Assembly: GCA_033398695.1 (NCBI GenBank)
Contig: CM065802.1
Location: 211,067,096 to 211,131,095 of the forward strand
From: Orobanche coerulescens
Lineage: Eukaryota > Streptophyta > Magnoliopsida > Lamiales > Orobanchaceae
Length of the DNA stretch: 64,000 nt
Direction of reading: 5' to 3'
Below, piece after piece: positions 1 to 64,000 of this stretch; position 1 is the first letter of the stretch; every line of letters begins with the position of its first letter. The notes below the pieces were generated by a model, which did no database searches, was not told where the DNA came from, and saw only the letters and a program-made list of their open reading frames with translations. A program made the position numbers and the translations under genes.

Positions 1-251
1 TGGAGAATATTTGTCCTGTATCTGGTCGGCCCTTCCGGTCTGATCATCGGGTCGGCCCCGATATTTTTGTCCGCTCTGGTCTTTAATGGACCTGGGAGTA
101 AATTTGATGCGTGCTCGGTCACTCTTCCTCATTGCTCTGCTCGGCCGGTCTATCCGAAAATCGTTTCTTTTGCCTTCTGGTCCTCTCAATCGGGGCAGTT
201 GAGCTGGCGGGGAGCGCTTACGTGGATGCCAAGACGGATGGACTATCAACA
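1..251 (-). repeat. T1 3' LTR, partial (cut by window edge)
   Basis: This matches the last 251 bases of the right-hand LTR (37387-37637) with scattered substitutions and small indels, consistent with long divergence. It ends in ATCAACA. The adjacent minus-strand purine stretch (CTCGGGGGCCC at about 253-263) is the expected polypurine tract preceding a 3' LTR. Confidence 0.85.
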
Positions 252-484
252 AGGGCCCCCGAGTCCAGAGCCGTGTTGGGTGGTCGGGGCTGGAGTCGCT
301 TCGTAGTTAGGCCGAGCCGGCTTGTTAAGGAGGATAAGATTCTCGAAAGGACGTCTCTTCGAGAGATGTGTTGGTTCGATTTCCGCATCTTCATGTCATG
401 ATGAGGTATACGTGGCTGGATTCGATTCGGAGACGCGTCCACGCGCCCTTGGTTCTCATGACGGTTCAGTGCGAATCGACGTGC

Positions 485-524
485 CACGTGCCGAGCATTT
501 GATGCCTGGTCCCCCCTATAAATA
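485..524 (+). promoter_or_regulatory. Promoter of the T1 antisense gene: G-box and TATA box
   Basis: A perfect G-box CACGTG lies at 485-490 and a strong TATA box TATAAATA at 517-524, both on the plus strand, opposite to T1 transcription. They precede the antisense reading frames at 1140-3371. Predicted transcription would start near 550. The motifs are seen directly; promoter activity is inferred. Confidence 0.55.
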
Positions 525-528
525 AAGG

Positions 529-864
529 TGTTGGATTCGGTCCAGCATCCTGCCTATGGGCTTAAAAATGCACGAGGCACGGCTTGCAATTCGACCTGTG
601 AGATCTGTACTAGAAAGTGGTTAAATGAATTGACTTGGACTACTCATACCAACAAGATGCATCTAAATCTAGTTCGCGAAGGTTTCCAGACTATGGGGCT
701 GAGATGCTGGCAGGTACTGGGAGAGGGATTGTTGGATTCGGTCCAGCATCCTGCCTATGGGCTTAAAAATGCGCGAGGCGCGGCTTGCAATTCGACCTGT
801 GAGATCTGCACTAGAAAGTGGTTAAATGAATTGATTTGGACTACTCATACCAACAAGATGCATC
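529..864 (+). repeat. 201-bp-period direct duplication in the antisense leader
   Basis: The segment 529-663 is repeated at 730-864 with only a few substitutions; both begin TGTTGGATTCGGTCC. After the second copy the sequence runs into a 5S-rRNA-like stretch. After the first it runs into an unrelated spacer of about 65 bp (664-729). This could be two LTR-like fragments of a TRIM element or a local tandem duplication. Confidence 0.75.
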
Positions 865-877
865 ATCTCATAGATAC

Positions 878-945
878 TCCAAAGTTAAGCATGCTTGGCC
901 AGGAGTAGTTATGGAATGGGTGACCCCCTGGGAAGTTTCTCAGGT
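878..945 (+). ncRNA. 5S-rRNA-like segment with Pol III internal promoter boxes (not a functional 5S gene)
   Basis: The stretch AGTTAAGCATGCTT (883-896) matches the plant 5S rRNA A-box region, and GAATGGGTGACC with CCTGGGAAGT (914-936) matches the intermediate element and C-box. The 5' third of 5S rRNA is poorly preserved, so this is 5S-derived and not an rRNA gene. Cassandra TRIM elements are known to carry 5S promoter sequences in their LTRs. The flanking sequence (GTGAGGACAAAGCGCGCT at about 951-972) resembles that family as I remember it. It lies between the antisense TATA box and the antisense start codon. Confidence 0.7.
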
Positions 946-1956
946 GCGCGTGAGTGAGGACAAAGCGCGCTAGAAAAGACTCGTGTTGGTACAGTGAGGA
1001 CAGTCTTTATCATTCTTGGGACCAAAAAAGGGTTTCTCCCTTCTTCTTCTTCCTTCGCCATTTTCGTGAGTTTTCTTGCAGAGAAGAATTTGGTGAGTTT
1101 CTTCTTGTTTCCCTTTATTTTCTTTTCTTTCAAATCGAGATGTCGAATCTGGGGGATGAGAGGGCGACGGAGTTGACCGTGTCTCCGGACCACGCGGGGG
1201 TGGCGTATTTGTCCCTAGAGGGGACTCCCGTCAACTGAAGCGGTGAAGAGTGAGGCGACGAGGTTGCGAGGTCGTCGGGATCTGAGGAAGCAGAGGTGGT
1301 GGCACCATTAACGGCGGTCGGCGAGGCTTCAGATGAAGGAGGAGAAGTTGAGCCTGAGACTGCCTGGGTTCGGCCTCAGCCGGCCCTTTATGTGGAGGCG
1401 GAGTGGGACTCAGCCTCGATCCGCAGCGCCGTTACGTAGGAGCAACTGGTGGCCTGGTGGCGGCGGTTTAAGATCCCGAAAGCGGTGCGGATGTTCATCC
1501 TGTATCCCAAGGAGAGGCCTCACCTTCTGCCTGTCGGTTGCACGGTGGTATATTACCGCTCCCTGTTAGCGGGGCTGAGGTTCCCGCTTTTCTTATCTTT
1601 GTCCCGATGGCTGAGGCAGTGGGGCCTTCCCATTGCCCAAATTCATCCCAACTCCTGGGCTCGGGTGGTAGATCTATTCATTCTCTTCAACCAGCACGGC
1701 TGGCCCGAGCCCAGTTTTGAGGAGTTCAATAGCCTTTTCCTGTGGAGGTCAGTCGGAAGATCCGGCTCGGGCTGGTTTTATTTAACAGTTCGGCATGCCA
1801 TGCACAAGGAGGTGGTGGATGTGCCGGAGACCATACACAGCGGGAAGGAGCAATGTTTTTACATCGGGGGATCTTGGAGGAGCCCGATGGATGAGTTCGA
1901 GCTCGGCGTCGTGGACGCGGAGCTTCGGATCCCTGTGCATTTTATTGCAAAAATGC

Positions 1957-2021
1957 GTAAGTGTTGTGTTTTCAGTTCTGTTCGTTTTTTGTCTAACACT
2001 CATCATTTGCTTCCTGTGCAG
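1957..2021 (+). other. Intron 1 of the T1 antisense gene
   Basis: The donor GTAAGTG follows the codon for methionine, and the acceptor is the pyrimidine-rich TTCCTGTGCAG. Joining the flanks keeps the frame (phase 1) and yields an uninterrupted protein through 2183, while the intron itself is T-rich. At 65 nt it is at the low end for plant introns. Confidence 0.7.
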
Positions 2022-2183
2022 GTCGTATACCGGCGCATGAGACATCTTCCGAGTTTGACGACGAGATTGAGAAGCTTTTGGAGCTTTCCTCCGAGCAGAG
2101 GAAGTCACACCTTCTTGCCACCGAGGAGAATCTTTGGGCTTCCGATCTTCGATCCACTGACCCGAACACTATGTCTGATTCAG

Positions 2184-2232
2184 GTAATTTGTAATTCTTT
2201 TTTTCTTATTTAATTTTCTCTTCCTTTTCCAG
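2184..2232 (+). other. Intron 2 of the T1 antisense gene
   Basis: GTAATTTG opens and TTCCTTTTCCAG closes a very T-rich 49-nt segment. Splicing preserves phase 1 and the downstream frame stays open for 34 codons until the TAA at 2337. A second AG seven bases further on could be an alternative acceptor. This is unusually short for a plant intron. Confidence 0.55.
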
Positions 2233-3465
2233 TTCCCAGGGTCAGGACTGCATCTGGGAGGAGAGAAATGCCCGTGCAGCGTGTGAAAAGGTTAGCTGCC
2301 GAGGCCACCGAGCGGAGGAAGCGTGCGGGGGCCAAGTAAAAAAGGGAAGAAACCGAGCCTGAGGGCAGTGTTAATAAGGCGGAGGCTCAGCCCGCTCCCG
2401 AAGTCCTTCCGTCTATGCCGAGTCCTGTCCGGCTAGGCCGCGCCGCTGAGAAGGAGGTCGTTATTGATTTGGAGGGGACTACCTTCTGGTTAACAAGGAC
2501 CGGGAGGACCCCTGCGCCGAGATGAGGGGGCGGAGACCATGCTGGTTCCTTAACTATGTCCGGGCGGCTACTTCGACGACCGAGATGCTCGATCGGATCC
2601 CTCCAGCCGTGGTCGAATCCAGCCATGTCCCTATTCGGGGCTCGACGCCAAAATTAGAGCTGGTGACCAATGATATGGATCCGGCCGAGCAGATCCAATT
2701 TGGAAATGCTCAGCTTGACCGTGCATTGGGAACTTACGTGTAGGCTGTTGGGGAGTTACAGGCCTCGTTGAAAAGCACAAAAAGATGTCGGCCGAGCTTG
2801 AAACTTTAAGGGAGGAGCACCATCTCTGCTCGTCAATGATTAAGTCTCTAGAGGAGGGGATAGCCTCTATAAAGGGAGAGATGGCGATTCTCGAGAGCCG
2901 GGCTTGCGAGTCCGATATCTGGAAGGGCAAGGCTCGTGAAATTACTGAGGCGGCCGAGGCGATGCACAAGCAGTGCGAGGCGATTCAGGCCGAGCATAAT
3001 GCTTATTTAAGGAGACAAAGGCCCAGCTCGAGCATCTGACCAAACAGGTTGATACCTGTGAGGCTTCGGGCTACACTTAGGGTCTTGCCGAAGAGGCGGC
3101 TGCCTTCAAGAAGACGCCCGAGTTTGAGGAACTGATTAACTTGAACTATGTCTCCACCTGCTACGAGATATTGGATCTTATGAAGGAAGGGAAGACAATC
3201 GAGGAGGTCCGCGCCTACATAGAGTCTCGGGCGTCCGACCTGCAGGTTGAGCCACTGGAGGCTGCTGAGCCGGAAGCCGATGAGGCTACTGGAGGTCTGG
3301 GATCGGCCCCTCCTGGTGAAGGCGAAGGGCAGTCCTTCCAGGCGGCTGGCCGGAATGGCGGAGCCGAGTAGCTTTAGGCTTTGTCTTATGTATGGCCTGC
3401 GTGCCTCGGTCTTTTCTTTTCCTTAGTCTTTTCCAGATGTTCTTTGTAAAAATATTCTTCGAATG

Positions 3466-3471
3466 AATAAA
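3466..3471 (+). terminator. Polyadenylation signal AATAAA of the antisense gene
   Basis: A canonical AATAAA lies about 95 nt after the TAG stop at 3369-3371, in a T-rich 3' UTR preceded by TTTGTAAA (3444-3451). It supports a genuine transcription unit on this strand. Confidence 0.5.
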
Positions 3472-3560
3472 CTTTTATTTTCAGTACTTGTTTACTTGTT
3501 TTGTTCTGGATGTTCTGGCCGGGTTGGTTCGGCCGTTGTATTTTCTTTTTGATATCTTTC

Positions 3561-4043
3561 GTCAATGATGGTGCCGAGGCGAGCTCGGTCTTTTAATGCG
3601 GGAGGAGCCGGTCATTCATAGTGCCGAGTCTAGCTCGGTCTCATAGTGTCGGGGAGCCGGTCATTCATTGTGCCGAGTCGATCTCGGTCTTATAGTGCCG
3701 GGGGAGCTGGTCATTCATTGTGCCGAGTCGAGCTCGGTCTTATAGTGCCGGGGGAGCCGGTCATTCATGGTGCCGAGTCGAGCTCGGTCTCATAGTGCTG
3801 GGGGAGCCGGTCATTAATAGTGCCGAGTCTAGCTCGGTTTTATAGTGCTAGGGGAGCCGGTCATTCATTGTGCTGAGTCGAGCACGATCTTATAGTGTCG
3901 GGGGAGCCGGTCATTCATTATGCCGAGTCGAGATCGGTCTTATAGTGCCGGGGGAGCCGGTCATTCATTGTGCCGAGTCAAGCTCGGTCTTATAGTGTCG
4001 GGGGAGCCGATCATTCATTGTGCCGAGTTGAGCTCGGTCTTAT
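3561..4043. repeat. 50-bp tandem array in the T1 3' region, left part
   Basis: About nine and a half units with a 50-bp period (TCATTCAT at 3612, 3661, 3711, 3761, 3811 and so on). Each unit contains the imperfect palindrome CCGAGTCGAGCTCGG and a GC-rich GTGCCGGGGGAGCCGG block. The array sits between the convergent ends of pol (minus) and the antisense gene (plus). It was split by insertion of A, and the rest continues at 13692. Hypervariable 3' tandem arrays are known for Tat/Ogre elements and can seed satellites. Confidence 0.9.
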
Positions 4044-4194
4044 TGTAATATCCGGATTTATTACAGTGTATTCCATCTGTATTCAAACCATGTATTATAC
4101 GGATTGGTGAATTTGATTATTGGAGTATGATATTTCGTGTATTGATATCATTATACATAAGTATAGAAACTTGCAAAATTGCTCAAGCAACCTC

Positions 4195-4440
4195 GTGATA
4201 ACGCACGCTAAGAATGTATCTTAACGCGCGCTATCGGGCCATTATTAGCGCAGGCTATGAAGATAGGAGTTGCGTGCGCTAAGAACTCAATTATTGAGCG
4301 GGACGGCTAACACATGCGCCAGCCGGGACATGGGTCCGGATAAGATTCCCGCTGACGCAACCGGACAAATTCTGAAGTCAACCATTATTAGCGCACGCTA
4401 AGGGATGCTTAGTAGCGTGCGCTAACTTGTCAATAATGCA
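4195..4440. promoter_or_regulatory. Palindrome array TTAGCGYGCGCTAA in A U3
   Basis: Six near-palindromic motifs (for example AACGCACGCTAAG, TTAACGCGCGCTAT, TTGCGTGCGCTAAG, TTAGCGCACGCTAAG, TAGCGTGCGCTAAC) occur in about 245 bp just upstream of the TATA box. The spacing is irregular, so these are reiterated sites and not a tandem repeat. They look like a transcription-factor binding array; the factor is unknown. Confidence 0.7.
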
Positions 4441-4446
4441 ACATAT

Positions 4447-4453
4447 TATAAAT
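4447..4453 (+). promoter_or_regulatory. TATA box of A
   Basis: TATAAAT follows directly after the palindrome array and precedes a long leader. The 3' LTR has the same box near 11740. Transcription would start about 30 bp downstream. Confidence 0.65.
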
Positions 4454-5274
4454 GGGACAGCAACCGCTTTGGCTTTCATTTCCTTCGTCTATACTTCATC
4501 CTTGAGAGTCCATAGAGCAAGAATCTCCCTTCTAAACACTTAGAACATATATTAGTGATCATTGAATGATTGAGTATCACTTGTGAGTGATCATTGAAGA
4601 GAAGTAACACCTTGGAGTGGCACATAACCAACCGGAGTCGGATTATACCTCGTGGTTCAGTGATTCCGGCATATTAAGGTATGTTCAACCTATCACCAGT
4701 CTTAGATTTGGATTTCCAATGGATAAGATGATCATATTAACGAGGTATTGAATTTCATTAGTGAATTATTCAACAACATCATGTTTAGAAGATTGGAATG
4801 TCTACAATTACGATATTATTGTTGGAACCTTGAAGTTGGAATCCTAGTACTTCAAATGATGAGAGAAATATTCTGAAGTTAACAATCCGTATGATTTATG
4901 TTATCTTTGTGATCATGATTTGGAAGAGATGTTATAAGAACTTAAAGGAAGAATCATCTTAGGAAATATTCTTTCGTATAAGTCGGAATTGTTAGTTCAC
5001 CTCAAGATGAAGTCTGAATATGTATAATGATAGTAGAATCTAATACATCAACCGGAGATCACCAACTTCGCATGAGAATTGTAATCAAGATGGATTATGG
5101 CGTCATGATGATTATACGTATAATTGCATCTTGAAGTTGACATTATCCTGGAGATCATTCATAAAGGTTATGAACATAACCTGAAGACAGATAACAAACA
5201 TCAAATCACTGAAGAATTCGCTTACTACATCACTATTTGTGTAAATCTGCTGCCTCCAGTGAACTGCCATGCAC

Positions 5275-5490
5275 TATTAGCGTGCGGTAATATACGAGAT
5301 TTAACGTGCGCTATCGAGTACGTTTAGCGTACACAACGTTTTGGACTTAGCGTGCGTTAAATCATCAGCCGAGTCGATCGGCCCGATCGGTGAGAACCGA
5401 CAACGCCGGGTTAGCGACGCTAGGCGGTGTGTCTGCGACGCTAACGAGTAGCATTAACGTACGCTACATATGATTCGTAGCGTGCGTTAA
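5275..5490. promoter_or_regulatory. Second palindrome array in A LTR, hypervariable between the two LTRs
   Basis: About eight motifs of the same TTARCGTRCGYTAA type (TTAGCGTGCGGTAA, TTTAACGTGCGCTA, CTTAGCGTGCGTTAA, CATTAACGTACGCTA and others). This block is where the two LTRs differ most, with clustered substitutions and indels, while the rest is nearly identical. Confidence 0.65.
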
Positions 5491-5693
5491 CTGGCCCGCA
5501 TGCATTGCATATTAAGGACTTCCTACCGTAATTGTTGAATTGTTAGACGCGTTAAATGCGGCACGAAATGAATTCTGTACTATTTCTTTTGTTAAGGTTC
5601 GAGCTTAACACGTGACTGATCGAAGGGGACGACCTTCGAGTATTTTGATATTCGTGGAAGTTTATTCTTGTCAACAAACCGAGGCAAGTACTC

Positions 5694-6072
5694 TAATTAG
5701 AATTGTTTATATTATGATAAGTATATTGTGATTGTATTGTGTATTATGTGTTGTGATTAAATGTCCACCATGCTTTGATCCGACGGGAATCATCATGGGA
5801 ATCTATAGCTGTGTGCACTGGATCGTTGGACAGGTAGTTCCACCATGCTTTGGTCCGACGGGATCATCATGGGAATCTATAGCTGTGTGCGCTGGATCGT
5901 TGGAATACCATCAGTATGTTGAAACTGTTATGATATGATATGTGTTGTGGATATTCTCGTTGGAGAAACTTGTTATGATATAATTGTTGATTATATCCAT
6001 TGTACGATTATTGTACTTGTACTAGCATCGTTGTGCTAACCCCTTCGGGGGTGAACATTTGTGTATGTTCAG
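5694..6072 (+). other. Putative GC-AG intron in the A LTR leader
   Basis: The donor CCGAG|GCAAGTA matches the strong consensus of GC-AG introns (AG|GCAAGT), and the acceptor is TGTATGTTCAG|G. The same donor is found at the equivalent place in the LTRs of B, G, H and J. Within it lie the 75-bp repeat and two hairpins (TAGCA/TGCTA at 6023-6038 and ACCCC/GGGGT at 6039-6052). Splicing itself is not shown. Confidence 0.45.
5765..5912 (+). repeat. 75-bp minisatellite (2 units) in A LTR
   Basis: Two units start CCACCATGCTTTG at 5765 and 5840 and share CCGACGGGA, GGGAATCTATAG and GCTGGATCGTTGG. The 3' LTR carries the same pair near 13050-13190. Related units occur in the B and H LTRs. Confidence 0.85.
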
Positions 6073-6338
6073 GATCTAGGAGAGCGGGAAAACAACCACT
6101 GGAGATGCATGACGACGAGGGTGCAGAGTGATGTACCGACCGGGTTTACTGTCTGTTATTTGTTGGTTATTTTAATAAGTACTCGAGTACGAAGTCATTT
6201 GTGATGATTTGAATTTGGTGATGTATTATTGAGTTCTGTTGAACAATTGTACTATTTCTGTATTGGGTCAGAACTGTTGTACCGTAATTTCGTTATTTCC
6301 ATTCGTTAATACCTTTTAATGACTGTTTAAATTCTTCA

Positions 6339-6406
6339 GCCTTGTAAATCCTTATGTAAAGGATTTACGGCGCTGTAATATTCCCGAATATATTGGGGGT
6401 GTTACA
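6339..6406 (+). promoter_or_regulatory. Terminal stem-loop module of the A LTR
   Basis: AGCCTT is followed by the stem GTAAATCCTT / AAAGGATTTAC (6344-6368), then GGCGC and TGTAATATTCC, an internal echo of the LTR's own first bases, and the LTR end GTGTTACA. The same order with different but complementary stem bases occurs in B, G, H and J. It ends about 45 nt upstream of the primer site. Confidence 0.7.
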
Positions 6407-6411
6407 GAATA

Positions 6412-6425
6412 TGGTATCGGAGCTA
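6412..6425 (+). other. Primer binding site of A (initiator tRNA-Met type)
   Basis: TGGTATCGGAGC, five bases after the 5' LTR, is one mismatch from the plant initiator-tRNA-Met complement TGGTATCAGAGC. It primes minus-strand cDNA synthesis. Confidence 0.85.
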
Positions 6426-6538
6426 AGATTATGGATATCTTGGCCGTTGGGTTAAAATAGGGGTCATTTATGTCTTTTGAGGTAACCGGTCGTGAACGAC
6501 ATCACTGCACTGCCTACGTCTTCATGCGAACAGTGGTT

Positions 6539-6640
6539 GTAAGTTCCTAAACTCTATCTTGTTCTTTACATGTTGTGTCTCTTTATACTCGAATATTAGA
6601 ACGATGCTGTTTCCTGTATATTAAGTACTTGTGCTTACAG
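6539..6640 (+). other. Putative leader intron just before gag of A
   Basis: A donor GTAAGT at 6539-6544 and an acceptor GTGCTTACAG ending at 6640 bracket a T-rich 102-nt segment that ends one base before the gag ATG. The same GTAAGT in a GTGG(N)TGTAAGT context stands at the matching leader position in H (42274) and J (48630-48635, minus). Confidence 0.45.
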
Positions 6641-6641
6641 T

Positions 6642-7385
6642 ATGTTGAGAGGCGGACGTGGACGTGGTCGCGGTCATGGACGCGGACGAAGGAATGCTGA
6701 AAGGGAGGCGTCGCCTTCTAATCAGGCTAGTCATAGCTCAGGCGAGCCGCAACAATCCATCAATAACGAACCGGAACCTGGTGTACCAGAAATCCTTCGT
6801 CAAGTCGTGAACCAGATGACTCAGTTCGCTCAGGTCGTGGACCGAATGCAAGTGGCGGCAGGAATTCAGCAGGGAGATAAACAACAAAGGATTCCAGAAA
6901 TGGGAAATCGAGGTGACCGATGGTTACAAGAAGTGGCAAAGATGCAACCACCCAAATTTGACGGCTTTTCTGAGACTCCCACTTGGGACCATTGGTTGAA
7001 GGAACTAGAGAAAATTTTTGCTGGAATTAATTGCCCGGACGACAGGAGAGCTCCTATTGCCCAGTACTTTCTGATAGGGGAAGCATCCGAATGGTGGGAA
7101 GCTATCCAACCTGCAGATCATGATGCCGATTGGACGGAATTTAAAATGATGATGGAAGCTCAGTATTGCCCTCGTCCTGTGAGGGAAGCCAAAATTCGGG
7201 AATTTTTCTCCGCTCAACCATCAGACGAACCCGTATCCCAGACGATTAAGACGTTTAACCAGCAGTTAGCATTTGTTCGACATCTGGTCAGAACAGATGC
7301 GGAGATGATGATTCATTTTGAAATGAGGATGAAACCAGAAATCCAGAGGTACATGTCCGGTTTTGAATGTACCACTCTCACTTGA
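6642..7385 (+). pseudogene. gag: A gag (capsid) part, ended by an in-frame TGA
   Basis: ATG 6642 opens an Arg/Gly-rich N-terminus (GRGRGRGHGRGR) followed by the Ty3-type capsid domain, with the motifs PPKFDGFSETPTWDHWL and SEWWEAI and a helical region up to about residue 245. The capsid packages element RNA in cytoplasmic particles. The frame stops at TGA 7383-7385 but reopens at once in the same frame, so gag and pol were a single ORF. The stop is consistent with a CGA-to-TGA change at a methylated CpG, though the original codon is not known. Confidence 0.85.
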
Positions 7386-7400
7386 TACGAGGATAAGGCG

Positions 7401-9347
7401 TTGGCTTATGAAATAAAAGAAGCAGCAATGGAGAAGTTCACGGAGTCGAAGAAACAGAAAGTCTCTGGTACTTTTACAGAGCACAAGAGCAGTGGGCCCC
7501 GCAAGGCCCAGTCTTCTTTTTCTTTCAAGAAGCCTCCGCACCCATCTAAGAGCGGAAAGAATTACGGAACAATGTCAGCCACGGCGGATACAGCTAGGAA
7601 GTGCTTTAACTGTGGTCGCCCAGGCCACCTTTGGCGTGATTGTTTACGCACTCCAGTTACATGTTTTGAGTGCGGACAGGAAGGGCACCGTGCGACGTTT
7701 TGTAAGGACGCCACTAAGTACAAAGGAACCCATTCATCACAGCCAATTCAAAAGGAAGCTAGTGTCCAACAGACGCAGCAAAGTGTTCAAATGCCTCAGA
7801 ATTTTGGCCGCGGGCGAGGCAGAGGACAATGGGACCGAAAGGGGACATCGAGTGCCGGATCTGTTCCCCCACGTTTGTATGAGATGAGGAGGACAAACGA
7901 TCAGTATGTTGCTGTCGCATCAGGTACTGTCCAAATCCTTTCCCAGCCAGTTAGCGTTTTGTTCGATACAGGAGCTACACATTCTTTCATATCTTTGTCT
8001 TGTATAAATCGTTTGAATATTTCCGGTTTTCATACTTGTGAACCTTATGTTGTTGGTTTACCGAGTGGAGAGAGGATTGTCGGAAATTTAGAAACTAGAA
8101 ATTTCCCTGTATCATTTGGGGGCAGAGAGTGGCTCTCAAATCTGATCGTGATAGAAATGCAAGGAGACGACCTGATACTCGGAGACGATTGGCTTAATCG
8201 GTATGGAGCAATTGTAAACTACCGAAAGAGGAATATCTCGCTGATCGCTGACGATGGTTCCGAAATATTGTTCGAGGTGGAAACCAGAAGCTCGAGAGAA
8301 ATTGATCAACGCGATGAAAGTCACAAATTGTTGAAACAGTGTCACCGAATGCGGTGTTACGCAATGAAGAAAGAAGACGAAATTGTGGAACTTTCATCCA
8401 TTCCTGTTGTGAACGAATTTCCAGATGTATTTCCTGATGAGTTACCGGGACTACCTCCACGAAGGGATGTGGAATTTACCATTGAGCTGGAACCCGGAGC
8501 TACACCGATTTCCAAGGCGCCGTATCGTATGGCACCTACCGAGATGTACGAACTGAAGAAGCAGCTGGAGGAATTACTGGATAAAGGCTACATCCAGCCA
8601 AGCGTTTCACCCTGGGGAGCACCAGTTCTTTTTGTCCGAAAGAAGGATGGATCGCTCCGACTGTGTATTGACTATCGAGAGCTGAACAAAATGACGATTA
8701 AGAACAAATATCCGTTACCACGGATTGATGATCTATTTGACCAGCTGCAAGGGGCGACAGTATTTTCCAAAATTGATCTGAGATCAGGGTATCACCAGCT
8801 GAGGATTAAGGAGTCTGACGTTCCGAAATCAGCGTTCAGAACTCGCTACGGACATTATGAGTTTGTAGTAATGCCGTTTGGTCTCACTAACGCACCTGCT
8901 GTATTTATGCAATTGATGAACCGTGTGTTCATTGAATTTTTGGATAAATTTGTGGTCGTATTTATTGACGACATTCTGGTGTATTCTAAGAGCCCGGAGG
9001 AACATGCGCAACATTTTCGGATTGTGTTGGAACTTTTGAGAAACGAGCAATTGTACGCCAAACTTTCTAAGTGTGAATTCTGGCTAAAGGAAGTAATGTT
9101 CCTCGGCCATGTAGTGTCAGCTGAAGGAGTCCGAGTAGATCCTCAGAAGATTGAAGCAATTATGGATTGGAAGCCTCCAAAGAACGTGAAAGAAGTCCGA
9201 AGCTTCTTGGGACTTGCTGGATACTATCGTCGATTCGTGGAAGGGTTTTCTAAAATCTCCCGCCCACTTACTCGACTCCTGCAGAAAACTCAAAAGTTTG
9301 AGTGGAATGAATTGTGTCAGATTAGTTTTGATGAACTGAAGAAATGA
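7401..9347 (+). pseudogene. pol: A nucleocapsid, protease and reverse transcriptase
   Basis: Same frame as gag. Two zinc knuckles of the form CX2CX4HX4C lie at 7602 ([14 protein letters not shown]) and 7662 ([14 protein letters not shown]). The aspartic protease active site is FDTGATHSF at about 7961. RT follows from about 8400, with LPPRRDVEF, the YPLPRIDD block and the catalytic FIDDILVYS at 8961. The domain is full length and all recognised residues are intact. The frame is closed by TGA 9345-9347, in a context typical of an Arg codon mutated at CpG, and continues in the same frame. Confidence 0.9.
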
Positions 9348-10523
9348 TTAACGACGGCACCGATTCTATCACTTCCGCAGGGAACTGAAGGATTCATAGT
9401 TTACAGTGATGCTTCGAACCAAGGACTTGTGTGCGTGTTGATGCAGAATGATAAGGTGATCGCTTATGCATCGCGACAACTGAAACCTTATGAAGTGAAT
9501 TACCCAACACATGATTTAGAGCTAGCAGCAGTGGTTTTTGCCTTGAAAATCTGGAGGCACTATCTATTCGGGACTCACTGTCAAATCTTTACGGATCATA
9601 AGAGTCTCAAGTACTTATTCAGTCAGAAAGAGTTGAACATGCGGAAAAGAAGATGGTTAGAACTGATTAAGGACTATGACTTGGAGATTTTATATCATCC
9701 AGGCAAAGCGAATGTAGTGGCCGATGCACTTAGCCGCAAGCCTGTCTCTATTCAGATGCTGGAGACGCTGACCTCCCAAATTAGCCTTCAGCGAGAGATG
9801 ATTCGTGAAGGAATTGAAGTGTGGTTACAAAGAGTCCAAGGACAACTGTGCGTGATGGAGATAACTTCATCTTTAACCGAAGAAATCAAATCTAGACAGA
9901 CAGATGATCCTCTGATGATTCGGTTACGTGATGAAGTGATCAAAGGAAAGGCCCCCGGATTCATAATTCATGATGATGGGGTTTTGAGATTTCAAAACCG
10001 ACTCTGCATTCCCGATGATGATGTTCTGAAACAGACAATTATGAAGGAAGCTCACAGTTCGCCCTATTCTATCCACCCGGGCACCAGTAAGATGTATAAG
10101 GATTTGAAGCAGAATTTCTGGTGGGGCAACATGAAGAAAGACGTAGCGGACTATGTTTCGAAATGCTTGACTTGTCAACAGGTTAAGATCGAGCATCAAC
10201 GGCCTGCTGGAATGTTGAAGCCGCTCCCGATTCCTGAATGGAAGTGGGAGGACATATCGATGGACTTTATCACTAATATGCCGAAAACCAGGACACGAAT
10301 GAACATGATTTGGGTGATAGTTGATCGTTTAACCAAATCGGCTCATTTTCTAGGTATTAAGGATACGTGGGGACCAGAGAGGTTGGCACGAGTATTTATT
10401 TCGGAGATAGTTCGATTGCATGGTACACCGAAGACCATTGTTTCTGATCGAGACGGTCGTTTTGTGTCTCACTTTTGGAAAGCAGTTCATAAGGCCTTGG
10501 GGACGGAATTGAACTTGATCTGA
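9348..10523 (+). pseudogene. pol: A RNase H and integrase N-terminal and core
   Basis: The frame continues from RT. The RNase H domain shows YSDASNQG, the [10 protein letters not shown] block, [11 protein letters not shown] and VADALSRK. Integrase follows with its zinc-binding HHCC module (His residues near 10050-10080, CLTCQQ at 10164) and the first two catalytic Asp residues (DFITNMP at 10263, SDRDGRF at 10446). A frameshift near 10515-10520, inside the segment before the catalytic Glu, ends this frame at TGA 10521. Confidence 0.88.
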
Positions 10524-11302
10524 CTTATCACCCGCAGACTGACGGACAATCTGAGAGAACTATACAAACGGTGGAAGACATGCTAAGGGCCTGTGCCTTA
10601 GATTGGTCAAACGATTGGGAAATTCATCTACCGTTGATTGAATTTACCTACAACAATAGTTGGCATGCTTCCATTAAGATGGCACCGTTTGAGGCATTAT
10701 ACGGAAGGAGATGCAGATCGCCCCTATGCTGGGACGATTCATCGGACTTGATCGGAACAGAACCAGAGTTGATCGAGAAGACTCGAGAGAAGATAGCCTT
10801 GATTCGTGAAAGGCTGTTGACTGCCCAGAGTCGCCAGAAATCCTATGCGGACGTACGCCGCCGCCCATTGGAGTTGAGTACTGGAGATCACGTACTTTTG
10901 AAGGTCTCTCCTACTCGGGGAATCTTTCGTTTCGGAAGGAAAGGAAAGCTGCATCCTAGATATATCGGACCATTTTAAATCTTCGAGAGAGTTGGGGAGT
11001 TGGCATACAGATTGGCATTGCCGCCGTCATTGTGCCATGTTCATAACGTGTTCCACGTATCCCAATTACGGAGGTATATACCAGATCCCAGTCATATCAT
11101 TGATTTCGGCGAGATCGAAGTCGCGCAGGATGGGACTTTTGAAGAAAGGCCGGTCAAGATACTCGAGAGTCGAGTTAAACAGCTGAGGAACAAACCAATC
11201 GTTTTGGTCAAAGTTCAGTGGTCACGTCACGGAATGGAAGAAGCCACCTGGGAAACGGAAGCTGATATGAAGTCTAGATATCCCGAGTTATTTTCGTCTT
11301 GA
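10524..11302 (+). pseudogene. pol: A integrase C-terminal part and chromodomain-like tail
   Basis: After the frameshift the integrase core resumes with the catalytic Glu (QSERTIQT, GAG at 10553), then the C-terminal GPY/F-like domain. An in-frame TAA at 10976-10978 interrupts the GPF motif. The frame then runs to 11302 and ends in a chromodomain-like sequence (LVKVQWSRHGMEEATWE, then YPELF). Chromodomains target chromoviruses to heterochromatin, which fits their presence in this nested region. Confidence 0.85.
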
Positions 11303-11319
11303 GTTTCGGGACAAAACTC

Positions 11320-11337
11320 CTTTTTAGTAGGAGAGTA
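11320..11337 (+). other. Polypurine tract of A
   Basis: The segment TTTTTAGTAGGAGAGTA abuts the 3' LTR and is the expected primer for plus-strand synthesis. The purine run is short and is preceded by a T-rich stretch, as in many chromoviruses. Confidence 0.6.
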
Positions 11338-13691
11338 TGTAATATCCGGATTTATTACAGTGTATTCCATCTGTATTCAAACCATGTATTATACGGATTG
11401 GTGAATTTGATTATTGGAGTATGATATTTCGTGTATTGATATCATTATACATAAGTATAGAAACTTGCAAAATTGCTCAAGCAACCTCGTGATAACGCAC
11501 GCTAAGAATGTATTTTAACGCGCGCTATCGGGCCATTATTAGCGCACGCTATGAAGATAGGAGTTGCGTGCGCTAAGAACTCAATTATTGAGCGGGACGG
11601 CTAACACATGCGCCAGCCGGGACATGGGTCCGGATAAGATTCTCGGTGACGCAACCGGACAAATTCTGAAGTCAACCATTATTAGCGCACGCTAAGGGAT
11701 GCTTAGTAGCGTGCGCTAACTTGTCAATAATGCAGCATATTATAAATGGGACAGCAACCGCTTTGGCTTTCATTTCCTTCGTCTATACTTCATCCTTGAG
11801 AGTCCAGAGAGCAAGAATCTCCCTTCTAAACACTTAGAACATATATTAGTGATCATTGAATGATTGAGTATCACTTGTGAGTGATCATTGAAGAGAAGTA
11901 ACACCTTGGAGTGGCACATAACCAACCGGAGTCGGATTATACCTCGTGGTTCAGTGATTCCGGCATATTAAGGTATGTTCAACCTATCACCAGTCTTAGA
12001 TTTGGATTTCCAATGGATACGATGATCATATTAACGAGGTATTGAATTTCATTAGTGAATTATTCAACAACATCATGTTTAGAAGATTGGAATGTCTACA
12101 ATTACGATATTATTGTTGGAACCTTGAAGTTGGAATCCTAGTACTTCAAATGATGAGAGAAATATTCTGAAGTTAACAATCCGTATGATTTATGTTATCT
12201 TTGCGATCATGATTTGGAAGAGATGTTATAAGAACTTAAAGGAAGAATCATCTTAGGAAATATTCTTTCGTATAAGTCGGAATTGTTAGTTCACCTCAAG
12301 ATAAAGTCTGAATATGTATAATGATAGTAGAATCTAATACATCAACCGGAGATCACCAACTTCGCATGAGAATTGTAATCAAGATGGATTATGGCGTCAT
12401 GATGATTATACGTATAATTGCATCTTGAAGTTGACATTATCCTGGAGATCATTCATAAAGGTTATGAACATAACCTGAAGACAGATAACAAACATCAAAT
12501 CACTGAAGAATTCGCTTACTACATCACTATTTGTGTAAATCTGCCTCGGTGAATCGCCATGCACTATTAGCGTGCGGTAATATACGAGATTTAACGTGCG
12601 CTATCGAGCACGCTTTAGCGACGCAACGCTTTTGGACTTAGCGTCGTTAAATCATCGGCCGAGTCGATCGATGATCGGTGAATCGACAACACCGGGTTAG
12701 CGACGCTAGGCGGTGTATCGCTGACGCTAACGAGTAGCATTAACGTACGCTACATATGATTCGTAGCGTGCGTTAATCTGTCCAGACAGATTGCATATTA
12801 AGGACTTCCTACCGTAGTTGTTGAATTGTTAGACGTTCGTACGGCACGAAAGGAATTCTGTAATATTTCTTTTGTTAAGGTTCGAGCTTAACACGTGACT
12901 GATCGAAGGGGACGACCTTCGAGTATTTTGATATTCATGGAAGTTTATTCTTGTCAACAAACCGAGGCAAGTACTCTAATTAGAATTGTTTATATTATGA
13001 TAAGTATATTGAGATTGTATTGTGTATTATGTGTTGTGATTAAATGTCCACCATGCTTTGATCCGACGGGAATCATCATGGGAATCTATAGCTGTGTGCG
13101 CTGGATCGTTGGACAGGTAGTTCCACCATGCTTTGGTCCGACGGGATCATCATGGGAATCTATAGCTGTGTGCGCTGGATCGTTGGAATACCATCAGTAT
13201 GTTGAAACTGTTATGATATGATATGTGTTGTGGATATTCTCGTTGGAGAAACTTGTTATGATATAATTGTTGATTATATCACTGTTGTATGATTATTGTA
13301 CTTGTACTAGCATCGTTGTGCTAACCCCTTCGGGGGTGAACATTTGTGTATGTTCAGGATCTAGGAGAGCGGGAAAACAACCACTGGAGATGCATGACGA
13401 CGAGGGTGCAGAGTGATGTACCGACCGGGTTTACTGTCTGTTATTTGTTGGTTATTTTAATAAGTACTCGAGTACGAAGTCATTTGTGATGATTTGAATT
13501 TGGTGATGTATTATTGAGTTATGTTGAACAATTGTACTATTTCTGTATTGGGTCAGAACTGTTGTACCGTAATTTCGTTATTTCCATTCGTTAATACCTT
13601 TTAATGACTGTTTAAATTCTTCAGCCTTGTCAATCCTTATGTAAAGGATTTACGGCGCTGTAATATTCCCGAATATATTGGGGGTGTTACA
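11338..13691 (+). repeat. A 3' LTR
   Basis: Matches 4044-6406 nearly base for base except around 12540-12860, where substitutions and indels cluster. It keeps the TATA box, palindrome arrays, GC-AG donor (12967), minisatellite, hairpins and terminal stem-loop (one stem mismatch near 13631). It is followed directly by the target duplication CTTAT. Confidence 0.93.
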
Positions 13692-13945
13692 CTTATAGTG
13701 CCGGGGGAGCTGGTCATTCATGGTGCCGAGTCGAGCTCGGTCTTGTGGTGCCGGGGTAGCCGGTCATTCATTATGTCGAGTCGAGCTCGGTCTTATAGTG
13801 CCGGGGGAGCCGGTCATTCATGGTGCCGAGTCGAGCTCGGTCTTATAGTGCCGGGGGAGCCGGTCATTCATTGTGCCAGAGTCGAGCTCGGTCTTATAGT
13901 GCCGGGGGAGCCAGTCATTCATTATGCCGAGTCGAGCTCGGTCTT
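13692..13945. repeat. 50-bp tandem array in T1, right part
   Basis: About five further units of the array at 3561-4043, resuming at the duplicated CTTAT. This shows that the array had about 14-15 units before A inserted. Confidence 0.9.
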
Positions 13946-13999
13946 ACAGCAGATTTCATTGATAAGTAAATTTTAGTAAACGAAAGAAAGAGCCAAATT

Positions 14000-15346
14000 T
14001 TATTGATAATACCTCTTTAAATACATGACATTCCATGGGTAAGTAAATTTCTGTCCGCTGAGATATTCCAGCCGGTAGGCCCCATTAGGAAGGACTTCGC
14101 TAATCTTGTATGGTCCTTCCCATTTTGGCTTAAGTGGCCCGGGATCCCGTCCCAATACTCGTTTAAGAATGAGGTCCCCGACCTGGAAATTTCTTTGGTG
14201 AACCTTGGAGTTGTAATAGCGTTCGCATCTTCTTTTGTAGATGGCGTTTCGCATTTCCGCTTGGGCCCGTTTTTCGGCGATGAGGTCCAGGTTTACTTGG
14301 AGGGCCAAGTCGTTATATCGCTCTTCGAAATGGGTCACTCGGTAGGTAGGTGCCCCAATTTCGACTGGGATGGCGGCTTTAGTGCCGAAAGCTAACGAGA
14401 AAGGAGTTTATCCGGTGGCGGACCGATGCGTTGTTCTATAAGCCCATAATGCTCCAAGAAGTTCTTCTAGCCATGAACCTTTAAGTTCTTCGAGGCGGGT
14501 CTTGAGGTGTTGCTTTATAATTTCGTTGACCGCCACGATCTGTCCATTGGATTGCGGATAGTATGGCGTGGAGAAGTTGTTTCGTATGTGGAGGCCATCG
14601 CAGAATGCCCGAAATTTCTTATTATCAAATTGTTTGGCCTTATCATAGACAATGGACTGAGGGATCCCAAACCGGCAGATGAGGGACTTCCAAACAAAAT
14701 AGACTATTTTTTGTTCAGTCGTCCATGCCATGGGTTCGGCCTTCGCCTACTTTGTAAAATAATCTATTGCGACAATGGCATATTGTACTCCTCCCCGTCC
14801 TTTAGGCAAGGGGCCGATCAGATCAATCCCCCACTTGGCGAATGGCCACTGGCAATAAACGGAAGTGCGTGTTTCCGACAGGGATCGGATCTGAGTAGCG
14901 AAGATTTGGCATCGGACGCACTTTCGTACGAGCGTGATGGCATCATTTTTGAGATTCGGCCAGTAATACCCTTGTCGGATCAGTTTGAAGGCCAATGCCT
15001 GGCCGCCGGAGTGGTTGCCAAATATGCCCTCGTGCACCTCTTTGAGGGCGTAGTCTGCCTCCGACTCGGACAGGCACTTTAGCAATGGAACTGAATACCC
15101 TCTCTTGTATAAGGTTCCATCCACGATAGTAAACTGGGCAGACTGAGTTCGAAGTGATCGTGCCTGGGATTGGTCCGCAGGTAAAACGCCGTTCTGAAGA
15201 TATTGAACTATCGGCTGCATCCATCCTTGCGGATTCGACTGATCGGCTTTTTGGACTTTGGCTATTTCCAGGGCCGATGACGCATGGTACTCAATGCTGA
15301 CCTCATCCATATGCTTGGTTACAGAGCTGGATGCAAGCTTTGCCAA
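14000..15346 (-). pseudogene. pol: T1 integrase, several in-frame stops
   Basis: Minus strand, one frame throughout. The zinc-binding part shows HSGGQALAF and CVRCQ (about 14910-15060), then the first core Asp in WGIDLIGPLPKGRGG. The second Asp region reads VYDKAKQFDN, where the usual form is SDNG-like. Where the catalytic Glu is expected the protein has GQIVAVNEI, so the Glu looks replaced by Val. The C-terminal GPY/F region (KPKWEGPYKISEV) ends at 14000. Stops near 14405 and 14740 break it; one is where family members have Trp. An AATAAA (minus) lies at 13999-14004. Integrase would join cDNA to host DNA; this copy cannot. Confidence 0.85.
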
Positions 15347-16375
15347 GGAGTCGGCCTGGATGTTCTCAGTTCGAGGAATGTGTTATATAGTTCCTCGGAA
15401 ATCTTGCAACCGGGTTCACGTTAGGCGGAGGTACTTGACTAGTTTGGGCTCCTTGGCCTCGTATTCGCCCTTAATTTGGTTCACTACTAATTGGGAGTCG
15501 CTTAAGACGATGAGGCGAGTGAGACCGAGGGAGGTCGCCATTTCTAGTCCGGCCAGGAGGGCTTCATATTCTGCCTCATTATTAGTGGTTGAAAAATCTA
15601 GGCGAATGGCCGAACAGGACAACTGCTGATCGGGACTGACAAGGGCTATTCTTGTGCCTACTCGGTCGGCAGTCGATGACCCGTCTATGTAGAGTGACCA
15701 TTCCTCGGATCGGTCGTTCTCTTGGGTGATTGCTGGCGTGAACTCCGCGATGAAATCTGCCAGGACTTGACCTTTTATGGCAGTGCGCAATTCAAAGGCT
15801 AGGTCAAACTGTCCGAGCTCCACGGCCCACTTAATCATCCCGCCGGAGACGTCTGGTCGGTGCATGATTTGTTTTAGGGGGTAGTTCATTAAGACGACTA
15901 CCTGATGTTCAAGAAAGTAAGGCCTTAGTTTTTGGGACGCCATTATGAGCGTAGAGGCCAACTTTTGGGCGTAACGGAGCTCGGCATCATGAAGGAACTG
16001 GCTAACATAATATACCGGATGTTGAACCACATTTTCCATCCGGATAAGAGCAGCACTGATTGTGGAGTCGGACGCCGCGAGATATAAGTTGAGAGGCTCT
16101 CCGCGGGCCGGTTGTTGCAGGATCGGTGCTTCTGCCAAGACTTCTTTGATGGCCTCAAAGGCTTTCTGGCAGGGGTTGGTACATTGAAAATCTTTGTTCT
16201 TTTTTATCGCCTCAAACAAAGGTTCGTATTTATCAGTTGAGCGAGAGATAAAGCGACTTAGTGCGGCTAGTCGGCCAGTGAGGCTCTGCACTTTTTTGAC
16301 CAAATTTGGTGGAACAAGTTCGGTCACGACCCTGATTTTATCGGGGTTAGCTTCAATACCTCTGTGGCATACCAT
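15347..16375 (-). pseudogene. pol: T1 dual RNase H region (Ty3-type plus archaeal-type)
   Basis: The first, degenerate RNase H follows the RT connection (LYLAASDSTISAALI, VYYVSQFLHDAE). The second begins near 15700 with SLYIDGSS and continues with NNEAEYEALLAGLE and LSDSQLVVNQIKGEYEAK, the pattern of the archaeal-type RNase H found only in Tat-lineage Ty3/gypsy elements among plants. The frame stops near 15416 and again near 15374, before HIPRTEN and DSLAKLAS. The frame is otherwise the same as in RT and integrase. Confidence 0.88.
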
Positions 16376-17416
16376 GTAGCTGAGGAATTTCCCGGAGCCT
16401 ACCCGAAATGAACATTTTTATGGGTTTAACTTCATTTTATACTCTCACAAAATCGCAAATATTTTATTGAGGTCATTCACATGGTCGGCCAAGCGCAAAG
16501 ATTTTACAAGCATATCATCTACATAAACCTCCATTGTATGACCTATCAAGCTACAGAACATTTTATTTACCAGGCGTTGATAGGTCGCGCCCGTGTTTTT
16601 AAGCCCAAAAGGCATTATGCGGTAGCAATATAGGCCGTCGGCCGAGTAGAAGGAGGTATTTTCTTCATCAGTATGATGTATCCGGATCTGATTATATCCA
16701 GAGTATGCATCCATGAAACTCATCAGCTCGTGTCCGACCGTCACGTCCACCATGTAGTCGATGTGGGGTAGTTGATAGCTATCTTTTGGGCAGGCTCTAT
16801 TTAGATCGGAGAAGTCAATGCAGAGCCGCCATAGCCCGATTGGCTTTTTAACCAGGACCGGGTTGGCCACCCAGGTTGGATATCTGGATTCCCGGATAAA
16901 TCCGTTGTCGATTAGCTTCTACACTTCTTCTTTTAATCCTTTCTGCTGCTCAGGCCCCAATTTCCTTCGCTTCTGAATGACCAGCTTCGAATTGGGGTCA
17001 ATGTTCACCCGGTGGCACGCAAATTCCGAATCAATCCCTGGCATGTCCGAATGGGTCCATGCAAAGACGTCCAAATTTTATCTCAGGTGGGAGATTAGCT
17101 CGGAACGGATTGGTTCTTGGAGGTTGTGGCCAATCCTAAGGTGTCGAACGGGATTAGATGTGTCCATGTTGACCTGATCGAGCTCTTCCGTCGGCTCAGC
17201 GTGGTGAATTTTTCTCTTCGGTTTCTGGAATCGCGGGTCGACGGGATCCTCCTCTAGGATCGGTTCTTTTCTTGGACTACGGCCTCGGTCTGCATCCTGG
17301 TTAATTTCTATTTCTAGGGCTGGAGCAGCCCCGGAACCTTCAGCATCTTCTTCTAGCCCGGTGCGATCTCCCCTATGTACCCCGACGCCGTCCGGGGTGG
17401 GGAATTTCAGGCACAT
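16376..17416 (-). pseudogene. pol: T1 reverse transcriptase and protease-RT linker
   Basis: The linker is acidic and low-complexity (17078-17416), beginning with MCLKFPTPDGVGV. RT runs from about 17000 to 16445, with LCIDFSDLNRACPKDSY, FMDAYSGYNQI and the catalytic YVDD (16514-16525 on the plus strand). Stops at about 16920 and 16442 and one near 16400 interrupt a frame otherwise shared over 3 kb. The stops fit C-to-T or G-to-A decay of CGA, CAG or TGG codons. Confidence 0.87.
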
Positions 17417-17520
17417 GTGATAAGTGGACTGAGTGGCCCCAGCCTCGACATCACAGGTCGGCCTATGATGGCATTGTAGTCACTATGAACATCGATGATC
17501 TTAAATGTGGTGATCATCGT

Positions 17521-17663
17521 TCACTTGATAGGCCCCTCACCCAACTCCAGGGCGAGGTTGATTTCTCCTAACGGTGTGGTGCGACAGTTGGCAAACCCTC
17601 GTATGTCCTCCTTGCATGGCCGCACATAGGATTGGTCCACCTTCATCCTGCGAAGGGTATGAA
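17521..17663 (-). pseudogene. pol: T1 protease, C-terminal part (left of B insertion)
   Basis: Encodes a segment ending in GEINLALELGEGPIK, where Tat-lineage proteases have their C-terminal strand. It is separated from its active-site half (33566-33740) by element B. A frame change between here and 17416 adds to the decay. Confidence 0.65.
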
Positions 17664-17702
17664 TATAACACCCCCAGAGCCATCCAGGAATATTACAGTG
17701 AC

Positions 17703-17725
17703 GTGGGCCCCGAGATGGAACCCAC
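17703..17725 (-). promoter_or_regulatory. Terminal stem-loop of B 3' LTR
   Basis: On the minus strand GTGGGTTCC pairs with GGGGCCCAC, preceded by AGCCTT and followed by TGTAATATTCC. The paired bases differ from those of A at three consecutive positions on both sides, so pairing is kept. The same structure is at 26277-26299 in the 5' LTR. Confidence 0.7.
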
Positions 17726-18569
17726 AAGGCTAAAAGAAATTTTCACAAACATTTACACACACTTAAGAGGCGAACGACGGTACTATCTTTTAAAAATATT
17801 CGAAGACTTTATAAAACTCATTTATCGAACCCGTCGTAAAATCTCATTTGAAAGGACAAGGCAAAACAGTCGGAACTCAATAGTTTAGAAAATGATATTT
17901 CAAAGTAACTTAAATTACCAGATACCAAAAGGCCATTTAACGATACTCATGCAGCGGAAAGGACAAACAATTAAAAATACTCCAGCAACGGAATACAACA
18001 AATAATCAGAATACTCGATTCACAGACACATGCCCTAGCCAGTATCCTCCAGGAAGCTCATCTCTCCACGACCGCTACAAGCTCGATATCCCAAGAACCT
18101 AAAAGGAAAGCCCACGACGGGGTCAGTCATAATATCCAATAATGATAACAATCACATCACATCAATAATTACATACCAATGAGATACTAAGTAAGAATAC
18201 TATCAAAGTAATCCTACTGCCATACTTTGCCAAATTCAGGTCTTGTACTGATTCTCTCACAATACCCAAAGTTCTCAAAACATCATCATAACTCACTGTT
18301 ACGAAATCTACTAACTCTGTCCAAATCAATCTATCGGATATCATCATCGAATCTCAACATGAAACCGATTGTCCATCAAAGACAAATACCAAGGGAAATA
18401 CGGAACATACCTCGAGATGCACAATACCACGAAAATCACGTCAGTCTAATCCGAGATCAGATCAATACATCATATGGACACGGTCTTAACACAAGAGCTA
18501 CAAATGCATACTCATATGACAACGTCAATATGCTCAAAACAATAACAATAGTGTATACTCAATGGAAAT

Positions 18570-18900
18570 CCCATGATCCAGCGCCCTCAGCATAGATCCC
18601 AAGATGATCCTACTAGATCAACACGAGGTGGATAAAAAACAATATACATATGCACAACAACACATGTAAAACCAACGACGCGAATCCACATGATTCCATC
18701 AACACAACATTGGGTAATTCAACGATCCAGCGCCCTCAACATAGATCCCCATGATGATCCCGTCGGACCAACGCATGGTGGAAAACCCGTCCAATGATCC
18801 AGCGCCCTCAGCATAGATCCCAAGATGATCCCATCGGACCAACACGAGGTGGTCATCTGATCCAGCGCCCTCAGCATAGATCACACGATCCCATCAGATC
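18570..18900 (-). repeat. Minisatellite of about 70-80 bp in B 3' LTR
   Basis: Four units containing GATCCAGCGCCCTCA and CATAGATCCC, then a variable CATGGTGG or CACGAGGTGG block. Read on the minus strand, a unit has CCACCATG, GTCCGACGGGATCATC and GCGCTGGATC, the same landmarks as the A LTR minisatellite. Confidence 0.85.
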
Positions 18901-19501
18901 AACACAACATATACAATACAATTATGCATACACATATGCAAATCAATATGTTCATCAACATGAAGAACATATGAATCAATAATACGAACGACACTATGAC
19001 AAATCACTAGGACGACCTCATGTTCAACAATATGAAAGACAATATGCATGACCAAAATCATTAACACTAAACCACAATCAATATAAAATACTTGCCCCGA
19101 GTCCTTCGGGAGCAATCTCGATGTCAAGTAATCACCAACGATTATCCTCAATGCTCGGCGACCGAACGTACCACGGACTATAGATACTCATATCCTCATC
19201 TTTATCATAATGTATCCTCGGTACCCAAATATGCCAATAATCGAAATAAATCATATACACTACGATTTAAATCCCAAAATCAGAAAACAACATATAATCA
19301 TTGCTATATGTATTATAAACGAAATGAAAGTGAAACCATTTATTAAACATTATAAACTGAGCAAGTAATAACTTGCTTCAGTACCAACACGGCAATGATC
19401 AAGCCGTTACCAATTTCTTGTCGTCGTCTACAAGTTCCTCATCTCTCGGCCAAAGTGATTCACGAACGTTCTCGGACACGACCGCAACACACTTTCTAGT
19501 C

Positions 19502-20446
19502 TGTTGTTGCCCGAAATATTATCCGAAGATAGATATTGCTGGAATAGACGGACAACAAACAAGGTGCGAGAGCACGTCCGAGGGAATGGAAATAACAAAA
19601 GATTTGCCGGGTTTGTTAGGCCCGGGCTTGAATGCGCGAGATGTTATTAATAAGAATACGTTAGAGTACAAATATTAATGTAAGAATGCGATTACAATGA
19701 GTGTAAAAGATTCTATGTATCTGGCTGTTGAGTGTTTGCTGGAAGAACTAGAGTTGCTCTGAGTTCTTGAACTGCTGGGAGTTTTTGTTTTCGTCTCTGC
19801 CGATTGTCTTTCGGTTAAGAGGTGCTGAGATAGAAAAGCCGAGAGATAGCTGTAAGAGAAGCCAGACCCAAAAAGCCAGAGAGTTTTCCAAGTGTAGACA
19901 GCCTTCTATTTATAGGAGCTGAGATGCCCTTTTTACTGACCGACGATCGCCTTTCTTGTAATATAATAAGGGGCGATCGTCTTTTGGCACATGGGTTGTT
20001 TGTCTTGAAGTCCACAGCTGCTGCTGGCAGCCAGCTGTGCGGTCCAATGAGGAGCCTGCACGCGTCCTGAGTCACTGTCCCGGGCAGTCCCACTTTGCAC
20101 CTTTCGGCGGGTCTGTTGGTAACTGGGTAGATGCTGACAGGTTGTGGTCAATGATCCATGCTCTACGGCACCATTTCCGGATCTGCACATAGGTCCTTGC
20201 TTCGATCTTCGGTCTTCACCGACTAGCCGAGTGATGGCCTCGCGTGGCATGAGGCAGTCGTCCTTGGCCGGGTACCAGAGTCGATCGCTAGGTGCCAGAG
20301 ACGATCGCCTTAGATGTCAATCGCCCGGCACTGGAACTCGACCTGGGACCCTCGATCGGCCAATCTGCCTTGGCTATTTGGCTTTGGCTCGGTCGCCCGG
20401 TCTCTGTGCCGATCACCTGTTGAGATGTATAAATCTCGACACAACA
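19502..20446 (-). repeat. C 3' LTR
   Basis: Nearly identical to 22703-23652. A TATA box reads on the minus strand at about 19908-19914 (CTATAAATAG). Upstream of it lie repeated GGCGATCGCC-like palindromes. On its inner side AGCTGGGGGGCAAT (minus) at 20447-20460 is the polypurine tract. Confidence 0.9.
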
Positions 20447-20773
20447 ATTGCCCCCCAGCTTGCTCCGATGTTGAAGACATGGGGCGGGGTGGTTCTTACT
20501 GGCGATCGCTGAGGATAAGGACGGGCGATCCGTTGAGCGGACTTTGGTCTCAGACTTGGGCGATCTGATTGATTGGCGAGCTATCTTCGGTCTTGTACCT
20601 GCAATTTCAAATTTGCCGATCCCTCGTAGAAACCTGATAGTTTCGTCATTGAGGAACCGTGCACAGTCGCAGAGTTCGATGGACCGACTCTATGACCGTG
20701 TCTTGTGCGTGAGCGACATTGTCTTTCTCGTGACTCATTCTATTGTGAGGGTCATCCGTTAGGCTGCGCCTCG

Positions 20774-21245
20774 CCTCGTATTTAAACGAAGGGCGTGCGG
20801 TCTTGGTCTGGAGGAGTCCTTGCGCGGGGCGTCGCCGGATTGATCGACTCCACGTCCGCGGATTGTTGGCACTTTTCTACCTCGGATCGTCATGTAGATG
20901 GCAATCCTCGATGGTATATGTTGTGACGGGGTAGGGATGCGTCGCTTTGTCCGGGTTCACCAAGTTAGATGATGAACCTTTGAGGGCGGGCGCGCGTGTC
21001 CACTGATTTGTTTGGAGGGTTCTTCGGCTACGCCTGCCTCGTATTTAAACGAAGGGAGAGTGATCTCAGCCCAAAGGAACCTTGCATGGCCGAAGCAGTC
21101 GGTTCCATCGACCACCAGGACCATGGCTGCACTCTTCTACCTCGGATCGTCATGTTAGATGCCGATCCTTGATGGTGTACGTTATGAGGGGGAGGCGATC
21201 TCGTGCCTTAGTCCAACATCTTAGATTATGAACTGTGGGTGGCGA
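20774..21245. repeat. Direct repeat of about 270-bp period in the C 3' region
   Basis: Two diverged copies begin CCTCGTATTTAAACGAAGG (20774 and 21046) and share CTTCTACCTCGGATCGTCATG further on. They lie between gag and the 3' LTR, the place where Tat elements typically carry tandem repeats. I see no coding sequence from 20447 to 21330. Confidence 0.7.
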
Positions 21246-21333
21246 GTGAGTCCTCCAGTTTTGGAGATGTTGCTTGATAATGGCGATCGGGTTGGAAGAC
21301 TGGTGATCGTCGTTCGGTTGCCGACCGCGTTGT

Positions 21334-22576
21334 TCATAGGTTAAAAAGTAACCTTTGCCTGGCCAAAAAGTCAGCGGCCTTAGCGCGGAAGATCGCGTAG
21401 GTCGGGGGGTTGTCCTTCGTAAGGTGCCTGAATATAGGCGAAAGACCATGGAATCCCCCTAAGACCGAGTAGAGGGCGATCTCGTTGCTTACGGGCTCGC
21501 CGTTGAGGATTATCTCATCCACCCAGTCGATGTAGTCTGTGTCGGACTCTTCTTCCCCTTGCCTGATCTGCATCATGCGATGGGGACCTTCCGGCCGAGC
21601 GACCTTGGCGGCGAAGTACGCTGTGAAGTTGTTCGCCAGCTGGTCAAAGGAAATGATGGATCACGGCGGTAATTAGATGTACCATCTATGAGCCAGGTCG
21701 CCCAACGTTAGCGGGAACATTCGGCACCTGGTCGTGTCGGATGCCCCACACCCGGTCATGTAGATATGGAACTTGCTTAGGTGAGAATTGGGATCCGACC
21801 TTCCCTCGTACAGAGGTGTTTGCGGAGGAGCGATCCTACGCTGCATGGGGGCGAGCTCGATGCGGACCGCGAGTGGCTCGCTCGGCCCGGTGATCTCTCT
21901 CTTGGCGCCAGCCCCAGATTCTAGGAGCGCCTTCATGTCGTCGAGCTGGTGTTGCATCGCGGCCATCGCTTTAGCTTGGTCGCTCGCAGTTCGGCTTTCG
22001 GAGCGGGAACCGAGGCGATCGTGTACCGATCTCCTGACTCCGCGATAGGCGATGAGGTCATCACCGCCGATCTCGGTTCTTTTGGCGAGCAGCCAGATGG
22101 TTGGCCTACCCTCTGGGAGTTGGGTATGCCGAACTCCTGGTGACGGATTCGGGCTCCGTCGTCTCGTGGCTGGGGCCAGACTGCCCCGGTCGCCATGATG
22201 GGTCGCTTCCTAGTCGGCTGAAGATGGAGATATCCCGTCTTGAGAGCGCCTCTTCTTGCGAATCGGGGCTTCCTGGCGATCGCTCGGTCAGTAACTTCTT
22301 GAATTTCCGTTTGGTCACGCGGCGGATGGCCGAGGGGGTTATAGCGGGTGCGTCGAGCGCTCTCCGTCGCTCCTGTAGGATGGCCATGGCCTCTTCGATC
22401 TGTTCCGTGGTTTGGAGATGATCGAGCAAGAGGCTTGGGCCGTCCCTCGGGGGCGGGATCGAGAGTCTCAGACCGAGGCGGCTACCCTCCGCCATAGGTT
22501 GGGGCTCGGATTGAGACGGAAAGAGGCATCCGACTGATCGGCCAGCGGCTTTCTTCGATGTGGAGGCAGAAGTCAT
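21334..22576 (-). pseudogene. gag: C gag (capsid), fragmented
   Basis: ATG at 22576 (minus) opens MTSASTSKKAAGRS, a charged linker (EEAMAILQERRRALD). The frame then shifts to a second part at 21966-21673 containing TPLYEGRSDPNSHLSKF, GCGASDTTRC, MFPLTLGDLAHRWY, and a third at 21576-21334 (DTDYIDWVDEIILNGEP and PTYAIFRAKAADFLARQR). These are the Ty3-type capsid core motifs. Several frame changes and an internal stop near 21670 inactivate it. No zinc knuckle is present. The gag of E is its closest relative in the window. Confidence 0.8.
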
Positions 22577-22683
22577 GATTCTGAAAGCTTTCTTTGAAGA
22601 GCAGTGAGTGTCTCTTCAAGTATATACCCCGGGGAACAGTGAGTGTTCTTCGAGACGGTAGGAATAAAAATGAGGGTTTAGAT

Positions 22684-22702
22684 GCCATTCTTCTAGCGCC
22701 AA
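22684..22702 (-). other. Primer binding site of C
   Basis: On the minus strand ATTGGCGCTAGAAGAATGG directly follows the 5' LTR. The same site adjoins the LTRs of T1 and E. The primer tRNA is not assigned here, but it is not the initiator-Met site of the other elements. Confidence 0.7.
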
Positions 22703-23652
22703 TTGTTGTTGCCCGAAATATTATCCGAAGATAGATATTGCTGGAATGGACGGACAACAAACAAGGTGCGAGAGCACGTCCGAGGGAATGGAAATAACAC
22801 AAGATTTGCCGGATTTGTTAGGCCCGGGCTTGAATGCTCTCGCGAGATGTTATTAATAAGAATACGTTAGAGTACAAATATTAATGTAAGAATGCGATTA
22901 CAATGAGTGTAAGCGATTCTATGTATCTGGCTGTTGAGTGTTTGCCGGAAGAACTAGAGTTGCTCTGAGTTCTTGAACTGCTGGGAGTTCTTGTTTTCGT
23001 CTCTGCCGACCGTCTTTCGGTTAATAGGTGCTGAGAGAGAAAAGCCGAGAGATAGCTGTAAGAGAAGCCAAACCCAAAAAGCCAGAGAGTTTTCCAAGTG
23101 TAGGCAGCCTTCTATTTATAGGAGCTGAGATGCCCTTTTTACTGACGGGCGATCGCCTTCCTTGTAATATAATAAGGGGCGATCGTTTTTTGGCACATGG
23201 GCTGTTTGTCTTGAAGTCCGCGGCTGCTGCTGGCAGCCAGCTGTGCGGTCCAATGAGGAGCCTGCACGCGTCCTGAGTCACTGTCCCGGGCAGTCCCACT
23301 TTGCACCTTTCGGCGGGTCTATCGGTAGGTGGGTAGATGTTGACAGGATGTGGTGAACGATCGATGCTCTGCGGCGCCATTTCCGGATTTGCACGTGGGT
23401 CCTTGCTTCGAGCTTCGGCCTTTGCCGACTAGCCGGGTGATGGCCTCGCGTGGCATGAGGCGGTCGTCCTTGGCCGGGCACCAGAGTCGATCGCCAGGTG
23501 CCAGAGACGATCGCCTTAGATGTCGATCGCCCGACACTGGAACTCGACCTGGGACCCTCGATCGGCCAATATGCCTTGGCTGTTTGGCTTTGGCTCGGTC
23601 GCCCGGTCTCTGTGCCGATCACCTGTTGAGATGTATAAATCTCGACACAACA
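22703..23652 (-). repeat. C 5' LTR
   Basis: 950 bp, starting TGTTGTTGCCCG and ending CTCGACACAACA on the plus strand. TATA box (minus) at about 23113. Several GCGATCG motifs lie on the U3 side (23147-23530). Confidence 0.9.
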
Positions 23653-24454
23653 TAGTCGATGATTATAACCAACGATCAATGATAACAACCTATTGAAGTA
23701 ATCAATTAATACATATTCGATAATAATAAATTCCCGATATAACCAATCAATCAAACTCAATGGCTCGACAATTCCTCAATCATATACAAAACTAAATAAT
23801 CCAACTCAACAAATACGAACTCATATCTACAATACAAACCGCAACTCGATGATCATACTTAACAATCAATACAACCAATCATCAAACCGATCATACTTGT
23901 TATCATGATTCGTATTTCGTCAAGAACATATGAATTCTACCACTACAATCAACATAGCATTGGTCTAAATCATCAGTTCCATGATTATACTTAAAAACCA
24001 TCATATATCTTATCAAATTTCCCTCTTTAATGTGATATATATACCAAGAACATCAAGAACACCATGATTCCATAATCATGATTATAACAACTGACATAAT
24101 CGAAGACATATATCATTGTATCTTTCCAATATACAATTCACATAACCTCAAGAATCTTGACAACGATACCATAATCATCTTCATACGAATTATTCATCAA
24201 TAATGACATCAAAATCCGAATTCAAGGTGTAGAGTTCATCAACATACCTCAAGAACATGAATAACACAATCAAACTCTTCAAGAATCATTGATGTCTTCA
24301 TATCCAAGCCTCTAATCCATGTTTCCAAGATCATAATCAAGATAGGAGAGGTTAAATCTCACTAACATACTCAGAGGGATGAGCTTAGAGGGAGAAATGG
24401 TTTTTCTCTCGTGAAGAAATGAAAGAATGAACTTCATTTTATAAACTGCATCGC

Positions 24455-24900
24455 TCATTACGTACGTTATCACTCAACATTAACGTACGTAATGCTCCAT
24501 AGCGTACGCTACACGTCCAACATAGCGTACGTAGCATCATCCCAGAACTCACTGACTTGTTTCGTTCACTCGCTTACGTACGTAATACTTCCTTCATAGA
24601 GTACGTAATACGTACGTTGACTTGCTACAGTAAATATCCACTTAACGTACGTAATGTACTCCTCGTAACGTACGCTAACCAAGAGTTGACTCGCCCAGGC
24701 ATGTTCTTCGCTGAAAGCTGCCGACAACGGGACCCACCTGTCAGCCATAGCCTGACCTGTCCGATATGAACTTTACGTATGTTAACATTTCCGCTTGACG
24801 TACGTAATATCTTTATACCTTACGTACGTTAACTGTCCTACTTAACGTACGTAATCCTTGTGCATTGGCATACGCTAAGTATACATCGTAGCGTGCGCTA
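24455..24900. promoter_or_regulatory. Palindrome array TTAACGTACGTAA in B 3' LTR U3
   Basis: About 14 copies in 445 bp of motifs such as ATTACGTACGTTA, TTAACGTACGTAATG, ATAGCGTACGCTAC and GTAGCGTGCGCTAAT, at irregular spacing. They lie upstream of the minus-strand TATA box near 24440. The matching array of the 5' LTR is 32865-33310. The core CGTACG differs from the CGTGCG or CGCGCG cores of A and G. Confidence 0.75.
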
Positions 24901-25157
24901 ATGTGGTTGTACTTAGCCATTTTCAGCTATCCTTGTCCAACGTCTCAACATACTAGATACGAACATATGGCATACTGAATACGTATACTCAACACATTAT
25001 ATCCTCAAATACAATTGTCAACCAAATACGACAATTATACTAATACTGACATCTCAGTCCTTAATTTATTTTATCCATACTGTAGAGATTCCACGCTGTA
25101 CAATATAACTCGGATAAAATAATATTAAACAACAGTAGAGAAATTCCGGATATTACA

Positions 25158-26237
25158 TACTTCGCCACTTAAAATAAGTTTTGTCCTCGAAACTTGAGAT
25201 CTATCATAAAAAAAGGACGAAACGTTCAACCAAAATATCCTGAAACTATCACGACAACGATCAATCATCATCATTAACGAGTAACCAAAACAGTATACTT
25301 ACAAATGCATGGAGTCGATGATCTCCTGAGATACTAGCGAGTTACTCCACCGTAAAGCATCAATACGCTTACAAAAGGTAGTAATAAAATACATAAACGA
25401 TTAGTAAAGTGTTTTACAAATCTCGGGAGTTCTAGAAAACAGAAAAGCCTTTTGAAACATTAGGGTCTCAGCCCGTATCTCGTTCTGCATTACAAGAAGT
25501 TTAAAAAGTAGAAAATCCTTTTGGACCCCAACTCCTGAGTTATAAAACTATTTCAAAATCGATTGGGTCTCGGCCCAAAATCATTTTCCGTAAAACATTC
25601 GTAAAACATTTATTTTGAAAAGTATCATTTTTAAATGCTCAAAAATAGTTCATATATCTCAAAATGTACTAACATGACTACGTGTTCTTCTCATCCATCC
25701 ACAACATTCTCCCAAATACATAACTCCGTTCCAAAGTTTAACCGACATATTGATTTCCAAATTATAGCTTCTCAAGATCATCAATCATGTCCCAACTCTG
25801 TCATCTCATACTATAACGCATAATATCTTTCTGAATCTCAAAGCATATCAACTTAGAACGACAATAAATCTCAATGCAATTCAAAAATCCAAATACTTAC
25901 AGATCGTGAAGTCGGCGATTCCCCGTGATACTGGCACATGTCTCAACTCTAGAAAATACTCGACACAGACATTTACAAAACACATAATTTGCAAACTCAG
26001 TTCAACTCGAGAACACAACACAGCTCTATCCGAAGAAACACGTTAACATCATTTGGAAAAGTTTGCAACAACCTCAGTACTACACTGGTAAATCACATAA
26101 CGCACAAGCCCGAGTGAACAACAAAAACTCACGGCTCTAATATGTGTCAATCAACAACTCGAATGACGCGACAAAAACACGACCCAACTCGACCCGGCTG
26201 CCTAGGTTTTCTCAACCTAAGCTCCGATACCATATTC
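25158..26237 (-). other. B internal region, noncoding
   Basis: Only 1080 bp lie between the B LTRs. On the minus strand the primer site TATGGTATCGGAGC (about 26222-26235) follows the 5' LTR; a tract resembling GAGGACAAAACTTATTTTAAGTGGCGAAG precursors of other elements' 3' ends precedes the 3' LTR at 25158-25190. No frame longer than about 60 codons and no gag or pol similarity were seen. Confidence 0.8.
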
Positions 26238-26672
26238 TATAACACCCCCAGAGCCATCGAGGAATATTACAGCGTCGTGGGCCCCGAGATGGAACCCACA
26301 AGGCTAAAAGAAATTTTCGCAAATATTTACACACGCCTAAGAGGCGAACGACGGTACTATCTTTTAAAAATATTCGAAGACTTTATAAAACTCATTTATC
26401 GAACCCGTCGTAAAATCTCATTTGAAAGGACAAGGCAAAACAACCGAAACTCAGTAGTTTAGAAAATGATATTTCAAAGTAACTTAAATTACCATATACC
26501 AAAAGGCCATTTAAAGATACTCACGCAGCGGAAAGGACAAACAACTAAAAATACTCCAGCAACGGAATACAACAAATAATCAGAATACTCGATTCACAAA
26601 CACATGCCCTAGACAGTATCCTCCGGAAAGCTCATCTTTCCACGACCGCTACAAGCTCGATATCCCAAGAAC

Positions 26673-27900
26673 CTAAAAAGAAAGCCCACGACGGGGTCAG
26701 CCATAATATCCAACAATGATAACAATCACATCACATCAATAATTACATACCAATGAGATACTAAGTAAGAATACTATCAAAGTAATCCTACTGCCATACT
26801 CTACCAAATTCACGTCTCGTACTGATTCTCTCACAATATCCAAAGTTCTCAAAACATCATCATAACTCACTAATACGAAATCTACTAGCTCTGTCCAAAT
26901 CGATCCATCGGATATCATCATCGAATCTCAACACGAAACCGATTGTCCATCAAAGACAATCACGTCAGTCTAATCCGAGATTAGATCAATACATCATATG
27001 GACACGGTCTTAACACAAGACCTACAAATGCATACTCATATGAAAACGTCAATATGCTCAAAACAATAACAACAGTGTATACTCAATGGAAATCCCATAA
27101 TCCAGTGCCCTCAACATAGATCCCAAGATGATCCTACTAGATCAACACGAGGTAGATAACCAATAATATACATATGCACAACAACACATGTAAAACCAAC
27201 AATGCGAATCCACATGATCCCATCAACACAACATTGGGTAATCCAATGATCCAGCGCCCTCAGCATAGATCCCCATGATGATCCCGTCGGACCAACACAT
27301 GGTGGAAAACCCATCCAATGATCCAGAGCCCTCAGCATAGATCTGAAGATGATCCCATCGGACTAACACGAGGTGGTCATCTGATCCAGCACCCTCAGCA
27401 TAGATCACACGATCCCATCAGATCAACACAACATATACAATATAATTATGCATACATATATGCAAATCAATATGTTCATCAACATGAACAACATATGAAT
27501 CAATAACACAAACGACACTATGACAAATCACTAGGATGACCTCATGTTCAACAACATGAAAGACAATATGCATGACCAAAATCATTAACACTAAACCACA
27601 ATCAATATAAAATACTTGCCCCGAGTCCTTCGGGAGCAATCTCGATGTCAAGTCATCACCGACGATTATTCTCAATGCTCGGCAACCAAACATACCACGG
27701 ACTATAGATACTCATATCCTCATCTTTATCATAATGTATCCTTGGTACCCAAATATGCCAATAACCGAAATAAATCATATACACTATGATTTAACTCCCA
27801 AAATCGGAAAACAACATATAATTATTGCTATATTTATTATAAACGAAATGAAAGTGAAACCATTTATTAAACATTATAAACTGAGCAAGTAATAACTTGC
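26673..27900 (-). other. Putative GC-AG intron in B LTR
   Basis: On the minus strand CCGAG|GCAAGTT opens at 27900 and CTTTCTTTTTAG|GTTCTTGG closes at 26673. The equivalent segment of the other LTR is 19376 to 18099, with GAA before the GCAAGTT. The minisatellite lies inside, and a CCCAC/GGGG hairpin-like element precedes the acceptor. Confidence 0.4.
27100..27415 (-). repeat. Minisatellite in B 5' LTR
   Basis: Four units homologous one for one with 18570-18900, carrying GATCCAGCGCCCTCA variants and CCGTCGGACCAAC. Confidence 0.85.
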
Positions 27901-28704
27901 CTCGGTAACAACACGGCAATGATGAAGCCGTTACCAATTCCTTGTCGTCGTCTACAAGCTCCTCAGCTCCCGGCCAAAGCGATTCACGAACGTTCTCGAA
28001 CACGACCGCAACACACTTTCTAGTCGACGATTATAAGCAACGATCAATGATCACAACCTATTGAAGTAATCAATTAACACATATTCGATAATAATCATTT
28101 CCCAATATAACCAATCAATCAAACTCAACGGCTCGACAATTCCTCGGTCATATACAAAACCAAATAATCCAACTCAACAAATACGAACTCATATCTACAA
28201 TACAAACCGCAACTCGATGATCATACTTAACAATCAATACAACCGATCAATAAACCAACGATTCCACAATATCCCGATTAAACATAAATCCGAACAACCC
28301 GAATCAATCAATCATGAACTCATAACCACGATACGTTTCCATAATCCGATAATCATATCAACGATCAATTCATCTCGATAACAAGGATTACATAACATAG
28401 TCTATTCTGAATTCATACGAATTAACACGATTCCTCCTTGTTTATAATTATAAATTTCATAGTAGGACAATACTATCGGCATAATCGGCAATCCGAACTA
28501 CCCAAATAGTTCAATACCATTGAGAATCTTGTTATAAGATTAACTATCATCTTTCCGGATTCAAAATTGTTATCATGATTCGTATTTCGTCAAGAACATA
28601 CGAATTCTACCACTACAATCAACATAACATTGGTCTAAATCATCAATTCCATGATTATACTTAAAAACCATCATATATCTTATCAAATTTCTTTATTTGA
28701 TGTG

Positions 28705-28739
<35 letters not shown>

Positions 28740-28839
28740 AGACATGGACTAGCCAAATAGCTTAGTAAATTTTAATATTTGTCATGCAACTTAATTTGTA
28801 CAAATTATAGCCAAAAAGAGCAAATCCGGACCAATTTAC

Positions 28840-29036
28840 CCTCACCCCCTTATTTCTTTCTCCCCATCCTCTCTCTCTCTCATTCCCCACCCCACCACAC
28901 ACGTCTCTCTATTTCTCTCTCTTTCTTTCTTTCTCTCCCCCTCATGTCTCTCTCATTCCCCCACCCCCCCAAGTCTCTCTATTCTATCTCCTCTCTCCTC
29001 TCTCTCAATCCCTCCCTTCCCATTGAATGGCCGCGC
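28840..29036. other. CT-rich leader-like stretch in D, left part
   Basis: Strongly pyrimidine-biased (many CTCTCT and CCCCACC runs) and followed across the G insertion (31056-31310) by GC-richer sequence with an ATG at 31078 and the reiterated GACCGCCAGCAGCTCCG. The combination looks like a captured plant 5' UTR and first-exon fragment, but no protein family is recognised. Confidence 0.35.
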
Positions 29037-29075
29037 TGTAACACCCCCAAGTTATTCAGGGAATATTACAGCGCC

Positions 29076-29098
29076 GTAAGCCCCACCATGGGACTCAC
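29076..29098 (-). promoter_or_regulatory. Terminal stem-loop of G LTR
   Basis: On the minus strand GTGAGTCCC pairs with GGGGCTTAC (two G.T pairs), preceded by AGCCTT and followed by GGCGC and TGTAATATTCC. Confidence 0.68.
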
Positions 29099-29408
29099 AA
29101 GGCTAAACATACGCGGAACTATAAATTTTGACCGAGAAGGTCTACATATAATGGAATGAAGAACAATACAAAGGGTATTCAAAACATAACCAATGTACCC
29201 AAAGACATCACAACACAAATCAATACCTCGGCAAACATAGGCCGGAACATCAAGGAAAATGGAAAACAATACTCGAGTATTCAATAACCATTCCAGTACA
29301 ACAACACTGAATGGAAAACTCAAAACATAACCGGAGGAAAGACACAGTATCACACTTGCCCACCATCTTCATGCCGACCCGATACCTGCCTGTCCACTCT
29401 CCTGGAAC

Positions 29409-29816
29409 CTGAAATACATAAAAAGTATTTCCCCCATAAAGGGGTTAGCCGTCGAATAACTAGTGCAAGTATATCAAGTATGAAACACAATACTCCTCGA
29501 CAATAAAGTAGATGTAACCGTCAATTCATCAATTCAAGACTAGTATTCTGGAATAACTAAATCTCATAGCATCACATCAATACATATATGAATACTGTGG
29601 AACCGCACCAAGAGGCTACGGAACCCTCAGGGGACCTGTCGGCCCGCCCCAGAGTGGTTCGTTCATATCATCCGTGGAATCGCACCAAGAGGCTACGAAA
29701 CCCTCAGGAGACCCATCGGCCCGCCCCAGAGTGGATATAAATATTCATGCCATTAATGTATATTACTTTCAAAGTCGAGAATGTACAATCATAAATACAT
29801 ACTTGCCTTTGAGACA
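29409..29816 (-). other. Putative GC-AG intron in G LTR
   Basis: The donor CTCAAAG|GCAAGTA and acceptor TATGTATTTCAG|GTTCC are 408 nt apart on the minus strand. Inside are a two-unit repeat and a CCCC-TTTAT-GGGG hairpin about 25 nt before the acceptor, the same layout as A. Confidence 0.42.
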
Positions 29817-30362
29817 TCGAGAAATCAAATGGAAAAAGGGTATGAGTTCGGTAGATCTAAGAACGCGTTTCCGGCACCTAAACGATTTACAAGGAATATG
29901 ATAATCAATCATCCATATTCGAATTACACGAAGAAACTCCCGAAACCCATCTACGATTCATGAAAATACACGGATAAACAACTAGAGGTTGGAAAATCGT
30001 CCAAACTCTCACAAGTCCGAAAACGGCACAATCCAATCCATAAAATCGTAGGAAAAAAATGCATACGGTATAGATACATCATAATATCAAGGTCCTCGAG
30101 CTTCAAAATGGATAAATCGGACGAATCTACGAAAAACCCCAAAATTCCCAAAAATAGGGTTCTAAGGATTTTTACCTTGATTCGGACGTTAGGATGGATT
30201 AGATGTTGTGAAATCCTTGTTCTCCAACCAAATATGTTGTTGTTAGAAAGAAGATTGCTTCCAATCGCCCGAAATCGTCTCTCCCGAGCTAATCCCGTCG
30301 AAAAGGAGTGAAGAAGATGAAAAATGACGAAATGGAAGTCAACTGTCCTATATATATCTGTC

Positions 30363-30890
30363 CAGTCTAGCGCACGCTACGCCTCCTTCATTAGCATGCG
30401 CTTGCGTAACCACCTGGTAGTCCAGTGGCTTCTGCCGGCCTCGTTAGTGTGCGCTACAAACGGATGTTAGCGTGCGCTAACCAAAAAGTAGCGTTCAGTA
30501 CTGGAGTCCAGAACCTACTGTCCTCTGCCCTGCACAAGCCTTAGCGTGCGCTACCACTATGGCTTAGCGTGCGTTATGCAACAGCTTTAGCGTGCGTTAG
30601 CCGAATACTAGCGTACGCTACCTGATAGTCTAGAAAACCTGGCAACCTCACTGCCTCTGCCAACCAGCCCATTAGCGTGCGCTGCAGACGGATGTTAGCG
30701 TGCGCTACTAACCACGAATAGCGCGCGCTAACGAACTCCTAGCGTGCGTTAATCCGCCAGTCCAGAGAGCAGTCTGAGTTACTGGTTCTTATCTGACTGG
30801 TCCCTTAGCGCGCGCTACGGATCAAAGCTAGCGTGCGCTAATCAAGCAGAATTAGCGTGCGTTCGCCTAGGCCTAGCGTGCACTATTTCT
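30363..30890. promoter_or_regulatory. Palindrome array TTAGCGTGCGCTAA in G U3
   Basis: About 16 irregularly spaced copies in 530 bp, several perfect or near-perfect (GTTAGCGTGCGCTAAC at about 30466, ATAGCGCGCGCTAAC, CTAGCGTGCGCTAAT). It is the densest array of this motif in the window and lies just upstream of the minus-strand TATA box. Confidence 0.75.
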
Positions 30891-31686
30891 CTGGCCCAGA
30901 ACACTTCCGCAAGGTCTAAACAATACGATCGTGACCCAAACAAGACACGAAACTCAATAACAATATAAACAACATCTCCAAGCGTTTACAGAGCGACAAC
31001 ATAAGAGAAACGGCAAGGTCAAACAGTCAATAAAAAGTACGGGTATTACACGCGCCACCCATCACCGTCGTCGGCCATGTTCTCAGGTGACCACCATGGC
31101 TCTCACAACCATCTTCATATCTCGACGGAATCTAGCTATTTCCGGAGCCGACTTCGCCGGAGTTCCAGTTCTTTCCGAATCTTCCCTACTCTGAATCTTC
31201 CCTACGACCGCCAGCAGCTCCGACGACCGCCAGCAGCTCCGAATCTTCCCTACTCTCTCATTCGATTTTATTTCTCTTTCTCCAACTTTGTCTCTCTAGA
31301 AAAATCCTAGATCTATCTTGAAATAATGTTATTTTTGTATTTATTTTTGATGATTTACAAGTTTTCATATGATTTCTGGTGATTCGTGGTATATTTGGAG
31401 TGATTCAGATCGATTTGTATGTATTGGTGTTTTAGATATAGTTTTTGGCAAGTTTGCATACGTGGTTACGAATTTACAGTTGGTACGATTTATTCATTTC
31501 GTACTGGGTTACCATGTTACAATATTGTCATTTCGTATCACTATGCCTTGATTTTCTGTTAAGATTTTATCATTTCATATCAGTATGAAGTTACGAAATT
31601 CGAATTTCATAACACATTTATGCTGATTTGAAATTTTCGTATTGGAGATTTGGTATACATGTTACGAATTCGTAACTGTTACGACT

Positions 31687-32010
31687 GGTAAGAAATTGTA
31701 ACTTCTTACCAAGTGTAACTAGTACGAAGTTACGAATTAATGACTTCGTATTAGTGTAACCGTAACTATTTCCAGCTACGAATTAGTAAGGGTGTCACTA
31801 TTTACACTCTGGTATATTGGTAAGAAATTGTAACTTCTTACCAAGTGTAACTAGTACGAAGTTACGAATTAATGACTTCGTATTAGTGTAACCGTAACTA
31901 TTTCCAGCTACGAATTTGTAAGGGTATCACTCTTTACATCTGGTATATTGGTAAGAAATTGTAACTTCTTACCGAGTGTACCATTTAAACTTAACATGTT
32001 ACTATATTGG
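31687..32010. repeat. 132-bp tandem repeat in D
   Basis: Copies start GGTAAGAAATTGTAACTTC at 31687, 31819 and 31950 (two full units and a partial). Each contains further short palindromic pieces such as GGTAAGAA...TTCTTACC. No coding function is visible in 31320-32290. Confidence 0.85.
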
Positions 32011-32386
32011 TAACGAACGTAACGAAACGTAACGAAAAATAAATAATAAATGATCAATTATTAATCGGGTAATGTAACGAAAAACAAATATCGTATCTGC
32101 TTACTGGTACCTCGTGTGCATTATTCCGACATGGTAAATACGATACAAAGTTACGATACAATAACACAAAAGGTAAACAACACATGGTAGCAAGACAGTA
32201 TGAAATACATACGTCGTAACCCAGAAACTCAGAAAAGATAAGGAGAGATATAGGGTGGGTTAGTTTTATTGAAAAATAAGGGTATATTGGTCAAACCATG
32301 TCATTTTTGGCTAGAATTTGTACAAACTAAGTCCCTTGACAAATATTGTCATTGACTATGGCAAGGTGGCTAAAGTAGTATATTAC

Positions 32387-32408
<22 letters not shown>

Positions 32409-32448
<40 letters not shown>
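32409..32448. repeat. (TA)n microsatellite at right border of D
   Basis: About 20 TA units adjoin a (CT)n run; a shorter (TA)n lies at the left border (28705-28720). Both are expansions of the TATATATA present at the empty site. Confidence 0.85.
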
Positions 32449-32451
<3 letters not shown>

Positions 32452-33565
32452 AAGAACATCAAGAACACCATGATTCCATAATCATGATTATAACAGATGA
32501 CATAATCGAAGACATATATCATTGTATCTTTCCAATATACAATTCACATAACCTCAAGAATCTTAACAACGATACCATAATCATCTTCATACGAATTATT
32601 AATCAACAATGACATCAAAATCCGAATTCAAGGTGTAGAGTTCATCAACATACCTCGAGAACATGAATAACACAATCAAACTCTTCAAGAATCATTGATA
32701 TCTTCATATCGAAGCCTCTAATCCATGTTTCCAAGATCATAATTAAGATAGAAGAGATTAAATCTCACTAACATACTCAGAGGGACGATCTTGGAGGAAG
32801 AAATGGTTTTTCTCTCGTGAAAAAAATGAAAGAACGAACTTCATTTTATAAACTCCATCGCTCATTACGTACGTTATCACTCAACATTAACGTACGTAAT
32901 GCTCCATAGCGTATGCTACACGTCCAACATAGTGTACGTAACATCATCCTAGAACTCACTGACTTGTTTTGTTCACTCGTTTACGTGCGTAATACTTCCT
33001 TCATAGCATACGTAATACGTACGTTGACTTGCTACAGTAAATCTCCACTTAACGTATGTTATGTACTCCTCATAGCGTACGTTAACCAAGATTTGACTCG
33101 CCCATGCATGTTCTTCGCCGAAAGCTGCCGACCACGGGACCCCACTGTCGGCCATAGCCTGACCTGTCCGATATGAACTTTACGTACGTTAACATGTCCG
33201 CTTAACGTACGTAATATCTGTACACCTTACTTACGTTAACTGTCCTACTTAACGCATGTAATCCTTGTGCATTAGCATACGCTAAGTATACATCATAGCG
33301 TGCGCTAATGTGGTTGTACTTAGCCATTTTCAGCTATCCTTGTCCAACGTCTCAACATACTAGATACGAACATATGGCATACTGAATACGTATACTCAAC
33401 ACGTTATATCCTCAAATACAATTATCGACCAAATACAACAATTATACTAATACTGACATCTCAGTCCTTAATTTATTTTATCCTTATTGTACAGATTCCA
33501 CGCTGTACAATATAACTCGGATAAACTAATATTAAACAACAGTAGTAGAAATTCCGGATATTACA

Positions 33566-34989
33566 ATGAAGGTAGATGATGCTGGCATAAGCCTCTGAAT
33601 CCACAAACACTCTGTGTACAGGGATTACCATTATGGGCAGAGTGATGACGAGGGCATCGGAATGGGGATGATCCAAACCATCAGCATCTGATTCCTCGAA
33701 AGTGATGGCCAGTTGGGGGTTCTGGGGGTTTCTTCGGCCACTGAAAGAAATACTTCGGGTCGGCGTTTGGTCTGCTGGTAGGATGTAGTGGCCTCTCGAA
33801 TACAAGCTTTCTTGTGCCGCTTAGACCGATGGTCCTCGACTTCGGCCATCCCCATGATAGTAAGGATTTCTCTGGGAGATTTAGGGGGCGGAGGCACCCG
33901 ATCATTTTTTGCTTTTACCGGGTCGGCCCGATCCTGGCGATCCCGGGGTAGGTTCCGGGTAAATCGCCTCAACCCGGTATCTTCGCACAACGCGATCAAG
34001 GCTGCGACGAGGTCTCGGCACTGCTCGGTGTTATGACCCGCTGATTCATGATATTTACAGAAGCGGGTCTGATCTATGTCTTTCTGGTTTTTGTAGATCG
34101 GCCGAGGGACCGGAAGCAAATTCTTACCCTTTATTTGGTCGAATATGGCCGCGGCCCCAATAGAGTATATCTCGGCGAATCTAGCCATGAGCTCGGGCCT
34201 GTGCTCCCGGTAATTCTAGGTTTATGGGGCTGTCGAAGAAGAGCCGGTGGCCTTATTCTCCCGGCGGGGTTCTTGGCGGGCTTCTCTGGAGTCATGCTTG
34301 TCTTCTTTCTTTTTGTACGATCCTTTCTGATCGACGGGATGACTAGGACTGGTGCCGGGATAGCTTCCTCGGCAGTGATGTGGGAGCTGGCGCGCTCTAA
34401 GAACTCTTGATATGTGTGGGGGATGTTCTGGCATACAGTCCAACGGAAAAAAGAATTTTTTAGGAGGCCGGCCTAAGCAATTATGGCCAGTGCATTGTCG
34501 GACATGGGTTCCATTTCCAATATTCTTTTATTAAAATGGGATATATAATCCTTAAGGGATTCGTTTGGCCCCTGCACGATGGAGGCGATGGAGGACCGCG
34601 GGGCGACGCGCACTAGAGATCCCATAAAATGGGATCGGAACATCGCAGTGAGCTGAGCCCATGTCTCGATAGAGTGGTGGGGTAGCGAGCGATACCACCT
34701 TTGGGCCCTTTCCCCCAAAGTCAGGGAGAACATCCGGCATCGGAATGCGTCTTGGGACCCGTGCAGGTCCATCCAGGAGTTGTAATGTCCAAGGTGAGCA
34801 TTGGGGTCGGTCTCCCCGTTTTATTGGGGAATTTGGGGGACCTTAAACTTCTTCGGGGGAGGCTCCGCCAAAACACTGTGGGCAAGGGGACTCTCCTGGC
34901 TGGTGAGCCATTCCGAACTTTGAGATGGCTAGATTTGTTTATTTTCAAGCTCCGTGAGGTGTTTTTTGAGGACCTCGATTTCACTTGAG
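33566..34989 (-). pseudogene. gag: T1 gag C-terminal half and protease N-terminal half
   Basis: The capsid core is at 34772-34473 (minus): CRMFSLTLGERAQRWYRSLP, then the ESLKDYISHFNKR region. Gag then continues to a zinc-knuckle-like CKYHESAGHNTEQC at about 34060. A frame change is followed by the protease start (ITFEESDADGLDHPH and ALVITLPI). The expected catalytic DTG reads VFVDSEAYASI, so Thr and Gly are changed and the enzyme would be inactive. The B insertion cuts the protease shortly after this motif. Confidence 0.82.
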
Positions 34990-35095
34990 TTTTTTTTTTC
35001 CAAGAAAAACGTCCATTGTGGACGGGGGTTGAGGCGGGACACACCAACCTATGAGATAAAGAAAATATCGAGATTACAAGCAATCAGTCTCGAAT

Positions 35096-35345
35096 TATGA
35101 CCAAAAATGGGCCATAATTCGGATCCAAATCTTAAAAAAAAAATGAAATGCCTACGGCCCGCTAAAGAAATGCAAGGTGCACCACTAAAGGCGTGGGCTA
35201 ATGTGCGGACCAATAGGTAAAAAATCACATTCGAATTATGACCAAAAGTGGGCCATAAACCGGATCCTAGAAACTAAAATGCCAGCAGCCGGCTAGAGAA
35301 ATACAAGGTGCACCACTAAAAAAAGTGGGCTAATGAGCGGGCTCA
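35096..35345 (-). repeat. Tandem duplication in LINE 3' UTR
   Basis: Two units of roughly 130-140 bp share ATTATGACCAAAA, GGGCCATAA, CGGATCC, AAGGTGCACCACTAAA and GTGGGCTAATG. Confidence 0.75.
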
Positions 35346-35469
35346 TAGCAATAAATCAAGTGATAAAATACTACCTAAATCTAAAAGAAGGGTAACCAAG
35401 CTGGTCCACCCGTATAATAGAGAGGAAAAATGGAGGAGCAGTATCATATGTATAAGTCTGAATACCGAG

Positions 35470-36364
35470 GGACGACATGCCGAGCTCAGAGAGATAATCA
35501 GCCGGCCTGTTGCCCTCCCGGAAAATGTGAGTGACTCTGTACTGAATATCTCAGAGAATGTGTCGGATACGCATCAGGGTGTGACGAACCTGCCAAGAGC
35601 CCCGACGACTAGATGAAAGCAAGGTCACCAAAGCAGCAGCATCAAGCTTAATCCAAACATGTCTCAATCTCTGGGAAGCCAAAATCAGTCCAACAGCAAG
35701 CGTCTGGATCTGTGCATCAAAGCTCGAAGAGGCCTGAAAAGAGGAGTGGAAAGCAAGGAGTAGCTCTCCGTGATGATCTCTAATCAGACCCCCACCACCA
35801 GCAATCTGAGTATCTCTATCAAAGGAGCCATCTGTGTTCAGCTTGATCCAAGAGGTCTCGGGTCAAAGCCAAACTACCGGAACGGAGCGATGAGTCTGGG
35901 CAGGAGAGGGAGTAGCTCGCTCGAAACGGTCAGGAGGCGAGCACTCCGCCTATAACTCTGAAGAAATAATCCCCGCAGCAGCAAGTAAAGAAACATGGCA
36001 CTCCACCTGCACAATAACATAAGAAGCAAGAAAAGTAACCGCCCTATGCTTTACACTATTCCTCTCTGTCCAGATGAACCAAAGGATCAGACAAGGAATA
36101 ATGAAATCTGTGTGCCTAAAGTGTGTGGCATGTGAGAAAAAACTCAGGAGCTCAAAGATATTATCTGTATGGGGTAAGGATAAATGAGTCCAAGCGCCAA
36201 AATACTCCCACACGTCACGAGCCACGTCACTCTCCAAGAAAAGGTGGGTAAGGGTCTTGGAATGGTAGGTATGGGTAGGGGTAAGGGTGAAACATGAGTA
36301 TCTGGAGGCCAAGGAAACGCCCCTCCTCTGTAAGACGTCATCAGTCAGGATCCGTCTCCGTCTA
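35470..36364 (-). pseudogene. LINE ORF2 C-terminus: zf-RVT and RNase H domains
   Basis: 36364-35950 (minus) encodes the zinc-binding RT-associated domain (HLFLESDVARDVWEYFG, then LILWFIWTERNSVKH). About 35860-35475 encodes an RNase H of the RVT_3 type: WIKLNTDGSFDRDTQ, AGGGGLIRDHHGELLLAF, WIKLDAAALV and ENRPADYL-like GNRPADYLSELG. The polymerase core is missing through truncation, and at least one stop (near 35553) is present. In plant L1 elements this RNase H follows the zf-RVT domain, as here. Confidence 0.85.
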
Positions 36365-36377
36365 GATTTCACTCGAG

Positions 36378-36817
36378 TTGTCGCCTAGAGTTTGCGGTAG
36401 TGTTTGAATCGGGACTAGGGGAGCGTTCTATTCTTTGCGGCCTTGACTCTGAGTGGTCCGGGCTGGTACCATTTTTTCAGTTTTCTTCCATGTCCCCAGT
36501 CGATCGAAAACCGATATAGGGCGAGAAAGCCGACTTTTCCGGGAAGGGTGAGGGCTTTCTCCATGACTTTCCGCCTCATCCTCGACAACTCGGGAGACGG
36601 TTCTCTTTTGATCCCGCCTGGGGGTGGCTGGACGGGTTGTCTGAGACTGGGCCTCTGTTTGGTCTTCGGGCTTCTGAAGGATTCCGCCTTCAGTGACCCG
36701 CACCATGAGGGCGGTCATTCCCTGGATGAACGCGGGGTGTTTAAAGCATTATGCCACCTTGAGGAGGTTTTCTTCCTCCATGGCGGGCTGATGGTGTTTG
36801 GAACTTTCGTGAGACAT
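36378..36817 (-). pseudogene. gag: T1 gag N-terminal part
   Basis: ATG at 36817 (minus) opens MSHESSKHHQPAMEEE. A TAA stop lies 23 codons later, then the same frame runs to 36428 with a charged, Arg/Ser-rich linker (TPRRDQKRTVSRVVEDE) ending in SVFDRLGTWKK, a motif also found in the gags of C and E (IFSRLG, IFNRLG). The LINE separates it from the capsid core. Confidence 0.75.
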
Positions 36818-36881
36818 CTCTATTAGGACAATCTTGTCAGGATTCTGGTGAGAACGTATGTAGTTGTGGGCAGCGAGGGCC

Positions 36882-36900
36882 CATTCTTCTAGTGCCAATA
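36882..36900 (-). other. Primer binding site of T1
   Basis: TATTGGCACTAGAAGAATGG (minus) adjoins the 5' LTR and differs by one base from the ATTGGCGCTAGAAG of C and E. Confidence 0.65.
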
Positions 36901-37089
36901 TGTTGATTACTGATTTAACCAACGTGACGTGTGCTGACCTGGACTAGGTGGGTCGAAGCCACGTAGAAAATAAAAAAATATGAAATAATAAGACAACTGG
37001 ATTTAAGTGATTTTATTATTCTGATATAGATCCGAGCTGAACTTTTTAGCTGGTCTATATTAATTATTTGTTTTATTACAAGCCCTCTT

Positions 37090-37129
<40 letters not shown>

Positions 37130-37637
37130 TTTCTGACAAATTCCAGAAATCCTTTCTTTTTGTACATTACTTCTATATATAGAGAATCTGGGCCAATCAG
37201 CGGGCGACAGCTGGAGGATGTCTGGAATGGATCCAGACACTTATCAGAGGGAGAGTGTCCCTTAGGCACGTGGCGGTCTTTGGGGACTGCTTTGGGAAGA
37301 GGGAGGACAGAATGCATTAACTGTCATGTGTGCCTGTTCCGCATGTCCTGTCTGTCTGTTCCTCATGCGTTTGGCGATACTTATCCATTGTGGCCGACTC
37401 TGGGGTCGGCCCTCTAGTTTCCGGTCTGGTCACCGGGTCGACCCCGACGTTGTTGTCCGGTCCGGTCTTTAACGGACCTGGGAGTAAATTTGATGAATGC
37501 TCGGTCGGTCCTCCTCAGTGCTCTGCTCGGCCGGTCTATCCGAAAATCGGTTCTTTTGTCTTCTGGTCCTCTCAATCGGGACGATTGAGCTGGCGGAGAG
37601 TGCTTACATGGATGCCAAGACGGATGGACTATCAACA
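36901..37637 (-). repeat. T1 5' LTR
   Basis: 737 bp, from TGTTGATTAC to GACTATCAACA on the plus strand. Its last 251 bp match the window start. A (CT)n run lies at about 37096-37124 and a TATA-like TATATATAGA at about 37172 (read as TCTATATATA on the minus strand). There is no coding content. Confidence 0.88.
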
Positions 37638-37639
37638 CT

Positions 37640-37750
37640 AATAAATCGTATGTTATTAGTATACTATAACTATAAATCAATTATTTTACTAATCACATGA
37701 ATTTGGCTATTTTGGATACAGAAAATGTCTCGAATATGACCTTAATCTTG
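37640..37750 (+). repeat. Direct repeat unit, copy 1
   Basis: About 110 bp shared with 38792-38905, including TTATTAGTATACTATAA, AAATCAATTATTTTACTAA and GGCTATTTTGGATACA. Identity is high with scattered substitutions. Confidence 0.85.
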
Positions 37751-37796
37751 TGTTTTCTTTCAATGTAACCTTTTGAATGCTTTCTGATTTTTAAAC

Positions 37797-37827
<31 letters not shown>

Positions 37828-38791
37828 TTTTGGATTATACCGAGTCATGACTCGTTTGGTTAATCTCGTGTCATCTGTTTGCTTAACTAGTCGTGTTTGG
37901 GTTAATTGTCTATTAACATGAGTACGATGTGATGGGACACTAAACAAACACGACTCTTGTGCTAAGATGATGTAAGAATAAGAACTGTGTAAAGCTTCTG
38001 TATGAATTATGATCGAATCAATACATGGGTTTAGAGATGTTAAACTATATAGTTGTAACGGATTCCTGTCGGTCCCAATGAGTTTCGAGCTAAATGAATT
38101 AATCCGCTACAGATGAAATTTTTTAAAATTATATTTACATTTAAATTTTTTAAAGAAAATATATTCAACTTTTAAATTTAACGTTCGGAATTAACGTATA
38201 TATTATAAAAACAGATGTATATAATTTTATATTGTATTAATAAAATTGTGAACTTGTAAATAGTTTAAATCATATATTATAAAATTAATATTATAATAAT
38301 AAATAAACATTATATATTCGAAGAAACTAATAATTAAAAAACTTTATATTTTTAAAATAATAAAATTAAAAATTTAATTCACTACTTAAGTTTAAAAATA
38401 AAACTAATAGTTGATCAATATGTACTCAATAAAAATGAATAAAATTAATTTTATTTTATCGTAAGGGATAATAAAAATAAATAAAAATATTAAAATTATG
38501 TTTGTATTGATAACTAGCCGGTTAGCGTGCTAATCCGATTAACTTCCTAACTAGCCGTAACGGACTTCGGGCTAAACGATTCGGGCCAAAAAAAATCAAA
38601 TTTATAGGGATCAAAATATTAGGACCTAACCCCTTTTTTATTTATTTAAACGGGCTAACCCACATATCAATGTGCGCTTTTAACGTCTCTAGATGGGTTT
38701 CCCAATTTCACACCATATGGTTATATTCACACCATAGAACAACACCCGCCCGAAAGAATTCTTATTTTAAGTGTCAAAAAAATCTTGGGCA

Positions 38792-38905
38792 TTATAATAA
38801 ATCGAATTTTATTAGTATACTATAATTACAAATCAATTATTTTACTAATCACGTGAATGTGGCTATTTTGGATACATTAAAATGTCTGGAATTTTTACCT
38901 TAATT
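38792..38905 (+). repeat. Direct repeat unit, copy 2
   Basis: Second copy of the 37640-37750 segment; the pair brackets about 1.04 kb. The copies could be remnants of LTR-like termini of an unidentified short element or a local duplication. Confidence 0.85.
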
Positions 38906-40468
38906 GTCATATCCCAAGACCCCTCTGCCGTAGCATGATATTGTCCGCTCTGGGCACTCTCCTCTTGAGCTGAACTTGTAATATCCGCAATTTTCGATTT
39001 TCGGTAAATTTCTTTTTTCGTCCGGAGTCCGTTTTGACGACTCGCTCATGACCGTTTCGTCATTTCGGGAATGATTAATTCTGCACTTTTTGTCATCCGA
39101 GTTCGTTTCGGTATCGTTTTGTTGAGTTCCGAGCTTTTTAGCGACTTTTCCGCACTTGAGTTCGATTCTTGCGAATCTAAATGCAAGCTGTTTTCGAGTT
39201 TCTCGTGAGTTCATTTAATGTTATTATTCATGTTGCGAGCTTTGGTTTGGTGTTTCGATCGCGTATCGTGATTTCCGGACGTTTTGGGCCATTTTCGTAA
39301 TTTCCCAAAGATTTGGGTAATTACTTCCGTTGTCGAATTCCGAGCCTTCGGGTGGTCAGAATTGTGTGTTCTCTTAAGTCTTAGATTCGTCTTTGCGAGT
39401 ACGTCGTAACCGTATCATCGATTCGTATTCAGGTTCGGGTTTCGGGGTCGATCGGGCCGTCGGAGTTGGCCGTGAGTCATGGCCGGCAATCGGCCCAGAG
39501 GCGCCTTGGCAGTCACGGCCGGTAGTGCTCGGCGCTACAGCCGAGTCACGGCCGGTAGTGCTCGGCGGCTTGGCGGCCGAGGCCATCGTGGGCGCGGCAC
39601 ATCTTTGGCAGCCGCGGCACACTCTGTGGCATTTTCGGCCAAACCAGTCTGGTGCCGCGGCTGCCTTGGCCGAGCAGCGGCTGCTGCCGACCACGGGAGC
39701 CATTTTTGGGCTGTGCGCGGCACACTCGTGGGCGCGGCACTGTACGGTACTTATTTATGGCCCCGCAAGCGGGTTTTTGGCCATTTTCTCCTTCTTCTCC
39801 TTCTCTTCATGGTGAGGTGATCTTACCATGGAGCCATGTTGTTTAACAACAAATCCATGAAGTTCTTGAGTTTATATCATCAATCAATCATCCGTTATAA
39901 TCCTTTGATCCAGCGAATCAAGGTAATCTTACCTTAGAACCCTAATTTCGTGAATTTGGGGTTTTTTGCGTTTTTGTCCGATTCGTTCCGTATTATTGAT
40001 TAATTCATGATGGATATGATTAATATTGGTAGTATTCTTGTGTTTAACATCATTTAATCCATTGTTTTTCGTCGAATCGAAGTATATTTCTTGATTTCCT
40101 TCAAATTGACTTTTTGGGGGATTTGTTCTCGATCTCGTTTTTCATCCATTTATGATGGATCTATTATGGTTAAATGATGTTGTTAAACATATTCTATGGA
40201 TTGTATATCCATATTTCGACTTGGAATTCCATTTTCGTGTTTTGTCGGAACGAATCGTGTTCTTGGCCGTTTTGGGGAAAACACTTGAACATTCGTCGTT
40301 CGTTCTTTGAATTCAACGGCTTTGTGTCATGCTATGGAATTCATTTTCATTGTTGTTATTGTGCTCCGTAGTTTATTATCGCGAGTTGGCGTTCGGTGGA
40401 GTCGGCGGGTTCATAGTCGGTTCGTGTCAACCTATTTCGGTCGATTCTCCGCGTTGTTCTTATTCGAG

Positions 40469-41763
40469 GCAAGTACCTTGTCCATACTATTCTTGTTTTG
40501 TGGATATGATAATTGGTGATCGTCTTGGTGTGTTTGTTTGTTTGTTTGAATCGAGTTTTCAAAAGATTTGGTTAGCCTTGTTAAAGGCCCTCTTTCAAAA
40601 CCGTATGTGTTTTGTAAATGGTGTGAGTTGTAAGTGACTACGTGAATTCTTTGGATATGTTTGGTGTTGATGTTGCGCTTGATAATGCGTGTGTGCATAT
40701 ATTATCTCATTTCGGTGCATTGTGATTTGACGATTATGTCGTGCCTTGTGTTCGTTGCCTTTGGTGGATTGTATGAATATCCTTGTTGTGACGTGTTAAT
40801 TGTGTGAATGTATTTCGCTCACCTCAGGAGAGTCCGACGGGATCACGGAGGGAGTCCAATGGTATAGCCCTGGATTCACGAGTGCGGTTGTTTATGTTTT
40901 GTGAATGTGTTTACTCACCGTGGGTTGGTTCGACGGGGCCACGACTGGAATCCAATGGTATAGCCCTGGATTCACGAGTAAAACTTCACAAGTGTGTGTG
41001 TATGTTTTTGTGAATGTGTTTACTCACCGTGGGTTGGTTCGACGGGGCCACGACGGGAATCCAATGGTATAGCCCTGGATTCACGAGTAAAACTTCACAA
41101 GTGTGTGTATGTTTTAGTGAATGTATTTTACTCACCGTGGGTTGGTTCGACGGGGCCACGACGGGAATCCAATGATATAGCCCTGGATTCACGAGTAAAA
41201 CTTCACGAGTTGGTGTATGTGATCGAAAACGCATTCTGCTCACCTTGGGAGGGTCCGACGGGGAATCCAATGGTATAGCCCTGGATTCACGAGTTGGTGT
41301 TGTATTTTTGGGGACCAAGGTTTACGTATCTTGGGCGATTATATTGTATTGATTTTATGTCCGTCGAGGGCACGTGACTTGGGTTTTGGCCCCGTGAACT
41401 GTTGTCGGTTTTCTATTTGCGAAAACAAAACCTTTGGGCTGTGACACCTGTTGATTTTGGAAAGATAAGTATTTGATAATCCTAAATTGTTTTCTATTAA
41501 AACTCTCGATGGCATTTTAAACTGTTTCATAAATTGTTTCCCTTTAATTGTGGTCTTTCGGTTTTGGAATGTTTTACTCAAATTCTTGCCTCGAAAAGTA
41601 TTCATTTCGTGGTATTTTTAATCTTTGAGGATTTCTGATTATTGTTATTCTTGGAACTTGAATTGTATGGCTCGTAGTTTTGCACTTGTATTTGCACTAG
41701 CAAAACAGTGGAGTTTTGCTAACCCCCGAGTATTCGGGGGGTGGATGTCTATTTTTGCATTCA
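40469..41763 (+). other. Putative GC-AG intron in H LTR
   Basis: The donor TTCGAG|GCAAGTACC and acceptor TTTTTGCATTCAG|G are 1295 nt apart. The first hairpin TAGCAAAAC / GTTTTGCTA (41698-41721) and the second ACCCCCGA / TCGGGGGGT (41722-41742) stand 20 nt before the acceptor. J has TAGTAAAAC / GTTTTACTA at the same place, a compensatory pair change. Confidence 0.45.
40805..41303 (+). repeat. 109-bp minisatellite in H LTR
   Basis: Five units (for example CTCACCGTGGGTTGG at about 40914, 41023, 41131), each with TTCGACGGGG, GGGAATCCAATGG and CCCTGGATTCACGAG. The copies in the 3' LTR are at 59000-59510. The landmarks parallel those of the A and B minisatellites. Confidence 0.9.
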
Positions 41764-42031
41764 GGTTTTGGAGCATAACACAGGGTCGGCACGAAGGATG
41801 ATGAAAGATGAACGATACTAATCACACGAGGATCCGTTGATGTCGTATTGGTCTAGTTGTATTTTCTTTTCCGCTGCAGTATCTTTTCCCCGTTATACGA
41901 GAGTTTATTGTATTTTGACCCCTGCGTGGGTATGTGTTTGTAATTGAGTTGTATATTTTTATTGAAAGACCAAATCGGTCTACTGAGTCATTTTAGCCTT
42001 GAAGGCATTGTCGAGATGTTAAATGTTGTTA

Positions 42032-42100
42032 CCAGCCTGGTAGATCCTCGAGGAGAGGGTCTACGGCGTGTAATATCCCTGAGTGGATTGGGCTGTTACA
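42032..42100 (+). promoter_or_regulatory. Terminal stem-loop of H LTR
   Basis: AGCCTG, stem GTAGATCCTC / GAGGGTCTAC (42040-42064), GGCG, TGTAATATCCC, LTR end GCTGTTACA. The primer site begins five bases after the LTR. Confidence 0.72.
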
Positions 42101-42104
42101 TAAA

Positions 42105-42121
42105 TGGTATCAGAGCTTAGG
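42105..42121 (+). other. Primer binding site of H
   Basis: TGGTATCAGAGCTTAGG is a perfect initiator-tRNA-Met match over its first 12 bases. Confidence 0.88.
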
Positions 42122-43060
42122 TTGTGGAAACCTAGGTTGTCGGGTCAGGGGTGTCTATTGAGTTTTGTCTCGTCGGATTTTGTCTGACTGAGTCGTGTCG
42201 CGACGCGTCGTCTGAGTTTGTTGGTCGTGATTAGTATCGTGGGGCGATCATCATCTTCGTGCGACCTGTGGCTGTAAGTCTCCCTTCTTCGTGTTATGCC
42301 TCGTGTGACACGAGCTATTTTTATGATTATTTGTTAATTGATGGAATCCTCTTATGGATTTTTATTTCTTGATATGTGGTTATTTGACCCTCATATTTCG
42401 TTCATATGAGGAGTAGCGTTGCTGGATTGTGCATGTTTGACTTTATTTCTTTTATCCGCTGCGTGAGTTCTTTTGTAATGGCTTTCGGTATTTTACCGAC
42501 TGAGTTTTATTTCGAAAACCGATTCCCTTAACCGAGTTTGTGGCATTATGGCCTTGATCGTTTTGGCGAAATTCTTATGACGGTATTTAGTATTTTCTAA
42601 ATGGCTTTTGTAAGTTTTTGAAATATTACCGTCATCAGCCTTTTTGGCGTTTTTGTAAATGGTTTTTAGCCTAGTGGGTTCTGGCGTGGGGCCCACGGCG
42701 TTATAACATTCCATGTAATTACCTGAAATTTTTGGGTATTCTAGCCCATTGAATTATCTTTAAAAACCTTGAGTATCTTAGAAAAATAACTTTCGAGACG
42801 TACTTTTAAAATGAATTATTTTCTCGTGGTACATACAAGGTGCCACAACATGTTTCAAAATTCTTCTACCTCGAGGACCAAAATGCTTTGAGATATTTTC
42901 AATGTTTTAGAAACACTTTTACTTAGACCCGAGGGTCGAATATTTTTGAAAGTTTTTCACTAAGAGAAAGTGTCCTCATTTTTATCAAATGCGAAATGGT
43001 TTTCAAAAGTCTCGATAACGATGTTTCACGTTTGTACTTCTTTTTTTTAAAGGTGATACT
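42122..43060 (+). other. H internal region, left part, noncoding
   Basis: Contains the leader donor GTAAGT (42274-42279) in a context shared with A and J. At 42668-42715 it holds an additional copy of the terminal stem-loop module (AGCCTA, GTGGGTTCT / GGGGCCCAC, GGCG, TTATAACATTCC) outside any LTR. No coding frame is visible. The inverted counterpart in J is at 47600-48260. Confidence 0.7.
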
Positions 43061-43410
43061 TGTAACACCCCCAAAACTATATGGAAATATTACACGCCGT
43101 AGACCCTTTCCACAAGGATCTACCAGGCTAAACATCCATAAACAACCAAATGCTTGCCCAGCCAGGGTCAAACAATAAAATGATACAGATCAATATGGTC
43201 ACTTACACGTGAATACACAGACCGATGAGGTCACACAACCCAATTGATAAAACTGACTTAAATAACATTACCCACACAGGGGTCGAAATACAATACAGCG
43301 GAAGACTGAAATCAACTCTGACAACACAACAAAAATCAAAACAACTCTCGACTCATGATTAGTATCGCAGCTCGTCATCCTCTTGTGCCAATCTGTGTTG
43401 CTCCCCGAAT

Positions 43411-44612
43411 CTGCATGTACACGACGCAAAGCAGGACATCCACCCCCCGATTACTCGGGGGTTAGTAAAACTCAACTGTTTTACTAGTGCAAGTATCAAA
43501 TCATACGAAATGCAACAAGCAAATAATAATCGTGAATCCAATATAATAATCAAGTATCCAAATATTCCCGGGAGGTTTTCACAAGGGAAGATAATCTATG
43601 AAGCATTCGAAAATAAGATTATCATCTCGGGAATTTTTTTTTAGATTTTCAAAACCTTTAAGACCTCAAGTCCTGATTCACAAAACCTTTCGAAAAACTT
43701 TAGGGCCTTAACCCGATTCTCGTTTCAAAGCACACTAGATAATATATCATTATGAGTCTGAGACCCATATTTAAAATGTTACCCAAATAATCACTGCTAC
43801 ACGATCATTGTTCATACACATCATGTACCGAACTCCAGAGGCCTCGACGGACCTTACCCGGACCACACACACTGTTCGTACACATCATGTACCGAACTCC
43901 AGAGGCCTCAACGGACCCTACCCGGCCACAAACATCGTTCGTACACATCATGTACCGAACTCCAGAGGTCTCGTCAGACCCTACCTGGATCACACACCTT
44001 GTTCGTACACATCATGTACCGAACTCCAGAGGCCTCGTCAGACCCTACCTGGATTACACACCTTGTTCGTACACATCATGTACCGAACTCCAGAGGCCTC
44101 GTCAGACCCTACATGGATTACACACCTTGTTCGTACACATTATGTACCGAACTCCATAGGCCTCGTCAGACCCTACCTGGAACACACACACATCGACACG
44201 ACACAACTCATAATCATCAAATATCAAGCCATTCCACATTACATACAACAATGAGCACAATTAATCAATCACATTGATCGCCACAAAATCGCACATCCCA
44301 CGCACATAACACAATCTCAACACTCGCAACAACTATCGTCAATCAACGACACATAACCAGCATAACACACGTTCGGTACACAATACATTGCACAACCGAG
44401 TGTACAACCATCCCATATGTACGTCGCAATCCTGCACAAATGGCACAACGCCTAACACGTATACTAATATAACATTATTATCACAAAGCCTTCAAATTAC
44501 GGAAAACACAACCAACTCAAACGGAACATAATTACGAAGGCAAGCAAAATCATCATACATATCATACGTAATTACTAGTCGCAAGATACAAGTCGTATAA
44601 TAAGATACTTGC
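43411..44612 (-). other. Putative GC-AG intron in J LTR
   Basis: On the minus strand the donor at 44612 is AAG|GCAAGTATC and the best acceptor is GTACATGCAG|A at 43411. It holds the minisatellite and the two hairpins. The acceptor is weaker than in A, G and H. Confidence 0.35.
43811..44190 (-). repeat. 63-bp minisatellite in J 3' LTR
   Basis: Six units of GTTCGTACACATCATG, ACCGAACTCCAGAGGCC and a variable TACCTGGA block, with 62-63 bp periodicity. Near-identical units in the other LTR are at 49579-49955. The three copies carrying TCGTCAGACCCTACCTGG are the most homogenised. Confidence 0.9.
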
Positions 44613-45807
44613 CTTAATAACCGCTACCAAACGCTCCGAAGAACACGGTTCGACTGGGAAGCTCGGACCCCGAAGAAGACAACGAACGGAAGGGTTCCGA
44701 CTCGAGTTCTTCACAAGAATTCGACCCTAACAACATATAATCAATAAATCATCGATCATACGAGGAAGAATAATGGTAGAACGCTCGAATTCTCTTTGTG
44801 ACATTTTATCGAACACCTTCAAGGCGTCGATAAAATACTCAATAAAACGACAAATCCGTGGCAATCCAACCGTGGAATAACAAGGAATTAGATATAATAT
44901 AGCTTAACAATCATCAATCCATCAATATTCTGAGTTAAAACGGATTAAATGGACAAATCGAACAAAATTCCCAAAACTATATTTTAAGAAAACTTGCCTT
45001 GATTCGGTCGATCGGAGCAAGTTATGGAAGGATTAATCGATGTAATGAACTTCAAAACTTCATGGATTTAACCCCTAACAACATCCCTCCATGATCTTCA
45101 AAGCTCCAGCCGCGGAAGAGGAAGAAACGAGTGAGAAAAATGAAGAAAAACCCGACTGCTCTGCCATATTAATAGCCCTGCCGGACACGGCGCAACAAAC
45201 GGCCCAGATCAGCGTCGGGTGTCTCGTCCGTGTCTCGGCAGGCTGCTGGTCCTGGCCGACCCGGCGCAAGACACGGCAAGGCGGTGCGTTTCGGGGCCGT
45301 TCGCATGGTCCGGCCGGAGACTCGGTCGTTGACGGTCCGAAAAATCCGAAACTCGGACTAACGTAAACCGAAAGCACGGTTACGAAGTACTCGTAAAGAC
45401 GAATCCGAACACCGAGAGAACACATGATTCCGACCACCGAAGGCTCGAAATTCGACAACGGAAAGTAATTACCCCAAACTTTGGGAAATTACGAAAATGG
45501 CCCAAAGCGTCAGAAAATCACGATCGTGATCGAATAACCAAACCGAAGTTCACAACACGTCTAAAAAGTTAAGCGGACTTACGGGAAACTCAAAGCGATA
45601 ATTTGACGAGATTCACAAGAATCGAACTCGAGTGCGGAAAAGTCGTTAAGAAACACGGAACTCAACAAAACAATACCGAAACGAACTCGGATGACAAAAA
45701 TACGAGAATTAATCATTCTCGGAATGATGAGACGGTCCCAAGCGAGTCGTCGAAGCGGACTTCCGAAAAAATAAAATTACCGAGAAATCCGAATTGCGGA
45801 TATTACA

Positions 45808-48800
45808 TTCTACCCTCCTTAAAAGAAGTTTCGTCCAAACTTAAATCAAGTAGGGAGAAGCAATATCCCGCCAGGAAAACTCAACGAGATACACAAGAAC
45901 CGAAAAAAATTCGTGCCCAACGGCGAAACGTTACAAGCAACGCAAGGGAATATACGGCGTAAAAACACGCCCCACGACGACTAACGCAACGCCACCGACT
46001 ATGTTTCAAACAACAACGAGCAATTAACGACGCATCACATACCACATCACATGCACACATTTAATCGAAGAAACGTACGCTACAACAAGTTGCACCCGAC
46101 TAAAACGGCTATGCGATAGAAACAAATAGAGTATCACGATAGAAATCATTCCGATTCTCATCAATAAGAAAATGTCACGTCAAAACACAAACAATTCAAG
46201 ATAACGGAAAACGAGAATACGGACATTACATTCTATCCTATTTAAAAATAAGTTTCGTCTCGAAACTTAAAATAAAACATCATGGTAGAATACAAACAAA
46301 ACCAAAAGTCCACGCAACAAATATCAATTTCTACGAATTACTGACATGAAGTACGATACACAACTACATCACGGGACACCACCGGGCACTCCCGAGTAGG
46401 AGCGAAAACCCGATTCCGAACATCTTGGCACGGTCTCACCATGCACCGCTCGGTGACCCACTTAGCCACACTCGAAACGATTGACTAACGGTGAACGACA
46501 ATTCTTAGCGATGCGAGATCGAGCAACAACGGTCGGACAACCCGTTCGAACAACAACGATCGAACAACAACGATCAAATAACAATGATCGAACAACAATG
46601 ATCAAATAACAATGATCGAATGACAACGATCGAACAATGACTCAAGTCCCCACTTCAACTCCGGACATTAAAAGAAGCGGTAGAAAGTGAAAGATGTTAC
46701 TTCCAAACAAGGTTCACAAGAATCGAACCGAACTCGGAAAGGTCACGATGACAAACAGTCGATCTAAAACAAGGTCACAACCGATTCGAATGATGACAAT
46801 CGAGACATCAAACAAGTTCAAAAGTATCGGCGAACATGTGCAAGTCGATAGAATTTAGAAGGAGAAACTACGAAGTCAAATATAGTACGAGTATTACATC
46901 CGGCCTCTTATAAAAGAAATGTCGTCGCAACTCACAACAACGGAAACAAGGTAACAACACAAAAAGCATCCGACAGAAAATCTCCCATGGGTCTCTCGAG
47001 TCGATCACGATATACGTCTTTGACGCGAACTCCGAAAGTCTCGGTAGCCATTCGCAAAAGCGAATTGGTGTCCTCGAAGCGCGTCAGCGAGAAGGACAAT
47101 TTACGTGCATGCCCGGCACATCACGGTTGAAATACCTCGGCTCGGCATACGAAAATACAAATGCTAGATACAATGGGGCATAAAGTCGCAAAACAATATA
47201 GCGGAGATGCCAACTCGGCACAACCAAGAATCACGGCGGTATCGTTCGGCGACCTCAACGGCCCGAACGATAACCAAGACCTAATTACAAACATTATGAA
47301 ACAATCACACATGTACACAAGCGTACAAACCCAAGCTTCAACGGCTCACACTCGTGCGACAACACGCAAATCACCACGAGGCGATAAACAGTAAACACCG
47401 GTTCACACCTCTCACAGAGGGCTAGTACAACAAATGCGTGGCAACGCCTCGACGTTCATGCCACCAATTCGATCATACTCGGGAGCAAACATCATAACGA
47501 CAACGCGAACATCATACATACATACCCAGCCCTCAAACGGGAATGGATAGGTTTTAAAACGAAAACCTCCTTTTGAAAATAATTTTGGAAACACCGATTG
47601 ATCTTGAGTATCACCCTTCAATAAAAATACAATCGTGAAACATCGTTATCGAGACTTTGGAAACTATTTCGCATTCGATAAAAATGAGGACAATTTCTTT
47701 TCGTGAAAAACTTTTGGAAGTATTCGACCCTCGGGTCTAAGTAAAAGTGTTTCTAAAACATTGGAAAATATCTCAAAACATTTTGGTCCTCGAGGTAGAA
47801 GAATCTTGAAACATATTGTGGCACCTTGGATGTACCACAAGAAAATAATTCATTTTAAAAGGACGTCTCGAAATTTATTTTCTAAGGTACTCAAAGTTTT
47901 CAAAGATAATTCAATGGGCTAGAATGCCCAAAAATTTCAGATAATTACACGGAACATTATAGCGCCGTGGGTCCCGCGCCGGAACCCACCAGGCTAAAAA
48001 CCATTTACAGAACGCCAAATAGGTCGATGACGGTAATATTTTACAATGTCCGAAGTATTTCAAAACACATTTTTCAAATACCGTCTGATTGTGTCATTTG
48101 AAAATACACGGCCCATTTGTCAAAATTTAACAAATTTTAAAAATCCATATAAACCATGGTTTGACCGCACCACCAAAATATTTTCCAAAAATCGATTTCT
48201 ACAAAATTCTCAAACTGTAAAGTCCTTCAGGAAACATTCTCAAACTTACCCATAGCGGACAAAAATTACAACATTCCAAAAACAGTCGAATTTAAAACCA
48301 TATACTCAAATGGAAACCAGGGTCGCCAATTCAATCAATGCATCTCGTGGTATCAAGTTTAAACACACAACAAAATCATTCATCGGAGTTTCTCACAAAC
48401 TCTACCGTCGGTACCTATTCGAAACCCATCAAGGTTTAAAACTTTCACAACCTACCACCCCACCCGGTGGTTCAAAGATAAAACAATAACGTGCCCAGTT
48501 CTATACACATACTATGTGTCACAAGTATTAAACACAACTATATTACACAATCTGTAAATAAAATTATGCACCGCAATTAACTCACTAAGATAAAATCGAG
48601 ATACACAGGTATTACGCATAAAGGAGGAGACTTACATCCACAGGTCGCACGGAGGTGACGGTCGCCCACGATACTAATCTCGTCCGACAACATATCCGAC
48701 ACGTTGTGACTACGCACAACTCAACTTGTCACCTGACGACTCGAACGACAAGACAACACATTACTCGACAAACCACGACTCGACTCGACCCGACAGCCTA

Positions 48801-48832
48801 GGTTTCCGCAACCTAAGCTCCGATACCATAAA
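45808..48832 (-). other. J internal region, noncoding
   Basis: 3.0 kb with no gag or pol similarity. Minus-strand primer site (TGGTATCGGAGCTTAGG) at 48811-48828; PPT-like TTTTAAGGAGGGTAGAA at 45808-45824; leader donor GTAAGT at 48630-48635; stem-loop copy at 47967-47989 (GTGGGTTCC / GGGACCCAC); and a short repeat of CGAACAACAATGATCAAA type at 46549-46640. Conservation with H despite lack of coding suggests that the noncoding sequence itself is what is propagated. Confidence 0.7.
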
Positions 48833-51586
48833 TGTAACACCCCCAAAACCATATGGGAATATTACACGCCGTAGACCCTTTCCACAAGGATCTACCAGGC
48901 TAAACATCCATAAACAACCAAATGCTTGCTCAGCCAGGCTCAAACAATAAAATGATGCAGATCGATATGGTCACTTACACGTGAATACACAGACCGATGA
49001 GGTCACACAACCCAATCGATAAAACTGACTTAAATAACATTACCCACACAGGGGTCGAAATACAATCTGACGGAAGACCAAATCAACTCTGACAACACAA
49101 CAAAAATCAAAACAACTCTCGACTCATGATTAGTATCGCAGCTCGTCATCCTCTTGTGCCAATCCTGTGACTGCTCCCCTGAATCTGCATGTACCTGGAC
49201 GCAAAACAGACATCCACCCCCCGATTACTCGGGGGTTAGTAAAACTCAACTATTTTACTAGTGCAAGTATCAAATCATACGAAATGTAACAAGCAAATAA
49301 TAATCGTGAATCCAATATAATAATCAAGTATCAAAATATTCCCGGGAGGTTTTCACAAGGGAAGATAAGCTATGAAGCATTCGAAAATAAGATTATCATC
49401 TCGGGAATTTTTTTAGATTTTCAAAACCTTTAAGACCTCAAGTCCTGATTCACAAAACCTTTCGAAAAACTTTAGGGCCTTAATCCGATTCTCGTTTCAA
49501 AGCACACTAGATAATATATCATTATGAGTCTGAGACCCATATTTAAAATGTTACCCAAATAATCACTGCTACACGATCATTTTTCGTACACATCATGTAC
49601 CGAACTCCAGAGGCCTCGACGGACCTTACCCGGACCACACCCACTGTTCGTACACATCCTGTACCGAACTCCGGAGGCCTCAACGGACCCTACCCGGCCA
49701 CAAACATCGTTCGTACACATCATGTAACGAACTCCAGAGGTCTCGTCAGACCCTACCTGGATCACACACCTTGTTCGTACACATCATGTACCGAACTCCA
49801 GAGGCCTCGTCAGACCCTACCTGGATTACACACCTTGTTCGTACACATCATGTACCGAACTCCAGAGGCCTCGTCAGACCCTACCTGGATTACACACCTT
49901 GTTCGTACACATCATGTACCGAACTCCAGAGGCCTCGTCAGACCCTACCTGGAACACACACACATCGACACGACACAACTCATAATCATCAAATATCAAG
50001 CCATTCCACATTACATACAACAATGAGCACAATTAATCAATCACATTGATCGCCTCAAAATCGCACATAACACAATCTCAACACTCGCAACAACTATCGT
50101 CAATCAACGACACATAACCAGCATAACACACGTTCGGTACACAATACATTGCACAACCGAGTGTACAACCATCCCATATGTACGTCGCAATCCTGCACAT
50201 ATGGCACAACGCCTAACACGTATACTAATATAACATTATTATCACAAAGCCTTCAAATTACGGAAAACACAACCAACTCAAACGGAACATAATTACGAAG
50301 ACAAGCAAAATCATCATACATATCATACGTAATTACTAGTCGCAAGATACAAGTCGTACAATAAGATACTTGCCTTAATAACCGCTACCAAACGCTCCGA
50401 AGAACACGGTTCGACCGGGAAGCTCGGACCCCGAAGAAGACAACGAACGGAAGGGTTCCGACTCTAGTTCTTCACAAAAATTCGACCCTAACAACATATA
50501 ATCAATAAATCATCGATCATACGAGGAAGAATAATGGTAGAACGCTCGAATTCTCTTTGTGACATTTTATCGAACACCTTCAAGGCGTCGATAAAATACT
50601 CAATAAAACGACAAATCCGTGGCAATCCAACCGTGTAATAACAAGGAATTAGATATAATATAGCTTAACAATCATCAATCCATCAATATTCTGAGTTAAA
50701 ACGGATTAAACGGACAAATCGAACAAAATCCCCAAAACTATATTTTAAGAAAACTTGCCTTGATTCGGTCGATCGGAGCAAGTTATGGAAGGATTAATCG
50801 ATGTAATGAACTTCAAAACTTCATGGATTTAACCACTAACAACATCCCTCCATGATCTTCAAAGCTCCAGCCGCGGAAGAGGAAGAAACGAGTGAGAAAA
50901 ATGAAGAAAAACCCATCGCTCTGCCATATTTATAGCCTGCCGGACACGGCGCAAAGCAGCCCAGATCAGCGCGCCGGGTGTCTCGGCCGTGTCTCGGCAG
51001 GCTGCTGGTCCTGGCCGACCCGGCGCAAGACACGGTCTTTGGCGGCGCCGTTTCAGGCCGTTTCGCACAGGTCCGGCCAGCCAGGACTCGGTCGTTCCGA
51101 CGGTCCGAAAAATCCCGAAACTCAGACCTGAACGTAAACCGAAAGCACGGTTACGAAGTACTCATAAATACGAATCCGAACACTGAGAGAACACATGATT
51201 CCGACCACCCGAAGGCTCGAAATTCGACAACGGAAAGTAATTACCCCAAACTTTGGGAAATTACGAAAATGGCCCAAAACGTCCGAAAATCACGATACGT
51301 GATCGAATAACCAAACCGAAGTTCACAACACGTCTAACAAAGTTAAACGGACTTATGGGAAACTCGAAACAGTAATTTCGAATGAGATTCACAAGAATCG
51401 AACTCGAGTGCGGAAAAGTCGTTAAGAAACACGGAACTCAACAAAACAATACCGAAACGAACTCGGATGACAAAAAATGCAGAATTAATCATTCTCATAA
51501 TGATGAGACGGTCCCAAGAGAGTCGTCGAAACGGATTTCCGCCGAAAAAATAAAATTACCGGAAATCCGAAATTGCAGATATTACA
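48833..51586 (-). repeat. J 5' LTR
   Basis: 2754 bp, nearly identical to 43061-45807. Stem-loop 48871-48895. TATA box GCTATAAATATGG on the minus strand at about 50922-50934; this copy has the better TATA box of the two. Differences to the other LTR concentrate around 49080-49210 and in the GC-rich part at 50930-51125. Confidence 0.9.
49579..49955 (-). repeat. 63-bp minisatellite in J 5' LTR
   Basis: Six units matching those at 43811-44190. Confidence 0.9.
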
Positions 51587-51591
51587 ATACT

Positions 51592-53008
51592 CAAGATCAA
51601 CCGGTGTTCTTCTAAATTATTTTCAAAATGAGGTTTTCGTTTTTAAAACCTATCCATTCCCGTTTGAGGGTTGGGTATGTATGTGTGATGTTCGCGTTGT
51701 CATTTTGATGTTTGCTCCTGAGTATGATCGAATTGGTGGTGTGAGCGTTGAGTCGTTTTCCACACATTTGTTGTGTTAGCCCCCTGTGAGAGGCGGGATG
51801 TTGGTGTTGAATATTGTCGCCCCGTAGTGATTTCTGAGTTATCGCTCGTGTGCGAACTGTTAGAGCTTGTTTGGTACAACCGTGTGCATCGGTGATTATT
51901 CCATTATGTGTCGGTTGTTTAATGTCTTATTACCTTGCTCCCGTTTTTATGAATTTCGTGGACAAGGTCGGAGGTAATACCCGTACTATTTTGACCTCGG
52001 TATTTTATCTTTCTCCATTCTATCGACTCGCTCGTGTTCGTTGATACTTTATGAACTTGTTCTGTATTTCGGTTTCATCGTCCGAACGAGCTGTGATCTT
52101 GTTGTGGGTCGATCTAGTTATCGCTGTGACTTTTACGAGTTCGGTTCGATTCTTGTGAACCTTTTTCGGAAGTAACATCTTTTGGTTCTACTAGTTCTTT
52201 TATTCGAAGTGGATCGAATTTGGAACTCCTGTGTTTTCGACTCTGTCGACTCGTTTATGTTCGTTGACATTTTCTGAGCTTGTCCTGCCCCTTGCTTTTG
52301 TTGATCGAACGAGTGTGGTATCGTTTCGGAATAACTCATTTGTCATTGTGACTTTTCAATTGCTATTCCCTTTCCTGTGGATCTTATATGAATGCACATC
52401 CTGTTGTTTTCACCGGATCGTATATTGTCTCGAGTCGAGATGTGAACCTTGGAGTTATTGTTTGAATTTTATTGTTCTTCGTGATTCGAACATGAGTGTT
52501 CGATTTTTGTTGTCTCGATCATTCTGATTCGATCGTTTGTTTGTTCGGTTTTTGTTCTCGTTTCGTGATTGTTGAGCTTTCAGGCTCCTTCGTAATTCCC
52601 TTAAGTTCGGGAAATTAGTCTCGTTTTCGATCTTCCAACCCTTGGGCGGTGGAATTCCGTATTTGTTCAGCGATTGGCTCGTGTTTTGATTGATGTACCG
52701 TTGGGTCGGTCAATCATATTGATTTTCGTTCGTTGTATTTTGTGATTGTTCGGATAATTGACTTGACTATATTATCCATTTGATGACGCTTGTCATTTGT
52801 TGGTTTTATTATATCCCTAACGGTGACGTTGTGTTAGTCGCCGTGGAGCGTGTTTTCACGCCGTATGTCTCTTTGCGTTTCTTGCAGCCTTTCACCGTCG
52901 GGCGCGAGTTTTCGATTTTTGTGTATCTCGTCGAGTTTTCCTGGCAGGTGATATTGCTTCTCCCTACTTGTTTTAAGTTTCGGGACGACACTTCTTTTAA
53001 GGGTAGAA
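51592..53008 (+). other. H internal region, right part, noncoding
   Basis: Continues H after the duplicated ATACT. T-rich, without a coding frame; its first 250 bp match the reverse of J 47400-47620, confirming shared family. It ends in TTTCGGGACGACACTTC and the tract TTTTAAGGGTAGAA directly before the 3' LTR. Confidence 0.7.
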
Positions 53009-53532
53009 TGTAATATCCGCAATTTTCGATTTTCGGTAAATTTATTTTTTCGTCCGTAGTCCGTTTTGACGACTCGCTCATGACCGTTTCGTCATTTCGG
53101 GAATGATAAATTCTGCACTTTTTGTCATCCGAGTTCGTTTCGGTATCGTTTTGTTGAGTTCCGAGCTTTTTAGCGACTTTTCCGCACTTGAGTTCGATTC
53201 TTGCGAATCTCGTCCGAAACTGTTGATTCGAGTTTCTCGTAAGTTCATTTAATGTTATTATTCATGTTGCGAGCTTTGGTTTGGTGTTTCGATCGCGTAT
53301 CGTGATTTCCGGACGTTTTGGGCCATTTTCGTAATTTCCCAAAGATTTGGATAATTACTTCCGTTGTCGAATTCCGAGCCTTCGGGTGGTCGGAATTGTG
53401 TGTTCTCTTAGCTCTTAGATTCGTCTTTGCGAGTACGTCGTAACCGTATCATCGATTCGTATTCAGGTTCGGGTTTCGGGGTCGTTCGGGCCGTCGGGCC
53501 GCCGGCGAGTCATGGCGGGCATGCAGGCCAGA

Positions 53533-54662
53533 TGTCACGGCAGAAAGCTGACGACGGGACAGACGTGCACGTCCGGTCGCACGAGGTGCTGAAGATCAAG
53601 CACGAGCAGGACACCCTGAAAGGCATCGGGCTGGAAATGGAGGTTCAGCCTTATAAGCAGCATGGTCGGACGGACAACCATATGAAGAAGCCGTGGGAGG
53701 AACACAGGCGCCGCTATGGGAGGCGGTTCGCCCAAGGGACAACGTGCCTTAGTGTTCAGGACACTTGGGCATTCCGGTCGGGACATGTGCGGGACTGTCC
53801 GGCAGTGCATGAAGCACGGACAAGGCCGGCCGAGCAAGCAGTGCTCGGAATGAGGAAAGATGACAAGGCGAGGTCGAGTCACAAGGCAAGACTTAAGCAA
53901 GGATGTCGGGCGCGGGCATGGGATGCCGGACGCGGCCGACAGGCGCGGGAGCGCGCGCGCAGGGTGCGAGAGAGACCCTCCCCCCCTATAATAGGCTTAG
54001 CGGGATATACCCTTGTGGGGGCAGTGGATACTGAAAAGCTGAGGAACCACTCTGCGGGAAAGACTCGACCAGGAGCAGCCAGGTGCGGACCAGAATGGGC
54101 CAGAAGGTTCAGGAAGACTCCAGAAGGTTGCGGAAACGAGAGGACTGTGTCGGGCCGATGCGGGCCGGGACGGGCCGAAGCGGGCCGAGACGGACTGGAA
54201 CGAGCTGGAGCGCCCGGATGAAAGCAGAACCCTCAAGAACCTTCAAGAAAGGTTGGATCTTAGAATACTTGTGGAATAGTCTAGAAATATCATATAAGTC
54301 TTGAAATGTAAAGATATGTATGGAATGTTCTAGTGTATTCTTATTATGTAGAGATAGGAGAAATATTGTAGACTTCTCTAGAACCCTCCATAAGAGGAGG
54401 TGGGAAGATGTATAAATAGGAGGAGCTCATTTGCTCCAAGGCATCATTGAGATCATCAAGATCAAGAAGTGTAATCAAGAAGTACTTGTAATCTTTGAAG
54501 TTCATATAATACAAAACCTCTTCTTACCTTGTAGTCTTCAACCCTTAGTTTCTTGCTTTCCAAGTCCGTTAGAACATCGAAAGAAGTGGAGTTAGCCTGA
54601 CTTAGCTAGAAGTGAGCTAAGTGGCACACGAGATCGGCTAGACGTGAAGTCATCCCGTGACA
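53533..54662 (+). repeat. I 5' LTR
   Basis: Begins TGTCACGG and ends CATCCCGTGACA. A TATA box ATGTATAAATAGG is at about 54411-54423, preceded by a GC-rich U3, and TCTTATTATGTAGAG precedes it. A second TATA-like CCTATAATAGG lies at about 53985. Confidence 0.9.
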
Positions 54663-54665
54663 ACG

Positions 54666-54681
54666 TGGTATCAGAGCCAGG
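54666..54681 (+). other. Primer binding site of I
   Basis: TGGTATCAGAGCCAGG, four bases after the 5' LTR, is a perfect initiator-tRNA-Met match over 12 bases. Confidence 0.9.
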
Positions 54682-54700
54682 TTCGCGGAAAGTAAAAACT

Positions 54701-56620
54701 ATGGTTACGGAAGGAACTAGTGAAGTTGCCAACATTCCCCCACTTGTTGAAGGAGTGGAAAAGGAGAAGAAGGCAAAATCCAAGAAGAGGGAGCAATCGG
54801 TAGATACCTTGGCCAGCTTTGACAATAGGCTGACAAGGGTCGAGATTAACGTCGGTGAGACCCTGGAGTGGAAGGATACCATCGACCAATTCGCTGCAGA
54901 GATAAGTGACACGAGCGATGGATTGAAAGATGCCATCGGTGTCATGAAGGAAGAAGTACTTGGGCTTATCAACGCCCTAAGACATGAGTTCCGGGAGAAG
55001 ACAAGCGCTTTGGAAGTTGAAGTAAACTTGTGCAAAGCAGCGATCGCTGGAGGAGCCATCACCAAGAGGATGCCGCGCACGGAAGCACCACCACCTTTGA
55101 AGTACGGAGGTAAGCGCGACTCTAAAGTACTTGATGAGTTTCTTTGGTCTATAGAATGCTATTTCAATGCGACTGAGGTAAAAGACGACAAGTCAAAGAT
55201 AGACACTGCCGTCCTTTACCTAAGTGAAAACGCTGCTCTATGGTGGAGACGAAAGCATGGAGACATAGAAAAGGGACTCTACACCATAGACACATGGGAA
55301 GAATTCAAGAAGCAACTTAAGAGGCAATTCTGCCCACACAATGCGGAAGAAATAGCCATGAAGAAACTTCGAGAGTTAAAACACACGGGTTCAATCAGAG
55401 ACTACGTGGTGGAATTCACCACGCTGATGCTTGAACTACCCGACTTACAAGAGAAGGATAAGCTATTCTACTTCCAAGACGGATTGCAGGGTTGGGCTTA
55501 CAATGAGCTCAAGAGAAGGAATGTTCGGGACGTAGATGAAGCGATTGCCGTAGCGGAAGATCTCATGGATTTTCGTCAAGACACACCCGCTAGAAAGACT
55601 GGTGAAGTGGAGAAACCAGCCCCTAAGCCGCCATCAAGAGAGGAGAAACCTGCTTCCAGACCTTCGAATCCCAAAGGAAAGCCGGTTGAAGGAGGAAGTT
55701 CAAGGGAGTACAAGTGCTATTTATGCGATGGCCCTCACTTGATTCGGGACTGCCCTAAGAAGAAGGCCTTCAACGCAATGGTATTTGAGGAAGAGAAGAA
55801 AGGAACGGAAGAAGCTTATATCAGCTCAATGCGACTCCTCAACTCCATGGCGAAGGAGGATACCAAGACTTGTAAAGAAGCAGAGAAGAAGGGACGAGGC
55901 CTCATGTTTGTCAATGCCAAGCTTAACAAAGGTCACGTAAGTACATTGATCGACACAGGTGCGTCTCACAACTTCCTTGCTGAAAATGTAGCTAAGAAGA
56001 TGGATATTCAATACTCCAAGGAGATAGGTTGGGTGAAAGCAGTAAACTCTCCGTCCCAGCCTATCCTTGGGGTTGCCCAGGGAGTGCCCGTTCAAATAGG
56101 AGGATGGAAAGGCACTATAGATCTGACTATAGTACCCATGGACGAGTACCACATGGTGTTGGGAATGGAGTTCCTGGACGAGGTACGTCCTTTTTCATTT
56201 GAAGACCAAACCATGCGGATCACCAAGGGTTCGACGATACATATCGTGCCTTTGGAAAGAAGTAAAACAGAGACTCGAGTTCTATCATCCATGCAACTCA
56301 GTCAGGGACCTCCGAAGTTGGTCACCATGGAGCACACCAAGGCGCAGGATGCTGCCGAGAGCAAGGAGGTCTCCACAGAGGCAGTACAGAAGATTGAATC
56401 TGCCATTCGGAACACAAAGGTCGCAAACAATGTGCGACGGGGCCTAGGCGCAGGGCAGGCACCAGTATACTTCAAGGCAACGACAATGGACAACCGTGGC
56501 AGCACGGAGAAAACCAATGATTCGCCACGTCGACGGGGACGTCGACGAAATGGGCGGGGGAGAGTGTCACGGCGAGGCGGCAGCGGGGCAGGCGTGCACG
56601 TCCGGTCGCACGAGTCTTGA
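54701..56620 (+). CDS. gag-pro: I gag-protease polyprotein, intact
   Basis: The first in-frame ATG after the primer site is 54701, giving 639 residues, uninterrupted. Residues 1-115 are acidic and Lys-rich with a predicted coiled coil. The Ty3-type capsid core spans about 130-300 (DEFLWSIECYF, ALWWRRKHGD near residue 181, FKKQLKRQFCP). A single zinc knuckle CYLCDGPHLIRDC of CX2CX3HX4C form, one residue shorter than usual, is at about 339. The retropepsin-like domain starts near 405 with LIDTGASHNF (Asp at about 418) and ends near EFLDEVRPF. The basic Arg/Gly tail runs 55 nt into the 3' LTR. It would build particles and self-process; polymerase and integrase must come in trans. It is the only apparently functional protein gene in the window. 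Confidence 0.9.
   Translation: MVTEGTSEVANIPPLVEGVEKEKKAKSKKREQSVDTLASFDNRLTRVEINVGETLEWKDTIDQFAAEISDTSDGLKDAIGVMKEEVLGLINALRHEFREKTSALEVEVNLCKAAIAGGAITKRMPRTEAPPPLKYGGKRDSKVLDEFLWSIECYFNATEVKDDKSKIDTAVLYLSENAALWWRRKHGDIEKGLYTIDTWEEFKKQLKRQFCPHNAEEIAMKKLRELKHTGSIRDYVVEFTTLMLELPDLQEKDKLFYFQDGLQGWAYNELKRRNVRDVDEAIAVAEDLMDFRQDTPARKTGEVEKPAPKPPSREEKPASRPSNPKGKPVEGGSSREYKCYLCDGPHLIRDCPKKKAFNAMVFEEEKKGTEEAYISSMRLLNSMAKEDTKTCKEAEKKGRGLMFVNAKLNKGHVSTLIDTGASHNFLAENVAKKMDIQYSKEIGWVKAVNSPSQPILGVAQGVPVQIGGWKGTIDLTIVPMDEYHMVLGMEFLDEVRPFSFEDQTMRITKGSTIHIVPLERSKTETRVLSSMQLSQGPPKLVTMEHTKAQDAAESKEVSTEAVQKIESAIRNTKVANNVRRGLGAGQAPVYFKATTMDNRGSTEKTNDSPRRRGRRRNGRGRVSRRGGSGAGVHVRSHES
56548..56564 (+). other. Polypurine tract of I
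   Basis: AAATGGGCGGGGGAGAG directly precedes the 3' LTR TGTCACGG. It lies inside the gag-protease frame and encodes part of its basic tail. Confidence 0.75.
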
Positions 56621-57667
56621 AGATCAAGCACGAGCGAGACACCACGAAAGGCATCGGGTGAAATGGAGGTTGACCTTATAAGCGGCATGGTCGGACGGAC
56701 AACCATATGAAGAAGCCGTGGGAGGAACACGGGCGCCGCTATGGGAGGCGGTTCGCCCAAGGGACAACGTGCCTTAGTGTTCGAGACACTTGGGCATTCG
56801 GTCGGGACATGTGCGGGGATCGTCCGCGGTGCATGAAGCACGGACAAGGCCGGCCGAGCAAGCGGTGCTCGGAATGAGGAAAGATGACAAGGCGAGGTCG
56901 AGTCACAAGGCAAGACTTAAGCAAGGATGTCGGGCGCGGGCATGGGATGCCGGACGCGGCCCGGCAGGCGCGCAGGGTGCGAGAGAGACCCTCCCCCCCT
57001 ATAATAGGCTTAGCGGGATATACCCTTGTGGGGGCAGTGGATACTGAAAAGCTGAGGAACCACTCTGCGGGAAAGACTCGACCAGGAGCAGCCAGGTGCG
57101 GACCAGAATGGGCCAGAAGGTTCAGGAAGACTCCAGAAGGTTGCGGAAACGAGAGAGGCGTATGTCGGGCGATGCGGGCAGGGCGGGCCGAGACGGGCAG
57201 AATTGGAGCCTGGAGCGCCCGGATGAAAGCAGAACCCTCAAGAACCTTCAAGAAAGGTTGGATCTTAGAATACTTGTGGAATAGTCTAGAAATATCATAT
57301 AAGTCTTGAAATGTAAAGATATGTATGGAATGTTCTAGTGTATTCTTATTATGTAGAGATAGGAGAAATATTGTAGACTTCTCTAGAACCCTCCATAAGA
57401 GGAGGTGGGAAGATGTATAAATAGGAGGAGCTCATTTGCTCCAAGGCATCATTGAGATCATCAAGATCAAGAAGTGTAATCAAGAAGTACTTGTAATCTT
57501 TGAAGTTCATATAATACAAAACCTCTTCTTACCTTGTAGTCTTCAACCCTTAGTTTCTTGCTTTCCAAGTCCGTTAGAACATCGAAAGAAGTGGAGTTAG
57601 CCTGACTTAGCTAGAAGTGAGCTAAGTGGCACACGAGATCGGCTAGACGTGAAGTCATCCCGTGACA
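56565..57667 (+). repeat. I 3' LTR
   Basis: Same ends and TATA box (about 57413-57425) as the 5' LTR. Differences cluster in the first 450 GC-rich bases as small indels; the remainder is identical or nearly so. Confidence 0.9.
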
Positions 57668-57955
57668 CCAGGCCGGCACTGGACGAGTCACGGCCGGTAG
57701 TGCTTGGCAGCTTCTGGCCGAGTCACGACCGGTAGTGCTCGGCAGCTCCGCGGCGAGCAGCCGCAAGTGGGCCGCGGCACATCTTTGGCGAGGGCCGCGG
57801 CACACTCTGTGGCATTTTCGGCCAAACCAGATCTGGGTGCCGCGGCACACGCCGGCCGGGCCGCGACACACTGCCGACCACTGGGAGCCATTTTTGGGCC
57901 TGTGCCGCGGCACACTCCCGCTGGGCCGCGGCACACTGTGCAGCCTATTTATGGC
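57668..57955. repeat. GC-rich U3 repeats in H 3' LTR
   Basis: Five copies of a CCGCGGCACAC-type motif (about 57773, 57796, 57838, 57904, 57928) and CACGRCCGGTAGTGCT reiterated near 57690-57740. They lie upstream of the TATA-like CCTATTTATGGCC at 57944. The 5' LTR has fewer and rearranged copies (39520-39740). This is the H counterpart of the palindrome arrays in A, B and G. Confidence 0.65.
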
Positions 57956-59537
57956 CCTGCAGACGGGTTTTTGGCCATTTTTCTCCTTCTTCTCCTTCTC
58001 TTCCGCGGCTGAGGGTGATCTTACCATGGATCCATGTTGTTTAAAAATAAATCCATGAAGTTCTTGAGTTCATATCATCAATCAATCATCCGTTATCATC
58101 CTTTGATCCAGCGAATCAAGGTAATCTTACCTTAGAACCCTAATTTCGTGAATTTGGGGGTTTTTGCGTTTTTGTCCGATTTGTTCCGTATTATTGATTA
58201 ATTCATGATGGATATGATTAATATTGGTAGTATTCTTGTGTTTAACATCATTTAATCCATTGTTCTTCGTCGAATCGAAGTATATTTCTTGATTTCCTTC
58301 AAATTGACTTTTTGGGGGATTTGTTCTCGATCTCGTTTTTCATCCATTTCTGATGGATCGATTATGGTTAAATGATGTTGTTAAACATATTCTATGGATT
58401 GTATATCCATATTTCGACTTGGAATTCCATTTTCGTGTTTTGTCGGAACGAATCGTGTTCTTGGCCGTTTTGGGGAAAACACTTGAACATTCGTCGTTCG
58501 TTCTTTGAATTCAACGAATTTGTGTCATGATATGGAATTCATTTTCATTGTTGTTATTGTGCTCCGTAGTTTATTATCGCGAGTTGGCGTTCGGTGGAGT
58601 CGGAGGGTTCATAGTCGGTTCGTGTCAACCTATTTCGGTCGATTCTCCGCGTTGTTCTAATTCGAGGCAAGTACCTTGTCCATACTATTCTTGTTTTGTG
58701 GATATGATAATTGGTGATCGTCTTGGTGTGTTTGTTTGTTTGTTTGAATCGAGTTTTCAAAAGATTTGGTTAGCCTTGTTAAAGGCCCTCTTTCAAAACC
58801 GTATGTGTTTTGTAAATGGTGTGAGTTGTAAGTGACTACGTGAATTCTTTGGATATGTTTGGTGTTGATGTTGCGCTTGATAATGCGTGTGTGCATATAT
58901 TATCTCATTTCGGTGCATTGTGATTTGACGATTATGTCGTGCCTTGTGTTCGTTGCCTTTGGTGGATTGTATGAATATCCTTGTTGTGACGTGTTAATTG
59001 TGTGAATGTATTTCGCTCACCTCGGGAGGGTCCGATGGGATCACGGAGGGAGTCCAATGGTATAGCCCTGGATTCACGAGTGCGGTTGTTTATGTTTTGT
59101 GAATGTGTTTACTCACCGTGGGTTGGTTCGACGGGGCCACGACGGGAATCCAATGGTATAGCCCTAGATTCACGAGTAAAACTTCACAAGTGTGTGTATG
59201 TTTTTGTGAATGTGTTTACTCACCGTGGGTTGGTTCGACGGGGCCACGACGGGAATCCAATGGTATAGCCCTGGATTCACGAGTAAAACTTCACAAGTGT
59301 GTGTGTATGTTTTAGTGAATGTATTTTACTCACCGTGGGTTGGTTCGACGGGGCCTGACGGGAATCGATGGTATAGCCCTGGATTCACGAGTAAAACTTC
59401 ACGAGTTGGTGTATATGATTTCGAAAACGCATTCTGCTCACCTTGGGAGGGTCCGACGGGGCCACGAAGGGAATCCAATGGTATAGCCCTGGATTCACGA
59501 GTTGGTGTTGTATTTTTGGGGACCAAGGTTTACGTAT

Positions 59538-60653
59538 TGTTGTGTCAAGATTTATTCATCCCGACAGGCGATCGACTATAAGGCCGAGCGACCAAGTCAA
59601 CACCAGTCAAACTATGGCTAGCTCGCCAAGTCGAAGGAACCAGACCACCATCAGGTACCTAGCGATCGACTCCCAAGACGATTGCCCTTTGGTATCTGGC
59701 GATCGACTCTAGTGTCCGGCTAAGGACAATCGGCCTACGCCCCGAACAGAGATGATCGCCCGTCAAAGTCATCGAGACTGGATCTCAGGACAGCACCCAC
59801 GTGCAGATCCACAAAGCGGCCCGAGACAAGATCTTCTTGTGAGACAAGACCATTGACCACACTGTCACCTACCTCACCTACCGCAAAGCGCCGAAAGTTG
59901 TCGGTGGGACCGTCCGTGGCGGCCTTTCAGGGCGCGTCACGAGCTCCCATTGGACCGTCTGATTGTTGCCGGCCAGCCATGACTTTAAGGGAACAAGCCC
60001 ATGTGCTAAAAGACGATTGCCCTATTATTATAATGCAGTAAAGGCGATCGCCCGGCATATAAAAAGTCCTATAAATAGAGAACCTCCTCCTACTGGAAAA
60101 AGGTTGAGAACTCATTTACTTATATTCTGAATTCATTCACGGAAATACAGTAGAACACATATACCATCAAGCTCCCTGCTTTCTCGCCGGAATCCATCTC
60201 AGGACTTCTCTCTCCGAATCTCTCGTCCAAAAGACGATCGGCAGAGGCAGGAAGTCTCCACTAGACAGATTCCAAGAGATTCATAAGCTCAGGAGATCAA
60301 GCATCCCGCTAATACTCGCCGTGAGAGACTGTCGATCCCTCATCGCCGCGACTGTTCATCTCCTTTGTTACAAGAACTCACAGAGCAACTAATCTGGTTC
60401 TTCCGGCAATCTACACGCTCACTAGCTAAGATAACAAGAATCTTTACACTCATTGTAATTGTATTCTTACATTAGTACTTGTATCCCCGAATATTAGTAT
60501 TAATAATATCTCGCGAGAGCATTCAAGCCCGGGACTAACAACCCCGGCAAATCTTGTGTTATTTATCTTTCTCACGGAAGTGTTCTCGCATTTGTTTGCT
60601 ATCCCATCCATTCCATCAATATATATCTTCGGATAATATTTTGGGTAGCGACA
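59538..60653 (+). repeat. E 5' LTR
   Basis: 1116 bp, TGTTGTGTC...GGTAGCGACA. TATA box CTATAAATAG at about 60070-60079. About seven GGCGATCGMC / GACGATYGCC motifs lie at irregular spacing upstream (59567-60050), with more downstream. Confidence 0.88.
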
Positions 60654-60672
60654 ATTGGCGCTAGAAGGAGGG
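60654..60672 (+). other. Primer binding site of E
   Basis: ATTGGCGCTAGAAGGAGGG directly follows the LTR, the same site class as in C and T1. Confidence 0.75.
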
Positions 60673-60782
60673 CCCCTCTAACCCACAAATTTTCATTCCT
60701 ACCATCCCGAAGAACACTCACTGTTCTTGGGGCATATACTTGAAGTGACACTCACTGCGCTTCAAAGAAAACCTTCAGAATC

Positions 60783-61700
60783 ATGACATCTGCCGGTACA
60801 TCGAAGAAAGCCGCTCTCCGAACCGCCGGACACCATATCCCGGCTCAGTCCGAACCCCAGCCGACGACAGGGGGAAGCCGCAACAACGCGAGACTCTCGA
60901 TCCCGCACCCGAGAGATGGCCCCAACCTCTCACTCGATCAGTTCCAAACCGAGGAACGGATCGAGGAGGCTATGGCCATCCTAGAGGAGCGACGGAGAGC
61001 ATGCGCGTCGCCCGCGATAGCTCCCTCGATCGTCCGCCGCATGGGAAAACGGAAATTCAACGGGCTATTGAGCGAACGATCGCCAGAAAGCCCCAATTCG
61101 CGAGAAAAGGCTCTTGCACGACCGGACGGATCCATATTCAATCGCTTGGGGCGCGACCCATCACAGCGGCAAGGGCATTACGTTTCCAACCACGAAAAGA
61201 CGGAATCCGAATCGTCGGCGGAGTTCGGCCTACCCACCTCACGGCCCGAACGCAGTCGGCCATCGACTCCGTCCCGATCGCGAGATCGGCCTCAATCGCC
61301 TCGGCACCGCTCCGAGCGCCGAGCCGCGGCCGAGCCACGGCGATGGCCGCTATATAACGCCGGCTCGACGAGATGAAAGCACTCTTGGACCTCGGGGCAA
61401 GCGCGGCAAAAGATCACCGGGCCGACCGAGCCACTCGCGGTCCACATCGAGCTTGCCCCCATACAACCAACGATCGCTCCTCCCAAAACACCTCTGTATG
61501 AGGGGAGATCGGACCCCGAAACCCACCTGAGTAAATTCCGAATCTACATGACTGGGTGTGGGGCATCTGATGCAACCAAGTGCCGGATCTTCCCGTTAAC
61601 ATTGGGCGAGCTGGCCCATAGGTGGTACGTTTCACTACCACCACGATCAATCACCTCCTTTAAGAAACTGCCGAATGACTTCACGTCATACTTCGCCAGC
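60783..61700 (+). pseudogene. gag: E gag, frameshifted and cut by F
   Basis: ATG 60783 opens MTSAGTSKKAALRT, continues with EEAMAILEERRRAC and SIFNRLGRDPSQR and runs to a stop at 61376. From about 61370 another frame encodes MKALLDLGASA, then TPLYEGRSDPETHLSKF, GCGASDATKC, IFPLTLGELAHRWYVSLPP, the capsid core. At least one frameshift separates the halves. The capsid core breaks off at FTSYFAS where F inserts. It is orthologous in layout to the C gag. Confidence 0.82.
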
Positions 61701-63638
61701 TGTTAGGAGTATGCCCTCGAATGCCACTCAGAGGTTGTTGAGTGAGGGCATTGTACTTGTAATTATGTAAACCATTTATATAAGGCAAATGAATGTTTTT
61801 TTATTTACTGGTAGTTACTGGCATTCCTAACTCGTAAATAAACACATAGAAACTAGTCCGTGTATTTGAGAGCAAAACGTTCCACTCTTTATTGGATAAG
61901 GGGGTCGGCACTGGAAAGGTTATAGCTCAAATACTTAATCGTTCGCAAGTCGATGAAACTTGACTGGGCGTTAAGTTTATGTGAAGACTTGTATGACGTG
62001 TTCTTTGACATGGAGAGTGCCTGTCGAACGCTAATGGTTAGTGGGAGCACACGTTATAGGTATGCTAATTGGATTAGTATACTCGAACCGACTCACCCTC
62101 GATTCGTCACACGGATTTCACTTCGGGACAGTCAATGACGGAATCGAAAGGTTGTGATAGGTATTCGTGAACCTTCGACTTGAGGATTTAGTAGGGATGT
62201 GCTTGTGACGTCAAGATTTTCATTAGAGTAGTTCGACCACCTTAAACCGGAAGGCGGGGTGAACCTCGGCGTGCATCTTGACGGGCAAGTAGCGAGTCCT
62301 CGAATACCAAGATAGAATTCTTTCTCCCGTTAGTGAGCGGGTTATATGTCCTATGCGGTTATTGGCGAGATGAGATCATAAGTCTTTGGCCAAAGCATTG
62401 GAGCTAGTTGTATTAGATACACGGCGACTTGATGATCTCGATTTGCATTAACGCATGCATAGCGTCAAGTACGAATAGGGTTTGGTAGCCGTGACCCTAT
62501 AACTTGATCGGGACATTTGAAAGAAGGGTTTATACGTATCTTGGTATTCACGTGAATGGTTCTTGAATGATCCCAATCATTCGTTCTCGATTAAGTGCAG
62601 TGTAGGCCGCCAGTGGCTAGGTGGTGCTACTACTCTTTGGTTCCTCCCATTCTTGATCGAGACGGACCTCCGAGTCGCGCATGATAGGATTGACGGAATG
62701 ATTCAAGCTAATTCTCTCATTATGAATATTAGATATTGGATATCTAATTTTGGAACATTGGATGTTTAAATTGATTTATTGGATAAATTGATTTACGGCT
62801 AATGAATTAAATAAATTCTTGGGTGATTAATTTAATTCATGTATATAATTATTTCTTGGAGAAATTAATTATATTATTTTGTATTTGATATGTTTAATTA
62901 ATTGGATTAATTAATCGATATAAATACATCGATACGGAATCGGAGTTTATCTGTTTAGACCCTCGGGAGTCAAACGAACCGAACTCGTCCGATTTCTAGC
63001 ATGGGCCGCCCCACATTCCACCCACCTTCCTTTTGGACTTATGTCTCCATTCTTTAATGTATTATTATTGTGGAGGTGGGGTTAGATTCCCACATGCATG
63101 AGTTGTTAAAGGTAGTGGGGAGTTGAATAAATAAAAGAGGATGACTATCACTTACACACACAAGCTTCCATACGTGAAAGTGAAATAGAGAGAGAGAAAG
63201 AGAAAACCTTTTCTCAATTATCTTCATCATCTTCTTCATATCATCTTAATTGTTCTTGGAGAAAATTGAGAGATTCATTGAGAGTAAGTGGGTTATACAC
63301 TTGGAGTGTTGTAATCACAAATATATAGCTTCATCACTTAGCTCTAGCCGTATCCTCGGAGGATAGCAAGGTGATTGTTGTTCCGGTCGTTTCTCCGGCG
63401 CGTGGCAAGTAGAGACGCGGTGTTTTCGGCGTTGGATCGTTCAAGAGCTTGGGGAATAGCTCAAGAGAAGGTTATCCATTTAATCAACGGACTACGAGGG
63501 TATGTTTCTCGTATCTCTTGTATTTCGTCTTGATATTCGTATATACGTAGCTCGATCGATCCTCGTAGGGATTCGGATCGAATTAATTTCGTTTTACCGC
63601 TTCCGCCGGGCCTTCGTTTTAGGCACCGAATCCCAACA
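61701..63638 (+). repeat. F 5' LTR
   Basis: 1938 bp. A TATA box GATATAAATACATC lies near 62917-62930 after an AT-rich stretch with TTAATTAATTGG motifs. The first 50 bp carry an imperfect inverted repeat (ATGCCACTCA / TGAGTGAGGGCAT at about 61721-61751). No coding frame. Confidence 0.75.
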
Positions 63639-63639
63639 G

Positions 63640-63655
63640 TGGTATCGGAGCGAGG
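63640..63655 (+). other. Primer binding site of F
   Basis: TGGTATCGGAGCGAGG, one base after the LTR, matches the initiator-tRNA-Met site with one mismatch in the first 12 bases. 63656-64000 is AT-rich leader with no gene seen. Confidence 0.82.
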
Positions 63656-64000
63656 TCTTGCAATCGTATATACGATATTTAGCATTTGGAATGTTTATTT
63701 TGTGATTTAGAATCACTTTAATAATCGTAGATATTTTATTGTTCGTCGTAGTGTCGTTTTTCCGTGATTTTATGTTATGATATAAATCAGGTTTTTCTTG
63801 GAAATATGATTTATATTAATAATATTCAGATCAGGAATAACAGGATTTTAGAAATCGCCAAAACGAGTCATGTCGAATCGTTGGACGATTTTCCATACAG
63901 TGCCAGTGTGGCGAGCACGTCCGGGCCGTGGCCGGACGCTTCTTTATTCTGCCGAGTCGGCCGACGCGTCATGTACGAGCCGAGTGCTCATTGGATCCGG

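Follow-up and report, generated by a model that had tools for sequence, protein, structure and literature searches.

A strand-specific, covarying hairpin upstream of the primer site in LTR retrotransposons of Orobanche coerulescens

What keeps a stem paired near the 3' end of an LTR while its sequence drifts from one retrotransposon family to the next? The question is raised by a 64-kb stretch of Orobanche coerulescens DNA (the window), in which a sequence-only reading had described such a stem, with compensatory changes, in five LTR families (A, B, G, H and J). LTR retrotransposons make up as much as 90% of some plant genomes, according to the accessible part of one source (PMC12786077), and the literature searched says little about their cis signals: the accessible text of a 2016 review presents even the RNA structure of yeast Ty3 as still uncharacterised (PMC4974528), and our search, which mostly did not extend to subscription papers, showed, among the results listed, no report of such a conserved hairpin ahead of the primer binding site (PBS) in plant Ty3 elements.

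The hairpin, here SL1, can be written as a frame: AGCC, two bulged bases, a stem of 8-10 bp of any sequence, a loop of 5-7 nt, and GGC. Eight LTR 3' ends were identified in the five families, and each carries the stem. On the forward strand, these are the 5' LTR of element A (6338..6371, AGCC-UU-10 bp stem-5 nt loop-GGC, stem span 6344-6368), the A 3' LTR (13623..13656, stem span 13629-13653) and the 5' LTR of H (42034..42067, 10 bp, stem span 42040-42064). On the reverse strand they are the 5' and 3' LTRs of B (26274..26305, stem span 26299-26277, and 17700..17731, stem span 17725-17703; 9 bp stems, the lower stem decayed to GAC and GTC, respectively), the solo LTR G (29037-31050; SL1 at 29073..29104, 9 bp, stem span 29098-29076) and the 5' and 3' LTRs of J (48868..48901, stem span 48895-48871, and 43096..43129, stem span 43123-43099; both 10 bp). 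Each stem described earlier was thus re-found in place, and the pair changes claimed at stem positions 3-5 and 10 match the sequence. The claim that every LTR has the stem is not quite exact, since one pair is broken in the A 3' LTR; the 3' LTR end of H was looked for at its due position and not found. AGCC and GGC, which had been taken as anchors on either side of the stem, pair with each other in the RNAalifold consensus.

A scan of the window for this frame, free of sequence and drawn up after the stem of a further element, L, had been spotted by eye, returned nine sites against 0.25 expected; 20 Markov-simulated windows gave 0-1 sites each. All nine are LTR ends or relics of such ends. The relics are KH, inside element H (42668..42699, forward strand, stem span 42674-42696), and KJ, inside element J (47964..47995, reverse strand, stem span 47989-47967), which are read in this way because KH aligns with the LTR end of B over 98 bp; KH probably derives from a B-like LTR end, and the KJ block is about 90% identical to the corresponding block in H. 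Element L forms a sixth family in the same frame, with a stem sequence different from those of A, B, G, H and J. Its 5' LTR (53533-54662) carries an 8 bp stem with a 7 nt loop at 54594..54625 (forward strand, stem span 54600-54622) and its 3' LTR (56565-57667) carries SL1 at 57599..57630 (forward strand, stem span 57605-57627), at the same distance from the PBS as in the other families. The frame appeared in none of 20,000 shuffles of the last 150 nt of L. A covariance model built from the other families did not find L at E values up to 10; with filters off, L scored 8.7 bits (E 0.4), the top hit of a 4 kb stretch. Pattern scans of viral contigs gave seven chance matches in one and none in the other, a reverse transcriptase search of viral contigs returned no relative, and a scan of genome contigs gave none.

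The elements that carry SL1 differ in coding content. Element A has gag, protease, reverse transcriptase, RNase H and integrase in that order, the integrase with its zinc-binding domain and a C-terminal SH3-like domain, and a chromodomain match of 24.5 bits for a cut-off of 25.1. The ORF of L shows gag and protease only, and the interiors of B, H and J, of whose 31 listed ORFs 10 were tested, yielded no retrotransposon domain in those 10. That such elements keep the hairpin supports its being a retained cis element.

SL1 belongs to a structured neighbourhood. The PBS of A (6412..6423, forward strand, TGGTATCGGAGC) and those at 26232 (reverse), 42105 (forward), 48828 (reverse) and 54666 (forward), which we take to be complementary to initiator-Met tRNA, begin 40-44 nt beyond the SL1 stem in A, B, H, J and L. 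Between them lies SL2, which in A forms the last 33 nt of the LTR (6374..6406, forward strand; 12 bp stem with G.U pairs) and recurs in B, G and J, and in H with one mismatch. A third hairpin, SL3, starts in the last two bases of the PBS (6422..6444 in A, forward strand) and is also present in B, H and J; its covariation is weak (two double changes among four sequences, reached by 34 of 500 shuffles). Neither SL2 nor SL3 is clearly present in L. In predicted folds of 371-413 nt of context, SL1 has a pair probability of 0.97-0.998 in five families, and the PBS is partly paired (mean unpaired 0.23-0.51). Between H and J, identity in 25-column windows is 68-92% across the block from SL1 to SL3, compared with 40-64% on the upstream side (76% in a single window) and 44-84% on the downstream side. 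The H and J leaders also contain GTAAGT, at offsets 173 and 197 from the first internal base, and TTTTTAG before the internal SL1 copy, for which an intron was considered.

Is the pairing itself under selection, as the sequence-only reading had proposed? In ten sequences, 94 of 95 pair cells are canonical and no column shuffle out of 500 reaches the covariation score, the count of doubly changed pairs alone being reached by 13 of 500. In a set of eight stems, 97/99 cells are paired and 9/13 pairs doubly changed, and 0/500 shuffles reach either value. Covarying pairs exceed the phylogenetic background: independent-arm simulations of seven window stems on five assumed trees gave P 0.0005-0.004, the trees behind such tests being either assumed or built from the stems themselves.

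The same holds across the genome, where frame and primer site occur together at 66,214 places in 3.65 Gb and the reversed pattern at one. Across 43 distinct arm pairs, canonical pairing holds for 369 of 387 pairs, a value reached by 0/5000 independent-arm simulations; these took 63 of 64 cores (the arms of the missing one were already in the set) and repeated an earlier 53-core simulation that had omitted one C.A and one C.T core. The 64 cores, from 69 distinct strings hand-picked from 100 listed places, which gave 68 cores before four of 21-22 nt were omitted, have 558 of 576 cells canonical. In them mutual information is highest with the true partner for 7/9 3' columns (pair 8 counts only because its 3' letter is invariant) and for 5/9 5' rows. 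Pairs broken as often as kept would have spoken against selection, and were not seen at places picked regardless of the hairpin, where 446/476 cells are canonical over 49 distinct cores. For these, 88 sites (8 loci and 80 stretches) were fetched from 100 places listed, and 79 of the 87 unique sites were parsed; the eight failures comprise three non-LTR-like sites (L042, L058, L094) and five decayed or shifted LTR ends, and one parsed core with extra stem bases (L061) is misplaced and contributes unpaired cells. At pair 6, T stands opposite T in 9 of 79 parsed sites and C opposite T in one more, so full pairing is not strictly required; a multicopy group with the T.T mismatch exists among the genome sites, which means that one broken pair is tolerated.

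The pairing is also strand-specific: G.U pairs are kept and A.C avoided (66 versus 7 in the genome arm pairs). Stems of at least 8 bp occur on the sense strand at 64/87 sites, compared with 5/87 on the antisense strand and 4/87 in an upstream control window. Fold z-scores favour the sense strand at seven of eight LTR ends; in H the sense z-score is no better than the antisense one. Double changes at many pairs, the G.U excess, the sense-strand stems and the kept PBS spacing bear out the proposal of selection on RNA structure, and a selected hairpin in sense-strand RNA is supported.

Given the predicted fold, covariation, strand, spacing and retention at many genome places observed here, our main reading, to which we give a probability of about one half, is that SL1 is a cis-acting U5/leader hairpin of plant Ty3 (chromovirus-type) RNA that sets the fold of the PBS for efficient priming. 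The transcript presumably contains SL1, which would form on the sense strand alongside SL2 at the LTR end and SL3 just past the PBS, and would shape the fold around the initiator-Met site. Proteins or the tRNA may use the hairpin, and the folded leader would position the tRNA for an efficient start of minus-strand synthesis, as with the retroviral U5-IR stem; the step served would then be the initiation of reverse transcription. The feature recognised is likely to be the shape (paired GCC/GGC base, two-base bulge, stem free to vary) and not the sequence of the stem. More tentatively, SL1 might be a shape-read RNA tag across divergent plant Ty3 lineages, with its GCC/GGC base, two-base bulge and PBS distance fixed and its stem free; autonomous elements would supply the machinery in trans and non-autonomous ones would keep the tag for mobilisation.

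Alternatively, Gag might bind SL1 (with SL2 and SL3) to select or pair RNAs for particles, non-autonomous elements being packaged in trans. Retention of SL1 in B, H and J and in L is what this reading would predict, and the first 580 nt of Ty1 RNA hold its packaging sequences, as given in the accessible text of PMC4974528. Nothing observed here separates packaging from priming, however, and sequence conservation by itself predicts the same for both. Dimerisation could draw on palindromes at the stem tip in H (10 nt) and G (6 nt), and on one of 6 nt in arm and loop in L. A palindromic tip was rejected as a common feature: A and J have no palindrome of at least 6 nt in SL1, that of B lies in the arm, and loops differ from family to family, which makes it unlikely that one loop motif is fixed or that dimers form generally through loop-loop contacts. 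We regard a packaging or dimerisation signal as doubtful.

An R-region or 3'-end hairpin, with the RNA starting at or near AGCC or being cleaved nearby and SL1 acting like a TAR or poly(A) hairpin, appears improbable. The T-rich stretch ending in YAGCC in most families, the bulge over a short lower stem (TAR-like in shape) and the TGTAA at the LTR end, a plant poly(A) upstream motif, are in its favour. However, AATAAA is absent from the final 900 nt in each of eight LTRs scanned, and TATAWA or CTATAA within 900 nt of the LTR end was found solely in B. In both B LTRs TATAAA precedes AGCC by 82 nt, a distance too great for a start there; if used, it would have transcripts start upstream of SL1, which would suit the leader reading. 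No Rfam family, hammerhead ribozyme included, matched in the window at gathering score, and a hammerhead or retrozyme LTR element is disfavoured.

Could the stem persist with no selection on structure at all? Template switching between arms can create and maintain perfect stems, according to the accessible part of PMC8794818, and the seven window stems outside L differ from one another by transitions only, as repair of a palindrome by template switching or context-dependent mutation might leave them. Such DNA-level repair has no bias to G.U over A.C, whereas the observed ratio is 66 to 7; most stems disappear when the antisense strand is folded, and in L an unrelated stem occupies the same frame and position. 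This explanation is very improbable. Scarcely credible is a DNA-level palindrome, either a cruciform, which the sequence-only reading had kept as an alternative and which is disfavoured because the stem is strand-asymmetric, or a dimeric transcription-factor site such as that of TCP proteins (GGNCCCAC), a motif matched by GGGGCCCAC in B and KH and by GGGACCCAC in KJ and by none of A, H, J, G and L. Here the pairing is conserved and the sequence is not.

Definable by its shape, spacing and covariation, and occurring about 66,000 times in this single genome, SL1 offers structure probing a concrete target. It could also help in annotating new genomes, where it would point to LTR ends and primer sites, and it makes the copying of elements with no retrotransposon domain found (B, H, J) a testable question.

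A leader hairpin that assists priming would have parallels in known systems. In HIV-type leaders a bulged hairpin (TAR) and then a second one (poly(A)) lie upstream of the primer site, an order similar to that of SL1 and SL2, for which we claim no homology. Ty1 likewise primes from initiator-Met tRNA and has a structured domain at the 5' end of its RNA, to which the accessible texts assign roles in packaging and reverse transcription (PMC5454406, PMC4974528). It differs in being of Copia type and in its structure, with a pseudoknot and kissing loops. In the Ty3-type Tf1 of fission yeast, Lin and Levin reportedly found in 1998 that a U5-IR-like RNA structure is needed for reverse transcription, and the likeness to SL1 would lie in this tie. 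Tf1 primes from its own RNA (PMC4600332, as far as accessible), whereas the elements here have an initiator-Met type PBS. In avian retroviruses such as Rous sarcoma virus, the accessible part of PMC3601003 places the U5-IR stem within U5, near the site that binds the tRNA primer. Unlike U5-IR, SL1 has a free stem sequence, ends 40-44 nt upstream of the PBS with SL2 in between (A, B, H, J) and is known here from sequence and predicted fold; like U5-IR, it is a stem near a tRNA primer site and, as we assume from its position, lies in U5.

Every stem that the sequence-only reading had listed as covarying among five families of LTR retrotransposons (A, B, G, H and J) was found in its place, and all eight LTR ends identified in the group carry it, with a single broken cell in the 3' LTR of A. 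On folding, the anchors flanking the stem also pair, GCC with GGC, while two bases bulge out of the 5' strand; we call the resulting hairpin SL1 and its AGCC, bulge and GGC surroundings the frame. The ten sequences compared comprise eight LTR ends and one internal copy each in H (42668-42699, plus strand) and J (47964-47995, minus strand). Canonical pairing holds in 94 of their 95 pair cells, five of the ten pairs have changed on both sides, and if partners are shifted by one to three columns, pairing falls to 34-54%. The covariation score was reached by 0 of 500 column shuffles and the count of doubly changed pairs by 13 of 500. Because the loop keeps 5 nt in nine-pair and ten-pair stems alike, the extra pair represents a simultaneous change on both arms.

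The stem is also found at genome scale (3.65 Gb assembly). The motif TGTAATATYCC is present 132,479 times and its reversed form 1,969 times. A hairpin-blind sample from one contig (88 of the first 100 listed places, 87 unique sites) contains a stem of at least 8 bp within 45 nt before the motif at 64 sites, compared with 4 in an upstream control window and 5 when that 45-nt window is read on its antisense strand; 446 of 476 cells are canonical (49 distinct cores, 79 parsed sites). The pattern AGCCT...GGC...primer site, the latter of the initiator-Met type, occurs 66,214 times versus once when reversed, and 64 distinct cores from 100 of its listed places give 576 cells: 457 Watson-Crick, 101 G.U, 7 A.C and 11 other. 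In these cores the true partner has the top mutual information in seven of nine 3' columns (one trivially) and five of nine 5' rows. Genome cores form the series T-A, T.G, C-G at pair 2 and C-G, T.G, T-A at pair 7. When the arms evolve independently along a neighbour-joining tree of 43 distinct arm pairs (changes per position kept, two roots), 0 of 5000 simulations reach the observed 369 of 387 canonical cells with either root, bearing in mind that the tree was built from the stems themselves and that the samples come from the first megabases of one contig. Pair 6 shows T opposite T in 9 of the 79 parsed sites (GTAGATCC...GGTTCTAC type), C opposite T in one, and A opposite T at two places (GTAGAACC...GGTTCTAC; L020 and one AGCCT...GGC...primer-site place). 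We read these variants as a compensation path via a broken pair, in an order of changes that we infer; since T.T occurs in a multicopy group, one mismatch in the stem is tolerated, and this speaks against complete pairing being strictly required.

Over the 43 distinct arm pairs, G.U outnumbers A.C by 66 to 7, which counts against a DNA palindrome or arm-to-arm repair because neither would favour G.U over A.C. Sense fold energy is below antisense at all eight window LTR ends, and the sense z-score is the lower at seven, H being the exception. Given this bias and the lower sense folds, we take selection to act on the transcript strand. Template switching is able to maintain perfect stems (PMC8794818) but predicts neither the G.U bias nor the sense-strand preference.

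A sequence-free search for the frame on both window strands (GCC, 1-3 nt, stem of at least 7 bp, loop of 3-8 nt, GGC) returned nine sites: the two internal copies plus seven ends of LTRs. In twenty windows simulated by a Markov model, the yield was 0 or 1 each (mean 0.25). The A 3' end was missed because one pair is broken, and B's two ends because GGC has decayed. A covariance model of eight stems (E up to 10) finds 12 matches in the window, the 12 known sites, eight of them training sequences that match by construction; Rfam gave no family match.

The frame search includes a sixth family, L, whose LTR ends are of another type (TGTCACGG...CCGTGACA). Its stem differs in sequence (ACTTAGCT/AGCTAAGT) yet sits in the AGCC-UG...GGC frame, 43 nt from stem end to primer site (A 43, B 44, H 40, J 42), and its addition gives 97 of 99 paired cells with 9 of 13 pairs doubly changed. 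Shuffling the last 150 nt of L recreates the frame in none of 20,000 trials, although an 8-bp hairpin of some kind arises in 290 of 4000. The L stem had been spotted by eye before the frame search was written. Counting against L, a covariance model built without it does not recover it at E up to 10; with filters off, L scores just 8.7 bits. L gag is 26% identical to A gag over 92 aa, while P0121 and P0131, proteins found with L, are 71% and 40% identical to L and 40% (321 aa) and 46% (503 aa) identical to A, so that including L brings the number of lineages to two. Its best named protein matches are from Lactuca and Taraxacum, which would make a host plant from the Asteraceae probable.

The window as a whole consists of nested LTR elements. 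A (4044-13691, plus; target duplication CTTAT), inserted in a tandem array of ~50-bp units (3561-4146), carries parts of gag, protease, RT, RNase H and integrase; its chromodomain match is borderline, falling slightly short of the curated cut-off. B (LTRs 17664-25157 and 26238-33565) and the solo LTR G (29037-31050) lie on the minus strand; H (plus) has its 5' LTR at 38977-42100, its 3' LTR end was not found, and J (43061-51586, minus) is inserted in it. TGTAATA...TGTTAYA termini are common to all five. L (53533-57667; LTRs 53533-54662 and 56565-57667) is nested within the H 3' LTR, its ORF (54644-56620) carries gag and protease domains only, and its flanks, CCAGA and CCAGG, resemble a target duplication in which one base has changed. 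Further tandem arrays lie within LTRs (~64-bp units, 43736-44253 and 49508-50025; ~108-bp units, 40807-41329 and 59005-59537). A block common to the H (42621-43060) and J (47607-48041) interiors, 90% identical, includes an apparent remnant of the 3' end of a B-like LTR, making H and J mosaics. Inside J, two modules resembling a polypurine tract plus LTR start (46230 and 46898, minus; TGTAATGTCCG, TGTAATACTCG) suggest older LTR fragments. A short hairpin directly 5' of the 3'-LTR polypurine tract is predicted in J, the J-internal module, partly H, and L with a different stem (about 45825-45842, minus; 46249-46269; 52960-53008; 56495-56564); its arms exist in A and B, but the predicted fold differs. 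GTAAGT, kept in the leaders of H (42274, plus) and J (about 48635, minus), could be a 5' splice site. One further LTR element (19502-20446 and 22704-23652), which seems to lie on the minus strand and has a different primer site, lacks the SL1 hairpin and was used as negative control. At 63640 (plus), a possibly Copia-type element has an initiator-Met type primer site and a different LTR end, with arms GGGATTCGG and CCGAATCCC ~50 nt apart; its last 150 nt contain neither the SL1 frame nor an 8-bp hairpin.

In predicted folds of 371-413 nt, SL1 pair probability is 0.97-0.998 in five families. A second stem, SL2, forms from the final 32-34 nt of the LTR, and at 81 LTR ends from genome stretches its 12 pairs show 236 G.U versus 8 A.C cells; a third, SL3, right behind the primer site, shows two double changes among four sequences, which 34 of 500 shuffles also reach. 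In 25-column windows, H and J are 68-92% identical over the SL1-to-SL3 block, compared with 40-64% on the upstream side (76% in one window) and 44-84% on the downstream side.

SL1 is probably a cis signal in RNA, to judge from its spacing to the primer site, its position within the presumed leader and its retention in B, H and J; 10 ORFs searched in the interiors of these three, of 31 listed, gave no retrotransposon domain and two weak unrelated matches below cut-off. The internal copies we read as relics, and we do not take them to support a second function, because the H copy aligns with the B LTR end over 98 bp. Our first choice, by analogy, is that SL1 would act in reverse-transcription initiation, as U5-IR structures do, a comparison that draws on PMC3601003, on the title of a Tf1 reference cited in PMC4600332 and on general background. 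The main rival, a packaging or dimerisation signal, would fit the palindromes at the stem tip of H and G and in the arm and loop of L, but A and J lack such a palindrome. A function in 3'-end formation or of the TAR kind would be a less likely alternative. Among the papers listed by literature searches that covered few subscription papers, none concerns such a hairpin in plant Ty3 elements; hairpins near primer sites are an already known class, of which we take SL1 to be a variant.
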